A program made the position numbers and the translations under genes. Of a stretch of 64,000 nt of DNA, positions 1 through 64,000 are shown piece after piece. The stretch spans positions 62,001 to 126,000 of the forward strand of contig JABJBP010000021.1 in NCBI GenBank assembly GCA_018665815.1, given 5' to 3'. Each line of letters begins with the position of its first letter. Within the stretch, counting starts at the first letter, position 1. The notes beneath the pieces were generated by a model. It was given only the letters and a program-made list of their open reading frames with translations, did not search any database and had not been told where the DNA came from. The stretch comes from Rhodospirillaceae bacterium. Lineage in GTDB: Bacteria > Pseudomonadota > Alphaproteobacteria > Rhodospirillales > Casp-alpha2.

Positions 1-2
1 TC

Positions 3-1121
3 GACGCCTTCATCCGCGAAACCATCATTCCTTATGAGACGGATGAACGGAACACCGTGCACGGGCCGACGGAAGATTTGCGCGTTGAGATGAACGACAT
101 GGCCAAGGCAGTGGGGCTGTTTGTGCCGCAACTGCCCACCGAATGGGGCGGACAGGGCCTCGATCACGTGAGCACGGCGATTGCTTTGGAGGCCGCCGGA
201 TATTCGCCCCTGGGTCCCGTCGCCATGCACTGCGCGGCACCCGACGAGGGCAATATGAACCTGTTGGTCCGGGTCGCCACCGAAGCGCAACAAGATAAAT
301 GGTTGGGGCCGCTGTCGGGCGGTGTGTTCCGTTCGTGCTTTGCGATGACCGAGCCCGGCGGGGCCGGCGCCGACCCTACATTGAAGACCACCGCCGTGCC
401 CGACGGAGACGACTTCGTCATCAATGGCCGCAAATGGTTCATTACCGGGGCCGAGGGCGCCGGCGTGATGATCATCATGGCCAATGTCCCGGGAGGCCAT
501 GGAGTGACGGCGGGCGCCACTATGTTTATGACCAAACCCGATGCCGAAGGCATCAACATGATCCGCGCCATGGACACTATGGATTCCAGCTTCACCGGTG
601 GCCATTGGGAAATTGAATTCGACAATCTGCGTGTGCCGGCCAGCGAGGTGCTCGGCGACGTTGGCGAAGGATTCCGCAACGTCCAGGTCCGCCTGGCGCC
701 TGCCCGATTGACGCACTGCATGCGCTGGCTGGGCGGTGCGGTCCGGGCGCATGATATTGCCTTGGATTACGCCCGCACCCGCGAGGCGTTCGGCAAAACC
801 ATCGGCAAGCATGAAGGCGTCGGATTCATGCTTGCCGACAATGAAATGGACCTCACGCAGGCGCGGCTCCTGACATGGTGGGCCTGTGATTCCATGGACA
901 AAGGTGCGCAGGGCCGCCACCAATCATCCATGGCCAAAACTGCCGTCTCCGAAGCTCTGTTCCGGGTTGCCGACAATTGCGTTCAGGTCTTGGGCGGCTT
1001 GGGCGTGGCGTCGGATACCGTGGTCGCGCAGATGTTTAAGGAAATCCGCGCGTTTCGAATTTACGACGGTCCGTCGGAAGTCCACCGCTGGGCCATTGCG
1101 CGGCGCATTCTCGGAAGCTGA
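3..1121 (+). CDS. Acyl-CoA dehydrogenase, 5' end outside the window
   Basis: FAD-dependent dehydrogenation of an acyl-CoA thioester, cytoplasmic. The frame is open from base 3 (DAFIRETIIPYETDE...), so the true start lies upstream and the GTG at 57 is internal. Seen in the sequence: the middle-domain FAD motif FAMTEPGGAGADP, KWFITGAEGA, the C-terminal bundle motif RTREAFGKTIG, and IYDGPSEVHR near the end. That last motif is the ACAD10/11-style version of the catalytic-loop signature (Asp where short and medium-chain enzymes carry Glu). An acyl-CoA ligase starts 8 nt downstream, which suggests a two-gene unit that activates and then oxidises a carboxylic acid. The substrate cannot be read from sequence. 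Confidence 0.93.
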   Translation, partial: DAFIRETIIPYETDERNTVHGPTEDLRVEMNDMAKAVGLFVPQLPTEWGGQGLDHVSTAIALEAAGYSPLGPVAMHCAAPDEGNMNLLVRVATEAQQDKWLGPLSGGVFRSCFAMTEPGGAGADPTLKTTAVPDGDDFVINGRKWFITGAEGAGVMIIMANVPGGHGVTAGATMFMTKPDAEGINMIRAMDTMDSSFTGGHWEIEFDNLRVPASEVLGDVGEGFRNVQVRLAPARLTHCMRWLGGAVRAHDIALDYARTREAFGKTIGKHEGVGFMLADNEMDLTQARLLTWWACDSMDKGAQGRHQSSMAKTAVSEALFRVADNCVQVLGGLGVASDTVVAQMFKEIRAFRIYDGPSEVHRWAIARRILGS

Positions 1122-1129
1122 GCGTTCCC

Positions 1130-2746
1130 ATGCAACGCGTCCCGATGGAAAATTATGAAGCCGCCCATCAGGCGTTCCAATGGGACGTGCCGGACACCTT
1201 CAACTTCGGCACCGATGTGGTCGACAAATGGGCGGATGAACCCGATAAGCTGGCGCTGATCTGGTGCGACGCGGGCGGCCATGAAGAGCGCCTCACCTAC
1301 GCCGACGTCGCCCGGCTGTCGAACCAGGTTGCCAATTTGCTGCGCGCCCAGGGTGTGCAAAAAGGCGAGCGAGTCATCGTCATGCTGCCGCGCATCCCGG
1401 CCTGGCAGATCGTTACCGTCGCGTGCCTGAAACTCGGATGTGTGCCGATCCCGTGCGTCACCATGTTGACCGAAGGCGACATCGATTACCGCATCAACCA
1501 CGCTAGCGCCGTGGCCGCAATCACAACGGCGGAGAACACCGCGAAGATCAGCCCCGGGCATGACCTGAAGGCACGGATCAGCGTCGGCGGAAATACCCAA
1601 GATTGGATCGACTACGACACCGAAGTCCCCCTGCAACCCGCCGCCTTTGATGCCCCCGTCATCAACGCCGAAGACCCGGCGATCCTCTATTACACGTCAG
1701 GCTCAACCGGTAAGCCGAAGGGCGTGCTGCATTCGGCGCGAGCCATCTTCACCTGGCGAGTGTCGGCGTGGTATTGGCTGACGCTATCGGAAGACGACAC
1801 GATTTGGTGTACCGCCGATACCGGCTGGTCGAAGGCCGGCACGTCTATTTTGTTTGGGCCGTGGAGCACGGGTTCGACGGCGCTGTTTTATGATGGGCCG
1901 TTTGAGCCCGCGGCGCGATTTGAGTTGTTGGAGAAATACAGCGTCAGCGTCTTTTGCGCGGCGGCGACAGAACTGCGCCAACTCATCGGCGAGGATGTTT
2001 CAGATCGCGATCTTTCGAAGTTGAGGCTCACGGTGTCGGCGGGGGAATCAGTGAATCCCGACGTCGTCATCCGCTGGCAGGACATGACCGGCGGGCTTTT
2101 GCTCGATGGCTACGGCCAGACGGAAACCCTGATGACGGTGATGAACTATCCGACGTTGCCAGTAAAGCCCGGCTCCATGGGACGGCCGCTGCCCGGCACC
2201 ATTGCGGCTATTCTGGCCGAAGACACCGACACCTTCCTCGGGCCTGATCAACCCGGCCGGCTGGCAATCAAATGCCCGAACCCACAGATCATGCTGGGCT
2301 ATTGGCAAGATCCCGACCAAACGATTGCGACGCGCACCACTATTGACGGCACCGAATGGTTCGTCACCGGCGACACCGCCTACGCCGATGCTGACGGCTA
2401 TCTCTTCTATGACGGCCGCGATGATGACGTGATCAATTCAGCGGGTTACCGCATCGGCCCCATGGAGGTCGAGAACGCCTTGATGGAACACCCCGCCGTC
2501 CTGGAATGCGCCGCCGTCGCCAGCCCCGATCCGGACCGCCGCGAAGTGGTCAAAGCCTTCGTGATTCTGAGTGCCGGCACTCAAGGCTCCGACGCTCTGG
2601 TCAAGGAACTCCAGAATTTCGCCAAATCCGTCACCGCGCCCTACAAGTACCCCCGCCAAATCGAATTCGTGACTGAGCTGCCGAAAACCGTCACCGGCAA
2701 AATTCAGCGCCGCATATTGCGTGATCGGGAATTCGCTAAAGAGTGA
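1130..2746 (+). CDS. AMP-forming acyl-CoA synthetase
   Basis: ATP-dependent activation of a carboxylic acid to its CoA thioester through an acyl-adenylate (ANL superfamily), 538 residues. The P-loop-like motif YYTSGSTGKPKGVLHS lies near residue 185, DGYGQTE near 325 and the hinge region YDGRDDDVINSAGYRIGP near 430. The adenylation lysine is in KTVTGKIQRR at the C-terminus. The sequence looks most like the medium-chain/benzoate-type acyl-CoA ligases, but the acid used is not evident. The ATG at 1130 gives a short MQRVP leader; the ATG at 1145 is an equally possible start, since neither has a strong Shine-Dalgarno. It follows the acyl-CoA dehydrogenase closely and is probably cotranscribed. Confidence 0.92.
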   Translation: MQRVPMENYEAAHQAFQWDVPDTFNFGTDVVDKWADEPDKLALIWCDAGGHEERLTYADVARLSNQVANLLRAQGVQKGERVIVMLPRIPAWQIVTVACLKLGCVPIPCVTMLTEGDIDYRINHASAVAAITTAENTAKISPGHDLKARISVGGNTQDWIDYDTEVPLQPAAFDAPVINAEDPAILYYTSGSTGKPKGVLHSARAIFTWRVSAWYWLTLSEDDTIWCTADTGWSKAGTSILFGPWSTGSTALFYDGPFEPAARFELLEKYSVSVFCAAATELRQLIGEDVSDRDLSKLRLTVSAGESVNPDVVIRWQDMTGGLLLDGYGQTETLMTVMNYPTLPVKPGSMGRPLPGTIAAILAEDTDTFLGPDQPGRLAIKCPNPQIMLGYWQDPDQTIATRTTIDGTEWFVTGDTAYADADGYLFYDGRDDDVINSAGYRIGPMEVENALMEHPAVLECAAVASPDPDRREVVKAFVILSAGTQGSDALVKELQNFAKSVTAPYKYPRQIEFVTELPKTVTGKIQRRILRDREFAKE

Positions 2747-2763
2747 AGCTGCAGGTTGGCCAA

Positions 2764-3531
2764 CTACTCCGCCGCGTGCGCAATGCCTTTTTTCCAGGCC
2801 ATGAGCGCTTGGCCGAAGGCTTCGAACAGCGGTTTTGAGACCGGGTCGTTGGCGGCGTTGTATTCCGGGTGCCATTGGACAGCCATGGCGAAACCGGGTG
2901 CGTCTTTGATGACCAGCGCTTCGGGGGTGCCGTCGGGCGCGTGACCTTCGACGCTGACGCGCGGCCCCGCTTCTTCGATGCCCTGGCCGTGCAGCGAATT
3001 CACCAACACTTCATCGGCACCGAACAGCGGGATGAACGGGCTGCCCTCGTTGAGGTGCACCATATGGCGGTGGGCGAACTTTTCCTCGATGGTGCCATCG
3101 GGCGGCATGCGGTGGTTCATGCGCCCGGGCAGGTCGCGGATTTCCGGGTGCAAGGTGCCGCCCATGGCGACATTAAATTCCTGAAAGCCCCGGCACACAC
3201 CCAACACCGGCTGGCCGGCATCAATGCACGCACGGATCAACGGCAGCACGACACCATCGCGACCCCGGTCGAAATCGCCATGCGCTTCGGTTTCCGCGTG
3301 GCCGTACTCATCGGGGTGCACGTTGGCGCGGCCACCGGTGAATACAAACCCGTCGCAGATCGACATGATTTCATTCAGGTCAACGCAATGGGGTAAGGCC
3401 GGGATAATCATCGACTGGGCACCGGCGACCTCGGTAATGGCTTCGAGATACCGACTGCCGGCGGCTTGGGTTTGATACTGGCCATTCACCAAGAGCGTGC
3501 TGGCACTGACGCCGACAACCGGTTTGGACAT
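2764..3531 (-). CDS. Class I glutamine amidotransferase-like gamma-glutamyl hydrolase (peptidase C26, PuuD-like)
   Basis: Likely hydrolyses a gamma-glutamyl amide, as PuuD does in putrescine breakdown; cytoplasmic. The 255 residues match the PuuD length. Visible motifs: DGFVFTGGRANVHP in the first third, the nucleophile elbow GVCRGFQEFNVAMGG (Cys), and QWHPEY near the C-terminus supplying the catalytic His and Glu. None of the other putrescine genes (puuA, puuB, puuC) is nearby, so the natural substrate is open. It lies convergent to the acyl-CoA ligase, 17 nt away, and about 150 nt downstream of the next minus-strand gene. Confidence 0.88.
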   Translation of the reverse strand: MSKPVVGVSASTLLVNGQYQTQAAGSRYLEAITEVAGAQSMIIPALPHCVDLNEIMSICDGFVFTGGRANVHPDEYGHAETEAHGDFDRGRDGVVLPLIRACIDAGQPVLGVCRGFQEFNVAMGGTLHPEIRDLPGRMNHRMPPDGTIEEKFAHRHMVHLNEGSPFIPLFGADEVLVNSLHGQGIEEAGPRVSVEGHAPDGTPEALVIKDAPGFAMAVQWHPEYNAANDPVSKPLFEAFGQALMAWKKGIAHAAE

Positions 3532-3681
3532 GATGATCGCTGATCCCGCTCTATCAAATATCGATAGGTTGGAATTTATCGAGAAATCCCACGCGGTTCA
3601 AATGTTGTCGCCGCCGAACGCAAAACAACGGCCGCGAAGAGCCGCTGTTTCGCTGATTTCACCCTAAATTTTGAAGCGTGT

Positions 3682-4380
3682 TTAAAGCATCGAGCTGGCC
3701 ATGGAAAGCGCCGGGAAATGCCCGGATGCGAGCACGTGAACCGTATCAACCTCCCAATTCGCAACCATCTCATCTTGAAGCGCCGGCGAGGTAATCTTGT
3801 CATCGGTGGTGCGGATATACGTTTTCGGCACCGAGCCGAACCTTTCATCACTCACTGCAACTTTTGCCATGAACGGTTGGGTTGCCTGTTTTTCGGCCAT
3901 GCGTGGCAGCGCGTGTTGGATACTCGTCTCATCAACATAGTGAAAGGCGATGGAACGCAGCGCCGCCTCAGGCGCCATGGCGTAGCTTTGGTCTTCGGCG
4001 AACACCAGGGCGGGCAGATATTCGCCATCCGGGTCGCGCTGCATGGCTTCCAAGACGCTGTCGCCGTTCTTCAACAAAAAGGCCGCGACATAGACCAACC
4101 GCTCAATTTTCTCCGGCATCCGTTCCGCGACTTGCGAAATAATGGCACCCGCCATGCTATGGCCGACCAGGACAACTTTGTGATCCAACGCCGTGATTAC
4201 GTCGGCGACTGTTTTTACATAACCCTCCATGGTGATCTCAGGGATGGCTTGTTGGTTGCCAACGCTGCCGGGCAAATCGATCGCGGTGACCCGGTGGCCT
4301 TGTTTTTCCAATTCCGGCGTGGTGTTTTCCCAACTCCAGGCACCTTCCCAGGCGCCGTGTACCAAGATGTAATGTGACAT
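3682..4380 (-). CDS. Alpha/beta-fold hydrolase
   Basis: A 232-residue alpha/beta hydrolase. Seen: the oxyanion-hole motif ILVHGAWEGAWSW at the N-terminus, the nucleophile elbow VGHSMAG (Ser) near residue 95, and SGHFPALS near the C-terminus with the likely catalytic His. The plan resembles small plant-type methyl-ester esterases and related bacterial hydrolases, but the substrate is unknown. A clear Shine-Dalgarno (AAAGGAAAATACA before ATG) supports the start. It lies downstream of the cupin, YdhR-like and 46-residue genes on the same strand and may belong to the set controlled by the HxlR regulator. Confidence 0.85.
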   Translation of the reverse strand: MSHYILVHGAWEGAWSWENTTPELEKQGHRVTAIDLPGSVGNQQAIPEITMEGYVKTVADVITALDHKVVLVGHSMAGAIISQVAERMPEKIERLVYVAAFLLKNGDSVLEAMQRDPDGEYLPALVFAEDQSYAMAPEAALRSIAFHYVDETSIQHALPRMAEKQATQPFMAKVAVSDERFGSVPKTYIRTTDDKITSPALQDEMVANWEVDTVHVLASGHFPALSMASSML

Positions 4381-4401
4381 TGTATTTTCCTTTGAAATTA
4401 T

Positions 4402-4439
4402 CCGAGCCGACCATGATTGCGACCGGCCCGGCTTTTTTT
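4402..4439 (+). terminator. Plus-oriented hairpin followed by seven T
   Basis: CCGAGCCG at 4402-4409 pairs with CGGCCCGG at 4424-4431 with one mismatch, followed by CTTTTTTT. The shape is that of a rho-independent terminator on the plus strand, although both flanking genes are on the minus strand. It may stop antisense transcription or be a chance structure. Confidence 0.35.
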
Positions 4440-4446
4440 ATGAGGT

Positions 4447-5184
4447 TTAATTGGTGAGATTTCCGCGTGCGATGAGCTGGAAGGTGACCAGCTTCGCCGG
4501 CACTTCCGCGGACGCATTGACGATGGTTGCCTGCGATCCAGCGATTGGGAGCGCAAAACTCGCGCCCGCGACAATGCGTTTTGTCTGTTTGCCATTCACG
4601 CGAAGCTCAACAACGCCTTCCGAGACCAGCCCCAATGCCGGCACGTGCGCGTTCAGCTGAAGCGTGCTGCCGCGTGCCAATTCGCTGGCGTAGATATCGA
4701 CTTGGTCAACGATTTGGCTGGCCAACTTGACGGTCGGCAAGGTGCGCCGGTCGATGGCCTGCTTGGGTTTTTCCTCGAAGACGATGAACGGCTCGCCTTT
4801 TTGCTCGAGATTGAAATCCAGAAAAATTGCCTCCTCGGTGGCCGACACATTATCAAAGCGCAGAATGCGTTTGCCGGTCGGCTCATAGAAAGCATCACCT
4901 TCGCGCAGGACTTGGGGTTTCTCGCCCTCGACCTGATAGATGATACCGCCCTTGGCAACATAGCCGACGGCCGGTGCGTCATGGGTATGAAGGGGCGAGA
5001 CCTGACCCGGTTTGAAGTGGAAATCTCCAACCTCGACCTGGACCACATTGCGAGGCGCGAAATGCGCACTTAGAAGTTTGGTCCTGGTGTTCGCCGCCTC
5101 GGCATTGGCGGTGCCGGCAAACCCTAATCCTGCGAGGGATGCCGCAAGAACGGCGGCTTTGATATTTTTCAGTATCGTTGTCAT
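4447..5184 (-). CDS. Exported bicupin-like protein
   Basis: A 245-residue protein with a good Sec signal peptide (KNIKAAVLAASLAGLGFAG, cleavage near TANA-EA). The first cupin half carries the metal-type motif HFKPGQVSPLHTHDAP followed by YVAKGGIIYQVEGE and EGDAFYEPTG. The second half (from about residue 150) has cupin-like strand spacing but lacks the His pair, so it is probably structural. Likely periplasmic metal-binding cupin of unknown ligand or activity. The ATG is preceded by AAAGGAATAGAGAC. It lies between the YdhR-like gene and the hydrolase in the presumed HxlR-controlled set. Confidence 0.8.
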   Translation of the reverse strand: MTTILKNIKAAVLAASLAGLGFAGTANAEAANTRTKLLSAHFAPRNVVQVEVGDFHFKPGQVSPLHTHDAPAVGYVAKGGIIYQVEGEKPQVLREGDAFYEPTGKRILRFDNVSATEEAIFLDFNLEQKGEPFIVFEEKPKQAIDRRTLPTVKLASQIVDQVDIYASELARGSTLQLNAHVPALGLVSEGVVELRVNGKQTKRIVAGASFALPIAGSQATIVNASAEVPAKLVTFQLIARGNLTN

Positions 5185-5250
5185 GTCTCTATTCCTTTTT
5201 TGATGGCGCGGGAAAATCCCGGCGCCTAACGGTTCAATTTGATCGCCTGC

Positions 5251-5883
5251 CTACGTGTAAAACGGCGAGTTCATATCCCGGCTGGCCGCTTCGGTGAGGC
5301 TGGCGTCGAAGACGCGAGTGTAGAAGGCCGCGTTCATCTTGGCCGCGGTCTGCAGAAAGGCCTCCAAGGCAAAGGCGGTGGCGTTTTCCAGCGTGTCGAA
5401 CGCATCGATGCCGCCGAGTGTGTTGGTGTGGAGCCCGCTCAACCAGGTCTTGGCAATCAGGCCAGACTGTTGTTTCAAGACCGGATTGCGGTCGCGCCAG
5501 GGTGCTTTCTCAAACGGCACACTGATCTGCACTTCCGTGTAGACGAAGGCGCCGGGCTTTTGGGCCGGTGCCACGCCGAAATGCGGCGAGCCCATATCGA
5601 CGCTGGCGTCCTTGACGGTGTTGGCGTCGAAGATGCGCGTGTTGTGCGCAGCGCCAAATCCGCCGGCTTCCTTTGGGAAGTACCCGGTGACGAACTTCTG
5701 GGCGTTCTCAACACCATCAAAGGTGTAGATGCCGCCGAGCGAGTTTGTCTTTACGCCCGAGAGCCAGGTTTTGTTGATGAAGCCCGGTTGCGATTTGATC
5801 GCCGCGTTGACCTCTTTCCAAGGCGCTTCGGCGAAGGGGACGGAAATTTGAACTTCGGTGTAGACGAATGCGTTCTGTGACAT
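5251..5883 (-). CDS. Tandem-duplicated YdhR-like (dimeric alpha/beta barrel) protein
   Basis: 210 residues made of two similar halves, about 1-108 and 113-210, each starting FVYTEVQISVPF and each containing a GF(or L)I.KTWLSG...N.LGGI..FD..ENA pattern. The QPGF...GGIYTFD arrangement matches the small putative monooxygenase family typified by E. coli YdhR, which is normally a roughly 100-residue single domain that dimerises. The fusion therefore probably forms the barrel pair within one chain. No enzymatic activity can be asserted. Strong Shine-Dalgarno AAAAGGAAGATCCC before the ATG. Sits between the 46-residue ORF and the cupin. Confidence 0.75.
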   Translation of the reverse strand: MSQNAFVYTEVQISVPFAEAPWKEVNAAIKSQPGFINKTWLSGVKTNSLGGIYTFDGVENAQKFVTGYFPKEAGGFGAAHNTRIFDANTVKDASVDMGSPHFGVAPAQKPGAFVYTEVQISVPFEKAPWRDRNPVLKQQSGLIAKTWLSGLHTNTLGGIDAFDTLENATAFALEAFLQTAAKMNAAFYTRVFDASLTEAASRDMNSPFYT

Positions 5884-5924
5884 GGGATCTTCCTTTTCAA
5901 GTAAGTTGTGTCGGGTGAGTAGGG

Positions 5925-6065
5925 TCAGGTGGATTCGGCCGGTGCGGTGGCGCGGTCGGATGAATTGTTCAAGATCGATTTGAGAACCGCCTCGGCACCG
6001 GCGGCGCTGAAACCTTTTGATTTGAGCCGGGCTAAAAACGCTGCGTTGATTGCGTAGGTTTTCAT
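5925..6065 (-). CDS. Small 46-residue protein of unknown function
   Basis: A short reading frame: ATG at 6065, TGA at 5925. The product starts MKTYAINAAFLARLKSKGFS and ends in a polar tail NSSDRATAPAEST. A Shine-Dalgarno AAAGGA lies 8 nt before the ATG, and the stop is 41 nt upstream of the YdhR-like gene with its own Shine-Dalgarno, so it looks like the first gene of the minus-strand operon facing hxlR. The middle (FLARLKSKGFSAAGAEAVLKSIL) could form an amphipathic helix. I recognise no family. It is plausible on ribosome site, position and amino-acid composition only. Confidence 0.55.
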   Translation of the reverse strand: MKTYAINAAFLARLKSKGFSAAGAEAVLKSILNNSSDRATAPAEST

Positions 6066-6101
6066 GGGTCGATCCTTTCGTGTGTTGAGGTTAAGCATTT
6101 A

Positions 6102-6156
6102 ACTTGTTTTTTGCAAGTGAGCTGGAATGTAAATAAACCAGTTGTTTTTTGCAAGA
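6102..6156. promoter_or_regulatory. Two direct repeats in the hxlR divergent promoter, candidate operators
   Basis: The 14-mer TTGTTTTTTGCAAG occurs exactly at 6104-6117 and again at 6142-6155, start-to-start 38 nt. The first copy is flanked to give ACTTG...CAAGT, a short inverted repeat. Both lie in the 111-nt spacer between the 46-residue gene and the HxlR regulator. HxlR-family regulators commonly bind repeats in such a spacer; binding here is inferred. Confidence 0.5.
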
Positions 6157-6176
6157 TATTTTTTTAAAATGTCAAA

Positions 6177-6584
6177 ATGAGAAATGAAAACAAGATGCGC
6201 CAATCGGGGTGCCCGCTGGCTTTTGGCCTTGATACCTTCGGTGACCGCTGGAGTTTGCTGGTGCTGCGCGAAATGATGGTGCGTGGAAAAAAGACCTACG
6301 GCGACTTCCTCGAGATTGATGAGGGGATCGCCACCAACGTCCTCGCCGACCGGCTCAAGCACCTGGAGACCGAAGGCATTATTTCAAAGTCGCGCGATCC
6401 GGATAACCGCCGGAGCTATCTTTATACGCTCACCGACAAGGGCCGCGACCTGGCGCCGATCCTCACCGAAATTATCTTGTGGGGCGGCAAATATGATAAA
6501 CGCCCGCAAGCCCGCCGCGAAGCCGTCAACAAGGCCAAGAAAAACCGCAAGGGTTTCGAGGCCGCCATCCGCTCTCCCGAATAG
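6177..6584 (+). CDS. HxlR-family winged-helix transcriptional regulator
   Basis: 135 residues with the HxlR/MarR-like layout: CPLAFGLDTFGDRWSLLVLREM at the N-terminus (Cys-Pro then the conserved GDRWSLLVL helix), LADRLKHLETEGII as the recognition helix, and SRDPDNRRSYLYTLTDKG as the wing. A cysteine at residue 12 is where redox- or thiol-sensing members carry their sensor, but sensing is not shown. Divergent from the 46-residue/YdhR/cupin/hydrolase set, so it probably controls that set and itself. No obvious Shine-Dalgarno before 6177; the ATG at 6195 is an alternative start. The C-terminus is Lys/Arg-rich. Confidence 0.9.
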   Translation: MRNENKMRQSGCPLAFGLDTFGDRWSLLVLREMMVRGKKTYGDFLEIDEGIATNVLADRLKHLETEGIISKSRDPDNRRSYLYTLTDKGRDLAPILTEIILWGGKYDKRPQARREAVNKAKKNRKGFEAAIRSPE

Positions 6585-6750
6585 GCCGTACCCAAACAGT
6601 TGCCCGATGACCACGCTGCCATGATGTATATTTCTTTTAGTGAATTTATTTCATATGTTAATAATATTTTGTCTATTTAATTATTTTTTGGACATAGTTA
6701 TATTCGACGCAACAGAACAATACGACATACCGACACAAAGGAGTTTCACC

Positions 6751-6882
6751 ATGATTGCCCTGGCTAATTCATCGAACCGCACCGTCAATCCGGCCGCCAT
6801 CGACAATTACACACGCAAAGCCCGGCGTCTGCGCTCAGATGCATTCCGTCGTGTGCTGCGGACGATGACCCCGCATCTCTAA
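6751..6882 (+). CDS. Small basic 43-residue protein, unknown
   Basis: ATG at 6751 preceded by AAAGGAG with 7-nt spacing, a good ribosome site, so this start is preferred over the in-frame codon at 6640 in AT-rich DNA. The product begins MIALANSSNRTVNP and ends with an Arg-rich segment TRKARRLRSDAFRRVLRTM. No transmembrane segment or signal peptide. The composition resembles the many small basic proteins of alphaproteobacteria, but I cannot assign a family. A hairpin and then the TPR/2OG-oxygenase gene follow 111 nt later. Confidence 0.6.
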   Translation: MIALANSSNRTVNPAAIDNYTRKARRLRSDAFRRVLRTMTPHL

Positions 6883-6942
6883 GTTAATCTCGTACTTTCG
6901 CTTTCTCTCTCCTGCCTTTTTCTCTCCTCCTCCCTCCACTAT

Positions 6943-6990
6943 CCGGCGGCCTGGCGATTGCCTGGCCGCCGGAACCCCTGTTAAACAGGG
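6943..6990 (+). other. Strong hairpin and adjacent 15-nt palindrome before the TPR/2OG gene
   Basis: CCGGCGGCC (6943-6951) pairs with GGCCGCCGG (6964-6972), and inner GGC/GCC pairs across one T-T mismatch. It is preceded by a pyrimidine-rich run and is not followed by T residues, so it is a weak terminator candidate for the 43-residue gene. CCCTGTTAAACAGGG at 6976-6990 is a perfect odd palindrome whose AGGG is also the ribosome site of the gene starting at 6994. Confidence 0.45.
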
Positions 6991-6993
6991 CGG

Positions 6994-8781
6994 ATGAAGA
7001 AATCCAAAAAAGCCAAGCCGCGCCCAAAGAAGGCGAAACGCCGGGTTAAGAAGCCGACGCTGAAAGTGCGCCCGGCACCGCGCTTGGTGCCCGAAGTCCC
7101 CACACTTCCTTCATATGTCAATGAGAGCCCCGACACGCCAGCGCAACCGCTCGCCCAAGCCGGCGCGGCGCTCAGGCGCAGCGACCCGCACGCGGCGTTT
7201 GATCTTTGCCGCGAAGCGCTGGGTACCGACCCGCAAAACGTTGATGCCTTGAGCCTTGCGGGCGTCGCCGCATTTCAGGTCGGGCTTATCGACGACGCGC
7301 TCAACCTGTTGCGCTCCGCCGTGTCCTTCGCGCCCAAACACGCCGAAGCGCAAACCAATCTTGGCAACGTGCTGGCGCATGCGGGTGAATTGCAAGAGGC
7401 CGAAGCCGCCTACCGCGCCGCCATGGCGGCCGATCCCAATTATGCAGAAGCGGCTTTCAACTTGGGCCGGTTGTTGGAGTTGGCCGGCGACGCCAGCGGC
7501 GCGGCGGCGGCCTACGCACAAGCCTTGGATTCAAACCCCGCCCACGATCTCGCCCAACAGGGCCTCGGCAATGCGCAAAAAACGCTCGGCCAACTGGCGG
7601 CGGCGTCGGACACCTATCAGGCGTTGCTCGCCCGCACGCCGAAATCACCGGAGGCGCGAACCAATCTAGCCGCCGTGCTGCAAGAGCTGGGTGATTTCGA
7701 GGCGGCGGCGGATGAATGCCGAAAGGCGCTGACTGACGCGCCGGACCTCGCTGAGGCCCGCTACAACCTCGGCATCGCGCTCCAGGAACAAGGCCGGTTC
7801 GAAGACGCCATCGACGCCTACGAAACCGTCCTCGCCGCCCAGCCCGACAATGCCGCCGCATCGCTCAACATTGCCTACGGGCTGCAGCAGATGGACAAAT
7901 TGGATGAAGCCGCCCAGGCCCTGGATCGCACCATCCAACTCGACCCCGATTTCGCCAAGGCCCACGTCAACCTGGCCGACTTGCACCTACAACGCGGGGA
8001 TGCGGCCGAGGCCGTCGCCGTCTGCGATGAATTTCTCGCCAGCCATACCGCCAACACCGACCTGATGGCCTTCAAGGCCATCGCCTTACTCGATGCCGGT
8101 GAGCCTGAGGCCGCCGCTGCGCTGATCAATTTCGAACGCTTCGTCAAATACAGCCTGATCACCCCGCCGGACGGATTCGCCACCATGGTGGACTTCAACA
8201 CAGCCTTGTCCGACCACGTGAAAACCCACCCGTCACTGAGCTTCGCGCCGCAAAGCCACGCGACCCGCGAAGCGCGGCATTCGGGCGAATTGCTATCAGA
8301 ACCACCGGAATCCAGAGAGAGTCCCATAGCGGCGCTCGAAATCGCCATCCGCGATCAGGTTGATGCCTACCGGACCACCTTCGGCGCCCATCCTGACCAT
8401 CCCTTCGCCGCCCACGCGCCGGGCGCATTGGACCTCAGCATCTGGGGCGTCGTCATGCAGGCCGCCGGCCATCAAATCCCGCACATCCATCCCGCCGCCT
8501 GGCTCAGCGGGGTGTATTACCCGAAGGTGCCGGACGTTGTGGCCGCCCAGGCTGCCCAGACCGCCGAGCACGCCGGATGGATAGAATTCGGCCGCCCGCC
8601 GGATCATTTCCACAATCAAACCCAACCGGACGTCCGCGCCATCCAACCCGCCGAAGGCCTGATGGTGCTGTTCCCGTCCTACGTCTATCATCACACCGTG
8701 CCGTTCGAGACCGGCGGCACGCGGATATCCATTGCCTTTGATTTGATCGCGAGAAGACAGGCCAAAAAACAGGAATGTTGA
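6994..8781 (+). CDS. TPR-repeat protein with C-terminal 2OG-Fe(II) oxygenase domain
   Basis: 595 residues in three parts. Residues 1-30 are Lys/Arg/Pro-rich. About 50-370 hold nine or so tetratricopeptide repeats (EAQTNLGNVLAHAGELQEAE, EARYNLGIALQEQGRFEDAI and others). About 400-590 match the putative 2OG-Fe(II) oxygenase family found C-terminal to TPRs: WGVVMQAAGHQIPHIHPAAW, SGVYYPKVPDVV and FPSYVYHHTVPFETGGTRIS, with likely iron-binding His residues and the C-terminal Arg for oxoglutarate. Probably a protein or glycan hydroxylase whose substrate is selected by the TPRs; the target is unknown. The next gene starts 1 nt after the stop, so the two are coupled. Confidence 0.85.
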   Translation: MKKSKKAKPRPKKAKRRVKKPTLKVRPAPRLVPEVPTLPSYVNESPDTPAQPLAQAGAALRRSDPHAAFDLCREALGTDPQNVDALSLAGVAAFQVGLIDDALNLLRSAVSFAPKHAEAQTNLGNVLAHAGELQEAEAAYRAAMAADPNYAEAAFNLGRLLELAGDASGAAAAYAQALDSNPAHDLAQQGLGNAQKTLGQLAAASDTYQALLARTPKSPEARTNLAAVLQELGDFEAAADECRKALTDAPDLAEARYNLGIALQEQGRFEDAIDAYETVLAAQPDNAAASLNIAYGLQQMDKLDEAAQALDRTIQLDPDFAKAHVNLADLHLQRGDAAEAVAVCDEFLASHTANTDLMAFKAIALLDAGEPEAAAALINFERFVKYSLITPPDGFATMVDFNTALSDHVKTHPSLSFAPQSHATREARHSGELLSEPPESRESPIAALEIAIRDQVDAYRTTFGAHPDHPFAAHAPGALDLSIWGVVMQAAGHQIPHIHPAAWLSGVYYPKVPDVVAAQAAQTAEHAGWIEFGRPPDHFHNQTQPDVRAIQPAEGLMVLFPSYVYHHTVPFETGGTRISIAFDLIARRQAKKQEC

Positions 8782-8782
8782 G

Positions 8783-9610
8783 ATGCAGATAACCCCTCTT
8801 TCCGGCGCCTTGGGCGCCGAGATCACCGGCGTCGATCTGGCGAACTTGGATGCCGCCACCGGGGCCGCCATCAAGGACGCCTTTCACGAACACTTGGTTC
8901 TGGTGTTCCCGGACCAGGACGTGCCACCGGCAGCCCAGGTTTCCTTCACCGAGTTGTTCGGCCCGGTCGAGCCGCATCCCTTGAAGACCCGCGCCACGGT
9001 CGACGGCTTCCCGCACGTGTTGATCATCGAAAACAAACCCGGCAAGCCCGGCGCGCCGAACGATTACTGGCATTCCGACATTTCCCACGCCGAAATGCCG
9101 CCCGCCGTCTCGGTTCTGCATGCATTGAAAATTCCGGGCGACGGGCGCGGCGACACGATGTTCTGCAACATGGTCAAAGCCTTCGATGGTCTTTCGGAAA
9201 CACTCCGCGATACACTGACAGGCATGCGCGCCCTGCACAGCGGCCAGGCCACCTATAAGCGCAGCCTCGGCCACTCAGACGCGCGACGCATCAACCCCGA
9301 CGAAGTGAAACCGCCGCGCGCCCACCCGGTTGTCCGCACCCACCCCGAAACCGGCCGCGCTGCGCTGTTCGTCAATCCGCATTTCACCATCAGCTTGGAA
9401 GACATGACCGCGGAAGAAAGCAAACCGGTGCTCGATGTCTTGTACGCCGCGGCAACCAAGCACGAAAACATCTACCGCCATAAGTGGCGCGTCGGCGACG
9501 TCCTCATGTGGGACAACCGCGCGGCCATGCATTACGCGTGTTACGATTACGACGACACCATGCCGAGGAAGCTGCACCGGACGACGGCGGGCGGGGATGT
9601 GCCGGTCTAG
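8783..9610 (+). CDS. TauD/TfdA-family 2-oxoglutarate dioxygenase
   Basis: 275 residues; non-haem iron, 2-oxoglutarate-dependent hydroxylase fold. N-terminal ITPLSGALGAEITGVDLANL is the typical family opening. The iron triad is in WHSDISHAEMPP (HxD) and the later HKWRVGDVLMWDNRAAMHYA region. The C-terminal Arg near PRKLHRTT probably binds oxoglutarate. The family acts on taurine, phenoxyacetates, sulfate esters and other small acids; no neighbour here fixes the substrate. Starts 1 nt after the TPR/2OG-oxygenase stop, so two different oxoglutarate oxygenases are translated as a pair. Confidence 0.9.
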   Translation: MQITPLSGALGAEITGVDLANLDAATGAAIKDAFHEHLVLVFPDQDVPPAAQVSFTELFGPVEPHPLKTRATVDGFPHVLIIENKPGKPGAPNDYWHSDISHAEMPPAVSVLHALKIPGDGRGDTMFCNMVKAFDGLSETLRDTLTGMRALHSGQATYKRSLGHSDARRINPDEVKPPRAHPVVRTHPETGRAALFVNPHFTISLEDMTAEESKPVLDVLYAAATKHENIYRHKWRVGDVLMWDNRAAMHYACYDYDDTMPRKLHRTTAGGDVPV

Positions 9611-9709
9611 CGCTGAGATCTGCTGGCCTTCCAACGCAACTTGAACTCATGATAGGAGTCTCGGATTGACCCTAAGTAGACGGCAATCTGTGGGTTTAAC
9701 ACTCGATTA

Positions 9710-10528
9710 TCAGGACTGGTCAGTCTCGGCCTGATCGTATTGAACAGCGAGAAGCTCCGGCCAGATGGTGATCGTCGCTTCCCCACGCTTCAAGCTAAAG
9801 CGGAATGCCCACTTGCGAAAATAACCACCCGCAGGTGCGAACTTTTCGGGTTCGCGCGCGAAAGTTTCTGTGAATCGACCGTTTCGTTTGATTTGTGCAA
9901 TTTCGGACCATGGAACGAAGATTCCAAGAGGCGTTCGTGGGTGAATCGTCATGCCATCGCGATCAATGATAAGTCCTGGGGCATCACTCAAGAGTTTTTG
10001 TCGCATTGCCAATGCGGCCGCCCCACCAATTCCAATTAATACGAACCCGCAGACTAATGAGACAATTAACTTCAACGGATCGTGCATTTCTCGGCCCGCG
10101 TTGATGAGAAGCCAAATGCCAAAAAGAAAGGTTGCCCCAAACAATACTGCATACCTCATCAAATTTGTTTTGCTGTACGGAAAGGTGAGCACCTCGTCAT
10201 CCATGCCATCTGGTTGAAAAATACTTACATCGAATTTTTTAGATGAATTTTGTTCGCGCCAGCGTACGGCTGAATTCACAACCCAAATGACGAATCCTGG
10301 GCATGCCCAGAAGAGAAAATATGACCACCAATCACTTGGCTCATCGCCGTCATATTTCTCTGCGCTAATTCCAACTAACATCAAGGAAGTGGCAAACAGA
10401 AACCAAAAGGCTGCGAAGGCAGACACAATTTCGCGATAAGGCAATTTGAGCAGATTGAACATGGAAGCAGGTGCCATGGCATTCGCACCGGTCCACGCAT
10501 CCTTGAGAAATTGCCGTAAGATGATCAT
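9710..10528 (-). CDS. Membrane protein of unknown function, STM3941-like C-terminus
   Basis: 272 residues. Hydrophobic segments lie near 35-55 (AAFWFLFATSLMLVGI), 68-88 (WWSYFLFWACPGFVIWVV), 125-145 and 153-172. The C-terminal soluble part (DAPGLIIDRDGMTIHPRTPLGIFVPWSEIAQIK) resembles the pleckstrin-like end of STM3941-type membrane proteins, which have no assigned role. Base composition is clearly more AT-rich than its neighbours, hinting at separate acquisition. It is isolated: convergent to the dioxygenase, with a repeat element upstream. Confidence 0.7.
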   Translation of the reverse strand: MIILRQFLKDAWTGANAMAPASMFNLLKLPYREIVSAFAAFWFLFATSLMLVGISAEKYDGDEPSDWWSYFLFWACPGFVIWVVNSAVRWREQNSSKKFDVSIFQPDGMDDEVLTFPYSKTNLMRYAVLFGATFLFGIWLLINAGREMHDPLKLIVSLVCGFVLIGIGGAAALAMRQKLLSDAPGLIIDRDGMTIHPRTPLGIFVPWSEIAQIKRNGRFTETFAREPEKFAPAGGYFRKWAFRFSLKRGEATITIWPELLAVQYDQAETDQS

Positions 10529-10688
10529 CGAGAGTCGGGTCCGATCTTTGTCAGAAAATCAAATGACTATAGGTCGACAAGATTTAGTGAATGATAAACG
10601 ATAATTGCCTTGATTGCTGGTAAGGCTCAAGGTGAGCCGCTCGAGATTTGTTTCGCCGTATTCTTACATGTGTCTCACTTCCCTCTTA

Positions 10689-10785
10689 GTCATCACCGGG
10701 CTTGACCCGGTGATCCACGACTTTTTCTCTCTCGGTTTCGCGCGCGCCGGAAGTCGTGGATACGCGGATCAAGTCCGCGCATGAC
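10689..10785. repeat. REP-like palindromic element with two hairpin arms
   Basis: Two 35-nt arms, 10689-10723 and 10751-10785, are inverted copies (27 of 35 positions pair). Each arm also folds on itself: ATCACCGGG with CCCGGTGAT in the left, GCGGA with TCCGC in the right. The differences between arms preserve pairing within each arm, as expected of a structure-conserved intergenic repeat. It sits between convergent or isolated genes with no coding capacity. Confidence 0.75.
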
Positions 10786-10821
10786 GGGGTTGCGTGGGGT
10801 CACGATGGGAACTGATACTCT

Positions 10822-11229
10822 TCACCCCTTCGGATAAATCACCAACTGGGTCTGCGTCACCAGCGCCGCCAGTTTGCCGGTTTCGGTCTCGATGCGGGTT
10901 TGCCAGATTTGGGTGGTACGACCTTTGTGGATAGGGGTCGCGATGCCGGTCATGATCGTGTTTACCGGTACGGCGGCGAGGAAGTTAGTTTTGCTTTCGA
11001 TGGTTGTCGTCGCCAGGCCTTCATCCAAGTCGACCATGGTGCCCGTGGCGCCCAAGGTGTCGGCAAAAGACATGATCAAGCCGCCGTGGGCGGTCTCGTG
11101 ACGGGTGCAGAGGTCGGGCCGCACCTCCAATTCCGCGACGACGCGATCAGGGTCCGCATGAGTGAACCGGATTCCCAGCGTCTTGCCGTAGGGCAGCGGA
11201 TTGGCATTCAGTTCGTCGGCCTTGGTCAT
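10822..11229 (-). CDS. Hotdog-fold thioesterase (PaaI/YbgC-type)
   Basis: 135 residues; acyl-CoA thioesterase fold, cytoplasmic. The motif TRHETAHGGLIMSFADTLGA contains the HGG turn and the conserved acidic residue of the PaaI-like active site; later strands read ESKTNFLAAVPVNTIMTGIA and GRTTQIWQTRIETETGKL. The ATG at 11229 is preceded by CGGAGACGAGCTG and is chosen over the longer frame whose first 39 residues run into the promoter of the divergent amidase. Substrate unknown. Confidence 0.85.
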   Translation of the reverse strand: MTKADELNANPLPYGKTLGIRFTHADPDRVVAELEVRPDLCTRHETAHGGLIMSFADTLGATGTMVDLDEGLATTTIESKTNFLAAVPVNTIMTGIATPIHKGRTTQIWQTRIETETGKLAALVTQTQLVIYPKG

Positions 11230-11312
11230 CAGCTCGTCTCCGTTTTTCACCACATTGCCGCGCGTGTTCGAAGCTGCCAGGATACGCCGCTGTAGATTGA
11301 GGAGACAAGCCG

Positions 11313-12716
11313 ATGCCCATGGACCCCAACACTTATAACCCCGCAACCTTTAAGGGGCTGACTTTTCACGACAGGCTGGCGGCGTTCGAGGACGGCTCGG
11401 ACAGCCCGCGCGACTATATGGAGCGCTGCCTGGAAACCGTGGCCGCCGAGGAGCCTGTGGTTCAGGCTTTTGCGTTTTTGGATAAAGGCCTGGCGCGGAC
11501 GGCGGCGGATGAAAGCACGGCGCGTTGGAAGGCCGGCAAACCCTTGTCGGCGATTGACGGCATGCCCGTGGGCATCAAGGATTTGCTGGAAACCAAGGAC
11601 ATGCCGACGCAGATGAACTGCACGGCGTACGAAGGCAATTTTCCGAAGAACGACAATTCCCTGGTCTGGGCACTGCGCCAGGCCGGTGCGGTGATTTTCG
11701 GCAAGACGGTGACGGCGGAATTGGGCGGCAGTCATCCGGGGCCGACGACCAACCCGTTTGATGCGACCCGCACGCCCGGCGGCTCATCCTCGGGCTCCGC
11801 GGCGGCGGTCGGGGCATCGATGATGCCCGCCGCCATCGGCACCCAGGTCGGCGGCTCAATCATTCGCCCGGCGGCCTATTGCGGCAACGTGGCGTTGAAA
11901 CCGAGCCAGGGCGGCCTGCACCGGGGCGAACGCCAAACCACGTCCATGAGCACCCACGGGCCACACGCAAATTCAATCGAGGACATGTGGCAAGTCGCCA
12001 TTGAGATCGCGTCCCGGTCGGGTGGTGATCCAGGCTGCAACGGGCTGATGGGGCCGATGAGCACCCCGGCGGCGGTCAAGCCGGAACGCTTGGTGGTCTT
12101 GGAAACCGAAGGCTGGGCGAAGACGGACGACGCGTCGAAGACGGCCTTCGCGGCACTCATGGAAAACTTGGAACGCGCTGGGATCACACTAATTCGACGT
12201 GCCGATAGTGCCACCGTGGAAAGCCTGGAGAGTTCGATCAGCGATGCCACCCACGTCTGCGGCGTGATCACGGCCTGGGAAAATCGCTGGGGGCACCGCA
12301 ATTTGCTGAACCAACATCCGGACGGTACCAGTCAACGGATCAAAAATACCCTGGCCGGTGCCGAGGCGATGACGCCTGATGACTATCGTGATCTGGTACT
12401 TCGGCGCGAACATGCGCGGGTTAATCACACAGCCCTGGCATCCCTGGCCGACGCCGCCATCACCTTTGCCTGCCCCGGCCCGGCGACGCCGTGGTCCGGT
12501 GACAAGCCCGGCGAGCCCCTGGCGGCGCGCCCGACCGGCGACGCGGTCTATAACTACCCAAGTTCCATGCTGGGCGCGCCGGTGGTCACGATTCCGATGA
12601 TGGGCGTGGACGGCCTGCCGGTGGGGTTACAGGTTATTGGCCAGCGCGAGCAAGACGCCGGGATGTGCGCCATCGCGCGCTGGATATTGGCGAACGTCGC
12701 GCCGACGACAGCTTGA
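11313..12716 (+). CDS. Amidase signature family hydrolase
   Basis: 467 residues. Hydrolyses amides using the Ser-cisSer-Lys triad. Visible: GMPVGIKDLLETKDMPT (catalytic Lys), the glycine/serine-rich signature TPGGSSSGSAAAVGA (cis-Ser) and TQVGGSIIRPAAYCG (nucleophile Ser). Shine-Dalgarno GAGGAGACAAGCCG precedes ATG. Length and motifs fit free-standing amidases rather than GatA, which would have partner genes gatB and gatC nearby. Divergent from the thioesterase. Confidence 0.92.
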   Translation: MPMDPNTYNPATFKGLTFHDRLAAFEDGSDSPRDYMERCLETVAAEEPVVQAFAFLDKGLARTAADESTARWKAGKPLSAIDGMPVGIKDLLETKDMPTQMNCTAYEGNFPKNDNSLVWALRQAGAVIFGKTVTAELGGSHPGPTTNPFDATRTPGGSSSGSAAAVGASMMPAAIGTQVGGSIIRPAAYCGNVALKPSQGGLHRGERQTTSMSTHGPHANSIEDMWQVAIEIASRSGGDPGCNGLMGPMSTPAAVKPERLVVLETEGWAKTDDASKTAFAALMENLERAGITLIRRADSATVESLESSISDATHVCGVITAWENRWGHRNLLNQHPDGTSQRIKNTLAGAEAMTPDDYRDLVLRREHARVNHTALASLADAAITFACPGPATPWSGDKPGEPLAARPTGDAVYNYPSSMLGAPVVTIPMMGVDGLPVGLQVIGQREQDAGMCAIARWILANVAPTTA

Positions 12717-12718
12717 CG

Positions 12719-13348
12719 TTAACCGGCTGCGGCAACTTCCTGGAGTTCGGGCCGGGTCGCCTGAAATGACGGGCGGGCCTCCATGGCGGCGGAAAAAGCA
12801 ACCAGCCGGGGATAGGCGTCGCGCCAAGCGAAATCCGGCATTCTGAGATCGAGATAGGCGAGTACGCAGGCCGCCGCCACGTCGGCGATGCTCATACTGT
12901 CACCAACGAACCATTTCGCGTCGGGCAGCATTTGATCCAACACCTTGACCCCGGCTTCCGCCTTGCCACGCTGGCGCGCCACCCATTCGAGGCTTCTGAG
13001 CGCTTCGGAGCGACCCGCTTCAACCACCGTCAGGACAACCGCGTCGCAGATGCCGTCGGCCACGGCCTCGACGCGCTTCGCTGCGACCCGGGCCACCGGA
13101 TCGGCTGGAATCAACGCCGGCGGGCGGTCCAGGGTCTCTAAGTATTCGATGATGACGCGGCTGTCGAAATAACTCTCGCCGTCGTCGGTGATCAGCACCG
13201 GCACCTTGCCCAAGGGATTGAAATCCACCGTCTGCGTATCGGTTTTCCAGGGATTGTCCATGAGTTCTTCGAAGGCGATGGCTTTTTCAATGAGCGCGAT
13301 GCGGGCCTTGCGGGCGTAGGGGCTGGGCTTGGCGATAATCAGTTTCAT
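12719..13348 (-). CDS. Glutathione S-transferase family protein
   Basis: 209 residues with an N-terminal thioredoxin-like domain (MKLIIAKPSPYARKARIALIEK, where SPYARKAR is the glutathione-site turn; GKVPVLITDDG with the cis-Pro; YFDSRVIIEYLE) and a C-terminal helical domain (SIADVAAACVLAYLDLRMPD). Resembles YfcG/YibF-like bacterial GSTs. Role unknown. Ends 2 nt from the amidase stop (convergent) and starts divergently from the phosphonoacetate hydrolase. Confidence 0.9.
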   Translation of the reverse strand: MKLIIAKPSPYARKARIALIEKAIAFEELMDNPWKTDTQTVDFNPLGKVPVLITDDGESYFDSRVIIEYLETLDRPPALIPADPVARVAAKRVEAVADGICDAVVLTVVEAGRSEALRSLEWVARQRGKAEAGVKVLDQMLPDAKWFVGDSMSIADVAAACVLAYLDLRMPDFAWRDAYPRLVAFSAAMEARPSFQATRPELQEVAAAG

Positions 13349-13452
13349 GGGCGTGACTATATCATCCGCCGACGCCCTGTGGATTCTTCAATTCATCGGC
13401 AATTTCAATGGTGACCCCAGGATTTTACTATTTTTCGCAGGCCCACGGGAAT

Positions 13453-13472
13453 GATAGGTTGCGGCTCCTATC
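13453..13472. promoter_or_regulatory. Inverted repeat upstream of phnA, possible operator
   Basis: GATAGG at 13453-13458 and CCTATC at 13467-13472 form a perfect 6-bp inverted repeat with an 8-nt spacer, 40 nt before the phnA start codon in the GST/phnA divergent region. Position suits a regulator site; nothing identifies the regulator. Confidence 0.3.
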
Positions 13473-13512
13473 GACAATAATTTGTGCACGATGAACGTGG
13501 GAGATTTGGGTT

Positions 13513-14766
13513 ATGGCTGTCGACAACATTGAACTGAATGGGATCACCTACGCGTGGCCGAAGAAACCGGTGGCGGTTGTCTGTATTGACGGCGGTGACC
13601 CGCTCTACATGGATCATGGGTTCTCGGGCGGCATTATCCCAACGATGACGCGGTTCCGCGACGAAGGCTTCTATGCCGTGGCCAGAGGCTCCATGCCAAG
13701 CTTCACGTGCCCCAACAACATGTCCATCGTGACCGGCACCGAACCCAACCAGCACGGTATTTCCGGCAATTTTTATCTCGATCGCAAGACCGGCGAGCCC
13801 GTCGTCATGACTGAACCTGGCCTGTTGCGCTCGCGTTCCGTGATGGCCGAGTTTTCACGCCATGGCGCCAAGGTCGCTTCGGTGACAGCCAAAGACAAGC
13901 TGCGCAAGCAACTGCAGAAAGACATGGACCTGTCGAACGGCTCGGTTAGTTTTTCGGCCCAGTTCGCCGATCAATGCACGGTCGCGGAAAACGGCATCGA
14001 CAATGTCTTGGACTACGTCGGCAAACCGCTGCCCGACATGTATTCGGCCGACCTGTCACTGTTCGTCCTGGACGCCGGCATTCGGCTTTTGGAAGAACGC
14101 CGTCCGGACATCCTCTATCTCTCGCTGACCGACTTCATCCAGCATGCCCACGCGCCGGGCGCGCCGGAGGCCGATGATTTTTACAAGGAACTCGACGCCC
14201 GCTTCCAACGCCTCCAGGAACTGGGCGCCATCGTCGCGCTGACCGCCGATCACGGCATGGCCGACAAGGCCGATGCGGACGGCAACCCCAACGTCATCTG
14301 GTTGCAAGATATCTTGGAAGAAGCCTTCGGTGAAGGTTGCTGCCAGGTGATCTGCCCGATCACCGACGCCTTCGTCGGCCACCACGGGGCCTTAGGCGGG
14401 TTTGTCCGGGTCTATTGCAACGACGGTTTGACAGCCGACCAAGTCCTGGACGCCATCAAGGACGTGCCCGGCATCGGCAAGGCCTGGAACGCGGAAGGCG
14501 TGGTCGAGGAATTGGAACAGCCGCTTGACCGCGAGGGCGACGTCGCCGTGATGGGTGATGCGACGACGGTCATCGGCGCGCGCGCCGTCGACCACGATCT
14601 TTCCGCCCTTAAGGGCAAGCGGTTGCGCACCCACGGCAGCCTGACGGAGGCCGACGTGCCGTTTGTCATCAGCGAGGCCTTGAACGAGGCCTATGCGGCC
14701 AGGGGCGCCAAGGGCGGGCTCCGCAGTCACGAAATTTTTGACTTCGCACTCAACGGCGTCGCGTAA
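13513..14766 (+). CDS. phnA: Phosphonoacetate hydrolase PhnA
   Basis: Hydrolyses phosphonoacetate to acetate and phosphate using a two-zinc alkaline-phosphatase-fold site; cytoplasmic. 417 residues, the usual length. Seen: VVCIDGGDPLYMDHG near residue 22-36 (first metal Asp), SFTCPNNMSIVTGT near 63 with the expected Thr nucleophile, LSLTDFIQHAHAPG (metal Asp and His), ALTADHGM (Asp-His pair) and THGSLTEADVP (last His). These match PhnA rather than general nucleotide pyrophosphatases. Shine-Dalgarno GTGGGAGATTTGGGTT. First gene of an operon with an alcohol and an aldehyde dehydrogenase. Confidence 0.93.
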   Translation: MAVDNIELNGITYAWPKKPVAVVCIDGGDPLYMDHGFSGGIIPTMTRFRDEGFYAVARGSMPSFTCPNNMSIVTGTEPNQHGISGNFYLDRKTGEPVVMTEPGLLRSRSVMAEFSRHGAKVASVTAKDKLRKQLQKDMDLSNGSVSFSAQFADQCTVAENGIDNVLDYVGKPLPDMYSADLSLFVLDAGIRLLEERRPDILYLSLTDFIQHAHAPGAPEADDFYKELDARFQRLQELGAIVALTADHGMADKADADGNPNVIWLQDILEEAFGEGCCQVICPITDAFVGHHGALGGFVRVYCNDGLTADQVLDAIKDVPGIGKAWNAEGVVEELEQPLDREGDVAVMGDATTVIGARAVDHDLSALKGKRLRTHGSLTEADVPFVISEALNEAYAARGAKGGLRSHEIFDFALNGVA

Positions 14767-14779
14767 GAGAAAACTGACC

Positions 14780-15874
14780 ATGAGCAAGACCGGCCGCGCA
14801 GCGGTTTACGACGCACCGAACGAGCCCTTTGTGATCCGCGACTATCCGGTCCGCGATGTCCACGCCGACGAAGTGTTGGTGAAGGTCACCATGTCGACCA
14901 TTTGCCGGTCCGACATTCACTCATACCAAGGTCACCGCCCGAACCCATGTCCGGGCATTCTGGGTCATGAAATCGTCGGCGTTATCGAACAGTTGGGCGC
15001 CGATATGGTGCATGACATGCGCGGCGATAAATTGGCCACCGGCGACCGGGTGACCTGGACGGAATTTTTCCATCACGGTGAATCGTATTACCGCGACGTC
15101 CACGACATGCCGCAGAAATCCGATGGCGTGCGAAAATACGGCCACGACCTAGCGGAAGAGGACCCGCATTTTTTGGGCGGCTTTGCCGAATATTGTTACA
15201 TCCAACCCGGCACCGGTATTCTGAAGCTCCCCGATGCCATCACCGACGAAGAAGCGACACCACTGAACTGCGGCGTGGCGACGATGATTTCGGTGACCGA
15301 AGCCGCCAAAATCGATGTCGGTGACACCGTCGTCGTCCACGGATTGGGATTACTTGGGCTTTACGGCTGCGCCATCGCCAAGGCACGTGGTGCCCGGCGG
15401 GTCATCGGCGTGGACGCCGTTGCCGACCGTCTGGATATCGCAAAAAAATTCGGCGCCGACGCGACCTTCGACGTCAGCGCCATGAGCGAGGATAACCTGG
15501 TCTCAGCCGTGCGCGCCGAATGCCCGCCCGACGGCGCCGATGTGGGCCTCGAGGTCTGCGGGTTCGCCGGTGTCGTACCTGTGGGTGTACGTATGTTGCG
15601 TGTCGGCGGGTGTTTTGTGATCGGCGGTCTGGTCAATCCGGATGCCAATTTTGAGATCGACGGCAATCAGATCCTAAAAAAAATGATTACCCTGAAGGGC
15701 GTGCACAATTATCACCCGCGCCATCTGATCCAGGCTCTGGATTTCGTCATGAGCAATCGCGACCGGTACCCCTTTGGCGATATTGTCGATTCGAAATTTT
15801 CCCTCGATCAATTGGATGAAGCCTTTGCTCGCGCCGCCGACCGCTCCGTGCTGCGCGCCGCCATCGTGCCTTAA
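14780..15874 (+). CDS. Zinc-type alcohol dehydrogenase of the phosphonate-catabolism-associated kind
   Basis: 364 residues, medium-chain dehydrogenase fold with GroES-like N-domain (STICRSDIHSYQGH, GILGHEIVGVIEQLG) and NAD-binding Rossmann motif VVHGLGLLGLYG. The KYGHD...GGFAEYC and NCGVAT segments match the alcohol dehydrogenases recurrent in phosphonate clusters (HpnZ-type). Catalytic zinc Cys and His are present, but the four-cysteine structural-zinc loop is degenerate here (HHGESYYRDVHDMPQKS). Probably interconverts a phosphonate alcohol and phosphonoacetaldehyde (inferred). ATG 14780 lies 13 nt after phnA; the longer frame from 14693 overlaps phnA and is not used. Confidence 0.85.
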   Translation: MSKTGRAAVYDAPNEPFVIRDYPVRDVHADEVLVKVTMSTICRSDIHSYQGHRPNPCPGILGHEIVGVIEQLGADMVHDMRGDKLATGDRVTWTEFFHHGESYYRDVHDMPQKSDGVRKYGHDLAEEDPHFLGGFAEYCYIQPGTGILKLPDAITDEEATPLNCGVATMISVTEAAKIDVGDTVVVHGLGLLGLYGCAIAKARGARRVIGVDAVADRLDIAKKFGADATFDVSAMSEDNLVSAVRAECPPDGADVGLEVCGFAGVVPVGVRMLRVGGCFVIGGLVNPDANFEIDGNQILKKMITLKGVHNYHPRHLIQALDFVMSNRDRYPFGDIVDSKFSLDQLDEAFARAADRSVLRAAIVP

Positions 15875-15910
15875 CGTATAAGGCCCCCCAATTAAGAAGG
15901 AGCCTCGGCC

Positions 15911-17371
15911 ATGGATGCCTCGACCAGTCCCGACCTCGGATTTACCCCCAAGGGCCTCTACATCGGCGGGGAGTGGCAGGACGCCGCCGACGGCCGCACG
16001 TTCGCGTCTACCAATCCGTCGAACGGCGAGCACTTGGGCGACGTGCCGCTGGCCGGCGAAGTCGATGTGGACCGTGCCGTCGCTGCCGCCAAAACCGCGT
16101 TCACCGATTGGGGCCGCGCACCGGTGAAGGAACGCGCCCAGGCGCTGAATGCCTTCGCCGATAAATTGGTCGCCCACAAGGAAGAGCTGGCGCTCATGGA
16201 CAGTGTCGATTCAGGTAACACCCTGGCCGGCATGCAAGGTGACGTGGATTGGACGGCGGCGACGCTCAAGTTCTTCGCCGGGCTGATCACCGAGATCAAG
16301 GGTGAGACCTCATCGCAACAGGCCGGGCACCTCAACATGACCATGCGCCAGCCCTACGGTGTGGTCGCCAAAATCAACGCCTTCAATCATCCCTTCCGGT
16401 TTTGCGCCGAAAAAGCCGCGGCGGCGCTGGCGGCCGGCAACACGGTGGTCGCCAAGGCCTCCGAACAAGCGCCGCTCTCGAGCCTCCGCCTCGCCGAATT
16501 GTCGAAAGGCATCCTGCCGCCCGGCGTCTTCAACGTCGTCACCGGTGATGGCGCCACGGGCTCGGCCATGGTCCGCCATCCGGACGTGCCGCGCGTTGGT
16601 TTCGTTGGTTCCGTTGAAACCGGCCGATTGATTGCGCGTGATGCCGCCGAAGGCCTGAAACACGTCACCCTGGAACTGGGCGGCAAGAACCCGATCATTA
16701 TCTTCCCTGACGCCGATCCGGTGAAAGCGGCGACGGCCGCGATCAAGGGCATGAACATGAACCGCCAGGGCCAATCGTGCTCATCCACATCGCGCGTCTT
16801 CGTTCATCAAAATCTGCAAAACGCGGTTAACGAAGAACTGGTCAAGCAAGCCGAAGCCTTGCCCATCGGCATGCCTTGGGTCGACGGCAATGAGGTCGGC
16901 CCGGTGGTTTCCGACAAGCAATTAGAGCGGGTCAAAGGCTTCATCGCCTCAGCCCATGAGGACGGCGCGGCTCTGCTGACCGGCGGCGGCGTCCCGACCG
17001 ACCCGGCGCTGGCGAACGGGCACTTCATCGAACCGACCGTGTTCGGCAACGTCACGCCTGAAATGCGCATCGGCCATCAGGAAATTTTCGGCCCCGTCAT
17101 GTCGGTGCTGGCCTGGGATGATTACGAGGACATGCTGGCCAAAGCCAACGGCGTCATGTACGGCCTGACCGCCACCATCGTCACCAATGACTTTAAAATG
17201 GCCATGGAGACGGCCGAACGCATTGAGGCGGGTTATGTCTGGGTCAACGCCCAAGGCCGATATCTGGGCGCGCCCTACGGCGGCTGGAAACAAAGCGGCC
17301 TCGGCCAGGAAGAATGCCTCGATGAGCTGCTCAGCTACACGCAGATCAAGAATATCAATATGCGGTGGTAG
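15911..17371 (+). CDS. Aldehyde dehydrogenase, candidate phosphonoacetaldehyde dehydrogenase
   Basis: 486 residues of NAD(P)-dependent aldehyde dehydrogenase. Visible: NAFNHPFRFCAEKAA (substrate-channel helix), GSVETGRLI, the catalytic Glu in LELGGKNPIIIFPDAD and the catalytic Cys in NRQGQSCSSTSR; C-terminal GGWKQSGLGQEE. Sequence alone places it in the broad betaine-aldehyde-like group. Its position 36 nt after the alcohol dehydrogenase and behind phnA suggests it oxidises phosphonoacetaldehyde to phosphonoacetate, the PhnY role. A Shine-Dalgarno AGAAGGAG precedes the ATG. Assignment of substrate is inference. Confidence 0.88.
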   Translation: MDASTSPDLGFTPKGLYIGGEWQDAADGRTFASTNPSNGEHLGDVPLAGEVDVDRAVAAAKTAFTDWGRAPVKERAQALNAFADKLVAHKEELALMDSVDSGNTLAGMQGDVDWTAATLKFFAGLITEIKGETSSQQAGHLNMTMRQPYGVVAKINAFNHPFRFCAEKAAAALAAGNTVVAKASEQAPLSSLRLAELSKGILPPGVFNVVTGDGATGSAMVRHPDVPRVGFVGSVETGRLIARDAAEGLKHVTLELGGKNPIIIFPDADPVKAATAAIKGMNMNRQGQSCSSTSRVFVHQNLQNAVNEELVKQAEALPIGMPWVDGNEVGPVVSDKQLERVKGFIASAHEDGAALLTGGGVPTDPALANGHFIEPTVFGNVTPEMRIGHQEIFGPVMSVLAWDDYEDMLAKANGVMYGLTATIVTNDFKMAMETAERIEAGYVWVNAQGRYLGAPYGGWKQSGLGQEECLDELLSYTQIKNINMRW

Positions 17372-17529
17372 GGGCGCGATTATCCCCTCAGTAGGCATCG
17401 GGAAACCGCCGCTCAGCGACAAATTTTGCTGATTTTATTGGTCGTGAAAGCGGAACTGCTTTTCATTGAGGCGCGATTGCCCTAAGAACGCCGCCCCTTC
17501 CCCATTCGCCCAAAGTGGACCCATACGAC

Positions 17530-19146
17530 ATGACCGTGCATACACCGACGCTTGCAGATTTTGCGGCTCGCCTTTCTTCGGTCAATTGGCGGGATTCTGA
17601 CCTTCCGGCCTTTTCCATCGGGCATGTCAAAACCGAAGTCCTTTCAGGACTTACCGTGGCGTTGGCGTTGGTGCCGGAAGCGGTCGCCTTTTCATTCGTT
17701 GCCGGCGTTCATCCGCTTGTCGGCCTATATGCGGCCTTTATCGTTGGCCTGATTACTGCAGTCATTGGCGGTCGCCGAGGGATGATTTCGGGGGCAACCG
17801 GCGCGCTCGCCGTTGTCATGGTGGCCCTGGTCGCCAGTCATGGCGTTGAATACCTGTTTGCGACGGTGGTGTTGATGGGTGTTTTGCAGATTTTGGCGGG
17901 CATATTGCGGCTTGGAAAATTCATTCGCCTGGTCCCCCACCCTGTCATGCTGGGGTTTGTAAACGGCCTCGCCATTGTCATATTTCTAGCCCAACTCACC
18001 CAATTTCAAGTGCCAGGGCCGGACAATATCCAAGTCTGGATGACCGGTTTTCCGTTGGCCAGTATGTTGGGCTTGGTGGCCCTCACCATGGTCATTATCT
18101 GGCTGATGCCGAAAATTACCACCGTGATCCCAGCGCCCCTCGCCGGCATTGTGGTCGTCGCCTCTATTGTCATTCTATTTGGCATTGAAGTGCCGCGTGT
18201 CGGGGATCTGGCATCGATTAAAGGCGGCTTGCCCGTTTTCCACATCCCCATGGTGCCGTTGAGCTTGGAAACCCTACAAGTCATCTTTCCATTCGCGCTG
18301 GTTCTCGCGGCCATCGGATTGATCGAGAGCCTACTGACGCTCAATTTGGTCGGTGAGATCACCAACAGACGTGGCGGCGCCTCGCAGGAATGTATTGCGC
18401 AGGGCCTGGCCAATACCGTCACCGGCTTTTTTGGTGGCATGGGCGGGTGCGCGATGATCGGCCAATCCATGATCAACGTTAAATCCGGTGGACGCACGCG
18501 CCTCTCGGGTATTTCGGCGGCCTTGTTTCTTTTGTCTTTCATCCTCGTTGGCTCCGAATTGATCGAGCAGATCCCACTCGCCGCCCTGGTCGGCGTGATG
18601 TTTATGGTCGTTATCGGCACCTTCGCCTGGCAAAGCTTGACCATCTTGCGCCGCATTCCCCTGACCGATGCCTTGGTGATGGGGCTTGTGACCATTGTCA
18701 CCGTTATGACCGATCTGGCCATTGCCGTCGTTGTCGGCGTTATTGTGTCCGCCCTGGCCTATGCGTGGAACAACGCGGTCCGGATCCGGGCGTCCCGCGA
18801 AATGACAAGTGATGGTGCGAAAATCTATCGGATAGAAGGGCCGCTGTTTTTCGGATCCGTAGACGGGTTTGCTGAAATATTTGACCCGCAAGATGATCCC
18901 GACCTGGTCATTGTCGATTTCATGAATAGCCGCGTCGTCGATCAATCCGCCCTCCAGGCCATCGATGCACTTTCGTCGAAATACGAAACGCATGGCAAAA
19001 CACTTCAGCTCAGGCATCTGTCCCCCGACTGCCACCGGCTTCTCAGCCGGGCCGGCCAACTCATCCAAGATTCCGATGACGACCCGAACTACGGCCTGGC
19101 CGTCGATTACCGGGTCAAAACCGGGCGATTGGGTGGCGGGCACTAG
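17530..19146 (+). CDS. SulP/SLC26-family anion transporter with STAS domain
   Basis: 538 residues, inner membrane. N-terminal GLTVALALVPEAVAFSFVAGVHPLVGLYAAF is the SulP signature; about 10-14 hydrophobic segments follow to residue ~420. The C-terminal part (IYRIEGPLFFGSVDGFAEIF...VIVDFMNSRVVDQSALQAID) is a STAS domain. SulP proteins carry sulfate, bicarbonate, carboxylates or other anions; the substrate cannot be told here. It follows the phosphonoacetate genes on the same strand after 158 nt, so export or uptake of an organic anion is possible. The GTG at 17515 adds five residues; ATG 17530 is preferred. Confidence 0.9.
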   Translation: MTVHTPTLADFAARLSSVNWRDSDLPAFSIGHVKTEVLSGLTVALALVPEAVAFSFVAGVHPLVGLYAAFIVGLITAVIGGRRGMISGATGALAVVMVALVASHGVEYLFATVVLMGVLQILAGILRLGKFIRLVPHPVMLGFVNGLAIVIFLAQLTQFQVPGPDNIQVWMTGFPLASMLGLVALTMVIIWLMPKITTVIPAPLAGIVVVASIVILFGIEVPRVGDLASIKGGLPVFHIPMVPLSLETLQVIFPFALVLAAIGLIESLLTLNLVGEITNRRGGASQECIAQGLANTVTGFFGGMGGCAMIGQSMINVKSGGRTRLSGISAALFLLSFILVGSELIEQIPLAALVGVMFMVVIGTFAWQSLTILRRIPLTDALVMGLVTIVTVMTDLAIAVVVGVIVSALAYAWNNAVRIRASREMTSDGAKIYRIEGPLFFGSVDGFAEIFDPQDDPDLVIVDFMNSRVVDQSALQAIDALSSKYETHGKTLQLRHLSPDCHRLLSRAGQLIQDSDDDPNYGLAVDYRVKTGRLGGGH

Positions 19147-19472
19147 ATTTGTTGCTAGAAGTGTTGAACGGGTAATGCACCGCGACAGAACACCTCTCGT
19201 TGACCACTTGGGGTCACGAAGAGGCGTTTGAAGCGATCCCGAATGAAGTCCGCTTCATCGCCTCAATTCAGGCATCGATTTGAGATTTCTGAAATTTCGG
19301 ACATTGGGGGCCGCTTAGCCCCCCGCAAGCGGACATAATTTCAGATCGCCGTGAACAGCCGTTTGTAGCCACAAAGAGACATTTCGATGTCAATGGTAGA
19401 AACATCGGAAGACACCAATCTCGCCCCCCGTCATACAGTTCCAGTGACTAGAGAGCCACCTTGGGCCAGGAG
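19147..19472. other. Non-coding stretch between sulP and the phosphatase gene
   Basis: No supported gene. GGGGGC at 19306-19311 and GCCCCC at 19318-19323 form a 6-bp hairpin without a T tract, in a stretch with CGGACAT-like motifs often seen in degenerate alphaproteobacterial intergenic DNA. Both flanking genes end here, so a terminator function for the hairpin is possible. Confidence 0.4.
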
Positions 19473-20252
19473 TTAACCTGCGATGATGCGCAGCGCCTGT
19501 TCATGGACCCTGGGATCACCGGCGGCAACGAGCCGGTCGCCCGAATGAAGACCGAGAGGCTCACCGCTCCAGGCGGAAATAACGCCGCCCGCCCCTTCGA
19601 TGACCGTGACCAGCGCCAAATAATCGTGAATACCGAACCGCACATCAAACCCGACATCGATGCGTCCCGTCGCCAATTGCGCATAGGACATACAGCTGCC
19701 GCCGTAGACGGCCAAGCGGGTCGCGGCTTTCATGCGGGTCAGAACATCAATGTCTTCGGGACCGTAAAAATCCTGATTACTGGTCGACATCAAGGCCATC
19801 GACAAATCATTGCAGGCTCGGGTTCGCACGGGCTTCCCGTTGCGCAAGGTCTGCTTGCCGCGCTGCCCGACCCAGCGCTCACCGGTCATCGGCATATCGA
19901 TGATACCCAGTACTGGCCTATTGCCCTGCATCAATGCGATCAGGGTGCCGAATACGGGAATGCCCGCCAAGAACGGCAACGTGCCATCAATAGGGTCAAT
20001 GACCCACACCAATTCGGCATCGGGAAATAATGGCTCATGCTCCTCGCCGATGATGCCATGACTGGGATGGCGCTCCGCGATGATCGCGCGAATGCAATCT
20101 TCTGTCGCTTTGTCGACATCGGTGACCGGACTACCGTCACTTTTGATTTCAGTCTCCAACGGATGCTCTGCGGCTTCGCGGATTAGCTTGCCTGCCGCAT
20201 CCGCCATGAGTTCCGCGCTGCGGGCAAAGGATGAAATATGGCAATCGTTCAT
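19473..20252 (-). CDS. Inositol-monophosphatase-family phosphatase, HisN-like
   Basis: 259 residues. Magnesium-dependent phosphomonoesterase: metal motifs IIGEEHEP and WVIDPIDGTLPFLAGIP near the middle, and the later metal Asp in FDVRFGIHDYLALVTVIEGAGG. Closest in style to histidinol-phosphate phosphatases of the HisN type used by many alphaproteobacteria, but IMPases, CysQ and fructose bisphosphatases share these motifs, and no his genes are nearby. ATG 20252 is preceded by CAAAGAATTGACC; the TTG two codons earlier is less likely. Confidence 0.88.
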   Translation of the reverse strand: MNDCHISSFARSAELMADAAGKLIREAAEHPLETEIKSDGSPVTDVDKATEDCIRAIIAERHPSHGIIGEEHEPLFPDAELVWVIDPIDGTLPFLAGIPVFGTLIALMQGNRPVLGIIDMPMTGERWVGQRGKQTLRNGKPVRTRACNDLSMALMSTSNQDFYGPEDIDVLTRMKAATRLAVYGGSCMSYAQLATGRIDVGFDVRFGIHDYLALVTVIEGAGGVISAWSGEPLGLHSGDRLVAAGDPRVHEQALRIIAG

Positions 20253-20429
20253 GGTCAATTCTTTGTGTCGGATCTGGGCGTGGGCAAATTTAAATCAATC
20301 ATTTAGAGTGCGGTTGCCCAAAACGTATAGTTCCAGGCATTTCAATTTGCATTCCGAGATGCCACAGCTATTGTCGATGATGCTACGGCTGTTCGCAAAT
20401 TGCCGCCAACGAACGCGGCGGTATGCGTG

Positions 20430-21053
20430 ATGAACTGGATCGATAAAATGGACAACGGCATGAAAATCGATAACCCGTCCAGCGCCGAAACCGAGCCGAA
20501 TTCATACTCAGGTGATTTAATAATTTCAACCGTGCCCATCGTCGGTGAAGCCGTCATTGGCATCGTCCCGTGTCCAGGTCGAAATCAAGTTGATACGGGC
20601 GATCCGCGTTGGCATCGGGAACTCGAGGCGGACCTGACCACGTTGGAAGCGTGGGGCGCTAATGCCTTGGTTTCCCTGGTTGAAGCCCATGAATTTCCGC
20701 GTCTTGGCGTTCCCAATTTTGGCGAGGCGGTACGCCGCCGGAATTTTCGCTGGCATCATTTGCCAATCGTCGATATGGCGCCCCCGGGTTCGGAATTTCA
20801 AAACGCTTGGAACGTGCAGGGGGATCAAATTCTTCAAGGCCTGAAGGGCGGCGAGCGGGTGGTCGTGCACTGCGCCGGCGGGCTCGGACGTAGCGGAATG
20901 ATCGCCGCCAAACTGCTCGCCATTTTCGGCACCCCGCGCGATGAGGCCATCGCGAAAGTTCGCGAAGCGCGCCCGGGAGCCATTGAGACCAGCAAGCAGG
21001 AAAACTATGTCTTGGCCGGACCGCCGCTCTCCGTAAGGCTAGCGGGCGGTTGA
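20430..21053 (+). CDS. Protein-tyrosine/dual-specificity phosphatase family protein
   Basis: About 207 residues. The P-loop VVHCAGGLGRSGM has the Cys-x5-Arg-Ser signature near residue 145, and LPIVDMAPPGSEF upstream carries the general-acid Asp. The fold resembles the CDKN3-like bacterial tyrosine phosphatases. The substrate may be a phosphoprotein or a small phosphate ester. The start is uncertain: ATGs at 20430, 20448 and 20460 are in frame and none has a strong ribosome site. Its stop is 9 nt from the stop of the convergent transporter permease. Nothing ties it to phosphonate use except position. Confidence 0.8.
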   Translation: MNWIDKMDNGMKIDNPSSAETEPNSYSGDLIISTVPIVGEAVIGIVPCPGRNQVDTGDPRWHRELEADLTTLEAWGANALVSLVEAHEFPRLGVPNFGEAVRRRNFRWHHLPIVDMAPPGSEFQNAWNVQGDQILQGLKGGERVVVHCAGGLGRSGMIAAKLLAIFGTPRDEAIAKVREARPGAIETSKQENYVLAGPPLSVRLAGG

Positions 21054-21062
21054 ACCGGCAAA

Positions 21063-22763
21063 CTACCGTCTGCGCCACGCCTGGAGGCGATAGAGCAGTT
21101 TCCCAGTAACGACGGCGTGCAGAACCCGAACGATGATGCAGGCGTAGACGATCAACATCGCCATCGCCGCCGCCGCCGCGGTCTCGCCGGCCTCATCCAT
21201 GTGAATGGCGGCAACGGCCGCGACCTTTGTCGACGGGCCATAGAGGAAAATGATGGCGGATACCGTGGTCATGGAATTGAGGAACAGGTAAATCGAGATG
21301 TCAAAGATTGCCGGCATGCACACGGGCACCGTAATGCGCCAGAAACTTCGTGCCATGGGCACTTGCAACGACGCCGACACGGACTCGAATTCCCTATCCA
21401 TCTGCTTCAACGCGGTCACCGCCGTCAGATGCGAAACCGTGTAGAAGTGGGTAATTGTGCTGAGCACCAGAATGGCGATCGTGCCATAAAGGAAACCCAG
21501 CGGATTATCCGGGTGGTTGATGAAAAACAGATACGCCAGTCCAAGAACCAGACCCGGCACTGCCAACGGCAACAGGGCGATGAACTGGATCGCTTGTCGG
21601 GCAATCGGATCACGGCGCGGTTTCTCCACCATGTATGCCCCGACGAAGACGATAAACGTCCCGATGACGGCAACGCTCACGGCGACGGAGAGGGAATTCA
21701 AGAAATTTTCCCACCCGACACCCTCAAGCTCGAAGGAGAAATGTTCGAGCGTCAGGGTCAGGTTGTAGGGCCAGAGCGTCACCAGCGACGCGTACTGGGC
21801 CATGCCGAGGATAGCCAGCGTAAACAGCGTGACCAGCAGGCAGAACGTGAACATTGAATGATCGACGGCCCGGTTCGGCTTCGGCGCGTAGGGCACGGCG
21901 CGCGCCGACATCAGTGCCACCTGTTTCCGCGTGACGATGCGGTCGATGGCGAAGGCAATAACCGCGGGGATCAACAGAACAACCGAAACCACGGCACCCA
22001 TCCCGAAATTTTGCTGACCGATGACCTCTTTGTAAATATCGGTGGCGAGAACGTTAAAGTTGCCGCCGATGACCTTGGGTACGCCGAAATCCGTGAACAC
22101 TAAGATGAAGACGACAATGATGGCGCTGATCAGGCCGTAACGGGCACCGGGCAACGTCACCGTGAAGAAGACACGGGCCCGGCTTGTCTTCAAAACCTCG
22201 GCCGCCTCATAAAGGCGAATATCCGACAACGCCAAGGCTGTCCCGATCATCAGAACAGCATGCGGGAAGGTCCAGAACACGGAGGCGATGATGATGCCGA
22301 TGGGGCCGTAAATAGAATTGCCCATCAACAGGTCTTTCAATACGCCCTGGTTGCCGAACCAGTAAACCAGCGCAATCGCCTTCAGAAGTGACGGACTCAA
22401 TAGTGGCACCATGGCCATGATCTTGAAGAAGCCCTTGAACCGCATGCAGGTTCGGTTCAGTGCGTAGGCGTATAGGAAGGCGATGATGATAACGATGACG
22501 GTGCTGACGCTGGCGACGAAGAAGCTGTTGTAGATGGATTGCGAAAGCGCCGGCGTATTGAAGTATTCCCAATAGTTATCGAGCCCGACGAAGTTGTCTT
22601 TGGCATCGTGGAAACTGCGCGAAATCATCATGTAGAGAGGGATCGCCAGCGCCACCATGAAGAAGCCGGCGAAGGCGACCAGCAGCCCGCGGACCACCCA
22701 ATCATCCCGGTCGAGTTCCAGCTTGCCGCGCGCCGGAGAAATAGTTGTCGCGGTGGGGCTCAC
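21063..22763 (-). CDS. Fused ABC permease, 2-aminoethylphosphonate/iron type
   Basis: 566 residues with two permease halves in one chain (about 12 transmembrane segments), the arrangement of Fe(III) and 2-aminoethylphosphonate importers. EAA-type loops are seen at LYEAAEVLKTSRARVFFTVTLP in the first half and MDREFESVSASLQVPMARSFW in the second. The GTG start at 22763 is preceded by AGGGGATTGATCG and lies 3 nt after the ATPase stop, so the two are one operon. The matching binding protein is divergent at 25131. The 2-aminoethylphosphonate assignment rests on that protein and on nearby phnA. Confidence 0.88.
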   Translation of the reverse strand: MSPTATTISPARGKLELDRDDWVVRGLLVAFAGFFMVALAIPLYMMISRSFHDAKDNFVGLDNYWEYFNTPALSQSIYNSFFVASVSTVIVIIIAFLYAYALNRTCMRFKGFFKIMAMVPLLSPSLLKAIALVYWFGNQGVLKDLLMGNSIYGPIGIIIASVFWTFPHAVLMIGTALALSDIRLYEAAEVLKTSRARVFFTVTLPGARYGLISAIIVVFILVFTDFGVPKVIGGNFNVLATDIYKEVIGQQNFGMGAVVSVVLLIPAVIAFAIDRIVTRKQVALMSARAVPYAPKPNRAVDHSMFTFCLLVTLFTLAILGMAQYASLVTLWPYNLTLTLEHFSFELEGVGWENFLNSLSVAVSVAVIGTFIVFVGAYMVEKPRRDPIARQAIQFIALLPLAVPGLVLGLAYLFFINHPDNPLGFLYGTIAILVLSTITHFYTVSHLTAVTALKQMDREFESVSASLQVPMARSFWRITVPVCMPAIFDISIYLFLNSMTTVSAIIFLYGPSTKVAAVAAIHMDEAGETAAAAAMAMLIVYACIIVRVLHAVVTGKLLYRLQAWRRR

Positions 22764-22766
22764 CGA

Positions 22767-23888
22767 TCAATCCCCTGTCTGGTAGAGCCGAATGCTCTCG
22801 GCGGGAATTCGAATGCGCAAGGCCTGGTTCACGGCGACGCCACGATCGCGGGCCAAATCCTTTCGAACATCGGCGCGTATTTCGGCGTCACCGAGTATTG
22901 GGTTTTTCAAATAGAGCCGGACAAACGATCCCAGGTACTCGATATCGCTGATGGTCGTTTCAATCAGGTTCCCGGTTCCGTCCCCGGTTCCGTCCCTGGT
23001 GCCATCCCCGACATCATCCAGCAGCACATCCTCGGGTCTGACGGCGCAGCTGATGTTTGCCCCGGCGGCGAAACCGCCGGCATCGCACTGCAGCTGGAGA
23101 TCACCGCAATTGACGGTGGTCGAGTCGCCGACCGTGACCGGGAGAAAATTCATGACGCCGATGAAATCGGCAACGAACGGGGTCGCCGGCTCGTCATAGA
23201 TCTCCCCCGGCGAGCCAATTTGCTCAATCCGTCCGCCGTTCATCACGAATATCCGGTCGGCCATGGTCTGGGCTTCCTCCTGATCATGGGTGACCATGAT
23301 CGTCGTCACACCGAGGCGGTCCTGAATGCCCCGAATCTCCCGCCGGAGATGGGCCCGGACCTTGGCGTCGAGCGCCGACAAGGGCTCGTCGAGCAACAGC
23401 AACCCCGGTGACGTGGCGAGTGCCCGCACCAGAGCGACGCGCTGTTGTTCGCCGCCGGAAAGCTGGCCTGGATATTTATCGGCATGGCTGGCAAGGCCGA
23501 CGAGACCAAGCAACTCCGTGACCCGTGCGGCCATATCCGCGCTCGCCATCTTCTTGTTGACCAGACCATAGGCGACGTTGTCGGTGACGTTCAGGTTCGG
23601 GAACAACGCATAGGATTGAAACACGATGCCGAAGTCGCGGCGCGACGGCGGCAACCACGAAATGTCCTCGCCGCTCATGTGAATCGAACCTTCGGTTTGC
23701 GTCTCAAGTCCTGCAACGCAGCGCAACAACGTCGTCTTGCCGCAGCCCGATGGTCCGAGAAAGCAAATGAACTCGCCTTCACCGATATCGAAGCTGATAT
23801 CGCTCAGCGCACGGAAAGTACCGAAATCCTTTGTCACTCCAGAAAGTACGAGATAACCGTTTTCGACTGACGCGTTGCCGGTATCCAT
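22767..23888 (-). CDS. ABC transporter ATPase, 2-aminoethylphosphonate type
   Basis: 373 residues. Walker A is [12 protein letters not shown], the signature [15 protein letters not shown] and Walker [14 protein letters not shown], followed by the H-loop VTHDQEEA and a C-terminal TOBE-like domain. ATG 23888 has a strong Shine-Dalgarno (GAGGGGGGAG) and is chosen over the 26-residue longer frame. The C-terminal domain contains three tandem DGTx tetrapeptides from a 12-nt DNA repeat at 22971-23006. Drives the fused permease downstream. Close relatives import Fe(III), spermidine or aminoethylphosphonate; context favours the last. Confidence 0.88.
22971..23006. repeat. Three 12-nt tandem repeats inside the ATPase gene
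   Basis: Units CCCGGTTCCGTC, CCCGGTTCCGTC and CCTGGTGCCATC run head to tail and encode [12 protein letters not shown] on the minus strand. The unit length is a multiple of three, so copy-number change would keep the frame. Confidence 0.8.
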
Positions 23889-24037
23889 GTGGTCTCCCCC
23901 CTCGGCGCACCGAGGAACGGATGTTTGGGTGATCCGTGCCACGGCGGCAATCGGCGTTCCCGTCATTCCGTTATTCTAATGGATCACGACTGTATCAACC
24001 CGCCGGGTCATTGCGCTAATTAAATTTTCCGGTATAT

Positions 24038-24056
24038 TTATAAGAATTACTTATAA
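24038..24056. promoter_or_regulatory. Perfect LysR-type inverted repeat between lysR and the transporter genes
   Basis: TTATAAG (24038-24044), five nt, CTTATAA (24050-24056). The symmetry and T-N11-A core match LysR-family binding boxes. It ends 15 nt before the lysR ATG and lies in the 183-nt spacer shared with the divergent ATPase/permease operon, so it could serve both autoregulation and activation. Confidence 0.6.
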
Positions 24057-24071
24057 TGATTGCAGTAAACC

Positions 24072-24971
24072 ATGAACGAACGACAATTGCTTGCCTTCAA
24101 ATACGTCATTCAACACGGCACCATGACGAAAGCTGCGGAGCTATTGCATGTGACCCAGTCGGCGGTCAGCCAAATGATCACCAATCTGGAGCAGGATCTG
24201 GGGTTTCCGGTATTCGAGCGACGCCAGGGGAAAATCACACCGACCCCGCAGGGCCGAAGTTTCCTGGCCGAGGCCGATAGCGTGCTCGACACCATGGGCA
24301 AGGCGCGGCGAGCCGCCATCGAACTCAAAAATTTGTCGATCGGCAATTTCAGGGTTGCGGCGACGTCGGTCTTCGCCCTGAGCCTGCTGCCGAATGCGCT
24401 GGCTAAATTCAACAAAAAACACCCGGGCATCACCACCTCACTGCAAGCCCATCATTCCCGCGAAGTCCGTGAACTGGTGACCTCGCAGATCTTCGATCTC
24501 GGTGTTTGCGAGCTTCACCAGGAACCGCAAGCCATGGAGGTCGACTGCCACGAGGTCCGTTGTGCGTTCGTATGCCATCGCGACGACGCGCTGGCGCAAC
24601 TTCCTGTCGTTACCCCGGGCGACCTTGAAGACCGAACGATTGTTACGCTCTACGATCAGCATCCGACAACAATTGCGCTCCGCAAGGCGTTCAGAGACCA
24701 AGGCGCCTCTTGGAATTCACACATTGAATGCAATCTTTTCGCGGCGGCTTGCCAACTTGTGCTGCGCGGCGGTGCCGTCGCGTGGGTTGATCCTTTTACA
24801 TTATCAATGTTCTCGCACCCGGCGCTCTACGTCCACCCGTTTCAACCGGAAATTTCTCTGCGCTTCGCAATCCTTCAGTCACCTGAGGACCAACAACCAC
24901 CGCACGTCGCCGAGATGATCTCATTCATCCGCGAGGACATTGAGGCGCATAGCGTTCGCACAGACATCTGA
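24072..24971 (+). CDS. LysR-family transcriptional regulator
   Basis: 299 residues. N-terminal winged helix: ERQLLAFKYVIQHGTMTKAAELL then HVTQSAVSQMITNLEQDLG (recognition helix) and FERRQGKITPTPQG (wing). The remainder is the periplasmic-binding-protein-like effector domain. Lies between the transporter ATPase/permease operon (divergent) and the binding-protein gene (same strand, 159 nt on), so it probably senses the phosphonate or a breakdown product and controls uptake. A perfect operator-like repeat sits just before it. The effector is not known. Confidence 0.92.
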   Translation: MNERQLLAFKYVIQHGTMTKAAELLHVTQSAVSQMITNLEQDLGFPVFERRQGKITPTPQGRSFLAEADSVLDTMGKARRAAIELKNLSIGNFRVAATSVFALSLLPNALAKFNKKHPGITTSLQAHHSREVRELVTSQIFDLGVCELHQEPQAMEVDCHEVRCAFVCHRDDALAQLPVVTPGDLEDRTIVTLYDQHPTTIALRKAFRDQGASWNSHIECNLFAAACQLVLRGGAVAWVDPFTLSMFSHPALYVHPFQPEISLRFAILQSPEDQQPPHVAEMISFIREDIEAHSVRTDI

Positions 24972-25130
24972 GAACGCCGAATTTTAGGATTTTCCGCCTC
25001 AACGGCGACCTTAAAGATTATTAGAAAAATCGATATTTCTCTTGTCGTCAAAATTCACCGGTTCTAAGCTGTTCGGCATAAAGATCAAATAACGGGGGCT
25101 TGAGCCCTCGGATACAGGGAGGAAATTGTT

Positions 25131-26189
25131 ATGTCGAAACGATTGCATCATGCATTCCGGCGTGTATCGGTCGGTGCCGTATCGGTTGCCGCGGCGCTGG
25201 CATTGACGTCGACGGTGGAAGCGGCCAGTGAACTGACCGTGTACTCGACCACCGACGCGGATAACCTGAAGGTCATCGCCAAGGCTTTCCAGAAGTCAAA
25301 TCCCGACATCAAGATCAATTGGGTCCGGGATTCAACGGGGATCATCGCCGCACGCGTGCTGGCGGAGAAGAACAATCCGAAAGCCGACGCGATATTCGCA
25401 CTGGCGGCAACCAGCATGCTGGGTTTCGACGATCTCGGAATGTTCGTCCCGTATTCGCCGAAGGGTGTCTCAAAGCTCGACAAGCGCTACCAAGACGGCA
25501 ACAACGATCCTGACCACTGGGTCGGCATCTATGGCTGGGCCGGCGCCGTCTGCTTCAACACAATCGAAGCTAAGAAGAACAATCTGCCGAAGCCAACCAA
25601 GTGGTCCGATCTGACCAACCCGGTCTACAAGGGGCACGTGACCATGCCCAATCCGGCATCCTCGGGCACCGGCTTTCTTGATGTCTCGAGCTGGATTCAG
25701 ATTTGGGACGAGGCCAAGGCTTGGGCGTTCATGGACAAGCTCCACCAGAACGTCGCATCTTATACTCACTCCGGCTCCAAACCCTGCAAAATGGCTGCCG
25801 CCGGCGAGACCACGGTTGGCATTTCGTGGCCGTTCCGTGGCGCAAAGTTAAAATCGAAGGGCGCCCCCATCGATATCATCGTGCCGGAAGAAGGCATCGG
25901 CTGGGAGATGCAGGCGGTCGCCATCCTGAAGGGCACAAAGAACCTGGAAGCGGCGAAGAAATTCGTCGACTGGGCGGTGACGGAATCGGCCATGGAGATT
26001 TACGCGAACCGTTATTCGGTCGTAGCCATGCCGGTGAAGACCAAAAAGTGGGACCACTTCCCGCCTGAGGTCCAGACCCGGATGATCAACAATGATTTCA
26101 CCTGGGCGGCCAACAACCGATCACGCATCATCAAGGAATGGCGCAAGCGTTACGACGTCAAATCCGAACCGAAGAAGAAAAAGGGTTAA
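25131..26189 (+). CDS. ABC substrate-binding protein, putative 2-aminoethylphosphonate type (AepX/PhnS-like)
   Basis: 352 residues, periplasmic. Sec signal peptide MSKRLHHAFRRVSVGAVSVA... ends near VEAA-SE. The mature part starts ELTVYSTTDADNLKVIAKAF and contains IKINWVRDSTGIIAARVLAE, a segment characteristic of the aminoethylphosphonate-binding proteins and their iron-binding relatives. Strong Shine-Dalgarno GGGAGGAAATTGTT. The tyrosine clusters of ferric-binding proteins are not evident, which favours the organic phosphonate over iron. Together with the divergent ATPase and fused permease it makes a complete importer. Confidence 0.88.
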   Translation: MSKRLHHAFRRVSVGAVSVAAALALTSTVEAASELTVYSTTDADNLKVIAKAFQKSNPDIKINWVRDSTGIIAARVLAEKNNPKADAIFALAATSMLGFDDLGMFVPYSPKGVSKLDKRYQDGNNDPDHWVGIYGWAGAVCFNTIEAKKNNLPKPTKWSDLTNPVYKGHVTMPNPASSGTGFLDVSSWIQIWDEAKAWAFMDKLHQNVASYTHSGSKPCKMAAAGETTVGISWPFRGAKLKSKGAPIDIIVPEEGIGWEMQAVAILKGTKNLEAAKKFVDWAVTESAMEIYANRYSVVAMPVKTKKWDHFPPEVQTRMINNDFTWAANNRSRIIKEWRKRYDVKSEPKKKKG

Positions 26190-26280
26190 GCCCCGATTTC
26201 TCCTGGTATGGGGCGTCGCGGTGGTCCCGTCCGGGGCCGCCGCGCGCCGCGTCCATTTCGGTTAGTTGGTGACGGTCGTC

Positions 26281-27945
26281 TCAGCGCTGCGCAATTTTCC
26301 AGTCCTGCGTCTGATGGAAAGGCGCCGATGACGGCGCCAGCGGCGCGCGACCAAGAACCGCATCGGCCAGTTTCTCGGCGATCATGATCGTCGGGGCGTT
26401 CAAATTGCCGGTGGTGATTTGTGGCATGATTGAGGAATCGATGACCCGAAGACCGGCCATCCCATGCACGCATCCCTGCACGTCGACGACCGCGCCCTCA
26501 TCGTCGCCCATGCGGCAGGTGCCCGACGGATGGTAGGCGCTTTGCACGGTCTCGCGGACGAAGGCATCAATTTCCGCATCACTGGTGACGGGGTTTCCGG
26601 GGGCGATCTCGTCGCCCCGGTAGGCGGCCATCGCGGGCTGGGCGAGGATCTCCCGGGTCAAGCGGACACTGGCCCGCATCTCACGCCAATCATCGTCATG
26701 GGACATGTAGTTGAACCGCACACTCGGCGCCTGATGGGGATCGGGGCCGCGCAAAAGCACCCGGCCGCGGCTCTTCGAACGCATCGGCCCGACGTGGGCC
26801 TGAAAGCCATGCCCGTCAACCAGCGCGCTGCCGTCGTAGGCAATCGCCAGCGGCAAGAAATGATACTGGATATCCGGGTAGGGCACGCCGGCCCGGCTTC
26901 GGATAAAGCCGCCGCTTTCAAAATGATTGGTCGCGCCCAGCCCGCGCTTCGCAAGCAGCCATTTCAGGCCGATGCCCAATTTTGCAAGCGGCCTCATTGC
27001 CGAATACAGGCTTACCGGTTGAAGGCAGCGGTACTGGATATAGAGTTCCAAATGGTCCTGCAGATTACGCCCGACCCCCTTCAGGTGGTGGACAACATCA
27101 ATGCCGTGGGCGCCAAGGTCTTGGCCGTCGCCGACACCGGAAAGCATCAACAATTGCGGCCCGTTGATTGGGCCGCTCGAAATGATAACTTCTTTGGCGG
27201 CTTTTGCGTGCCGTGTCTGGCCCGCCAACTCATAATTGATCCCACAGGCACGCCGGTTCTCAATGACAATCCGCGTTGCCAGGGCGCCGCTCTGGACACA
27301 AAGATTGGCGCGGCGAAGGGCCGGCTTCAGATAAGCGTTCGAGGTGCTCCAGCGGCGTCCTTCATGGATGGTCATGTCCATCCAGCCGAAACCTTCCTGG
27401 CGATAGCCGTTCATGTCTTCGGTCCGGGCATAGCCGGCCTCAGCCGCCGCCGCAACAAAGGCCGCGTAAAGCGGATTTGTCCGCCTGCCGCGCTGCGTCC
27501 ACAGCAATCCCGCCCCGCCCCGGTAGGCGTCGCTACCTTCCGCAAACGTTTCGGCGCGCTGGAAGTAGGGCAGCACATCGGCGTAAGACCAGCCCGCCGC
27601 CCCGCCCGCCGCCCAGCCTTCATAGTCAAGCGCATTGCCGCGCACATAGACCATGCCGTTGATCGACGACGAGCCGCCCAGCACCCGGCCGCGCGGACAA
27701 TGCAACTGACGGCCACCAAGATGCGGCTCCGGCTCGGTCCAATAGCGCCAGTCATATTCGGCGCTGTTCATGGGAATCGACAACGCCGACGGCATTTGTA
27801 TGAAAACGCTGCGGTCGGAACCTCCGGCCTCAAGGAGCAGAACCTTGTTGGCGGCGCCTTCACTCAAACGGTTCGCGAGGACACATCCCGCCGATCCAGC
27901 GCCAACGATCACATAGTCGAAGGTCTCGTCGTTTACGGTCGGCAT
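26281..27945 (-). CDS. GMC-family FAD oxidoreductase (choline dehydrogenase-like)
   Basis: 554 residues. N-terminal FAD motif YVIVGAGSAGCVLANRLSE; GMC signature GRVLGGSSSINGMVYVRGN; second signature GPINGPQLLMLSGVG; catalytic His in SAYHPSGTCRMG and a further conserved segment near LRVIDSSIMPQITTGN. Oxidises an alcohol to an aldehyde, electrons passing to the respiratory chain or oxygen. Choline dehydrogenase is the named relative, but in this phosphonate region a phosphonate alcohol or another alcohol is possible. Convergent with the binding-protein gene; divergent from the HAD gene. Confidence 0.9.
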   Translation of the reverse strand: MPTVNDETFDYVIVGAGSAGCVLANRLSEGAANKVLLLEAGGSDRSVFIQMPSALSIPMNSAEYDWRYWTEPEPHLGGRQLHCPRGRVLGGSSSINGMVYVRGNALDYEGWAAGGAAGWSYADVLPYFQRAETFAEGSDAYRGGAGLLWTQRGRRTNPLYAAFVAAAAEAGYARTEDMNGYRQEGFGWMDMTIHEGRRWSTSNAYLKPALRRANLCVQSGALATRIVIENRRACGINYELAGQTRHAKAAKEVIISSGPINGPQLLMLSGVGDGQDLGAHGIDVVHHLKGVGRNLQDHLELYIQYRCLQPVSLYSAMRPLAKLGIGLKWLLAKRGLGATNHFESGGFIRSRAGVPYPDIQYHFLPLAIAYDGSALVDGHGFQAHVGPMRSKSRGRVLLRGPDPHQAPSVRFNYMSHDDDWREMRASVRLTREILAQPAMAAYRGDEIAPGNPVTSDAEIDAFVRETVQSAYHPSGTCRMGDDEGAVVDVQGCVHGMAGLRVIDSSIMPQITTGNLNAPTIMIAEKLADAVLGRAPLAPSSAPFHQTQDWKIAQR

Positions 27946-28099
27946 GGGCTGACTTTTCTCCTGCGGACGTTAAGGTGCGGAATGGCTATCTATGTCTCTA
28001 ATCTGTTGGCAGGCTGCGTCAAGGGTAGGGTTCGCGATGGTCTTCCAGGGGCGTACGCACGGCGTCCTCTCAATCTGCAAATGGAAAGAGGCCCGGCCC

Positions 28100-28831
28100 A
28101 TGGTGCGCACTAAGAATTTTGCCGATATTCGCGGCATCTTGTTCGACAAGGACGGCACACTTGTTGATTTCCACGGCACTTGGCTGCCGGCGTACCGGAG
28201 CCTTGCCACCAGCTTTGCCAATGGCGATCCATCCCTGGCCGGCCGCCTCTTGCGGCTCGGCGGCGCGGACCCCGATAGCGATGAGATTGACGCCAATTCA
28301 GTATTCGCCGTCGGGCCCATTTCCGACGTAGCGGCAATTTGGCACACGCTGCTTGAGGATTGGGAATTGGAAGAGTTGAATACCGCTGTCATCGACGGCC
28401 TTGCGGCGGGGACATTGCACCATTGCCGGGCTTTCGACGGCATGGCAGCATTGTTGAAACGGCTTTCGGCGCTCGGGTTCAGACTTGGCGTTGCGACCAA
28501 CGATGGAGAAAACGGCAGCCGAGCCATGCTTGAACGACTGGACCTCATCGATAGTCTGGATTTCGTCGCCGGATGGGACAGTGGATTTGCTGCCAAACCG
28601 GCGCCCGACATGGTCGACGGTTTCTGCCAAGCGACACGCTTGGCGCCGGAAGCCGTCGTCGTGGTCGGCGACAGCGTCGCCGACATGGAGATGGCGAAAC
28701 AGGCGCAAGCCGGCGTATCCGTTGGGGTTCTCTCGGGCACCGGCGGACGGAAAGACCTAGTTAAAATTGCTGACGTCATCATTGAAAGTGTGGCCGAGCT
28801 GGAAGCCCTCCTTGGGGGTGATGGGCAATGA
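28100..28831 (+). CDS. HAD-family phosphatase (phosphoglycolate phosphatase-like)
   Basis: 243 residues. HAD motif I ILFDKDGTLVDFHGTW, motif II LGVATNDGENG, motif III Lys in FAAKPAPDMVD, motif IV VVGDSVADMEMA. The FDKDGT form is that of phosphoglycolate-phosphatase-like enzymes, not the FDWAGT form of phosphonoacetaldehyde hydrolase PhnX, so a C-P bond hydrolase is not claimed. ATG 28100 has GAAAGAGG upstream; the longer frame from 27992 reaches into the divergent promoter. Its stop overlaps the next start (ATGA), so it is translationally coupled to the FAD oxidoreductase. Confidence 0.87.
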   Translation: MVRTKNFADIRGILFDKDGTLVDFHGTWLPAYRSLATSFANGDPSLAGRLLRLGGADPDSDEIDANSVFAVGPISDVAAIWHTLLEDWELEELNTAVIDGLAAGTLHHCRAFDGMAALLKRLSALGFRLGVATNDGENGSRAMLERLDLIDSLDFVAGWDSGFAAKPAPDMVDGFCQATRLAPEAVVVVGDSVADMEMAKQAQAGVSVGVLSGTGGRKDLVKIADVIIESVAELEALLGGDGQ

Positions 28832-30060
28832 AGGTTTGCGTCATTGGCGCCGGTATCGTCGGGATGTCGAGTGCCAGTTATCTTCTGCGCGACGGCCACG
28901 AGGTGGTCCTCATTGACCGGGACGAGCCCGGCGAAGGGTGCTCGAAAGGCAATGCCGGCGCGCTCAGTCCCGGCAGTTGTATTCCCTTGTCGTCGCCGGA
29001 CGTCCTGCGCAACGTGCCCAAATGGCTTTTCGATCCCGGCGGTCCGTTGCATATTCGGCCCGCCTATTTTCTCCGCGCGATCCCGTGGCTGGCGCGGTTC
29101 GTCGCCGCCGGCCGCGCCCATCGAATTGACGCCCTGGCCGATGCTCTGCGTTCGCTCAACCGTAATACCTTTGAGAATTACGCTCCGCTGGTGGCCAACG
29201 CGGGCTGTGCCGATCTAATCCGAAATACGGGTTCGCTGGTCGTCTTCAAGACCGAAAGAGGGTTCGACGGCAGTAAGCGTGAATGGGATATTCGCGGCGC
29301 TCGGCAGGTCCGTCAACAGCGCCTCGACGCCCGGGCGCTTAGCGATTTGGTACCGAATCTGTCCCCTGAATACCGTCACGGCATCTTGCTGCCCGACCAT
29401 GGTTATGTTGCCGACCCCCATCGGCTGACAAACGTCCTCGCCGAAACCTTCGTCCGAGATGGCGGCAAGATTATGCGTTCAGCCGTGAGCCGGATCGAGC
29501 CTCTGGCCGGCGGGATCACCCGTTTGCATACGGATGGCGCAACCATTGATGCGGAAAAGGTCGTGCTTGCCGCTGGCGCGTGGTCGGCGCGGCTGCTGGC
29601 ACCGCTCGGTGTATCGGTGCCGCTGGAAACTCAGCGCGGCTATCATATCATGGTCGCCAATGCCAATCAGATGCCGTCCCTGCCGGTGGTGTCCGCCGAT
29701 GCCAAGGTTTATGCGACGCCGATGGAACACGGGTTACGGTTTGCCGGCACGGTCGAATTCGCCGGCCTGGAAGCGGCGCCTGACTACCGGCGTGCCGACG
29801 CGCTGGTGCCTTTGGCGAAAGACATGTTTCCGGGATTGGAGATAGATACCGTCACCCGGTGGATGGGCCATCGGCCATGCCTCCCCGATTCACTGCCCAT
29901 CATCGGTACGGCGCCTCGTCATCCGTCGCTGGTTCTCGCCTTTGGGCACGGTCATCATGGCATGACCGGCGCATCGACGACCGGGCGTATTGTTGCAGAT
30001 ATCATTGCCGGGCGGCCGTCGGGCGTCGATCTTACACCCTATCGCGCCGAGCGCTTTTGA
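28828..30060 (+). CDS. FAD-dependent amine/D-amino-acid oxidoreductase (DadA-like)
   Basis: 410 residues. Dinucleotide motif MKVCVIGAGIVGMSSASYLL followed by GNAGALSPG, then VVLAAGAWSARLLAPLG and the C-terminal FAD segment RPCLPDSLPIIG...GHGHHGMTGASTTG. Fits the DAO family (D-amino-acid dehydrogenase, glycine/sarcosine oxidase relatives). Members of this family recur in phosphonate clusters, and some are reported to convert aminoethylphosphonate or its N-methyl form to phosphonoacetaldehyde. That role here is an inference from position near phnA and the importer. Starts inside the HAD stop codon. Confidence 0.88.
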   Translation: MKVCVIGAGIVGMSSASYLLRDGHEVVLIDRDEPGEGCSKGNAGALSPGSCIPLSSPDVLRNVPKWLFDPGGPLHIRPAYFLRAIPWLARFVAAGRAHRIDALADALRSLNRNTFENYAPLVANAGCADLIRNTGSLVVFKTERGFDGSKREWDIRGARQVRQQRLDARALSDLVPNLSPEYRHGILLPDHGYVADPHRLTNVLAETFVRDGGKIMRSAVSRIEPLAGGITRLHTDGATIDAEKVVLAAGAWSARLLAPLGVSVPLETQRGYHIMVANANQMPSLPVVSADAKVYATPMEHGLRFAGTVEFAGLEAAPDYRRADALVPLAKDMFPGLEIDTVTRWMGHRPCLPDSLPIIGTAPRHPSLVLAFGHGHHGMTGASTTGRIVADIIAGRPSGVDLTPYRAERF

Positions 30061-30075
30061 TCACAGCCGGCAGGC

Positions 30076-30921
30076 TTAGCCGCGCGACATGATGATGATG
30101 CAAACGCCGGCCGTGACGACACACGCCGCGACAAACCGCCGCATGCCAAATGGTTCGTTCATCATCCATGTCCCGATCACCGCCGCAATAATCACGCTGG
30201 TTTCACGTAGCGCCGATACCATGCCCATGGGCGCGCGGGTCAGCGCGTAAATGACGATGCCATAGGCCATATACATGATGCACCCGCCGATCAGGCCTCT
30301 CCGCCATTCGGCCAGAACCAATTCCACGGCGGCCCGACGCCGCCGCACCATCACGAAGGTGCCAAGCGGCAAAAAGGTCGCCAAATTTAAAAACGCTATA
30401 TAGGCGATGGCGTCACCCGAGCGCCTGGCGCCGATGCCGTCGACCAATGTGTAAGCCGCGATTGTTATTCCAACGCCGGCGGCGCTGACCAACCCCAGCA
30501 TCACCTTATGATCAATACGGCGCGCATAGGTCAGCAATAATATGCCGATAGAGACAATCGCCGTTCCGATGAATACCGAGCTTTCCAAGGCTTCGCCAAC
30601 AAACACCATGGCGAGCAACGCAACGGCCGGTGGCGCGACGCCGCGCGCAACCGGGTAGACGAGGCTGAAATCGGCGTTTTGATAGGCATGACCCAGAAAT
30701 ATACAATAGAACAGCAAGATCACGCCCGACCCAAACGCATACGGCATGCTGTCAATGTTCGGAAATCCAGTGAAGATCAGCATTGTGGCGGCAACCGGGG
30801 CACTAAGTGCCTTGAACAGAAAGATCGTCAGCAGGCCATCCCCGCCAATTTTGACAAGGGCATTCCAACTCGCGTGCAGCAATGCGGCAAATAACACCGC
30901 GGCAATGAGGAACCCGTCCAT
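30076..30921 (-). CDS. EamA/DMT-family transporter
   Basis: 281 residues, about ten transmembrane segments, two repeated EamA halves (FAALLHASWNALVK opening; LESSVFIGTAIVSIGILLL at the end of the first half; MNEPFGMRRFVAACVVTAGV at the end of the second). Drug/metabolite-type transporters usually export amino acids or other metabolites; nothing here names the substrate. ATG 30921 begins the first membrane helix directly; the TTG at 30981 would add 20 residues ahead of it and is less likely. Ends 15 nt from the convergent FAD oxidoreductase. Confidence 0.85.
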   Translation of the reverse strand: MDGFLIAAVLFAALLHASWNALVKIGGDGLLTIFLFKALSAPVAATMLIFTGFPNIDSMPYAFGSGVILLFYCIFLGHAYQNADFSLVYPVARGVAPPAVALLAMVFVGEALESSVFIGTAIVSIGILLLTYARRIDHKVMLGLVSAAGVGITIAAYTLVDGIGARRSGDAIAYIAFLNLATFLPLGTFVMVRRRRAAVELVLAEWRRGLIGGCIMYMAYGIVIYALTRAPMGMVSALRETSVIIAAVIGTWMMNEPFGMRRFVAACVVTAGVCIIIMSRG

Positions 30922-31454
30922 CGGTAGTTTTAGCCCTAATTCACTGGTCTTGGGCCAAGCCCTCGAACTATGTCGCCGCAAACTACCCTCGCAACGATAC
31001 CATCATTTTGCTGAATTCAAATCCACCTGCACGAAAAATTTCCATGACCGCTATGGGTCACGAGCGGCCGAAAATCATAGCTCTGAAGTTGGCCCGTTCT
31101 ACCCCCAACTTCAGAAATTGATCGGCAGAATTTCTGACATTAACGGCGATTTCACGACCCCCACGAATTCGCAATTTTTCATGTTCAAATTGTTATAGAA
31201 AATTTTCCTTGTTAAGGGTTGAAATACCTATTCACTGTTCCTATCTCATGCGCACATGTCCCTGAATTCGGGAGATGCAGACATTGTGAATAGGACTTCG
31301 GGCGGTGTGAATTAGGCGCCTTGAAGGCCCATCGGGATCGACTTTTGGGTTGTGAACGGGGGTACAGAAAGCAGCCGAATTCAATCTCAAGCGAGATTGG
31401 GATGGCCGGCGAGGCTATCCCGCGTGCTTGCGTGATAATCGCCTAGCTCGCTGC

Positions 31455-31538
31455 CCATGCTTCGACAAGCTCAGCATGAGGTAAGAATTTACGCCGGCAT
31501 CCAAACCATCCTCATCCAGAGCCTGTCGAAGGATGGGC
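31455..31538. repeat. REP-like inverted repeat, copy 1 (CTTCGACAAGCTCAG family)
   Basis: A 28-nt arm at 31455-31482 containing GCTTCGACAAGCTCAGCATG is answered by an inverted arm at 31511-31538 containing CCAGAGCCTGTCGAAGG. A second member of the same family lies at 46164-46258 in the opposite orientation. The motif is common in alphaproteobacterial intergenic DNA. Confidence 0.8.
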
Positions 31539-31575
31539 TGGCGACGGGCATTAAAAATGCTGACAATCGGATGAC

Positions 31576-31630
31576 ATTTGATGACAAATGATGATTTTCG
31601 GTGAAATCGTGTACACACTTGTCATCAAAT
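31576..31630. repeat. 12-bp perfect inverted repeat in a TGATGAC-rich patch
   Basis: ATTTGATGACAA (31576-31587) and TTGTCATCAAAT (31619-31630) are exact reverse complements separated by 31 nt. Further TGATGA and TGTACA words continue to about 31705. Could be a protein-binding region; no regulator is indicated. Confidence 0.6.
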
Positions 31631-31827
31631 TAAGTCATTGAAATTAAACGCGATGATGATTTGGCTTCATCGGAAATGTGTACAAATGATGACTTTTGTT
31701 GACGGATGCTGACTTTAAAAAGTCTTGGGGTGGGGAAAGGGCTGGGAGACTGGCTAGTTCGGCATTGAGTTGGTTGCGGGTCGCGGGATGGCCAACCCTG
31801 CCATCCCCATCCCGCTTGAGACTGAAA

Positions 31828-34155
31828 TCAGGCGTCCCTAACAGCCTGCCACACCATCTCCGGCGTCAGCGGCATTTCGATATGCGTCACGCCATGCCCC
31901 TTCAGGGCGTCCAACACGGCGTTCACAATCGCCGGCGGCGCGCCGCAGCAGCCGGCTTCGCCGGCGCCCTTGGCGCCCAGCGGTGTCTTTTTGGTTGGTG
32001 AATCTTCGTAATAGTCGAGGCGCATGGGTGGCATGTCTTCGGCGCGAGGCAGCGCGTAATCGATCAATGACCCTGTCACCAACTGGCCGGATTCCTCGTC
32101 GTAGATGGCTTGTTCCAACAACGCCTGGCCCAAGCCTTGGCCAATACCACCCATGACCTGGCCGTCGGCCAGCATGGGATTGACGATGGTGCCAAAATCA
32201 TCGACCACCCAAAAGCCGGTGATTTGGACCGCGCCGGTTTCGGGATCGACCTCAGCTTCGGCCGCGTGGCATCCGTTGGGGATCGAGATAATGCCGCGCT
32301 CAAACGTCGAGCCGGTATCCAGGCAACCCGGCGCCAAATCATCGGGCAAGGTCGAATGGTCCTGGGCGGCGTTGATGGCATTGTCCATGGTCATGGTGTT
32401 GTTGGAGCCGGGCTGTATATAAGCGCCGTCGTCAAATTCAACATCGTCAACACTGCATTCGAAATGATGCGCGGCGATGGCCTTGCCTTTTTCGATAACT
32501 TCGCCGGCAGTTTGGAGGACCGCGTTACCGCCCATTTCCATGCCGCGCGAGCCGCCGTGGCCGCCGCCCAAGGGCGTCGCGTCAGTGTCGGCCTGGGTGA
32601 ATTTGATGCGCTCGATATCGATGCCCAATTGGGCGGCGAGGATTTGCGGCAGTGAAGTTTCGTGGCCCATGCCGGTGGAATGGCTGCCAATGGCGAGGCT
32701 TACGGAACCGTCGTCGTCGAAGCTGATCACGGCGTGTTCCTTCGGCATGCCGCCGGTGCATTCCAGATAGGGTGCGATGGCAAAACCCCGGCATTTGCCC
32801 TGGGCCTGGCTGGCGGCGGCGCGGGCCTCATATCCGGCGCGGTCGGTCATGGCCAGCGTTTTTTCGAACACCGTCGGAAAATCGCCGCAATCGACATCGA
32901 GGCCCATGGAGGTCACTAAAGGCAGCGCGTCCTTCGGAATCAAATTCTTGCGGCGCAGTTCAACTGGGTCCATGTCCAACTCGCGGGCCGCCAGTTCAAC
33001 AATCCGCTCAATCTGGAACGAGCCTTCCGGGCGCCCCGCGCCACGGTAAGGGTCCAGGGGGGCGGTGTTGGTAAAACCGGCTTTCGCGGAATAATACATG
33101 GCCTCGAACGCATAAGGCCCACCCTGCGTGCGGGCCGAGCCGCCGGTCGGCGTAAACGCGCCGACGGTACCGCAGTACGCCCCCATTTCGCCGATGGTCG
33201 TGGTGCGCAGGCCCTTAAAGGTGCCGTCGTTCATCACCGCCATCTCCACGGTAGAATACTGCGAACGGCCGTGGGTATCGGACAAAAAGCTCTCAGCGCG
33301 ATCATTGACCCATTTCACCGGACGGCCGACTTTCTTCGTGGCATAAAGCGTGATCACCGGTTCCGGATAGACCGAGTTCTTGGCGCCGAAGCCGCCGCCG
33401 ACGTCGGGCGCGACGTGATGAATGTTGTCTTTATCGATGCCCAGAATCGTCGCCATTTGGTTGCGGTTGGCATGGATGTTTTGGGATGACTGGTAGATCG
33501 TGTAGGTGCCCGACGCATCGTCATAGTAGGCCACCGCACCACGCGGCTCGATGGGCGCACCGGTGACGCGGTTGTTGTGCAGCTCCAGCGTGATGATGCG
33601 GTCGGCCGCCGCGAAGGCTTTTTCGGTACCGTCCTTGTCGCCCAGCTCCCAATCGACGCAGAGGTTGCCCTCAATAGCGTCGTGGAGTTGCGGGGCGCCG
33701 GGCTCCAAGGCCTTCACCGGATGCGTGACGGCCGGCAGCGGGTCGTAGTCGACGTCGACAAGCTCAACGGCCTGGCGCGCGATGGCCAAGGTTTCGGCGA
33801 CCACAAAGGCCACCGCCTCGCCGACATAGCGTACGCGCTCAGATGCCAGACAAGGCCGGTCGGGGACACTGATGGGCGTGCCGTCGCGGTTTTCCTTCAC
33901 GGCAGAATTGGTCGGAATCGGACCGAAATTCTGCGCCGCCCATTCGGCGCCGGTGATCACCGCTAGCACCCCGTCCAAGGCCTCGGCGTCGGTGGCATCG
34001 AACCCGTTGATTTTGGCATGCGCATAAGGCGAGCGCACAACCACGCCGACCACTTCGCCACCGATGACCACATCATCGATGTAATTGCCGGTACCGGTGA
34101 GAAAGCGCAAATCTTCGATGCGCCTGACGGAATCGCGGATTTTGACCTTGCTCAT
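31828..34155 (-). CDS. Molybdenum hydroxylase large subunit, form II CoxL-type
   Basis: 775 residues of the xanthine dehydrogenase/CO dehydrogenase molybdopterin-binding family; forms a complex with the FAD and iron-sulfur subunits encoded upstream. Seen: VRRIEDLRFLTGTGNYIDD, the GGGFGAKNSVYPE motif near residue 258, the active-site loop PYRGAGRPEGSF near 368 and the catalytic-Glu region KGAGEAGCCGAP near the C-terminus. The loop is the form II pattern; genuine CO dehydrogenases (form I) carry AYxCSFR. So oxidation of CO is unlikely and the substrate is unknown. ATG 34155 has GAGGAACGCACC upstream; the longer frame overlaps the FAD subunit. Confidence 0.92.
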   Translation of the reverse strand: MSKVKIRDSVRRIEDLRFLTGTGNYIDDVVIGGEVVGVVVRSPYAHAKINGFDATDAEALDGVLAVITGAEWAAQNFGPIPTNSAVKENRDGTPISVPDRPCLASERVRYVGEAVAFVVAETLAIARQAVELVDVDYDPLPAVTHPVKALEPGAPQLHDAIEGNLCVDWELGDKDGTEKAFAAADRIITLELHNNRVTGAPIEPRGAVAYYDDASGTYTIYQSSQNIHANRNQMATILGIDKDNIHHVAPDVGGGFGAKNSVYPEPVITLYATKKVGRPVKWVNDRAESFLSDTHGRSQYSTVEMAVMNDGTFKGLRTTTIGEMGAYCGTVGAFTPTGGSARTQGGPYAFEAMYYSAKAGFTNTAPLDPYRGAGRPEGSFQIERIVELAARELDMDPVELRRKNLIPKDALPLVTSMGLDVDCGDFPTVFEKTLAMTDRAGYEARAAASQAQGKCRGFAIAPYLECTGGMPKEHAVISFDDDGSVSLAIGSHSTGMGHETSLPQILAAQLGIDIERIKFTQADTDATPLGGGHGGSRGMEMGGNAVLQTAGEVIEKGKAIAAHHFECSVDDVEFDDGAYIQPGSNNTMTMDNAINAAQDHSTLPDDLAPGCLDTGSTFERGIISIPNGCHAAEAEVDPETGAVQITGFWVVDDFGTIVNPMLADGQVMGGIGQGLGQALLEQAIYDEESGQLVTGSLIDYALPRAEDMPPMRLDYYEDSPTKKTPLGAKGAGEAGCCGAPPAIVNAVLDALKGHGVTHIEMPLTPEMVWQAVRDA

Positions 34156-34165
34156 GGTGCGTTCC

Positions 34166-34963
34166 TCAACCCAGGGCTTTCGCCACGGCGCGCTTCGCCA
34201 TGACGGAAACCAGATGCGTGCGGTATTCGGCGGACGCGTGCAGATCGTTGTTGAAATCCGTGCCATCGACGCCGATGCCTTCAATAGCATCCGGATTGAA
34301 ATTACCGGCCAAGGCTCGCTCCATCTCGGCGGCCCGGAACACGCAGGTCGCGGCCCCCGTCACCGCGACACGGACATCGGCGCCGGTGCGGCTGACGAAG
34401 ACGCCGGCGATGGCGTAGCGCGATGCCGGGTTCGGGAACTTCATATAGGCGGCCTGATCTGGCACCGGGAAGGCGACATTGGTGATCAGCTCGCCCTCAT
34501 CCAAAGCGGTCTCGAACAGATCGGTGAAGAATTCATCAGCGATGATGGTGCGCTGATTGGTGTGCACGGTGGCGCCGAGGCCCAGGACGGCGGCCGGGTA
34601 ATCGGCGGCCGGGTCATTGTTGGCAATGGAGCCACCGATGGTGCCGCGGTTGCGGACATGCGGATCGCCGATCATTGAGGCGAGATCGGCGAGCGCCGGG
34701 ATCGCGCCCAGGACATCGCCGGAGGTCGCCACGTCCGTATGGGTGGTCATGGCGCCGATGGTCACGGTCCCGTCCGCGATAGTGATGCCGCTCAGATCTT
34801 CGATGGCGCCGAGATCTATAACGTCCGAAGGCATCGCCAAGCGCTGCTTGAGGACCGGGATGATGGTTTGGCCGCCGGCCATGTATTGGCCGTCTTCCGC
34901 ATTGGCTTGGGCGTCGATGGCGGCGTCGCTGTTCGCGGGGCGCTGGAAATTAAACTCATACAT
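34166..34963 (-). CDS. Molybdenum hydroxylase FAD-binding medium subunit (CoxM-type)
   Basis: 265 residues. FAD motifs AGGQTIIPVLKQRL near residue 31 and TIGGSIANNDPAADYPAAV near 111 identify the CO dehydrogenase/xanthine dehydrogenase flavoprotein subunit, which passes electrons from the iron-sulfur subunit to the acceptor. Shine-Dalgarno GAGGGGGAAAG; begins 2 nt after the CoxS-type stop and ends 10 nt before the large-subunit start, so the three are one operon in the order S-M-L. Confidence 0.93.
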   Translation of the reverse strand: MYEFNFQRPANSDAAIDAQANAEDGQYMAGGQTIIPVLKQRLAMPSDVIDLGAIEDLSGITIADGTVTIGAMTTHTDVATSGDVLGAIPALADLASMIGDPHVRNRGTIGGSIANNDPAADYPAAVLGLGATVHTNQRTIIADEFFTDLFETALDEGELITNVAFPVPDQAAYMKFPNPASRYAIAGVFVSRTGADVRVAVTGAATCVFRAAEMERALAGNFNPDAIEGIGVDGTDFNNDLHASAEYRTHLVSVMAKRAVAKALG

Positions 34964-34965
34964 GA

Positions 34966-35457
34966 TCAGCTTTCCCCCTCATTGGCGGCGCCTTCACGCA
35001 TTGCCTTGGCGCCGTCGAGGATGGCATGGACGATATTTTGATATCCGGTGCAACGGCAGAGATTGCCTTCCAGGCCGTGGCGAACCTCGGCGTCGGTGGG
35101 GTCGGGGTTGTCCTTTACCAGGGCCAGCGCGGTCATCACCATGCCCGGTGTGCAAAACCCGCATTGCAGGCCGTGGTTTTCACGAAAGGCTTCTTGCATG
35201 GGATGTAAGGTGTCGCCATTGGCAACGCCTTCGATGGTCGCAACCTCGGTTCCTTGAGCATGCAGCGCTAGCATGGTGCAGCTTTTCATCGACACGCCGT
35301 CGACATGCACGACACACGCCCCGCATTGGCTGGTGTCACAGCCGACATGGGTACCGGTGAGCCTGAGATTCTCGCGCAGAAAATCGACAAGGAGGGTACG
35401 CCCCTCAACTTCGCCGCTCACCTGTTCGCCGTTCACGGTCATGGATAGGGTTGGCAT
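34966..35457 (-). CDS. Molybdenum hydroxylase [2Fe-2S] small subunit (CoxS-type)
   Basis: 163 residues with two iron-sulfur clusters: plant-ferredoxin-type ligands in [16 protein letters not shown] (residues ~40-55) and the second cluster in [15 protein letters not shown] and [17 protein letters not shown]. Transfers electrons between the molybdenum site and FAD. First gene of the S-M-L operon, divergent from the CoxG-like gene with a 197-nt spacer. Confidence 0.95.
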
Positions 35458-35654
35458 GGTCGTTATGATCTCCCGGAATAACGCTGGGCTTCAATGAAAA
35501 CCGGAGTGAAACCTAGCCCAACCGGCCAAACAAAGAAAACCCAAGAATATTCACAACATCATGTGCCGGGCAGTGTCTAAATACTCGTCCTAGGCGGACA
35601 TTGAAATCATCCACCGGCGAGCCTACTTTGGGTCGCCCCCTAAGGAGAGAATTC

Positions 35655-36239
35655 ATGAAGCTCAGCGATGAAATCCGGATCGGCGCGCCCCGCGAAAAAG
35701 TGTTCGCTGCCCTGAACGATCCGGAAATCCTGAAGCAAGCCATTCCAGGCTGCCAGGCCTTAGAGCAGGTCTCGGACACCGAAATGACGGCAACGGTTCA
35801 GGCTAAAGTTGGGCCGGTGAAAGCCAAGTTTCAGGGCGCAGTGACACTGTCCGATATCAATGCGCCGGAAAGCTACGTGATTTCTGGCGAGGGCAAGGGC
35901 GGTGCCGCCGGGTTCGCCAAGGGCCGAGCGACTGTGAGCTTGAGCGAGGACGGCGACGCCACGCTGCTCGCTTATGACGTTGACGCGGAGGTTGGTGGCA
36001 AGCTCGCACAGGTCGGCGGACGCCTCATCGAAGGCGCGTCGAAAAAGCTCGCCGGTGAATTCTTCGAGGCATTCTCCAGTTTGGTCGGCGGCGACGACAA
36101 GGCCGTTGATGACGCACCCAAAGTAGCCGAAACACCAGCGCCAACTGCCGCTGCGCCACCAGCGGGCGATCCGCCTTTGCTTTGGGGCGAAATTGCGGTG
36201 ATCGGGGCGATCTTTTTCGTGCCGCTTTTACTCAGATAG
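35655..36239 (+). CDS. CoxG-like SRPBCC-family protein with C-terminal membrane anchor
   Basis: 194 residues. Residues 1-145 are a START/SRPBCC fold of CoxG type (MKLSDEIRIGAPREKVFAAL, AIPGCQALEQV, ISGEGKGGAAGFAKGRA). After a Pro/Ala-rich linker, a hydrophobic tail (EIAVIGAIFFVPLLLR) would anchor it in the membrane. CoxG recruits CO dehydrogenase to the membrane in Oligotropha-type systems; by analogy this protein may tether the form II enzyme. ATG 35655 follows AAGGAGAGAATTC; the longer frame from 35601 lacks a site. Divergent from the S-M-L operon, convergent with XdhC. Confidence 0.88.
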   Translation: MKLSDEIRIGAPREKVFAALNDPEILKQAIPGCQALEQVSDTEMTATVQAKVGPVKAKFQGAVTLSDINAPESYVISGEGKGGAAGFAKGRATVSLSEDGDATLLAYDVDAEVGGKLAQVGGRLIEGASKKLAGEFFEAFSSLVGGDDKAVDDAPKVAETPAPTAAAPPAGDPPLLWGEIAVIGAIFFVPLLLR

Positions 36240-36260
36240 CTTAAAGCCAATATTCGACAA

Positions 36261-37268
36261 TCAGGATTTTCCGCGCAACGCGGCGGTCACCTGGGCCATC
36301 GCCGACAGGGCGATCTCGGCCGGCGATTGGGCGCCGATATCAAGCCCCAAGGGTCCGTGAATGCGCGCAAGGGTCTCATCTGAGATACCTTCATCGCGCA
36401 GCCGCTCAAGACGCTTCGCATGGGTCCGCCGGCTACCCAGCGAGCCAATATAAAACGCCTCACTTTTCAGTGCTTCGACCAGCGCCGGGTCATCGAGTTT
36501 TGGATCATGACAAAGCGTGATGACGGCCGAACGGCTGTCGAGATCGGCATCGACAAGCGCCGTTGACGGCCAGCGGCGGTCCAGATGAATACCCGGGAAT
36601 CGATCGTCCGTCGCCCAGGTATCGCGCGGATCAATCACAATCACGCCGTACCCGGTCTCGGTGGCGATACGCGCCAAGGCCTGGGCGATATGGACGGCGC
36701 CGATAATGAACAACCGCAAAGGCGGGTTGAAAACGTGGACAAACAACGTGGCATCGTCCTCGGCCAAGCCGCTGCGATCAGCAACAAACCGCTCATCGAG
36801 ATCAGATGACGTGGCGTCGTCGTCAACGTACAAGGTTGCTGCGCCAGTATCCAAATCGGACGTCAACGCGGCACGGCGGTGCTGCCTACGGGCCAGTTGG
36901 AGCCTGTTCAGTTGTTCCGCCAAAGCCGGTGATACGTGGGTCACAGCAACCCGCACTTCGCCACCGCACGCCAAGCCGGACTGCCAGGCATCCTCGTCAG
37001 AAATGCCGAAATCCAGAACCGTGCAGGCCTCACCACGAATAGCGGCCAATGCCTCGGTGACCACCTCGCCTTCGATGCAACCACCTGAGACCGAGCCCAA
37101 AAATAAACTATCATCGCGCACAACAAGCTGGCTGCCGACCGGGCAGGGCGACGACCCCCAGGTCTTGACCACGGTTGCCAGCGCCACGCCGTGACCAGCT
37201 TCAAGCCACTCAAGGCCGCTGGCAATGATATCGGTCGGCCGATTATCTTCCACGCTGGCGTGCTCCAT
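36261..37268 (-). CDS. XdhC/CoxI-family molybdenum-enzyme maturation factor
   Basis: 335 residues. The N-terminal XdhC domain has TVVKTWGSSPCPVGSQLVV and FLGSVSGGCIEGEVV (conserved Cys). The C-terminal Rossmann domain has LFIIGAVHIAQALARIA and YIGSLGSRRTHAKRLERL. XdhC binds molybdenum cofactor and helps its sulfuration and insertion into the large subunit. ATG 37268 is used rather than a TTG 14 codons earlier. Its neighbours, the S-M-L operon, CoxG and a MocA-like protein, complete a maturation set. Confidence 0.9.
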   Translation of the reverse strand: MEHASVEDNRPTDIIASGLEWLEAGHGVALATVVKTWGSSPCPVGSQLVVRDDSLFLGSVSGGCIEGEVVTEALAAIRGEACTVLDFGISDEDAWQSGLACGGEVRVAVTHVSPALAEQLNRLQLARRQHRRAALTSDLDTGAATLYVDDDATSSDLDERFVADRSGLAEDDATLFVHVFNPPLRLFIIGAVHIAQALARIATETGYGVIVIDPRDTWATDDRFPGIHLDRRWPSTALVDADLDSRSAVITLCHDPKLDDPALVEALKSEAFYIGSLGSRRTHAKRLERLRDEGISDETLARIHGPLGLDIGAQSPAEIALSAMAQVTAALRGKS

Positions 37269-37392
37269 GTAATTTCGTTCCACTAGGATATAGCAACGAT
37301 GGTCCGGCAAATCACCACCTGACGACTAGCCGGTCAGAATTTCCCGGGTTAACCTGATGGTGAATGCATCAACAGCTAATCGAAATGGCCTG

Positions 37393-37971
37393 ATGACAAA
37401 CGATTCAAAATTCGCCGCCGTCCTCTTGGCCGCCGGTCTATCGCGCCGCGCCGGACCGGCAAATAAATTGCTGCGCGATATTGATGGCAATCCGATGATC
37501 CACCGGGCTGCGGTGAACCTTTTGGCCAGCAAAGCATCGGCGATCATTGTGGTCACGGGACATGAACAATCCGCCGTTCAAGACGCGCTCGCCGGCCAGC
37601 CCATCAGCTGGGCCCACAACGCAAATTTTGCCTCGGGCATGGCCAGTTCCATCGGTGTCGGCATTCGTGCCCTGGACACCGACATTGCAGGCGCCCTGAT
37701 TTGCCTGGCCGACATGCCACACATCGAACCAGCAACATTCAATGTTTTGATCGATGCATTCGACCCGGAACATGGCGCCGAAATTTGCGTACCCGCCCAT
37801 CAAGGCCGCCGGGGGAACCCCGCGCTTTTCGCTCGGCGGTTCTTTGATGACTTGTGTCATCTTGAGGGTGATCGAGGCGGGAAAATGATTATCGACGGCA
37901 ATCCCAACGCGGTTGTCGAGATCGATACCGGCGATCCGGGCATTCACATTGATCACGACACGATGGATTGA
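37393..37971 (+). CDS. MocA-like molybdenum cofactor nucleotidyltransferase
   Basis: 192 residues. The nucleotidyltransferase motif VLLAAGLSRRAGPANKLL is at the N-terminus and CLADMPHIEP near residue 110 holds the metal Asp. Family members attach CMP (MocA) or GMP (MobA) to molybdopterin; the position next to XdhC and a hydroxylase of the CO-dehydrogenase family favours the cytidylyl form, which is inferred. The start at 37393 removes a 12-residue leader of the longer frame from 37357. Note RRAG where the usual motif has RMG. Confidence 0.85.
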   Translation: MTNDSKFAAVLLAAGLSRRAGPANKLLRDIDGNPMIHRAAVNLLASKASAIIVVTGHEQSAVQDALAGQPISWAHNANFASGMASSIGVGIRALDTDIAGALICLADMPHIEPATFNVLIDAFDPEHGAEICVPAHQGRRGNPALFARRFFDDLCHLEGDRGGKMIIDGNPNAVVEIDTGDPGIHIDHDTMD

Positions 37972-38025
37972 GGCGCACCCGCGCCCGCGTCGGATTGAGG
38001 CGCGCCTGCGGCAGCGTCGGATTGG
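37972..38025. repeat. Two 27-nt tandem repeats between mocA-like and radical-SAM genes
   Basis: Units 37972-37998 and 37999-38025 match at 22 of 27 positions; both contain GCGTCGGATTG. A partial unit precedes. On the minus strand, one frame reads through them as a 9-residue repeat QSDAxAGAP, downstream of the radical-SAM stop codon. Confidence 0.7.
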
Positions 38026-38043
38026 GCCGTGCCTGCTGCACCA

Positions 38044-39945
38044 TCAATGGGCGCGCTGATCCGATGAGGCGGGGCCGGCATCCGAGACATCTTCGCCAGG
38101 CAACACGGGCCGTGCCTGACACTGACGGCAAAATTCCGGCAGGGTGTGTAGTGAATACATGCTTTCGCGAAGATCCGCCGCCGCGTCACTGGTCATCACG
38201 GCCTCGAGCGTGGTGTCGTTGACATTGCCCACAGTCAGTTGCGCGTTATAGTCCATGCAGCACATCGTGACATCGCCGTTCCACAGCACACCGACATCCA
38301 AGAACGGGTGTTTGCAGAAACGCTCGACCTCTTCTTCCTGCGTCTTCAACTCGTAGTCATCGCCGACACGGGTATTGGCGAAGGTGAAGGCGCTCCAGAA
38401 TGATAAGGCGAGGCCGCGTTGAAGGAGATATTTGGAATGCGTGCCGTCGCCGGCGGCGCTTAACACGCGGTCCGGATCAACGTCGGGACGGGGGAATGGC
38501 TCTAATCCCAGTTCTTTTTCAATTTCCGCCGTGAGGCTGCACCATTCGTCCCAATTGTCGCGAATATCATCGACGGACTCCAAGATATTGACGCGACCCT
38601 TTGAATCCTTAGTGACCATAACCCGCATGGTAATCTCATACTGGGTCGGCTCACCGCGCGCCAATCGCGTTAAGTGTTCACGGATCAACAGGCGAAAATT
38701 ATCAATATAGCGGTCCCATTTCAGACCCACATCACCGCGCGTCACGTAAGATTCCCGGGTCGGCGTCATCAAGCTGGCAATCACGGTGCCGTGCAAGTTG
38801 TTGAGAAGCTTCGGCACGGTCTTTGCCACCAGAGCGCTGCCGTTGGTCACCAATTCGGTGCGGATGCCCTTTGATTTTCCGTACGCCAGAATTTCATAAA
38901 GCTTAGGATGCAATGTCGGCTCGCCCATCAGGTGCAGCATCACCTGCGTCGCCAAACCCTTTTCGGCAACCTCGTTATACATACGCGTCGCCAAATCCAT
39001 ATCCATGAAACCGGCGGCGCGTTCTTGAATGTCCGAGGGACAAAACTCGCAATGGAAATTGCATTTGTTGGTCAATTCAAGAAATAACGAGACGGTTCCC
39101 GGCGCCAAGTCGGCCCGCTTTTCCGATTCCAGTCCAGTTCTGGCGGCAAAAGCATCCTGATAGCATTCAACCGCCTCACGGGATTTTCCATGATCTTCAA
39201 GCAGATACCCCAAATTATAGAGGGCTTGATGAAAATCCGGTTTCAGTTCGACCGCGCGGCGGTAATGGGTCAGGGCTTCATCGGGCTTCGCAGCCCCTTG
39301 GAGAACGGTCCCAAGATTATTGTGGGCCTCGGCATAGTCGGCGCGCGCGGCCAAGGCGCGACGAAAACATGTTTCCGCCTTTCCAGGCTCGCCTTTGGCT
39401 TGCCAGATATCGCCCAAATTGTTCAGGGCCTCGGGGAATTCGGGGTTGAGCCGGATCGCCTCATCAAAACTGGCCGTCGCATCATTCAGCTTGCCTAATT
39501 CCTGCTGGACGGTGCCAAGATTATTGTGCGCCTCCGCAAACTCAGGGTTCAACGCCAATGCCTGACCGTATGCGGTCATGGACTCGTCATGGCGCCCCAA
39601 GTCTCTCAGCGCGTTACCCAGATTACTGTGAATTTCCGGATCATCGGGTGTCAATTTGAGCGCAATACGGTAGGCGTCCGCCGCCTCGTCATTGCGCGTC
39701 AGCCCGCGCAACGCATTACCGAGGTTGCAATGATAGTCAGCAATCCCCGGGTTGGTACCAATAGCCGTGGTTATCAGCTCAACAGACAAATCATCGCGGC
39801 CCATCTGGTGCGCGACGATACCCAATAGGTGGTTCGCATCGGGATTGCCAGGATCGGCTTCGATCACGCGTTCATACGCCGCCGCGGCTTGTTCAATGCG
39901 GCCATGGCGATGATTTTCCAGACCAATACTGAGCAGCTCGCGCAA
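38044..39945 (-). CDS. TPR-repeat protein fused to a radical SAM/SPASM domain
   Basis: 633 residues. About 1-285 are seven or eight TPR units (YHCNLGNALRGLTRNDEAAD, EAHNNLGTVQQELGKLNDAT and others). About 290-520 are a radical SAM domain with LELTNKCNFHCEFCPSD (the CxxxCxxC cluster) and LHLMGEPTLHP. A C-terminal SPASM-type cysteine set follows (FCKHPFLDVGVLWNGDVTMCCMDY, CRQCQARP). Probably modifies a peptide, protein or surface molecule; the substrate is unknown. The start is weak: the frame opens after a TAA at about 39975 and contains no ATG before the TPRs, so TTG 39945 is only the best available. Convergent with mocA-like. Confidence 0.82.
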   Translation of the reverse strand: MRELLSIGLENHRHGRIEQAAAAYERVIEADPGNPDANHLLGIVAHQMGRDDLSVELITTAIGTNPGIADYHCNLGNALRGLTRNDEAADAYRIALKLTPDDPEIHSNLGNALRDLGRHDESMTAYGQALALNPEFAEAHNNLGTVQQELGKLNDATASFDEAIRLNPEFPEALNNLGDIWQAKGEPGKAETCFRRALAARADYAEAHNNLGTVLQGAAKPDEALTHYRRAVELKPDFHQALYNLGYLLEDHGKSREAVECYQDAFAARTGLESEKRADLAPGTVSLFLELTNKCNFHCEFCPSDIQERAAGFMDMDLATRMYNEVAEKGLATQVMLHLMGEPTLHPKLYEILAYGKSKGIRTELVTNGSALVAKTVPKLLNNLHGTVIASLMTPTRESYVTRGDVGLKWDRYIDNFRLLIREHLTRLARGEPTQYEITMRVMVTKDSKGRVNILESVDDIRDNWDEWCSLTAEIEKELGLEPFPRPDVDPDRVLSAAGDGTHSKYLLQRGLALSFWSAFTFANTRVGDDYELKTQEEEVERFCKHPFLDVGVLWNGDVTMCCMDYNAQLTVGNVNDTTLEAVMTSDAAADLRESMYSLHTLPEFCRQCQARPVLPGEDVSDAGPASSDQRAH

Positions 39946-40178
39946 TTCCTGCGCCGCTGGCGCGCCCGGCTTTTATTTTGACGGCGTTCCGCCCTGCTCA
40001 TGGTTTTGATTCCCGTCAATCCGCCTCAACTCAAGTGCCAGCGGATCAAAGTTGCTCATTGTCATTAAAATATGGTGTCATCCGGCCCGCGATCAATCTT
40101 TGCCAGAGTATTCGGGTAGCCACCGAAGTGGCAAGCGGCGGTTCAGTCATCTTAGCCGTTTAGGACGCCTACCAATGA

Positions 40179-40208
40179 CAAAACCCCAAGGTTTCCCTTG
40201 GGGTTTTG
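40179..40208 (-). terminator. Rho-independent terminator of tRNA-Val
   Basis: A 13-bp perfect stem (CAAAACCCCAAGG with CCTTGGGGTTTTG, 40179-40191 and 40196-40208) with a 4-nt loop begins one nt after the tRNA CCA. Its 3' arm ends in TTTTG on both strands, so it may act in either direction. Confidence 0.8.
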
Positions 40209-40209
40209 A

Positions 40210-40284
40210 TGGTGGGCGCGGTAGGACTTGAACCTACGACCCCCTCGATGTCACCGAGGTGCTCTCCCACTGAGCTACGCGCCC
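40210..40284 (-). tRNA. tRNA-Val (anticodon GAC), CCA encoded
   Basis: 75 nt including CCA. Acceptor GGGCGCG pairs with CGCGCCC before ACCA. The D arm contains AGCTCAGTGGGAGAGC. The anticodon stem CCTCG/CGAGG flanks loop GTGACAT with anticodon GAC. The T arm carries GGTTCAAGTCC between GTAGG and CCTAC. All stems pair. It stands alone, without other tRNA genes beside it. Confidence 0.97.
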
Positions 40285-40473
40285 TATTAAACCGGCCAGA
40301 AAGCCGGGTCCCAAATAGCCGGGACGGGGTGTTGTAAGCACTAGGCCTCACCTTGGCAAGCCCCGCCCGCCATTCAGAGAACGGCGAAGAATACCATTGC
40401 CCCAACAGCTTTCCAACGCTAAGCAGAAAGGGCCTTGTTTTGCGGCACAATCGACGCGGTTAGAAAGCGAGCT

Positions 40474-41376
40474 TTGAGCATCGAACCTGACACGCCCGCC
40501 TTCGATATTCGACCACCTGACCGGCAAACGGCGCCGGTCGTGTTCTCATCACCCCATAGTGGCCGAAATTACCGGGACGATTTTATTGCCACGTCGCGCC
40601 TCGATGCCGCGGCGCTCCGCCGGTCCGAAGATTCCTTCGTCGATGAAATTTTTGTCGCCACGCCCGATTTCGGCGCGCCCCTATTGCGTGCCCTTTTCCC
40701 CCGCGCCTATGTCGACGCCAACCGCGAAGCCTATGAATTGGACCCGGGCATGTTCACCGGCCCGTTGCCCGATTACGTCCGCACGCGCTCGCCCCGAATT
40801 GCCGCCGGGCTTGGCACTGTGCCCCGTTTCGTCGCCAATGGCGAAGCCATTTATGATCAGCCGATGTCCTTCGATGTCGCAAGAAAGCGGATTGAAGAAA
40901 ATCACCGTCCCTACCATCAGGCCTTAAGGGAATTGCTGGAAGGGACACGGCGCATCTTTGGTGCCGCACTAGTCGTCGATTGCCATTCCATGCCCTCGGG
41001 CGGTGGGCAGGACGGGCACTCGCGCGCACTCGACAATGTTGATATCGTCCTGGGTGATTGCCATGGCTCGGCCTGCGCGCCGGCGATCACGACGTTGGCC
41101 GAAACCACCCTGACGAATATGGGCTACCGCGTTGTTAGGAACCGGCCCTATGCCGGTGGCTATATCACCCGGCGCTATGGCCGCCCTGATGACGGGCAGC
41201 ATGCCCTGCAAATTGAAATCAATCGCGCCCTGTATATGGACGAGCAGCGCATTCAACGCGGCCCGGGCATGGCGGACGTCATTCGCCACATGAACAAATT
41301 GATAAAGGCGCTGACCGCCATCGCACCGCAACAGTTACGGGATCATCCGAGATGGCTGCCGAAAGCCGCCGAGTAA
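40474..41376 (+). CDS. N-formylglutamate amidohydrolase family protein
   Basis: About 300 residues, zinc-dependent. Motifs PVVFSSPHSGRNY, DANREAYELDPGMF, VVDCHSMPSGGGQDG and GGYITRRYGRPDDGQHALQIEINRALYM match the HutG-type deformylase family, which releases formate from N-formylglutamate in histidine breakdown. No hut genes are near. The start is uncertain: no ATG precedes the domain; TTG 40474 gives a natural N-terminus with AGAAAGCGAG upstream, and TTG 40435 is an alternative. Its end overlaps the next gene by 25 nt. Confidence 0.85.
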   Translation: MSIEPDTPAFDIRPPDRQTAPVVFSSPHSGRNYRDDFIATSRLDAAALRRSEDSFVDEIFVATPDFGAPLLRALFPRAYVDANREAYELDPGMFTGPLPDYVRTRSPRIAAGLGTVPRFVANGEAIYDQPMSFDVARKRIEENHRPYHQALRELLEGTRRIFGAALVVDCHSMPSGGGQDGHSRALDNVDIVLGDCHGSACAPAITTLAETTLTNMGYRVVRNRPYAGGYITRRYGRPDDGQHALQIEINRALYMDEQRIQRGPGMADVIRHMNKLIKALTAIAPQQLRDHPRWLPKAAE

Positions 41377-41912
41377 AAGACACATCCGATATTGTGCTCC
41401 GCGATGTCGCGGCCGCCGATATGGCGGCGATCTGCGAAATTTACGCCCATCACGTCATTCATGGTTTGGCGAGTTGGGAGGAAATCCCGCCCGATCTCAG
41501 CGAAATGACGCGCCGCAAGGATGCCATCGTAGCCGACGGCTTTCCCTATCGCATAGCTGTCCGGGGCGAGACCGTGCTGGGTTATGCCTACGTCGGCAAA
41601 TATCGGCCAAGGCCGGCTTATCGCAATACCGTCGAAAATTCGCTCTATGTCGCCGAAGCGGCGCGCGGCCTGGGTATTGGTACGCTGTTGCTCAATGATC
41701 TCATTGAAATATGCACGGCACAGGGCTTTCGCCGCATGGTCGGCATTGTCGGCGATTCGGCCAACGCCGCCTCAATCGGGCTGCATGAAAAGGCCGGGTT
41801 CGAAATGGTCGGCGTCATCCCGGCTTGTGGCTACAAAGCCGGCCAATGGCTCGATCAAGTTCTCCTGCACCGTACCTTGGGTGCCGGCGATACGCAGCCG
41901 CCGGAAAAATAG
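41352..41912 (+). CDS. GNAT N-acetyltransferase, phosphinothricin acetyltransferase-like
   Basis: 186 residues. VLRDVAAADMAAICEIYAHHV, GYAYVGKYRPRPAYRNTVENSLYV and ARGLGIGTLLLNDLIE (acetyl-CoA loop) are typical of the PAT/YwnH/MddA group. These acetylate phosphinothricin, methionine sulfoximine or methionine sulfone; which one here is not known. The start lies inside the preceding gene, so the two are coupled. A phosphinate-modifying relative near a phosphonate region is notable but probably coincidental, since this group is widespread. Confidence 0.88.
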   Translation: MAAESRRVKDTSDIVLRDVAAADMAAICEIYAHHVIHGLASWEEIPPDLSEMTRRKDAIVADGFPYRIAVRGETVLGYAYVGKYRPRPAYRNTVENSLYVAEAARGLGIGTLLLNDLIEICTAQGFRRMVGIVGDSANAASIGLHEKAGFEMVGVIPACGYKAGQWLDQVLLHRTLGAGDTQPPEK

Positions 41913-41920
41913 CCCGCGTA

Positions 41921-41960
41921 AAATCGCTCACTTTAAATCGCTCTCTTTAAATCGCCCTGG
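41921..41960. repeat. Three 14-nt tandem repeats upstream of the lytic transglycosylase gene
   Basis: AAATCGCTC, AAATCGCTC and AAATCGCCC recur at 41921, 41935 and 41949, exactly 14 nt apart, with TTT linkers. They lie 80-120 nt before the start at 42041 and might affect its promoter. Confidence 0.6.
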
Positions 41961-42040
41961 AGAAATACTCCATCCGGCGCCTAAACCGCTAATTTGGCAC
42001 CCAAATTGCTATGTAGTGGGTGGGAAATAGGTGGTTGAAC

Positions 42041-43033
42041 ATGCAAGCAACGAAATTTGTTGCGATTATCGGCCTGGTGACACTGGCATGGCTCGCGCCA
42101 TCTCATGCCCGTCAACTTATTGAAAAAACACAAAACATTTGTGCTGAAGCCGTCCGAAAAGCGGAACGGAAAAACGCCATCCCTACCCATCTTCTCAGCG
42201 CCATCTCGCTGACTGAATCGGGGCGCTGGAACGCCGAAAAACAGGCAAATATTGCCTGGCCCTGGACCGTCACCAGCGGCGGCGAGGGGCAGTTCTTCAA
42301 ATCCAAGGCCGAGGCGCTCGCCGAAGTTGAGTTTTTGCGGACCGACGGCGTCACCAACATCGACGTCGGATGCATGCAGATCAACCTGTTCCATCACGGC
42401 CACGCGTTCGAAACCGTTGAGGATGCCTTTGACCCGGCGGCCAACGCGGCCTACGGCGCCGGGTATCTGAAAAAGATGCATGCGAAAACCAACAATTGGC
42501 TGGCCGCCGCCGGCGCCTATCATTCGACGACGCCGGGGCCATCGGCGAAGTACCGTGACAAAGTTGCCAGGTTCTGGAACATCCAGCGCGGCCTGCCCAT
42601 GCCACAAATTGAAACCGCGTCTGCGCCACCCTCCAAACCGACATCCACGCCAGCCGCCAAACGCCTGGCGGCCAACATTGATTACAGCCGGACATTTGAA
42701 TTGAACAACGCCTTTCGGGCTCGCCGCGGTATTTTGCAGGCCGCCGAACAGAAAGCCGACAAAGTCTCCCAACGCGCGCTCCTTCGCCAACATCAAATCG
42801 ATTCCTGGCGGAAATCCCAAACCAAGGGATTGGATTTGGTGCATCTGGCAAACATGCGCCGCGCCGAACTGGCCCAACGCCGCAAAAAGGAATTCGTCGG
42901 CTTTGGCAATAAAAACAAAAAAGCCCGCTTCGCCATCCGACGCCGCCAACAGCTAAACGACTGGCGCGCCAAACGCATCGTGCCGTTTCCGATTCCTGCG
43001 GCGCCCACCACGCCCACGGCCCAATCCAACTAA
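42041..43033 (+). CDS. Exported lytic transglycosylase-like protein (SLT domain)
   Basis: 330 residues. Signal peptide MQATKFVAIIGLVTLAWLAPSHA. Residues ~30-180 are a lysozyme-like transglycosylase domain: HLLSAISLTESGRWN has the catalytic Glu, NIDVGCMQINLFHHG the GxMQI motif, and YGAGYLKKMHAKTNNWLAAAGAYHS the closing segment. Residues ~195-330 are a basic, Pro/Ala- and Arg/Lys-rich tail. Cuts peptidoglycan glycan strands in the periplasm, perhaps to make room for an apparatus; the partner is unknown. ATG 42041 starts the signal peptide directly, so it is preferred to the longer frame. Confidence 0.87.
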   Translation: MQATKFVAIIGLVTLAWLAPSHARQLIEKTQNICAEAVRKAERKNAIPTHLLSAISLTESGRWNAEKQANIAWPWTVTSGGEGQFFKSKAEALAEVEFLRTDGVTNIDVGCMQINLFHHGHAFETVEDAFDPAANAAYGAGYLKKMHAKTNNWLAAAGAYHSTTPGPSAKYRDKVARFWNIQRGLPMPQIETASAPPSKPTSTPAAKRLAANIDYSRTFELNNAFRARRGILQAAEQKADKVSQRALLRQHQIDSWRKSQTKGLDLVHLANMRRAELAQRRKKEFVGFGNKNKKARFAIRRRQQLNDWRAKRIVPFPIPAAPTTPTAQSN

Positions 43034-43119
43034 TATCGACGCATGAAGTAAATGTCCTTTGGCGTTTGGCCATCAGGAGACTCCGCGTCCGATTAAATGA
43101 TTTGGACTGATCCAGATAT

Positions 43120-43722
43120 TTATCGCGGATAATCGATGTAGTGTGCGGTTTCATCTGCCACATCGCGACCGCAATGCTGCTCGATCAGATAAAAAGCCAT
43201 GTCGATGCCGGCGGCGACGCCAGCCGAGGTCACGATCCCGTCATCAACGAACCGGCTCGTGCGATCGACGACGATGCCTCGGTCCAGGGAATCAAGCTGA
43301 TCGAGCGAGCCCCAATGGGTCGTCGCACGGCGGCCATCCAGCAAACCGACATTGGCCAGCAACAGCGCGCCCGTACAAACCGACGTGGTCTGCTTTGCCT
43401 CGGCCGCGATACGGCGGATCCAGTCCAAGACAAGGGCGTCATCAAGTTGAGGGCGTGTCCCCGCGCCGCCGGGCACAAGCAGGATATCTATGTCCGGTGC
43501 GTCCTTGAAGCTGTAGTCGGGAATAACCTGCAGCCCGCCCACCGCGGCAATGGGGCTTTTGCTGCGCGCCACGGTAAATACCGTGAACGGCGCGCTCTCG
43601 TCTGAGCGGCGAGATTCCCGGCCGGGCACCGTTCGGGCGCGCGACAGCACCTCATAGGGGCCGGCGAAATCCAAGACTTCGACCTGATCAAAGATAAAAA
43701 TGCCAACCGTTAGTTTTTTCAT
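43120..43722 (-). CDS. DJ-1/PfpI-family protein
   Basis: 200 residues. VGIFIFDQVEVLDFAGPYEVLS at the N-terminus, DILLVPGGAGTRPQ in the middle, and the nucleophile elbow TSVCTGALLLANVGLLDGRRATTHW with Cys followed later by His. This arrangement is that of isonitrile-hydratase-like and AraC-associated DJ-1/PfpI proteins. Catalytic role unproven. The ATG at 43722 is the start, one codon inside the TTG of the longer frame. Confidence 0.88.
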   Translation of the reverse strand: MKKLTVGIFIFDQVEVLDFAGPYEVLSRARTVPGRESRRSDESAPFTVFTVARSKSPIAAVGGLQVIPDYSFKDAPDIDILLVPGGAGTRPQLDDALVLDWIRRIAAEAKQTTSVCTGALLLANVGLLDGRRATTHWGSLDQLDSLDRGIVVDRTSRFVDDGIVTSAGVAAGIDMAFYLIEQHCGRDVADETAHYIDYPR

Positions 43723-43981
43723 CAAGCGTCGCTCCGTGTGATTTCAACCCATTTATTGCTGATGATGGCTTTTGAAGGGAACGAAACAATCATAGCCACC
43801 TTTCTGCCCGGCGTCCGTTTTCGTCGCGAAACCAGACGCCATGGGGTTGTGGTTTCGATGTTCGCTTATAGCCAAGAAGCGACATTTTCAAATCATTAAA
43901 ATGCTGCACATTTTGGCGCCTATGCCTTCGGGTGGGCACCGTCCATTGCATCAAAAGTGAAATACGACTGCAACCACCAAG

Positions 43982-45118
43982 CTAACAAGCGCTGATCGGT
44001 TTTCTGGCATGTTGCGGGAAAGTTCGCTTGAGCCATGCGCAGATGTTTTCGGCAACGAGTCTGCCGACCATCTCAGCGCCGTCATTTCCAAAATGCATGC
44101 GGTCGAGATAGAGAGCTGTATCTTTATTTAATTTCTTAGCCAAATCGACTAACGGCACATTCGCCACCGCCGAAACCTGTCGAAGGGTGTCGTTGTATTG
44201 CTCCAGAACCTGCCAGTAGGTGAGCGAGCTTATTTGCAGATCAAATAGAGTTTCCTTCCGGTCAGACAGGTTCATTCCTGTCGTGGGGTCGCTACCCTTC
44301 CCCCAAAGAAATGGTTGCGTAACGAATATGGGCCGTATGCCGGCCTTGTCGCATAGGTCGATAATCGCCATCAGGCGAGCCCGATAAGCACTTTGGAACC
44401 GCCGTGCTTTTTCAATAACCGCCTCTCTGTTATCTGATTGACCGGCCCGAAAGGCCTTCCCGCTCACCGTTCTATGAAGTCCATTCACCGAGGTTCGGCT
44501 GAAACCCAATCGCCAGGCCCGGAAAGCCCGCTCGGTATTGTAAAGTATCGAAGCGACCTCCGACCAATTGGCCAGGGATTCCAGCATTGGCCGTATTCGG
44601 TTTCGGTTCGGCGCGATCAGCAAATCATGTTCCTTGACCGCCTCCAGACCTTGATCGCGGCCCAAATCGTTTATGCCGACAAGAAATATCGCGGCTTTCG
44701 GTTTCAACTTGTTTAAAAACCCGGAAAGCAGCTGGATATGACCGTAGCTGGAATGCCCGACAAACCCACCGTTGTTGACCCAGAGCTTTTTGAAATGCGG
44801 CATTAACCGAACCGCCATTCTGTCGGTCCAGGTTTTACCGTTTGTCAGGTGACGGTCCGCCGTTGTCGATCCGCCGACGGTGACGAGGGTCAGATAATCG
44901 GCAAAATCAGCGGGCGCTTCCGGCCCACGCAGGCCCAATTTATTGCGGCTGATGTTGACTTCCACATCCGTCTTGCCGGCGATGGGGTCCTGGTTGACAA
45001 GAATGACCCGTTTGTTAGTCGGCAAGATAACATCGCTGCCGCGGACGTTGTATTCAATAGGGTTGTGGATGCGCAACGCCCCCTCAAATAACAGAACCGA
45101 CACGAACGAGCCAAGCAC
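43982..45118 (-). CDS. SGNH/GDSL-like hydrolase domain, C-terminal part of a frame-interrupted gene
   Basis: 378 residues as it stands. SGNH blocks: GGSTTADRHL (Ser), IFLVGINDLGRD (Gly/Asn region) and DRMHFGNDGAEM near the C-terminus (Asp-x-x-His). Resembles acyl-esterase or acyltransferase-associated SGNH domains of envelope polysaccharide systems. The frame continues upstream of GTG 45118 through FLLVLGSFVSVLLFEGALRI, a good membrane helix, as far as a 7-T run at 45123-45129, where it meets the membrane-protein frame of 45606 one base out. The natural product is probably a single membrane-anchored hydrolase of about 535 residues. Confidence 0.75.
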   Translation of the reverse strand: MLGSFVSVLLFEGALRIHNPIEYNVRGSDVILPTNKRVILVNQDPIAGKTDVEVNISRNKLGLRGPEAPADFADYLTLVTVGGSTTADRHLTNGKTWTDRMAVRLMPHFKKLWVNNGGFVGHSSYGHIQLLSGFLNKLKPKAAIFLVGINDLGRDQGLEAVKEHDLLIAPNRNRIRPMLESLANWSEVASILYNTERAFRAWRLGFSRTSVNGLHRTVSGKAFRAGQSDNREAVIEKARRFQSAYRARLMAIIDLCDKAGIRPIFVTQPFLWGKGSDPTTGMNLSDRKETLFDLQISSLTYWQVLEQYNDTLRQVSAVANVPLVDLAKKLNKDTALYLDRMHFGNDGAEMVGRLVAENICAWLKRTFPQHARKPISAC

Positions 45119-45606
45119 CAGTAAAAAAACTTACCCAGCAATGGATGAAGGTTTGCCTCGGCGGCCATCCGGCCGGAACCGGTAAGCCGGACGAGCTGAT
45201 ACCCGCCGATCAGCAAGATGGAAAAGAATCCGGCTAATAGCGGCGTTGATACAGGAAAGTTCGGAGGCCGCACGAGCAGATAAATGCCGGCCCCGATAAC
45301 CGTCGCGATGGCCGTTGCCGCGACCGTTCGCCGGATTGATTTTATGGTTAGGTCCGGCGGCCGGTCTGAGCGCGCTTGTTCCAGGCCGATGAGCGCCACG
45401 CCAGGCAGCCAAAAAACGGCGCCGGCAATAATAAAGTCCCCCCAAGAGACGACCTGTTCGCCGCCGGGAATGGCTATCACGTAGGCCCAATCGTCAAACT
45501 CGATAATGCCGCCGAGCCGCACTATGACCGCCGAGACCGCGCCAGCAAGACACCAACCGGCGTTAACGGCCCACATTATTCGCCAGTCGGAATTTCCTTT
45601 TATCAC
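44890..45606 (-). CDS. Membrane-spanning N-terminal part of the same frame-interrupted gene
   Basis: Starts GTG 45606 (GAGAG upstream) or ATG 45576. The first ~160 residues have four hydrophobic segments (WAVNAGWCLAGAVSAVIV, FIIAGAVFWLPGVALIGL, VAATAIATVIGAGIYLLV, LLAGFFSILLIGGYQLV). After GKFF the frame turns into the Arg/Ser/Cys-rich sequence typical of an out-of-frame translation, while the other frame carries on with FLLVLGSFV. So residues beyond about 160 are not real protein. One more T in the 7-T run, or a -1 shift, would join it to the SGNH domain. Confidence 0.65.
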   Translation of the reverse strand: MIKGNSDWRIMWAVNAGWCLAGAVSAVIVRLGGIIEFDDWAYVIAIPGGEQVVSWGDFIIAGAVFWLPGVALIGLEQARSDRPPDLTIKSIRRTVAATAIATVIGAGIYLLVRPPNFPVSTPLLAGFFSILLIGGYQLVRLTGSGRMAAEANLHPLLGKFFYWCLARSCRFCYLRGRCASTTLLNTTSAAAMLSCRLTNGSFLSTRTPSPARRMWKSTSAAINWACVGRKRPLILPII

Positions 45607-46163
45607 TTAGACACTCTCGTAATAAGTACAATCAACTGAATCTGTGAAGGATACACATATACAAAAACCATTAGAACTGTTTTTCCATTGCGTCGGCTAG
45701 ACAGTCTTAATTTAGGGAATTTATCTTGCAGATTCGCGGTGATTAGTTCTTTCTCAATGACTGGAATGGGTCAAAAGCTGCCGAACCAAGATAGCAAATT
45801 GCGTGTCCGGTTTCGTGTTGAAAGCGGACGCATGCAGCGCTGCGCATTCGCATGAAATAAAAGGAACATATTCAGTTATTTAATTGAAATTCCTTTAATT
45901 TCATGATATGTTCTAAATTCGCGCTTCGCCAATTGGCGAGGTTGCGCGCTATTGGACATTGGGAATATGGCTCTATTCGGCATGGTTTGGCGGATGGAGA
46001 CCCGCTGGAACCGATATGTGATGTTGGGTTTGGCGGTTAAAGAAAGCGTTTCTGCGCCGGTCGGCGGGCGCAAAATGGATACTATTGGCTACCTATGGAC
46101 ACCTTCTCCACGTGTTAAGCCAGGAGAAAGCCGAGGAACACAATGAAATGGGTACACGGGCCC

Positions 46164-46258
46164 CCTCATGCTGAGCCTGTCGAAGCATGCGGCTGGTGAT
46201 GGGTGTAAGAAATGGAAAGACCGTCCGCTTGCCCATCTTTCGACAAGCTCAAGATGAG
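46164..46258. repeat. REP-like inverted repeat, copy 2 (CTTCGACAAGCTCAG family)
   Basis: Left arm 46164-46189 contains ATGCTGAGCCTGTCGAAGC; right arm 46234-46258 contains CTTTCGACAAGCTCAAGATG. Same family as 31455-31538 with arms in reversed order. Confidence 0.8.
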
Positions 46259-46267
46259 AGTGTTGCG

Positions 46268-46400
46268 GGCTTGCGCCGCCACATTGAGTGGCGACGTTCC
46301 GGGTTCCCTCCGGGGGATGTTCGGCGCTTGCGTCGTGACGTTACGTGGCGACGGCCGCCGTCCCTCCGGGGGATGTTCGGCGCTTGCGTCGTGACGTTAA
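46268..46400. repeat. Tandem ~56-nt units, each with a hairpin
   Basis: A 39-nt stretch beginning TCCCTCCGGGGGATG is exactly repeated at 46305-46343 and 46361-46399 (period 56). Each junction holds an inverted repeat: CGCCAC/GTGGCG in the first unit, a near pair in the second, and perfect CGTCGTGAC/GTCACGACG in the third (continuing to 46409). The arm changes keep pairing, which argues that the structure matters. Confidence 0.75.
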
Positions 46401-46405
46401 GTCAC

Positions 46406-46438
46406 GACGGTCACCGAACATTGTTCCGTCATTTTTTT
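46406..46438 (+). terminator. Hairpin with seven T, plus orientation
   Basis: GACGG (46406-46410) with CCGTC (46426-46430) encloses GAAC/GTTC, followed by ATTTTTTT. It follows the tandem hairpin units on the plus strand, where no gene is seen, so a short non-coding transcript ending here is possible. Confidence 0.45.
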
Positions 46439-46491
46439 GTCACGTTCCTGATATCGTTAATCTTTCGACCCCCAAACTTCCCACGCGGCGC

Positions 46492-47370
46492 CTAGGGCCA
46501 GGCGGTGTCGGGCGGTAGGGACATCAAGATGGCTTCCGTGTTGCCGCCGGTTTTCAGGCCGAAGAGCGTGCCGCGATCGTAGAGCAGATTGAATTCCACG
46601 TAGCGGCCGCGTTTGATTTTTTGGGCTTGGCGGTCGGCGTCGGTCCAACTCAAATCCATCTTGGTCCGGGCCAGCGTTGGATAAACTTCCAAGAACGCCC
46701 GGCCGACGTCCTGGGTGAAGGCGAAATCGGCCTCCCAATTGCCGGTGCTCAAATTATCATAGAAGATGCCGCCAATGCCGCGTGGCTCTTCGCGGTGCGG
46801 CAGATAGAAATAGTCATCGCACCATTTCTTGTACTTTTCATAGTCCGCGACGGCGTGGGCGTCACAGGCCTGTTTATAGGCGCGGTGGAAGCGCTGGGAT
46901 TCTTCTTCCTCGGGGAAGACCGGCGTCAAATCGCCACCACCGCCGAACCAGCCCGTGGTGGTGACGATCATCCGCGTGTTCATATGCGCCGCCGGAACGA
47001 ACGGCGAGCGCGGGTGGATGACCACGGAAATCCCCGCTGCCCAAAACCTGGGGTCCTCAGCGGCGCCTGGAATTTTCTCGCGGAACTCTTCTGAAAACTC
47101 GCCCGATACGGTCGAAATATTGACGCCGGCTTTTTCAAACACCCGGCCCCGCAAAATAGACATTTCGCCACCGCCGCCGTGGCCGCCGGTCTCGTCCGGG
47201 CGCTCCCATTTCTGGCGCTCGAAGGTGGCGGGCTCTTCAGACGACGCCGGGTTCGGGCCTTCCACATCAATTTCGGCGGCTTCCAGGGCGGCGCAGAGAT
47301 CGTCGCGCAATTGTGCGAACCACTCGGTGGCGCGGGTCTTGTGCTCATCGGTGCCAAAGGGGTCGGTCAT
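46492..47370 (-). CDS. hemF: Oxygen-dependent coproporphyrinogen III oxidase
   Basis: 292 residues. Converts coproporphyrinogen III to protoporphyrinogen IX in haem synthesis, cytoplasmic. Visible: [35 protein letters not shown] (family signature), [20 protein letters not shown] and [22 protein letters not shown] at the C-terminus. ATG 47370 overlaps the trmL stop by 4 nt (ATGA), fixing the start; the longer frame reads back through trmL. The pairing with trmL next to petABC is a familiar alphaproteobacterial arrangement; haem supply beside cytochrome genes is sensible. Confidence 0.96.
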
Positions 47371-47861
47371 TCGGGGATATTCTCCGAGGCGGCTTGGGGG
47401 GCTGGGAACGCGGAAAGCTGGCGCAAGGCTTCGCTCATCACCATGGCGGCGGCCACCGCCATATTCAAGGACCGCATGTCTGCCATCATGGGAATGAGAA
47501 GACGCGCATCGCATGCGTCGTGCACATGATCCGGAACACCGGCGCTTTCGCGCCCGGAAATTAAGATATCGCCGGGCTGGAACTGAAAGCCGGTGAATGG
47601 AGATGCGGCTTTGGTCGTCAGCAGAACCCGCCGGCTATCGGGATAGCTTTTCTGAAAGGCCTGCCAATCGACATGGCGGGTAATTTCAGCGCGCTCAACG
47701 TAATCCATCCCGGCCCGGCGCATATGGGTGCCGCCGAATACAAACCCGCAAGGCTCGATAATTTCCGCCGGCACGCCAAGACACGCGCAGGTCCTGAGCA
47801 CAGCGGCGGTGTTCTGCGGAATATCGGGCTCAAACAGGGCCAAACGAAGCGCCGGTTTCAT
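47367..47861 (-). CDS. trmL: tRNA (cytidine/uridine-2'-O-)-methyltransferase TrmL
   Basis: 164 residues, SPOUT methyltransferase that modifies the wobble base of tRNA-Leu. [23 protein letters not shown], the middle [14 protein letters not shown] and the C-terminal knot [20 protein letters not shown] are the family motifs. The start ATG 47861 has a very strong Shine-Dalgarno (CCGGAGGAGAATTTC). Coupled to hemF by an ATGA overlap. Confidence 0.95.
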
Positions 47862-48110
47862 GAAATTCTCCTCCGGGAGAGCAAAGGCCGTCAAAACCCG
47901 TTGGTGTCAAGATCGACGATATTCGCCCATTCATGCAGTCTGTCAAAAATGCCCGTTCAAAAACCGCTAAAACCCTTGAACCCATGCAATTATCCTTTAT
48001 ACCTGATGACCAATTGGCACTTCCCTGACGAGGAAATGCCAGGGGCTTGAAAGGCTTGCCTTGAGGCACATGTTCGGGCGATTCAGAAGTTCTAGAGAGG
48101 GGAACCCTAC

Positions 48111-48665
48111 ATGAGTGACACTGCGGACCCGGCCGCCTCGGCCGAGATCGATGAGCAAACACGGCGCGACTTTTTGTTTACAACCACGGCCGCCGTTGGC
48201 GCCGTTGGTCTGGCAACCGCCGTTTGGCCGTTCATTGACCAGATGAACCCGGCAGCCGATACCTTGGCGCTGGCATCGACGGAAGTTGATTTGGGCCCGA
48301 TTGAGGAAGGTCAGAGCATTACCGTGGTCTGGCGCGGCAAACCGGTATTTGTCCGCCATCGCACCGCCGATGAAATCAAATCCGCCGGCGAAGATGATAA
48401 GGCCGAATTACCGGACCCCGAAACCGACGCGGCCAGGGTCCAACAGCCCAAGTGGCTGGTGATGATCGGCATTTGCACGCATCTCGGCTGCATTCCGCTG
48501 GGCAACAAAAGCGGCGAGCCGAAGGGTGAGTTTGGCGGCTGGTTCTGCCCCTGTCACGGATCGCACTACGATACATCGGGACGAATTCGCAAAGGCCCAG
48601 CACCGAACAATTTACCGATACCGGCCTATAATTTCCTCTCCGACACCAAGATGAAAATCGGTTGA
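48111..48665 (+). CDS. petA: Ubiquinol-cytochrome c reductase Rieske iron-sulfur subunit
   Basis: 184 residues. The N-terminus has a twin-arginine-like anchor ([20 protein letters not shown]) that stays as the membrane helix. The Rieske ligands are [10 protein letters not shown] and CPCHGSHYD. Passes electrons from ubiquinol to cytochrome c1 in the bc1 complex. First gene of petABC; Shine-Dalgarno AGAGAGGGGAACCCTAC. Confidence 0.97.
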
Positions 48666-48676
48666 GGAGTGCCGTC

Positions 48677-49942
48677 ATGAGTGAGAAACAAATGCATCCC
48701 ATCATCAAATGGATCGATTACCGGCTTCCGGTGTTTTCTTTCATGGAGCACGAGCTTCATGAATACCCGACGCCGAAGAATTTGAATTACTGGTGGAACT
48801 TCGGATCATTGGCCGGCATCGTCTTAGTCATCATGCTGGTCACCGGCATCGTGCTGGCCATGCACTACACGGCGCACGTGGATTACGCCTTCGACTCGGT
48901 CGAACGCATCATGCGCGACGTCAATTACGGCTGGCTGATACGCTATATCCATATGAACGGTGGTTCGATGTTCTTCATCGTCGTCTATATTCATATGTTC
49001 CGGGGGCTTTATTACGGCTCCTACCAAGCACCGCGTGAAATTCTCTGGATGATCGGCGTGTTTATCCTGCTCGCCATGATGGCCACGGCGTTCATGGGTT
49101 ATGTGTTGCCTTGGGGCCAGATGAGCTTCTGGGGCGCCACCGTGATCACCAACCTGTTCTCGGCGATCCCGATTGTCGGCGACAGCATCGTGACGCTGCT
49201 TTGGGGCGGTTTCTCAGTCGACAATCCGACACTGAACCGGTTCTTCTCGCTGCATTATCTGATGCCGTTCGTGATCGTCGGCTTGGTCGTTCTGCACCTT
49301 TGGGCGTTGCACATGCACAAGTCCAACAACCCGCTGGGTATTGATGCGAAAACCGATCAGGATTCGCTGCCGTTCCATCCCTACTACACGATCAAGGATC
49401 TGTTTGGGTTGGGCGCGTTCCTGATTTTCTTCGCCTACTTCGTGTTCTTCCAGCCGAATTTCTTCGGTGAGCCGGACAACTATATTGTCGCCAACCCGCT
49501 GCAGACGCCGCCGCATATCGTGCCGGAATGGTACTTCCTGCCCTACTACGCCATTCTTCGGGCCTTTACCGCCGATTTCTTCTTGTATGCCTACACGCCG
49601 ATCGCCTGGATCATGTCAGCGAAACTGGCCGGTGTATTGGCGATGTTCGCATCGATCCTGCTGCTTTTGTTGATGCCGTGGCTGGATGGATCGAAAGTCA
49701 AAAGTTCGAAGTTCCGGCCCGTGTACGCGATGTTCTTTTGGATATTCTTCCTCGATTGCATCGTGCTTGGCGTCGTCGGCGGCAAGCCTGCGGAAGGTGT
49801 CTGGATTTATATCGGCCAAGCCACCACGACGTATTACTTCGTCCATCTGCTTGTTATCATCCCGTTGGTCAGCCGACTGGAACGGCCGAAAACGCCACCG
49901 GAAAGCATTAGTGCTGCGGTGACATCGAAGGCCGAAGGTTGA
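48677..49942 (+). CDS. petB: Cytochrome b subunit of the bc1 complex
   Basis: 421 residues, full-length cytochrome b (not split b6/IV), eight or nine membrane helices. Haem-binding His residues are in [17 protein letters not shown] and the partner helix [11 protein letters not shown]-adjacent region; the Qo-site motif reads [16 protein letters not shown] (PEWY). ATG 48677 with GAGGAGTGCCGTC is chosen over the frame start 15 nt earlier, which overlaps petA. Second gene of petABC. Confidence 0.97.
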
Positions 49943-49952
49943 GGAGGGCGCC

Positions 49953-50741
49953 ATGAGGAACAACATGAAAAATCGCATGACGTCGACGGCAGTTGCCCTG
50001 GCTCTATTCGGCACTGTCTTCCTGGCTGGACAATCAGCTCAAGCCGCCGGCAACACGCCGAAACCGCCGGCACAGAGCTGGTCGTTCTCGGGTATGTTCG
50101 GGACCTTTGACCGGGCCGCTGCGCAACGTGGTTTGCAAGTCTATCGCGAGGTCTGTGCGGCTTGCCATTCCTTGAGGTTGGTCCATTTCCGCCAACTAAG
50201 CGGATTGGGTTACAAGGAAGCCCAAATCAAGGCGCTCGCCGCCGAGGTTGAGGTCACCGACGGCCCCAACGATGAAGGCGAAATGTTCGACCGTAAGGGC
50301 ACGCCGGCGGATAAATTCCCGTCACCGTTCGCTAATGCAAAGGCCGCCGCCGCATCGAACAACGGCAAAGCACCGCCAGATCTTTCCTTGATGGTCAAAG
50401 CCCGCATCGGCGGTGCCGACTACCTCCATGGTCTGCTAAATGGATATGAGGCTGCTCCGGCCGGGTTCAAGGTTCCGGAAGGCGGCGCCTACAACAAGTA
50501 TTTCCCGGGTCATGTCATTGCCATGGCTGCACCGCTGTCTGATGACGCCATCGAATACCAGGACGGCACCAAGGCCACCGTGGCGCAAATGGCAACCGAC
50601 GTCTCCACTTTCCTGGCTTGGGCTGCCGAGCCCGAGCTTGAAGAACGGAAGTCCATGGGCATCAAAGTTTTACTGTTCCTATTGATTTTCACGGGACTAC
50701 TGTTCGCCGTGAAACGGAAAATTTGGGAAGACGTCCATTAA
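49953..50741 (+). CDS. petC: Cytochrome c1
   Basis: 262 residues. Signal peptide (STAVALALFGTVFLAGQSAQA), c-type haem motif CAACH near residue 68, sixth-ligand region FPGHVIAMAAPLSDDAIEY (Met) and a C-terminal membrane anchor (IKVLLFLLIFTGLLFAVKRKIW). Periplasm-facing electron acceptor of the bc1 complex. A GC-rich terminator follows 26 nt after the stop, ending the petABC operon. Confidence 0.97.
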   Translation: MRNNMKNRMTSTAVALALFGTVFLAGQSAQAAGNTPKPPAQSWSFSGMFGTFDRAAAQRGLQVYREVCAACHSLRLVHFRQLSGLGYKEAQIKALAAEVEVTDGPNDEGEMFDRKGTPADKFPSPFANAKAAAASNNGKAPPDLSLMVKARIGGADYLHGLLNGYEAAPAGFKVPEGGAYNKYFPGHVIAMAAPLSDDAIEYQDGTKATVAQMATDVSTFLAWAAEPELEERKSMGIKVLLFLLIFTGLLFAVKRKIWEDVH

Positions 50742-50766
50742 CTTTTGGATAAAAATCAAAATCATT

Positions 50767-50796
50767 AAAACGGCCCCTTTCGGGGCCGTTTTTTGT
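50767..50796 (+). terminator. Rho-independent terminator of petABC
   Basis: AAAACGGCCCC (50767-50777), loop TTTC, GGGGCCGTTTT (50782-50792), then further T residues. Perfect 11-bp stem with a T tract. Confidence 0.92.
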
Positions 50797-50821
50797 TGAT
50801 TTAATTTTGATTATTAAGTAA

Positions 50822-50835
50822 ACGATACGTATCGT
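50822..50835. promoter_or_regulatory. Perfect 14-bp palindrome ACGATACGTATCGT, probable TetR operator
   Basis: The palindrome lies directly upstream of a TATAAT-like -10 (50838-50843) and 19 nt before the TetR-family start codon. Position and symmetry fit autorepression by that regulator. No good -35 is visible. Confidence 0.6.
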
Positions 50836-50853
50836 ATTATAATATAATTGATC

Positions 50854-51471
50854 ATGTCCACGAATGCACATTCATCCCCCCTTCCCAACCCACCGCGCTT
50901 GCCGCGCGGGCGTCCACGTTCGGAAAATAAACGACGCACTATTCTTAATGCCGGCACAGCTCTCGTCGACGAACGCGGCTATCACGCAACCACCATGGAA
51001 TCCGTTGCGTCCCGAGCCGGGGTCGGGAAGATGACGATATACAGGTGGTGGAGGTCTAAGGCCGCCTTGTTCCTGGAAATTTATATAGACCTAGCGCCAC
51101 CCGATGCCGTGGTCATTGAAAGCGCCGACCCAAAAAGCGATCTACGTCATCTTTTATCGTCGTCGAATAAAATTCTACGCACCACGCCGGCCGGTCCCGT
51201 GCTTGCCGGGCTCATCACTGACGCCCAACACGACATCGCTGCCCATGATGCAGTGCACGGCGGACTGATCGCCGGCCGCTGCGAACTCCTAACCGGCCCC
51301 TTTGAACGAGCTATCGAAATGGGTGTTTTAGGCGACAGCTTCGACTTGGAGTTTGCCGCCGAATTGATGGTCGGCATGATTTGGCAACGCCTTTTGACTG
51401 CGCCTGATCGTCTTGATGACAGATTTGCGAACCGCTTGGTCGATACTGTCTTTGCTTTGGGAGACCACTAA
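50854..51471 (+). CDS. TetR/AcrR-family transcriptional regulator
   Basis: 205 residues. The helix-turn-helix is ESVASRAGVGKMTIYRWWRSKAALF near residues 48-70, preceded by RPRSENKRRTILNAGTALVDERGYHATTM. The C-terminal ligand/dimer domain is of the type found in TetR proteins with VHGGLIAGRCELLTGPFERAIE. The start is the ATG at 50854, two codons inside a TTG. A palindrome stands in its promoter. The acetyltransferase gene begins within its stop codon (TAATG), so the two are coupled. Confidence 0.93.
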   Translation: MSTNAHSSPLPNPPRLPRGRPRSENKRRTILNAGTALVDERGYHATTMESVASRAGVGKMTIYRWWRSKAALFLEIYIDLAPPDAVVIESADPKSDLRHLLSSSNKILRTTPAGPVLAGLITDAQHDIAAHDAVHGGLIAGRCELLTGPFERAIEMGVLGDSFDLEFAAELMVGMIWQRLLTAPDRLDDRFANRLVDTVFALGDH

Positions 51472-51965
51472 TGGCTGAGCCCGCTATTGTTATCGGTTAC
51501 CGGCCGGGCGCCATCGGGCGCCTGTTAGACCTGCAGTCGGCCTATCACATCCCCAACCACGGATTTGACGCCCGCTATGAAGCCATCGTCGCACGGGGGT
51601 TGAGCGAGTTTCTCCTACGTTACGACGCCAGTTCAGATCTTTTGATGTTGGTCGACCGCAACGGCGAGATCGAAGGTGGCATGGTCATCGACGGCAACGA
51701 GCCGGGCTCCGACTTCGCCCGCTTGCGCTGGTTTATTCTTTCGGACAATTTGCGGGGGCAAGGCATGGGCCGCAAGATGATGACCGAAGCCATGGCATTC
51801 GTTGATACACAAGGCCATCCCGGTGTCTATTTGACGACGGTCGACGGCATGGATGCCGCCCGACATCTCTATGAGGAATTTGACTTCAAGTTGGTCAAAG
51901 AGACGCTCGATTCGACCTGGGGCGCACCGGTCACAGAACAACGCTTCGAGTGGGTCCGCAGCTAG
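51471..51965 (+). CDS. GNAT-family N-acetyltransferase
   Basis: 164 residues. The acetyl-CoA loop [18 protein letters not shown] lies after WFILSDN, and the C-terminal part [19 protein letters not shown] is typical of stand-alone GNATs often found behind MarR/TetR regulators. Substrate unknown. Translationally coupled to the TetR regulator; its last 4 nt overlap the end of convergent mtnA. Confidence 0.88.
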
Positions 51966-53068
51966 GCACGGCCTGGATAGAGTGCCGCGAGAGCCGGTTT
52001 TGAAGGCTCGGTAACACCGCGTTCCGTGATCAGTCCTGTCACCAATCTCGCTGGCGTCACATCGAATGCAAAATTCGCAGCCTTCGCGCCATCCGGCGTC
52101 AGTTGTACCGGTACGACGGTGCCATCGGGTGCCCGCCCCATGATCTCGGTGACCTCCGTGGAGCCGCGTTCCTCTATGGGGATATCGGCAACCCCATCAT
52201 CAACGGTCCAATCGATGGTGGGCCCGGGCAGGCCTACATAGAATGGCACGCCATTGTCATGCGCCGCCAACGCCTTCAGATATGTGCCGATCTTGTTGCA
52301 TACATCGCCCGCCGCTGTCGTCCGGTCTGTTCCAGTGATGCAAAGATCAACCATCCCATGCTGCATCAAATGGCCCCCGACATTGTCGACGATCACGGTA
52401 TGCGGCACGCCATGTTTGCCCAATTCCCAAGACGTCAAGCTGGCGCCTTGATTGCGCGGTCGGGTTTCATCAACCCAGACATGGACCGGGATACCCGCAT
52501 CGTGTGCCTTGTAGATGGGCGCCAATGCAGTGCCCCAATCCACCGTCGCCAACCAGCCGGCATTGCAATGGGTCAACACGTTGACACCGCCATCCGCCAG
52601 CGAAGGTTTTCCTTTTGCCTCCCAGGCGGCTTCGATCAACGGCTTACCGTTGTCACCAATGGATGAGCATATTTCGACATCTTCATCACAAATTTCCGCG
52701 GCGCGACGATAGGCGGCTTCTTTTCTTTCATTAGCGGAAAGCGGCGCCAACAACACTTTCATTTCATCAAGCGCCCAGCGAAGATTAACTGCAGTGGGAC
52801 GTGTCGCATAGAGTGCCTTATAGGCTGCCTCCAGGGCCCCATCGCTGGAATCGGCGTGAACGGACAGCGCCATGCCGTAGGCTGCCGTGGCGCCAATCAG
52901 CGGCGCGCCACGCACCCACATATCTCGGATTGCCATGCACGCATCGCCCAAGTTCTCCAGGCGGACGGTAATGAATTCGTGCGGCAGCTTCGTCTGATCA
53001 ATGATTTCCACGGCCCAATCATCATCAGCCAGCCAAATTGTGCGGAAGGGAGTGCCGTCGACATTCAT
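51962..53068 (-). CDS. mtnA: S-methyl-5-thioribose-1-phosphate isomerase
   Basis: 368 residues. Isomerises methylthioribose-1-phosphate to methylthioribulose-1-phosphate in methionine salvage. Motifs: [37 protein letters not shown] (active-site Cys), [19 protein letters not shown] and [20 protein letters not shown] (active-site Asp). The start overlaps the stop of the upstream acetyltransferase (ATGA). Part of a minus-strand unit that starts with a dienelactone-hydrolase-type gene and mtnP. Confidence 0.96.
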
Positions 53069-53514
53069 GGTGTAAGCCTTTTCTCAAAATAGATCCGGTG
53101 AAATCCATCTTCATGGACTCGATGCGTCTCCAGGTAGCCGAGCTTCGGATAGAAGTCCAGATTCTCAGTCATATGGATGTTGGTATACAGGAATAACCGG
53201 TCAAATTCATATCGCTGAGCTTCGGCATCGGCAAAGGCGAATAATCTTCGACCGTTACCTTGGCCCTGGCGTTCGGGCGACACCGCGACATTTTCGATGA
53301 ACAACCGTCCATCCTTGGGAAATAGGACGATGAAACCGGCAAGGCCATCAATGGCATCGTCAACGAAAATCTCTTGGTTGATCACGTGGGTCGCGAAGTC
53401 CGCAATCATAGGCGCCGGCTGCTTGCCAATGCGCGCCACATATATGTCGTAAGCGGCATTCGCGATTGCCGCGATCTGCAGAACGTCTGCGGTGGTCGCG
53501 GGACGGATGGGCAA
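53065..53514 (-). CDS. GNAT-family N-acetyltransferase in the mtn operon
   Basis: About 149 residues. [20 protein letters not shown] at the N-terminus and the acetyl-CoA loop [19 protein letters not shown] with [16 protein letters not shown] before it. The C-terminal [21 protein letters not shown] is usual for the family. No ATG is available; TTG 53514, 12 nt past the DUF1330 stop, gives a natural N-terminus, while the TTG at 53553 would overlap DUF1330. Lies between mtnP and mtnA; its role in salvage, if any, is unknown. Confidence 0.82.
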
Positions 53515-53528
53515 TGGCGCGCCGCCGT

Positions 53529-53822
53529 CTATTCCAATGCCTCGACAACGCAAATGTCGCGATCAACTCCACCGTCCAATTTTGCGTGGGCCGCCTGATA
53601 GGCATCTGAATTGTAGCATCCCACGGCGGCTTCCAGGCTCGGGAATTCGGTGACAACGACACGGCTTTGTTGGAACCCTTCAAGCGAGACGACCTCGCCG
53701 CCCCGGGCAAGAAACTTTCCACCGTAAGCGGCAATCGCCGGACCTGCCAACTCCGCGTAAGCTTTAAGTTTTTCCGTATCCTTGATCGTCATGCGGTTAG
53801 CAATCCAATAGGCCTTGGGCAT
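53529..53822 (-). CDS. DUF1330-type small protein
   Basis: 97 residues: KAYWIANRMTIKDTEKLKAYAEL, AAYGGKFLARGGEVVSLEG and RVVVTEFPSLEAAVGCYNSDAYQ match the DUF1330 dimeric alpha/beta-barrel family. Function unknown. Shine-Dalgarno AGGAGTAAAAAC precedes the ATG. In the mtnP-mtnA operon. Confidence 0.9.
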   Translation of the reverse strand: MPKAYWIANRMTIKDTEKLKAYAELAGPAIAAYGGKFLARGGEVVSLEGFQQSRVVVTEFPSLEAAVGCYNSDAYQAAHAKLDGGVDRDICVVEALE

Positions 53823-53845
53823 GTTTTTACTCCTTCATTATCTGA

Positions 53846-54736
53846 TCAGCCGCCAAGCACGCGCCCAGCGACAGCATCAAGTTTTTTGACCATATCCTGA
53901 TCGCGGGCGTCGGGCGCTGTAATAATCGCCGTCTCAAGCGCCGTATGGCAGCCCTCATGGCAACTTTTGGGCCGGCCAGTCAGCACCGGCGTAACTGATT
54001 TCACCAACGACCGGGCCTTGTCGGCATTTGATACCAATACTTGGATAATGGCGTCCACGGTGACGTGGTCATGGTCGGGATGCCAGCAATCGTAATCGGT
54101 AACCATGGCGACGGTCGCGTAACAGATTTCCGCTTCTCGGGCGAGTTTCGCTTCCGGCATGTTGGTCATGCCGATGACGTCACAACCCCAAGACCGATAG
54201 AGTTCTGATTCTGCAAGTGTTGAAAATTGCGGCCCTTCCATGGCCAGGTATGTGCCGGCGCGCTGATAAGGTATTTCCAAGTCTTTGCAGGCCGCCTCGA
54301 CGGCATCGCCAAGGCGGGAACAAACGGGATGACCGAGGCCGACGTGTGCCACCAAGCCGGTACCGAAAAAAGATTTCTCGCGGGCAAACGTGCGGTCAAT
54401 GAACTGATCACAGATGACGAACGTCCCCGGCGGCAACTCCTCCTTCAAAGACCCGCAAGCTGAAACCGAAAGAATTTCCGTCACGCCAGCGCGCTTCAGG
54501 GCATCAATATTTGCCCGGAAGTTGAGCTCAGACGGCGGAATTCTGTGGCCTCTGCCGTGGCGCGGCAAAAACACCAAGGCTTGCCCATCCAAAGAGCCAA
54601 ACAGCAATTCATCTGATGGCTCCCCGAAGGAACTCCCAACCCGTTCCCAACGGACATCTTCAAGGCCATCAATCTCGTAAACGCCGCTGCCGCCGATGAC
54701 GCCGATCACAGGTGGCGTTCCTGGGTTTACCGACAT
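53846..54736 (-). CDS. mtnP: S-methyl-5'-thioadenosine phosphorylase
   Basis: 296 residues. Splits methylthioadenosine into adenine and methylthioribose-1-phosphate, the substrate of MtnA. Seen: VIGVIGGSGVYEIDG (phosphate loop), FLPRHGRGHRIPPSELNFRANI, LSVSACGSLKEELPPG, YLAMEGPQFSTLAES and IGMTNMPEAKLAREAE (purine/ribose site). Starts 5 nt after the dienelactone-hydrolase stop, so it is the second gene of the unit. Confidence 0.96.
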   Translation of the reverse strand: MSVNPGTPPVIGVIGGSGVYEIDGLEDVRWERVGSSFGEPSDELLFGSLDGQALVFLPRHGRGHRIPPSELNFRANIDALKRAGVTEILSVSACGSLKEELPPGTFVICDQFIDRTFAREKSFFGTGLVAHVGLGHPVCSRLGDAVEAACKDLEIPYQRAGTYLAMEGPQFSTLAESELYRSWGCDVIGMTNMPEAKLAREAEICYATVAMVTDYDCWHPDHDHVTVDAIIQVLVSNADKARSLVKSVTPVLTGRPKSCHEGCHTALETAIITAPDARDQDMVKKLDAVAGRVLGG

Positions 54737-54741
54737 ACGGG

Positions 54742-55416
54742 TCAGCCCGCCAAATGTTCGTCGAATAAGCGGATCGTGCGCATACCCGCAACGTTGGCCG
54801 CGCGCGGATTGAAAGACCCACGATGATCACAATGGAACCCGTGATCGGCTTCATAAACATGTACGCTTACATCCGGATGCGCGCCCGCGATGACATCGAC
54901 ATCACTCATGGGGATGGAACCGTCCTCGCGGCCGAAATGGCAGATTGTCGGACATTTCGGCTCTTCGTCGTTGTAGCCGATAATCCCACCGCCATAATAA
55001 GACACCGCCGCCTGCACATCGAGCCGGCATGCCGCCATCCAAGTTACAAATCCGCCCCAGCAAAACCCGGTAATGCCAACCTTACCGGCGCCCGCGACAT
55101 GGGCGCGCGCAGCCTCAACATCGGCCATGACATTGTCCAATTCCGCATTTGCCTTGTCTTTCAGGTCTCGGCCCACCGCAATATCTTCCGGCGTATAGCC
55201 CGACGTGAAACCCTTGTCCCAACGATCATAGAGTGCCGGTGCTATGGCGGTATAACCAACGGCGGCAAAACGCTCTGTCACGTCTCGAATGTGATCATTC
55301 ACGCCAAAAATTTCCTGCACGACGATAACCGCGCCCCGCGTATCGCCTTCCGGGTCGCACCGATACGCGCCCAACTCGAAACCGTCCGATGCGGTCAATG
55401 AAATGTCTTGGCCCAT
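54742..55416 (-). CDS. Dienelactone hydrolase family protein
   Basis: 224 residues, alpha/beta hydrolase with a Cys nucleophile: VGITGFCWGGFVTWMAA near residue 110, Asp in FGREDGSIPMSDV and His in YEADHGFHCDHR. N-terminal DGFELGAYRCDPEGDTRGAV and VVQEIFGVNDHIRDVTERFA are typical. The ATG at 55416 has GGGAGGGTAAA, so the longer frame is not used. Family members open lactone or dienelactone rings in aromatic degradation; being first in the mtn operon suggests a different, unknown role. Confidence 0.92.
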   Translation of the reverse strand: MGQDISLTASDGFELGAYRCDPEGDTRGAVIVVQEIFGVNDHIRDVTERFAAVGYTAIAPALYDRWDKGFTSGYTPEDIAVGRDLKDKANAELDNVMADVEAARAHVAGAGKVGITGFCWGGFVTWMAACRLDVQAAVSYYGGGIIGYNDEEPKCPTICHFGREDGSIPMSDVDVIAGAHPDVSVHVYEADHGFHCDHRGSFNPRAANVAGMRTIRLFDEHLAG

Positions 55417-55578
55417 TTTACCCTCCCGTTCAATATTTCGGCACAAGCTAGCGACATAGCACGACAAAAAAAACCTTCTTTTATTTTGTTGAGAATATGG
55501 TCGATTTTGAATTAAAATTCACGACGGGAATTTTATTATATTATTTCGATTTATAATTGTAGCATTCAGTTGTTGTCC

Positions 55579-56613
55579 ATGCTTCACGTGCCGAAGAGTT
55601 TCATTGTATTGATGGCTTTTGCTGTCGCTGCCTGCGGTGCCGTATCAAAACTGCCTGAAATAGACCAAGCTGTTGCCGAAGAGGAAGCACAAAAGCAGCG
55701 TGAAATGGCCATCGAAGAGAACGAGTACAATACGAGCCGGGCCCATCGAATTGGCTTTAAAATTTTCATTGCAAATGCAGAGTTATGCCAGAAAACAAAA
55801 TTCTCGATGGGCGCGCGGCTGGCCTATTGGCGTGAACAGGATGACGAATTCATTGATGCGTTAAAAAATGTATACGGACTGAAAGCTCACGCGAAATTCA
55901 TACAAGTTCCGCAAGATTCGCCAGCTTGGAAAAGCGGTTTAAGGAAGGGTGATGAAGTCGTCGCCATCGATGGCGAAAATGTTCCAAGTGATGGCAAGAA
56001 AGTTTTTAGGTGGACTACTAAAAAACTGAGCGAGCTTACGAAAGCAGAGAAGTCATACACCATTACAATCAATCGAGATTCTGCAGAGAAAATAATCAAT
56101 GCGGCCCCTGAGAAGGTCTGTGATTTCCCGATCGTCGTAAATAAAAAAGATGAAGTGAACGCTTATGCAGATGGCGAACGAATTTTGCTATCAGTGGGCA
56201 TGATGCGATTTACACGCAACGACAATGAGTTAGCCCTTATTCTTGGCCATGAACTCGCACACAATACGATGCTGCATGTTCAAAAAGGTTCGGGGAACCG
56301 CATGGCCGGGGCTGTTGTCGGCGCACTCATTGGGGCGTTGCTTGGCGTTAACCTAACGCAAGCAGGTGCTGATCTGGGCGGCGCTGTAAACAGCCAAGAT
56401 TTTGAAGCAGAGGCCGATTATGTCGGTCTCTATTATGCGGCGCGCGCAGGTTTTGACGTATCAGATGTCGCAAAGCTTTGGCGGCGGATGGCCGCGAATC
56501 ATCCGGCGGCTATTCATCTAGCTGGAAGCACACATCCCTCAACAGCGAAGCGGTTTGTAGCGATCGAAAAAACTTGGGAAGAAATCAAATCAAAGAAAAA
56601 AACAAGCCATTGA
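55579..56613 (+). CDS. M48-family metalloprotease lipoprotein with PDZ domain
   Basis: 344 residues. Lipoprotein signal (FIVLMAFAVAAC, lipobox AVAAC). A PDZ-like region (PAWKSGLRKGDEVVAIDGENV) lies near residue 110 and the metalloprotease site ILGHELAHNTMLH near 228, with a third-ligand Glu in FEAEADYVGLYYAARAG. Probably a periplasmic envelope protease of the YfgC/LoiP kind. The start is ATG 55579. AT-rich compared with its neighbours. At 56596-56602 a 7-A run precedes the stop; one base more would extend the protein by a Pro/Glu/Lys-rich tail of about 23 residues ending at 56672. Confidence 0.85.
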   Translation: MLHVPKSFIVLMAFAVAACGAVSKLPEIDQAVAEEEAQKQREMAIEENEYNTSRAHRIGFKIFIANAELCQKTKFSMGARLAYWREQDDEFIDALKNVYGLKAHAKFIQVPQDSPAWKSGLRKGDEVVAIDGENVPSDGKKVFRWTTKKLSELTKAEKSYTITINRDSAEKIINAAPEKVCDFPIVVNKKDEVNAYADGERILLSVGMMRFTRNDNELALILGHELAHNTMLHVQKGSGNRMAGAVVGALIGALLGVNLTQAGADLGGAVNSQDFEAEADYVGLYYAARAGFDVSDVAKLWRRMAANHPAAIHLAGSTHPSTAKRFVAIEKTWEEIKSKKKTSH

Positions 56614-56707
56614 CACCCGAGAAGGCTGAAGAAAAGCCACAACAAAAACCTACAGAAGAAAATCCATCTTAAATCTTACGCTGATTGTTACTTCACCCAT
56701 CAACTGC

Positions 56708-57808
56708 TCAAACATTGAATCGAAACAGTAGGATATCGCCGTCCTGGACGACGTAATCCTTGCCTTCCTGGCGCATTTTACCGGCATCTTTGGTGGCTTG
56801 TTCGCCGCCAAGCTCGACAAACGTTTCATAGGTGATGGTTTCGGCCTTGATGAAACCTTTTTCGAAATCCGTGTGAATGGCGCCGGCGGCCTGCGGCGCT
56901 TTGGCGCCGCGTTTCACCGTCCAAGCCCGGGTTTCCTTGGGGCCCGAGGTAAAGAATGTGATCAATTCCAGAAGCTCATAGCCGGCGCGAACGACACCCG
57001 CCAATCCGGTTTCCTCTAAGCTGAGGGCTTCCAAAAATTCCGCCTTTTCGGTCTCGTCGGTGAGCTGCGCCACTTCTTCTTCGATCTTTGCCGAAATTAT
57101 CACTGTCTCGGCACCTTGTTCCGCCGCCATCGCCGCGACTTTTTTGGTCCATGCGTTACCGGTGGCCGCTTCTTCTTCGCTGACGTTACAGACATAGAGA
57201 ACTGGTTTTGCAGTCAACGTTTGCAACATCCGCATGCCCTTGCCGCCGCCTTCGGCCATGCCCATCAACCGCAACGGCTGGCCGTCGCGTAGATGCGTTA
57301 GCGCTTGCTCGATCAATTCCAGCGTCGCGGCCGCTTCCTTATCCTGGCCGCGGGCTTTCTTGGTCAGCGGATCGATACGCTTTTCCAGGCTTTCCATATC
57401 GGCGAGCATAAGCTCTGTCTCAACGGTTTCCGCATCTCGAACTGGATCTATGGCGCCGTCCACATGGGTCACATTGTCATCTTCGAAACAACGCAGCACG
57501 TGCACGACAGCATCGACCTCACGAATATTCGCCAAGAATTTATTGCCGAGGCCCTCACCCGTACTGGCACCGCGAACAAGGCCTGCGATATCGACGAATT
57601 CCAAAAATGTCGGCACAAGCTTTTCCGATGCGCTGAAATCCGAGATCGCCTGCATTCGTGCATCGGGCACACCGACACGCCCAGTGTTCGGCTCAATCGT
57701 ACAGAAAGGGAAGTTTGCGGCTTCCGCCTGTGCCGTCTGAGTAAGCGCATTAAACAACGTTGATTTTCCAACATTTGGAAGACCGACAATACCGCAATTG
57801 AAACCCAT
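56708..57808 (-). CDS. ychF: Redox-regulated ATPase YchF
   Basis: 366 residues, the usual length. Obg-related P-loop protein that prefers ATP and associates with ribosomes. Seen: GIVGLPNVGKSTLFNALT (P-loop), FVDIAGLVRGASTGEGLGNKFL (switch region), the nucleotide-specificity motif NVSE in VLYVCNVSEEEA, and the C-terminal TGS-like domain ending FRFNV. The start overlaps the pth stop by one nt; pth-ychF is a common alphaproteobacterial pair. Confidence 0.97.
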   Translation of the reverse strand: MGFNCGIVGLPNVGKSTLFNALTQTAQAEAANFPFCTIEPNTGRVGVPDARMQAISDFSASEKLVPTFLEFVDIAGLVRGASTGEGLGNKFLANIREVDAVVHVLRCFEDDNVTHVDGAIDPVRDAETVETELMLADMESLEKRIDPLTKKARGQDKEAAATLELIEQALTHLRDGQPLRLMGMAEGGGKGMRMLQTLTAKPVLYVCNVSEEEAATGNAWTKKVAAMAAEQGAETVIISAKIEEEVAQLTDETEKAEFLEALSLEETGLAGVVRAGYELLELITFFTSGPKETRAWTVKRGAKAPQAAGAIHTDFEKGFIKAETITYETFVELGGEQATKDAGKMRQEGKDYVVQDGDILLFRFNV

Positions 57809-58443
57809 TATTTATCTGCCTTCTTAGCCGCGCCGCTGACGTCGTCTGGCGACGACTGTGGGGCGTTTGGACGCGGCGGATTAATTGCCTCGGCAATTTT
57901 TGTCATGAAGTGGCCATCATCGCCGTCAACTAATTTCGGAAAGTGTTCACCAAATCCGTCAATCAACGGATCCAACCATACGTGATCTGCCTTGGCGAAA
58001 TCCTTCAATACGTGGCCGGCGACCTTACCTTTCTCGCCGGGATGCCCGACACCCAATCGAACCCTCCCATAATTCGGCCCAATATGCGAGTGGATGGAGC
58101 GAAGCCCATTGTGGCCGGCATGACCACCGCCGCGTTTGATGCGAACCTTGCCCCCTGCGAGGTCAATCTCATCGTGGATGATAAGCACGTCTTCCGGCGC
58201 GATTTTATAAAAGCTCATTGCCGCCAAAACACTGCGACCCGATTCATTCATGAACGTCATCGGCTTCAGGATTAGAACTTTCTCACCGCCCAAATTGCGT
58301 TCAGCCAGTTCGCCTTGGAATTTTGACCGAAAAGGCGAAAAGCCATGGCGGCGGACGACTTCGTCCACCGCCATGAAACCAATGTTATGGCGATTGTTGG
58401 CGTATTCGGCCCCCGGATTACCGAGTCCCGCGACCAGCAACAT
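57808..58443 (-). CDS. pth: Peptidyl-tRNA hydrolase
   Basis: 211 residues; recycles peptidyl-tRNA dropped from ribosomes. GLGNPGAEYANNRHNIGFMAVD holds the catalytic His near residue 20, with LKPMTFMNESGRSVLA and IIHDEIDLAGGKVRIKRGGGHAGHNGLRSI following. The last ~25 residues form a Pro/Ser/Lys-rich tail beyond the usual core. In the rplY-pth-ychF run. Confidence 0.96.
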   Translation of the reverse strand: MLLVAGLGNPGAEYANNRHNIGFMAVDEVVRRHGFSPFRSKFQGELAERNLGGEKVLILKPMTFMNESGRSVLAAMSFYKIAPEDVLIIHDEIDLAGGKVRIKRGGGHAGHNGLRSIHSHIGPNYGRVRLGVGHPGEKGKVAGHVLKDFAKADHVWLDPLIDGFGEHFPKLVDGDDGHFMTKIAEAINPPRPNAPQSSPDDVSGAAKKADK

Positions 58444-58470
58444 ACGCGGATGTCCTTACAACGGTGAGGA

Positions 58471-59163
58471 TTACTTCTCTGTTTCGGAGCCTTCAGAATC
58501 TTCGCCGGCAGCATCACCGCCTTCGCCGCCTTCAGCACCTTCTGCACCCTCGAGGCCTTCTTCGTCCTCATCGGTCTCGTCTTCAACTTCCTCGACGATC
58601 GTCGGCGCAGCAATGGTGGCAATGGTGAAATCCCGGTCGGTAATGGTCACCTGAACATCACCCGGAAGATCAATGGCACTGATGTTAATGCTATCGCCAA
58701 TTTCCAGGCCAGCCAGATCAGCGGTCAGAAACTCAGGGATGCTGTCCGGCGCACAACGCAATTCAATTGTATGGCGAACAACATTCAATACGCCGCCAAC
58801 GCGAATACCCGGGCACTCTTCTTCATTCTCGAACACCACCTCAACTTCGATGTTAAGGCGTGTCGATGCGCTAAACTGCATGAAGTCGACATGAATGGGA
58901 CGATCCGTCACTGGGTCGAGTTGCAAATCACGGGCGAGAACCCTGTGGCTACCACCATCCACGTTGACCTCGTACACACGCGCAAAAAAGCCCGGTGTAC
59001 TCAGCTGTTTCGTCAACTCCAGCGGATTGATGGAAATCATGATCGGTTCTTGCTTGTTACCATAGATAACACCCGGCACACGCCCTTCACGGCGTGTTGC
59101 ACGGGCTGCCCCCTTACCTGCCCGTTCGCGAGGCTCGGCGGCGAAATTCAACACCTCAGCCAT
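58471..59163 (-). CDS. rplY: 50S ribosomal protein L25 (Ctc form)
   Basis: 230 residues: an N-terminal 5S-rRNA-binding L25 domain (LNFAAEPRERAGKGAARATR, GVIYGNKQEPIMISI), the Ctc beta domain (NIEVEVVFENEEECPGIRVG) and an acidic, glycine-rich tail beyond residue ~185 (EDETDEDEEGLEGAEGAEGG). The tail is a common alphaproteobacterial feature. Shine-Dalgarno TGAGGAG. A hairpin stands in the leader, between prs and this gene. Confidence 0.95.
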   Translation of the reverse strand: MAEVLNFAAEPRERAGKGAARATRREGRVPGVIYGNKQEPIMISINPLELTKQLSTPGFFARVYEVNVDGGSHRVLARDLQLDPVTDRPIHVDFMQFSASTRLNIEVEVVFENEEECPGIRVGGVLNVVRHTIELRCAPDSIPEFLTADLAGLEIGDSINISAIDLPGDVQVTITDRDFTIATIAAPTIVEEVEDETDEDEEGLEGAEGAEGGEGGDAAGEDSEGSETEK

Positions 59164-59185
59164 TTAAATTCTCCTCAAAAATTAA

Positions 59186-59213
59186 GTGACCAGCCTCCAG
59201 GGGTGCTGGTCAC
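59186..59213 (-). terminator. Hairpin between prs and rplY, terminator or attenuator
   Basis: GTGACCAGC (59186-59194) and GCTGGTCAC (59205-59213) pair perfectly; on the minus strand the stem is followed by TTAATTTTT and then the rplY ribosome site. It may end or attenuate prs transcription before rplY. Confidence 0.65.
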
Positions 59214-59281
59214 ACCATGCTTTTTACAAAGCGGGCGCATTCATAGCCCTCAAAAGGGCTTAGGTCAATCAAACAAGGGGT

Positions 59282-60214
59282 TCAATCGAACAGGCTGGAC
59301 ACCGATGATTCATCACTAATCCGCCGGATCGCTTCGGCGATAAGCGGCGCAATCGTGAGCTGTTCGATATTGTGCGACACCCGAACGGCTTCCGTCGCCA
59401 TAATGCTGTCCGTGATAATCAAATGTTCCATCGGTGAAGATGTTACCCGCGCGACGGCACCGCCCGAGAGCACACCATGCGTAACGTAGGCGGAAACCGC
59501 TGATGCGCCGGCCTCTGACAAGGCAACGGCGGCGTTACAAAGGGTGCCGGCCGAGTCAACAATATCATCAATTAAAATGCAGCGCCGGCCTTCGACATCG
59601 CCAATAATATTCATGACTTCTGAGACACCGGCGCGTTCACGGCGCTTGTCGATAATCGCCAAATCTGCATTCAATCTTTTGGCAAGCCCGCGGGCGCGCA
59701 CCACACCGCCGACATCAGGGGAAACCATGACCAGTTCATCGCCGCCATGGCGTTCTTCAATATCTTTGCTCATGACCGGCGCGGCATAAAGATTGTCCGT
59801 TGGAATATCAAAGAAACCCTGTATCTGACCCGCATGGAGATCAAGTGTCAGCACCCGATCAGCGCCCGCTTCGGTAATCAAATTAGCGACCAATTTAGCC
59901 GAAATCGGCGTTCTGGGACCGGACTTTCGATCTTGGCGCGCATACCCATAATAAGGAACGACTGCAGTGACACGGCGAGCAGACCCACGGCGCAAGGCAT
60001 CCAAAGTCACCAGCAATTCCATCAAATTGTCATTGGCCGGATACGATGTCGATTGGATGACGAACACGTCCTCGCCACGCACGTTTTCCTCAATTTCAAC
60101 GAATATTTCCATATCCGAGAACCGTCGGACGCTGGCCTTGGTCAGCGGTAAATTGACGTAAGCGGATATAGCTTCCGCCAATGGCCTATTGCTGTTGCAC
60201 GCGATGATTTTCAT
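59282..60214 (-). CDS. prs: Ribose-phosphate pyrophosphokinase
   Basis: 310 residues, standard length. Makes PRPP from ribose-5-phosphate and ATP. Seen: [77 protein letters not shown]-type segment and the PRPP loop [21 protein letters not shown] 60214 is chosen; the longer frame runs 28 residues into non-conserved DNA. Followed by rplY-pth-ychF. Confidence 0.97.
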
Positions 60215-60387
60215 GAGCTTGAAATTGTCTCGTCCATATTGATTAAACCAATTGGCAAAGTCCGCGTCTCCGGACAAAAATGCCATCCCCATAGGCAATT
60301 CGAAAGCCTGCGAAATCTACCAACGCCGCCGTTGCCTGTAAACGTATTGAGTCATTCGGTTGGGGGTAAAATTCCATCCGTAATCTG

Positions 60388-61170
60388 TTAGCTGGGCGGT
60401 GGCGGCAGCGCGCGTCCAGGAACTCGCGGTAGCGGCGGAATTTTCGGAAAGTCAGGAACCGCGCCAACGGGCGTATATTTGGGCCGCGGCGCTTCAAATA
60501 GTTGCTGTATTCCATCGGCGGCCGCAGCGGTCACAACGTCGGCGACTCGCCCCCAATTACGATTGAGACTCCCTGCAGCAATGACATTCTCCTGCACGGC
60601 TTTGCCAACTTCCTCGCCGCCAATTGTTTTTACCGCCCAAGCGATTCGCGCGCGTTGTCGACCATTGACAGGCGGCCCCACGTCAACCACGCCAACAACC
60701 TCATAGCCCGCCTGTCGGGGATCATCTGTGACCGTCAGGTCCTTGCTCCGCAAAGCTTGGCGAAGCGCAGTAATCAACGCGCTGTTGCCATCACCCGGCG
60801 CGCCGCGTACGGGGCGAATCAGAAAACTAGGACGCCCCCAAACGACCGGCGTATCGCTGGGCGATGCCGCAACACCAGCGGCGGAATTTGGCGTCGCCGG
60901 ACGCGTTTCCGGCGGCGGCGCTTCGGTCGCACGTTTCCCCATGGACTCGAGTTTTTGCAGCTGATCCGTACTCGGCGTTAAATTATCGGGCGTAGGCTCC
61001 GCGGATATTTCTTCGGCGGTCAGCCCTCCAATTTCGGGAGGCGTTGTTTCGCTTGCCGTCTGTGGCCTTGGCGCCAAGATCATCGGCGGTCGCGAAGCAG
61101 CAACCGGCAAGCTCGGCTCGCTCACGGTTTCCGACATCGGCGTAACTGTGCCGGTCTTCTTGACCAACAC
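60388..61170 (-). CDS. Second half of a TAG-interrupted two-domain lipoprotein (protein Y), unknown
   Basis: Up to 260 residues if started at GTG 61170, or 249 from ATG 61137; neither has a convincing ribosome site. No signal peptide. A Pro/Ser/Thr-rich first 115 residues is followed by a domain FLIRPVRGAPGDGNSALITA...YEVVGVVDVG...ARIAWAVKTIGGEEVG...WGRVADVVTAAAADGI and a Pro-rich tail ending PGRALPPPPS. The domain closely matches the second domain of the adjacent lipoprotein (62001-63035). It is in the same frame as the preceding ORF with only TAG at 61183-61185 between, so it is probably the C-terminal half of one gene. I do not recognise the domain. Confidence 0.6.
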   Translation of the reverse strand: MLVKKTGTVTPMSETVSEPSLPVAASRPPMILAPRPQTASETTPPEIGGLTAEEISAEPTPDNLTPSTDQLQKLESMGKRATEAPPPETRPATPNSAAGVAASPSDTPVVWGRPSFLIRPVRGAPGDGNSALITALRQALRSKDLTVTDDPRQAGYEVVGVVDVGPPVNGRQRARIAWAVKTIGGEEVGKAVQENVIAAGSLNRNWGRVADVVTAAAADGIQQLFEAPRPKYTPVGAVPDFPKIPPLPRVPGRALPPPPS

Positions 61171-61182
61171 CTCAGTGGCAGA

Positions 61183-61935
61183 CTATTCGCTTGCCTTAAC
61201 CATTTCCGGCGCCAACTCGCTCTTTGGCTCTGCTGTGTCTGCCGATGCTGTTGGTAGAGGCTCTAGTTCCAGTACGCCCGACAATTCCCCGACGCTTTCA
61301 GGCGCGGCAGCGCTTTGCGGCGGCGGCTCCACAACAACTTGCTGTGCCACGTGCAAGGGCCCGACATGATCGTGCACCATCGCCACAACCGCCGGCATGG
61401 CGTCCCCGACGATAAGATTGACGACCTCAACGGAATTTCTATCCCACAGAACCTTATCAATCACGATTTCCCGGCTCCAGTCGGCAACAATTGTGCCATA
61501 TGGCGCACGCAATTCCCATTTCGTCGTAATCCAAACCACCGAACCTCGATTCCGCACTTTGGAAACTTTGCCGATCACGGATGGTCCCCGATTGTTAGCC
61601 TCTCCGGATAGGACGGCGGGTCTTTCCGAATCACGGAGAGATGCCGCCACGGCATCTGCCAGCACCAACGGCAGTGGGCCGCCAACCCCAGTTATGGGAA
61701 GCACGTGAATGACATTGGTGGATTGCACCAGCGGCGGCGCTGGGGCAGGCATCATTTTCTGCTCCGTCACGGTCGCTGACTCGAGTGATGTGCAAGCCGC
61801 CATGGTGAACGGGCCAAAAACCGAAATCACCAAAGCCAAGGTAACGGAACGAGCACGCGTGCGACAAACTTGTCGCCGATCGATTCGCGGAACCGTCAAC
61901 GTGGCTGTCACTTCGCTACACCCCACCTGCGACAT
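61183..61935 (-). CDS. First half of the TAG-interrupted lipoprotein (protein Y), unknown
   Basis: About 250 residues. A hydrophobic segment ending in a lipobox (LALVISVFGPFTMAAC-T) marks an exported lipoprotein, although the N-region before it is unusually long and the start (ATG 61935, or 61986, or a GTG/TTG nearer the segment) is unclear. The domain IHVLPITGVGGPLPLVLADA...SVVWITTKWELRAPYGTIVADWS resembles the first domain of the paralogue at 62001-63035. A Pro/Glu/Ser-rich linker leads to the stop TAG at 61183. The frame stays open beyond it into the next ORF. Function unknown. Confidence 0.65.
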   Translation of the reverse strand: MSQVGCSEVTATLTVPRIDRRQVCRTRARSVTLALVISVFGPFTMAACTSLESATVTEQKMMPAPAPPLVQSTNVIHVLPITGVGGPLPLVLADAVAASLRDSERPAVLSGEANNRGPSVIGKVSKVRNRGSVVWITTKWELRAPYGTIVADWSREIVIDKVLWDRNSVEVVNLIVGDAMPAVVAMVHDHVGPLHVAQQVVVEPPPQSAAAPESVGELSGVLELEPLPTASADTAEPKSELAPEMVKASE

Positions 61936-62000
61936 TCGTGAACCGAATGTATCAGGCCACAGGGGAAATTTCACCGAAAACCGCATCCATTGACTAGCAA

Positions 62001-63035
62001 TCAAGATTTCGGCGCCCATTTCGGAAGAGCCGGTTGCGCTGGAAGCTTCGGTTCGGGCGACAATTCGGGCGGCGGCAGGACCGGGCGTATGCCGTTCTTA
62101 ACGACATCCGTTTTTAATCGGCGATCCGCGGCGAGCCTAAATCGCACCGTCTCTTCAGCTCTGGTCAAAACATCCTTAACGCCCCCGACGGCCGCAGCAG
62201 CAATCACCGCCGCGGTTTCCCCCCAACGTCCGTCAAAGGTCCCGGCCGGCACTTCGTTTCGCTGCACCGCATGGCCGACAATGCCGCCATCGGGATATGT
62301 GACCCTCCAACGAATTTCAACTTTCTGACGTCCATTCGACGGCGGCGTAACTCGAATATGACCGTCAAGAATATGCCGCGCCGCCATTTTTTCCGACGTC
62401 ACTGCGACTTTTGCCCTCATTAGCGCGAAACGCATCGCGCGGGTGAGCGATTTGTCACCATCCCCCGGCGAATCGCGAATAGGCTTCACCCACACACCGG
62501 CAGACACCGGAATAACTGCTTTCAGCGTTTCATCTTCGGGCTCCACCGCTTCCGCCACCAGCCGGCCCGCATCAGCGCCAACTTTAGCAATAATTTGTGG
62601 TGAGCCCCACCGCCAGTCAAATCCACTGCCTTCTACATCCTGGCTGAAGGTGAAGAACGGCTCGCTCTCACCAAGAAGGAGACTCCAATGTATTCGCGCG
62701 ACCTTGCCAGCGGCGGTTGGCGACTCCAGTGCGTCCACCCGCCCTTTGAGCGTATATTTCAACGAATTGGCTTCGTCCGCTGTCGCCGGTATTCCACGGC
62801 GCACCAGATCTTCCGCGACTGATTTGGCTAATAATTTTGCCATCGGCGCCGGCGGCCCATCAAGCATCTGGACCCGTACGCCACCACCGTTATCGCGCGC
62901 AATTAACTCCGCCGCCCCGGAGCCAGGCAACGACTGAAATGGTTTGGGTAGCTGGCCGCAAGCGGCCACCATTAATTCAATGGATACGATCATGCCTACA
63001 AACGAACTACGCGATACGGGCACTGCGCTGGGCAT
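62001..63035 (-). CDS. Two-domain lipoprotein (protein X), unknown family
   Basis: 344 residues. Lipoprotein signal with lipobox (SFVGMIVSIELMVAAC-GQLP). Two related domains: A, about 45-165 (VRVQMLDGPPAPMAKLLAKS...LKYTLKGRVDALES...VARIHWSLLLGE) and B, about 175-300 (VWVKPIRDSPGDGDKSLTRA...ILDGHIRVTPPSNGRQKVEI...WRVTYPDGGIVGHAVQRN). A Pro-rich tail follows (LPPPELSPEPKLPAQPALP). Domain B matches the domain in the ORF at 60388-61170. The overall plan recalls envelope activator lipoproteins (LpoB/CsgG-like folds), but this is not shown. ATG 63035 has GTGAAGG directly before it; the start is tentative. Confidence 0.7.
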   Translation of the reverse strand: MPSAVPVSRSSFVGMIVSIELMVAACGQLPKPFQSLPGSGAAELIARDNGGGVRVQMLDGPPAPMAKLLAKSVAEDLVRRGIPATADEANSLKYTLKGRVDALESPTAAGKVARIHWSLLLGESEPFFTFSQDVEGSGFDWRWGSPQIIAKVGADAGRLVAEAVEPEDETLKAVIPVSAGVWVKPIRDSPGDGDKSLTRAMRFALMRAKVAVTSEKMAARHILDGHIRVTPPSNGRQKVEIRWRVTYPDGGIVGHAVQRNEVPAGTFDGRWGETAAVIAAAAVGGVKDVLTRAEETVRFRLAADRRLKTDVVKNGIRPVLPPPELSPEPKLPAQPALPKWAPKS

Positions 63036-63111
63036 CCTTCACATCAACGTACAAGTCGCCACCAATCCCAGGACCATAAAGATTGTAAAAAACAACAAAT
63101 GGGGCATCGTC

Positions 63112-63999
63112 CTATTTGACAACCAAATCCAATGGTGAGCGTGACAGGCGTTCATTGCCCGACTCCGTCACCAAAACCGTCTCGCCCAGGGTCATCCCCA
63201 AAGTCGCATCAGAATCGAATATGATCATGTGACAAAATATCACCATGCCAGGTTCAAAATTCCGCGCATTTCCTTCGTACATCATAGCCCAATCCATCCA
63301 GGTCGGCGAGAACGTCGTGCCCAGACTGTAACCGCAGGCATTCAGCCGGTGCTCGTGCAGGCCCGCCTTGTCCATAACTTCTGCATGGGCGCTAAAGGCG
63401 TCTCCGAAAGTTTTCCCTGGGGTCACATTGGCCTCGACGGCACCAAGCGCATCTGATGCCGCATCAAACAAATACCGCTGGCGATCAGGCGGCGTGCCGA
63501 CCACGAATGTCCGCATCATGGCGGCATGGTAGTGCCGGTACGCCCCGGCCCATTCTAGCGTCAACTGATCTTGTGCATCCAATTTGCGGCGTCCCGAGTA
63601 GTACCGGCACAAAAGGGAATCGCGACCGGACCCGATAATGAATTCGTTGCCCGCGTAGTCGCCACCGCCGGCAAAAACCGCGCCTTGCATGGCCGCCAAT
63701 ATCTCACCCTCGGATGCCCCAGCACCCGTCAATTCGACTGCCGCATCATAAGCATCATCGGCCAATTCGGCGGCACGGCGTACATAAGTGATTTCTGCCG
63801 GACTTTTGATGATGCGGAATTCACTGACCAAATCCGAGGCATCGTCCAACGAACAGAATCCCTCGAGTGCTGCGTCAACTTTGCGACCGTTCGCAGCAGT
63901 CAGGCCATAAGCTTCCCATTCAATGCCAAGCTTACCGTCACGGCAGCCGCATTCTTCCAAAACATCGCGCAGCGCCTCAGCCGGCCCGGCATCAGGGCG
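63112..63999 (-). CDS. M24-family peptidase-like protein (creatinase/ectoine-hydrolase type), start outside window
   Basis: At least 295 residues; the frame stays open to the window edge, so the N-terminus is missing. Typical M24 pita-bread fold segments: EFRIIKSPAEITYVRRAAEL, FIIGSGRDSLLCRYYSGRRKL, LEWAGAYRHYHAAMMRTFVVG, NACGYSLGTTFSPTWMDWAMM and FEPGMVIFCHMIIFDSDATLGMTLGETVLV. The metal-binding Asp pair of true aminopeptidases is absent (LEWAG... and HAAMMRT where they have DxG and SDxTR), as in creatinase- and ectoine-hydrolase-like members. It may hydrolyse a C-N bond in a small osmolyte; the substrate is not known. Convergent or cotranscribed genes are not seen beyond the edge. Confidence 0.8.
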   Translation of the reverse strand, partial: RPDAGPAEALRDVLEECGCRDGKLGIEWEAYGLTAANGRKVDAALEGFCSLDDASDLVSEFRIIKSPAEITYVRRAAELADDAYDAAVELTGAGASEGEILAAMQGAVFAGGGDYAGNEFIIGSGRDSLLCRYYSGRRKLDAQDQLTLEWAGAYRHYHAAMMRTFVVGTPPDRQRYLFDAASDALGAVEANVTPGKTFGDAFSAHAEVMDKAGLHEHRLNACGYSLGTTFSPTWMDWAMMYEGNARNFEPGMVIFCHMIIFDSDATLGMTLGETVLVTESGNERLSRSPLDLVVK

Positions 64000-64000
64000 A

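Follow-up and report, generated by a model that had tools for sequence, protein, structure and literature searches.

Among the genes of a 64,000-nt stretch of DNA from a marine bacterium, called the window here, are several for phosphonate use, and neither the transaminase PhnW nor PhnX is among their products. The locus thus raises the question of which enzyme forms the aldehyde that its other enzymes would consume, and from which phosphonate. A first-pass annotation had listed a PhnA hydrolase, an HpnZ-type alcohol dehydrogenase (ADH), an aldehyde dehydrogenase (ALDH), an aminoethylphosphonate-type ABC importer (AepXVW) with a LysR regulator, and GMC, HAD and FAD genes, all of which are present at or near the places assigned to them (Table 1).

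Results

The absence of PhnW and PhnX from the region was confirmed: neither these proteins nor PhnY scored above cut-off among the proteins scanned from 9.7 to 34.3 kb, and genome-wide family searches for the three gave 0 over-cut-off matches inside the window. The listed genes had been taken for one phosphonate-use region; their layout separates them into two units, a phnA-hpnZ-ALDH operon (unit 1, 13.5–17.4 kb) and an AepXVW/GMC/HAD/FAD cluster (unit 2, 21.1–30.1 kb), with SulP, HisN-like and dual-specificity-phosphatase-like genes in between.

Table 1. Phosphonate-related and neighbouring genes of the window, with model scores
Feature	Coordinates	Strand	Evidence
phnA, phosphonoacetate hydrolase, hpnZ-linked clade	13513..14766	+	TIGR02335 525 bits, cut-off 408
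hpnZ-like zinc ADH, proposed 2-hydroxyethylphosphonate dehydrogenase	14780..15874	+	TIGR03366 282 bits, below cut-off 328
ALDH, proposed phosphonoacetaldehyde dehydrogenase, non-PhnY family	15911..17371	+	BADH-like, below all cut-offs
SulP-family permease, possible transporter (weak)	17515..19146	+	PF00916; 3' of operon, position only
PhnU2/AepW-type fused permease	21063..22763	-	TIGR03262 760 bits, cut-off 593
PhnT2/AepV-type ATPase	22767..23966	-	TIGR03265 486 bits, cut-off 458
LysR regulator	24072..24971	+	below phn_lysR TIGR03339 cut-off
PhnS2/AepX-type binding protein	25131..26189	+	TIGR03261 457 bits, cut-off 393; 56% identity to C151 copy
GMC oxidoreductase, choline-dehydrogenase (BetA) type	26281..27945	-	TIGR01810 774 bits, cut-off 732
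HAD hydrolase, not PhnX	27992..28831	+	TIGR01422 27 bits, cut-off 220
DadA-like FAD amine oxidoreductase	28828..30060	+	PRK00711 240 bits, cut-off 383; TIGR03364 42 bits, cut-off 285
phn_DUF6-like EamA membrane protein	30076..30981	-	TIGR03340 145 bits, below cut-off 288

The three enzymes of unit 1 retain their catalytic residues. In PhnA, nine residues to which the structure literature assigns roles in metal binding and catalysis align with those of 3szy (D26, T65, K127, K129, D207, H211, D246, H247 and H374); all nine are present in the window copy and invariant in 60 homologues. In a tree this PhnA groups with the hpnZ-linked PhnA proteins and separately from the PhnA that the family has in phnWAY loci. 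The hpnZ gene probably starts at 14780, 13 nt 3' of phnA, the open reading frame start at 14693 being overlong, and the zinc ligands C42, H63, E64 and C164 of its product are invariant in 79 homologues. Because its TIGR03366 score is below the cut-off of 328, as in 10/10 members tested from the window and related loci (277–290 bits), the window HpnZ is, as judged from its sequence, a sister clade of HpnZ_proposed that lies outside strict membership. It has in common with that family ("putative phosphonate catabolism associated alcohol dehydrogenase") the zinc ADH family and the association with phosphonate genes. The nearest relative with a solved structure, 1vj0, is described as an alcohol dehydrogenase with no substrate stated. 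Identity with PbfF, the HAEP racemase, was ruled out, since PbfF belongs to PF02826 and is unrelated to the zinc MDR enzyme HpnZ (PF08240/PF00107). The best models for the ALDH are betaine aldehyde dehydrogenases, each below cut-off, and it is not PhnY (239 bits against the TIGR03250 cut-off of 636). Its catalytic Cys290 and Glu255 are kept in 39/39 sequences, and the histidine of an FNHP motif is common to it and PhnY (40/40). Among the four residues that we presume, from the Sinorhizobium meliloti structure, to form the phosphonate-contact pocket of PhnY, this histidine (His159) is the only one matched; the arginines (Arg108, Arg290 and Arg447) differ.

The phnA-hpnZ-ALDH genes form a tight operon that recurs across Proteobacteria and several other phyla. 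The gene neighbourhoods of 80 further hpnZ loci, which represent several phyla, were surveyed; phnA adjoins hpnZ in 57, and in 46 of the 57 loci that have enough flank; that the two counts of 57 are equal is a coincidence. The third gene is this ALDH in 41 loci, phnY in 12 and both in none, a mutual exclusivity with a hypergeometric P of ~6e-5 if loci are assumed independent, which phylogenetically they are not. A PhnCDE importer is frequently attached to the operon, as in a Rhodospirillales MAG in which the order is LysR-phnD-C-E-E-phnA-hpnZ-ALDH (G005), and in another genome (G010; phnR-phnA-hpnZ-phnY) hpnZ adjoins the gene for a phosphonoacetaldehyde-consuming enzyme. The link of hpnZ to phosphonoacetate is not universal, since about nine loci have phnDCEE-hpnZ without an adjacent phnA; in loci that lack phnA, no recurrent third gene was seen 3' of hpnZ. 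Among 35 genomes with the ALDH-type operon, nearly all of them MAGs in which an absence may be a gap, 13 have no PhnW, PhnY or PhnX, two of these on chromosome-level assemblies (OY282431 and OY282378), and 5 have a separate PhnWX. Another 7 have PhnW and neither PhnX nor PhnY, and there the ALDH is therefore the sole phosphonate-linked candidate for phosphonoacetaldehyde oxidation.

The presence of phosphonate genes in the rest of the genome was checked by family searches. Contig C151 encodes PhnW (492 bits, cut-off 401) and PhnY (755 bits, cut-off 636), together with pbfA and a second AepXVW, all over curated cut-offs, which rules out that the genome lacks PhnW. No PhnX was found in the genome by family search, and no PhnJ (PF06007), hence no C-P lyase, was matched in this 98% complete MAG. 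In relatives the order is AepXVW-phnW-phnA-phnY; on C151 phnA is missing from that place, with no degenerate remnant found between phnW and phnY, and the window PhnA is the only one of the genome above cut-off. Since phnW and phnY lie on C151 and phnA in the window, all three PhnWYA genes are present at the genome level, and their sequences suggest that the genome can degrade 2-aminoethylphosphonate (AEP) through a split pathway that draws its PhnA from the window. With pbfA and AepXVW also on C151 and no other PhnA over cut-off, the window PhnA probably serves both this route and the operon.

In unit 2, 3/3 AepXVW subunits are over cut-off, if the PhnS2, PhnT2 and PhnU2 models are equated with AepXVW, as we assume. 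By its likeness to the AepXVW AEP transporter (PMC8316502) the window system is a putative AEP importer; it differs from the phnW-linked copy in being a paralogue (56–59% identity) with GMC, HAD and FAD neighbours, and the combination of GMC, HAD and AepXVW of this type recurs in other genomes. The first-pass annotation implied that the FAD or HAD protein could replace PhnW or PhnX. For the HAD protein the suggestion did not survive alignment to an over-cut-off PhnX, in which the HAD shows no lysine at the Schiff-base position (score 27 bits against 220). Nor, by model score, is the FAD protein PbfD/HpnW (42 bits against 285 for TIGR03364, presumably the PbfD model). Its nearest relative found is 51% identical, with no other close ortholog in the family or class samples; no ortholog within the family exceeds 46%, and the gene is away from phn genes in 6/6 relatives checked. 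For unit 2 we infer an accessory role, in the uptake and oxidation of a compound that resembles AEP and may be N-substituted.

Discussion

Our preferred reading, to which we give a probability of about 0.55, is that the window holds two phosphonate units, a self-contained operon for 2-hydroxyethylphosphonate (HEP), a major marine phosphonate, and an accessory unit for an AEP-like compound, with a PhnA that is probably shared with PhnWYA. In the operon (13513–17371), HpnZ, using NAD(P)+, would oxidize HEP to phosphonoacetaldehyde, which the ALDH would convert to phosphonoacetate; PhnA would then hydrolyse the C-P bond to give acetate and Pi, so that no transaminase would be needed. HEP as the substrate and the functions of HpnZ and the ALDH are deduced from the genes and their company; the route is favoured because an ADH, an ALDH and PhnA together match an alcohol, aldehyde, acid and cleavage chemistry. 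Weighing against it are the sub-cut-off score of HpnZ and the unstated substrate of 1vj0, the roughly nine importer-hpnZ loci with no phnA alongside, the single PhnY pocket residue that the ALDH matches, possible gaps in the MAGs and the phylogenetic non-independence of the loci. In the operon the aldehyde is most likely made from an alcohol by HpnZ and not by a transaminase, because the 80-locus survey shows phnA-hpnZ-ALDH to be a unit in its own right, present also in 13 genomes in which PhnW, PhnY and PhnX were not found. The first-pass annotation expected the aldehyde to come from another enzyme of the region or from one encoded elsewhere, and both sources turn out to be relevant, HpnZ being the likely one in the operon and PhnW lying on C151. 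A phnWX or phnWAY set elsewhere in the genome, which it had named as evidence against its own view, is largely what PhnW and PhnY on C151 provide.

The C151 genes make an ordinary split PhnWYA pathway the alternative to be taken most seriously, although we consider it unlikely: AEP would enter through AepXVW and be processed to phosphonoacetate by PhnW and PhnY, the window would contribute PhnA only, and hpnZ and the ALDH would scavenge or detoxify aldehydes. The over-cut-off phnW, phnY, pbfA and AepXVW genes agree with it, as does the absence of phnA from its usual place, so that the window PhnA would have to supply the activity. It does not account for the linkage of hpnZ and the ALDH gene to phnA in different phyla, nor for the 13 operon genomes with no PhnW, PhnY or PhnX, and the window PhnA falls in the hpnZ-linked clade instead of the phnWAY clade. 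Less probable still is that HpnZ acts on another phosphono-alcohol, such as a hydroxylated aminophosphonate, or reduces phosphonoacetaldehyde to HEP, as the biosynthetic enzyme PhpC does. Action on secondary alcohols or reduction of aldehydes is frequent among zinc ADHs of this superfamily, and the roughly nine importer-hpnZ loci without adjacent phnA would suit such a role, but an importer-phnA-hpnZ-ALDH arrangement without PhnW is a degradative layout, and an ADH followed by an ALDH and a phosphonoacetate hydrolase best fits a primary alcohol. We give slightly less credit again to the FAD amine oxidase (28828–30060) as a replacement for PhnW, in the manner of PbfD2 of Mariniblastus fucicola. 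There is precedent for FAD amine oxidoreductases that form phosphonoacetaldehyde by oxidation of AEP or N-methyl-AEP (PMC10590968), and the gene is clustered with an AepXVW importer; against this, the protein is DadA-like and far from HpnW, its relatives are neither close nor located beside phn genes, and PhnW elsewhere in the genome makes a replacement unneeded.

The proposed HEP operon is predicted to be a new branch of a known pathway family. It has the same end as the PhnWYA (PhnWAY) pathway of, for example, S. meliloti, in which phosphonoacetaldehyde is converted to phosphonoacetate and then by PhnA to acetate and Pi; it differs in that PhnW and PhnY are replaced by an ADH and by an ALDH from a different subfamily, and in that its PhnA groups apart. 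The ancillary enzymes PbfA, PbfC/PbfD and PbfF (PMC8154272, PMC10590968, PMC12366243) feed other natural phosphonates into phosphonoacetaldehyde. Of their genes, pbfA lies on C151; none of the enzymes is reported to handle HEP, and PbfF was tested as an HEP dehydrogenase and excluded (PMC12366243). C-P lyase allows HEP to be used as a phosphorus source with release of ethylene (PMC5649143), whereas the proposed route would yield acetate, in a genome in which C-P lyase was not found. The open papers that we searched do not name the TIGR03366/HpnZ family, record HpnZ or a catabolic HEP dehydrogenase, or describe a route from HEP to acetate and phosphate through phnA-hpnZ-ALDH. That this operon encodes a widespread, C-P-lyase-independent hydrolysis of HEP to phosphate and acetate instead of ethylene, by HpnZ and a second, non-PhnY phosphonoacetaldehyde dehydrogenase, is a proposition that we hold at roughly even odds. 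If such a hydrolytic route is common, HEP could supply both phosphorus and carbon with no need of C-P lyase and no production of a hydrocarbon gas, and, if the route is real, surveys that rely on phnW, phnX or phnJ as marker genes would overlook it.

Results

All the genes named in the first-pass annotation are present in the window (bases 62001–126000 of C109, a 187 kb contig of a 3.9 Mb genome that is 98% complete in 157 contigs). Both its model score and its active site, which is kept relative to 3szy, identify the window PhnA as a phosphonoacetate hydrolase. The alcohol dehydrogenase gene starts 13 bases 3' of phnA and the aldehyde dehydrogenase (ALDH) gene 36 bases 3' of the alcohol dehydrogenase gene, behind a likely ribosome-binding site, so that phnA-hpnZ-ALDH is a tight three-gene operon. 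The HpnZ zinc ligands (C42, H63, E64 and C164) are kept in 79/79 proteins, and the ALDH catalytic Cys and Glu are kept in an alignment of homologues. Strict HpnZ membership is ruled out, as the 10 members tested all score 277–290 bits against TIGR03366, below the cut-off of 328; they form a sister clade. The operon has no visible PhnCDE genes next to it, so the SulP-family permease encoded directly 3' of it could be its transporter.

Features of the window and of two other contigs of the same genome
Feature	Location	Coordinates	Strand
phnA	window	13513–14766	+
hpnZ-like alcohol dehydrogenase gene	window	14780–15874	+
ALDH gene	window	15911–17371	+
SulP-family permease gene	window	17515–19146	
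AepXVW-LysR-GMC-HAD-FAD cluster	window	21.1–30.1 kb	
BetA-type GMC and HAD pair	window	26281–28831	
Gene block: HAD hydrolase; SauS-like acylating aldehyde dehydrogenase; two paralogous citryl-CoA-lyase/citrate-synthase-like proteins	C151 (L006)	8918–13081	-
Two D-2-hydroxyacid dehydrogenases, PhnY-like ALDH, distant PhnA-like hydrolase, GcvA-type LysR, phn_DUF6-like protein	C56 (L017)	6348–15146	

A scan for window-type HpnZ, with one genome per species, gave 80 loci, in 57 of which phnA adjoins hpnZ. Window-type ALDH is found in 41 hpnZ loci, phnY in 12 and both in none (P about 6e-5 assuming independence, although the loci are related and so not independent). PhnC, PhnD or PhnE importer genes are also near 37 of the 57 phnA-hpnZ loci, and the regulators there are LysR or GntR-type phnR. 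The carriers, nearly all MAGs, are labelled Alpha-, Beta- and Gammaproteobacteria, Planctomycetes, Chloroflexi, Gemmatimonadota and Spirochaetes, some of which phylum labels may reflect binning errors. A close relative (G005) has the full operon LysR-phnD-phnC-phnE-phnE-phnA-hpnZ-ALDH, and genome G010 carries hpnZ between phnA and phnY. At loci L048, L049, L050, L052, L054, L057, L061, L082 and L087, phnD-C-E-E is followed by hpnZ with neither phnA nor ALDH nearby; in these loci, some of which end soon after hpnZ, hpnZ is the last gene of the importer operon.

Among 35 genomes with the ALDH-type operon, matches above cut-off being counted anywhere in the genome, 13 have none to PhnW, PhnY or PhnX; PhnW and PhnY occur in 9, a separate PhnWX in 5, PhnW only in 7 and PhnY only in 1. 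The simplest reading of the 13 negative genomes, in two of which the operon is on a chromosome-level assembly, is that alcohol dehydrogenase and ALDH alone supply PhnA. In the 7 PhnW-only genomes, window-type ALDH is the sole phosphonate-linked candidate for phosphonoacetaldehyde oxidation. In a tree of 76 PhnA proteins, in which hpnZ-linked members were picked via hpnZ and all 12 phnWAY-type members come from the window genome's family, these 12 stand apart (support 86/72) and the window PhnA falls in the hpnZ-linked set, within small groups of good support.

Discussion

The first-pass annotation saw no PhnW in the region and assigned aldehyde formation to another enzyme there or to one elsewhere in the genome, a reading that a phnWX or phnWAY set elsewhere that accounts for growth would contradict. 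For the genome, PhnW is not missing: on contig C151 lie pbfA, another AepXVW set, a metallophosphatase gene and phnW, followed by a minus-strand block and then phnY. Although C151 is short, contamination is an unlikely origin for it, because its binding-protein and permease genes are 72–88% identical to those of same-family and same-genus members. In other members of the family and genus the genes run AepXVW-phnW-phnA-phnY; no phnA remnant was found at the C151 phnW-phnY site, from which phnA is gone, and the only above-cut-off PhnA of the genome is the window copy. The AEP pathway is therefore divided between C151 and the window, and the contradicting set thus largely exists. The earlier interpretation holds in part, as an aldehyde-forming enzyme is most likely encoded within the window operon itself. 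No PhnX match above cut-off and no PhnJ of C-P lyase were found in the genome.

The C151 block, which stands where relatives carry phnA, also adjoins phnA-hpnZ-AepXVW-hisN-pbfA in locus L068, and part of it lies near phnW/pbfA in L060; it possibly represents another fate of phosphonoacetaldehyde. The C56 genes may make up a pathway of their own, for phosphonates or phosphonate-like compounds; by alignment, their PhnY-like ALDH lacks equivalents of the PhnY pocket residues His159, Arg290 and Arg447.

The AepXVW-LysR-GMC-HAD-FAD cluster is a unit distinct from phnA-hpnZ-ALDH. Its importer is a complete PhnS2T2U2 set scoring above cut-offs, which we equate with AepXVW, and is 56–59% identical to the C151 copy. 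The two units may be linked, because L068 has phnA, hpnZ, AepXVW, a HisN-like gene and pbfA in a row. In three other genomes (G026, G027 and G092; loci L131, L133 and L141), a GMC-HAD pair is again found next to AepXVW, phnW or pbfA. MttB-like methyltransferases in two of these (L131 and L141), adjoining an FAD-GcvT fusion in L141, hint that the compounds degraded are N-methylated or quaternary aminophosphonates. The window HAD is not PhnX, as the PhnX lysine is absent. The FAD enzyme is DadA-like, and 386 sampled class-level genomes hold no close ortholog except one (51%), adjoining another ABC importer; it could possibly make phosphonoacetaldehyde, since FAD amine oxidoreductases that do so are known (PMC10590968).

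With an alcohol dehydrogenase, an ALDH and a phosphonoacetate hydrolase, a primary phosphono-alcohol would be oxidised to phosphonoacetate and then cleaved; the natural phosphono-alcohol that would fit is 2-hydroxyethylphosphonate (HEP), which we infer from gene content to be the operon's substrate. ALDH and PhnY share the FNHP-motif histidine (40/40), which betaine aldehyde dehydrogenase lacks. Three PhnY pocket arginines were not found in window-type ALDH, whose substrate pocket thus differs from that of PhnY; for this reason we infer the ALDH role from its mutual exclusivity with phnY.

Hydrolytic pathways and the ancillary PbfA, PbfC, PbfD and PbfF have been described (PMC8154272, PMC10590968, PMC12366243). 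HEP oxidation was considered in PMC12366243, where PbfF was tested for it and excluded, and marine isolates use HEP via C-P lyase, releasing ethylene (PMC5649143). We found no mention of HEP in a 2023 phosphonate-degradation review (PMC10574752), and HpnZ of the window kind or TIGR03366 is named in no paper found in the openly accessible literature. The most useful outcome of this work is a testable prediction, that of a widespread HEP pathway.

Follow-up and report, generated by a model that had tools for sequence, protein, structure and literature searches.

Does the minus-strand reading frame at 60388-61935, which a single in-frame TAG cuts into two long pieces, represent two genes or one, and if one, what does the stop signify? 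The frame lies in a 64,000-nucleotide window (the whole stretch of DNA analysed) from an uncultured alphaproteobacterium, whose genome, G000, is a draft of 157 contigs, 98% complete. Translation from 61935 to 60388 gave 250 amino acids, the TAG (61185..61183), 264 amino acids and a TAA, confirming the original prediction that the ORFs 61183-61935 and 60388-61170 lie in one frame with the TAG alone between them. The upstream piece (61186-61935, 250 codons from ATG 61935) contains a signal peptide, a lipobox with its cysteine codon at 61792-61794, a domain designated A (61351-61719, profile match 162 bits) and the start of a disordered linker (60841-61350) in which the TAG is located. The downstream piece (60388-61182) consists of the rest of the linker, domain B (60436-60840, profile match 205 bits) and the terminal TAA, and has no signal peptide. 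An intact two-domain lipoprotein paralogue, also on the minus strand, is found at 62001-63035, and the other neighbours at the locus are an M24 peptidase gene and prs.

The chance probability of a 264-codon open run after the stop is approximately 7e-5 at this GC content. As domain B also shares 81-83% identity with its counterpart in the related genomes G022 and G004, the downstream piece is real coding sequence. In the window there are five same-frame pairs of ORFs whose members each span at least 240 codons. Only 60388-61935 is a split gene, and the other four read on inspection as adjacent genes or non-coding frames.

The intact form of the gene was sought by a search of the host's own bacterial family (48 genomes) and by six-frame profile scans of fetched loci. 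Domain A, the disordered linker and domain B were contained in one uninterrupted ORF of approximately 450-600 amino acids, at the same place, in at least 16 of these (G005, G006, G008, G010, G012, G018, G019, G021, G024, G027, G028, G061, G062, G063, G065 and G069). The frame was open up to the contig limits in G004, G016, G022, G064 and G071, and G013 carries a shorter form of the gene. Where gene order was tested in relatives, it was peptidase, paralogue, two-domain gene, prs. These orthologues bear out the proposal that 60388-61935 is one gene, and since relatives have a single ORF, an origin from two separate ancestral genes was rejected. Neither relatives encoding two separate proteins nor a start and export signal belonging to B were found.

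In G004, which belongs to the same genus as the window, the gene is divided between two contigs. Their ends have in common a 69-base stretch that differs at one base; on each contig the frame runs uninterrupted through the position of the window's stop, which is accordingly derived rather than ancestral. The TAG at 61183-61185 was not found in any relative with sequence covering the site, including the pair G022 and G028; the linker itself aligns poorly among relatives. A different arrangement was seen in genus g6 (L139, L140 and L142), where domain B follows the two-domain paralogue as a fusion within one ORF of approximately 500-610 amino acids and A has been lost.

The upstream piece was predicted to carry a lipobox and one domain, and we found the lipobox FTMAAC, with Met at position -3 where Leu, Val or Ile is usual, ahead of domain A. 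The calculated duplex energy with the anti-Shine-Dalgarno sequence is -7.7 kcal/mol at GTG 61911, and judged by this ribosome site GTG 61911 is the likelier start, rather than ATG 61935. By contrast, the 264-codon downstream piece lacks a signal peptide, its first start, GTG 61170, has no ribosome site (+0.1 kcal/mol), and its domain B is homologous to A, all in agreement with what had been proposed for it. An independent start for B was rejected, as none was supported at the head of the piece and TTG 61110 forms only a weak duplex (-4.7 kcal/mol) with no signal peptide.

Homology links domains A and B with one another and with both halves of the paralogue, which thus has both domains on one chain, as originally described. 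Neither piece of the interrupted gene matched Pfam or NCBIfam, the paralogue had no match above the curated cut-offs, and a profile search gave no significant sequence match in the PDB; naming the protein by sequence family was rejected on these grounds. An AlphaFold2 model of the intact G028 orthologue consists of two compact alpha/beta domains and, between them, a disordered linker (residues ~185-351); in 10-residue blocks, pLDDT is 82-96 across the body of each domain. Foldseek matched this model to PelC (5t11), PqiC (8q2c), GNA1162 (4hrv), LptE and the TolB N-domain, with a best E of 8e-5 and TM-scores by target of approximately 0.5, and the model of the paralogue shows a like fold. As modelled, A and B adopt the PelC/PqiC/LptE/TolB-N fold. 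This fold is what they have in common with those proteins, and a lipobox is present here; unlike them, the product of this gene bears the domain twice in a single chain, with a long disordered linker, and the Foldseek matches at E <= 0.001 are 8-19% identical in sequence. The immediate neighbours (M24 peptidase, paralogue and prs) include no Pel, Pqi, Lpt or Tol partner. For a protein of this predicted architecture, a role as a two-domain envelope lipoprotein can reasonably be inferred.

It remains to account for the stop. The best explanation, which we consider likely, is that a recent nonsense mutation created the TAG in the linker of one ancestral two-domain lipoprotein gene, so that 60388-61935 is probably an ordinary, recent nonsense pseudogene. 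Translation would begin at about GTG 61911, proceed through the signal peptide and domain A, and end at 61183. Domain B would not be made, or only in traces which, having no signal peptide, could not reach the envelope. The loss may be tolerated through redundancy with the intact adjacent paralogue, which has the same two domains.

Selection on the two sides of the stop was compared using G004. The dN/dS ratio was 0.035 for domain B, 0.11 for domain A and 0.62 for the linker after the stop, although these ratios are rough because synonymous sites are near saturation. With G028 as outgroup, unique amino-acid changes on the G000 and intact G004 branches numbered 5 and 8 respectively in domain B, and 7 and 10 in domain A. 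Thus there is no excess of change on the G000 branch, and the relaxed constraint expected only of an old pseudogene is absent in B. This means that the stop is very young compared with the divergence of the two species, is polymorphic and not fixed, or is an assembly or base-call artefact. The pseudogene reading requires the first of these; the constraint would look no different if translation continued past the stop or if the assembly were wrong.

Other members of the family carry lesions of several kinds in the same gene. There is one TAG inside domain A in each of G035 and G036, one TAG and one TAA in the G032 gene, and a frameshift plus several stops in both G025 and G030. G017 has a large deletion that leaves only about the last 50 codons, and in G001, G002 and G003, which belong to the window's genus, only a relic of approximately 500 bp is left between the paralogue and prs. 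In G033 two contigs (L043 and L042) end in the linker with a common 9-bp sequence, GTGCCAAAT, and inverted ends CACTAGTGTCCGGCAATT and AATTGCCGGACAGCAGTG; the probable lesion is insertion of an IS element with a 9-bp duplication, the element itself being unassembled. Contig ends within the gene looked frequent among relatives, and the probable IS accounts for one case. In G036 (C63:1-396, L144), the end of a B domain runs in frame into what appears by eye to be the C-terminal part of a sugar kinase, a junction that looks like a rearrangement or a chimeric assembly.

When open and broken states were placed on a tree of the paralogue, at least seven changes were needed, four of them forced by the well-supported branches alone; these counts are approximate, as the tree was made by a quick method. 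This bacterial family can do without the gene, which has been lost repeatedly and independently. Given several independent breakages and deletions among relatives, the window's stop is probably a matter of ordinary gene decay and not of a new reading of the code.

We also asked how TAG is used in this genome and whether other genes are split. The 39 tRNA matches in G000 included no anticodon CUA, UUA or UCA, and TAG terminates 105 of 406 long coding frames in a sample of the genome. Reassignment of TAG to a sense codon was rejected on this stop usage and tRNA content. In 636 kb of G000 stretches, five other genes were found in which one Pfam domain spans a single in-frame stop: a DUF1194 gene outside the window (TAG, C109:10522-10524, L086), a PrpF gene (TAA, C105:2771, L163), a HAD hydrolase gene (TAG, C105:32531, L164), a DAO oxidoreductase gene (TAA, C128:3302, L158) and an MBOAT gene (TGA, C128:29494, L159). 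The list was chosen by eye from a coding-score ranking, with Pfam confirmation for these five, and is a lower bound rather than a rate. These further cases indicate that single-stop genes form a background in this assembly, be their origin biological or in the assembly itself.

Nonsense mutation, readthrough and base-call error had all been offered for this locus. Of these, nonsense mutation is the best supported and readthrough found no positive evidence, while some probability stays with an error in the sequence. According to that reading the TAG is absent from the cell's fixed genome, and a base-call error or a consensus of mixed strains conceals an intact gene. We regard this as rather unlikely, but several observations point towards it: G000 is a draft metagenome assembly in 157 contigs, single TAG, TAA or TGA codons interrupt other genes in it too, domain B is fully constrained, and the one-base difference between the G004 contig ends makes strain variation at the locus plausible in such assemblies. 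On the other side, the deletion relics, the duplication-flanked insertion and the frameshift with stops are clearly biological, making real loss credible here too, and prs and the M24 peptidase gene have no excess of G000-specific changes, a comparison that has little power for one gene.

Belinky et al. (2021, PMC7918605) describe genes with in-frame stops as widespread in bacteria and the stops as short-lived, but contend that many of these genes should not be counted as pseudogenes; we therefore retained readthrough as a rival. The TAG would be read at a useful rate by near-cognate decoding, giving a lipoprotein with A only and some full-length protein. Purifying selection on B does persist beyond the stop, and many bacterial genes with in-frame stops have dN/dS below 1 (PMC7918605), but a recent stop accounts for the constraint equally well. 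A stop position conserved among relatives, as readthrough would lead one to expect, was not seen, since no relative with sequence covering the site has this stop; in addition, the tRNA matches include no suppressor, TAG commonly serves as a normal terminator in G000, and relatives decay at the same gene. Readthrough thus appears very improbable. The locus resembles the young pseudogenes of that study (PMC7918605) in having one stop, intact relatives and low dN/dS on both sides; it differs in that the stop is known from one genome only, and in that insertion, frameshift and deletion have also struck this gene elsewhere in the host's family.

There is equally little to be said for fission of the gene, in which A and B would now be two functional proteins, with B translated from an internal codon. 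A stop in the linker does leave both domains whole, but B lacks a signal peptide, and its first start has no ribosome site; it is on an exported chain in every intact relative (including the g6 fusion behind the paralogue), and fission cannot explain the stops inside domain A in G035 and G036. We give still less credence to the idea that the linker stop is a low-expression switch, yielding mostly A-only protein with few full-length molecules by readthrough, and that the frequent stops of the family are selected and not neutral decay; if it were true, these stops would reflect selection to reduce or split the gene product.

With recent nonsense mutation as the preferred explanation, the stop alone matters little, and annotation should give 60388-61935 as one disrupted gene and not as two proteins. 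The locus does bring to light an unnamed family of two-domain envelope lipoproteins adjoining prs in the host's bacterial family. No stop was found inside the matches to the paralogue in any family genome surveyed. With one copy kept intact and the other lost repeatedly in a variety of ways, these genomes make a natural set with which to probe the role of the second copy. In G071 (L135, 706-1091) the paralogue seems to be divided over two frames, perhaps by a frameshift, and no other disruption of it was seen in the family.
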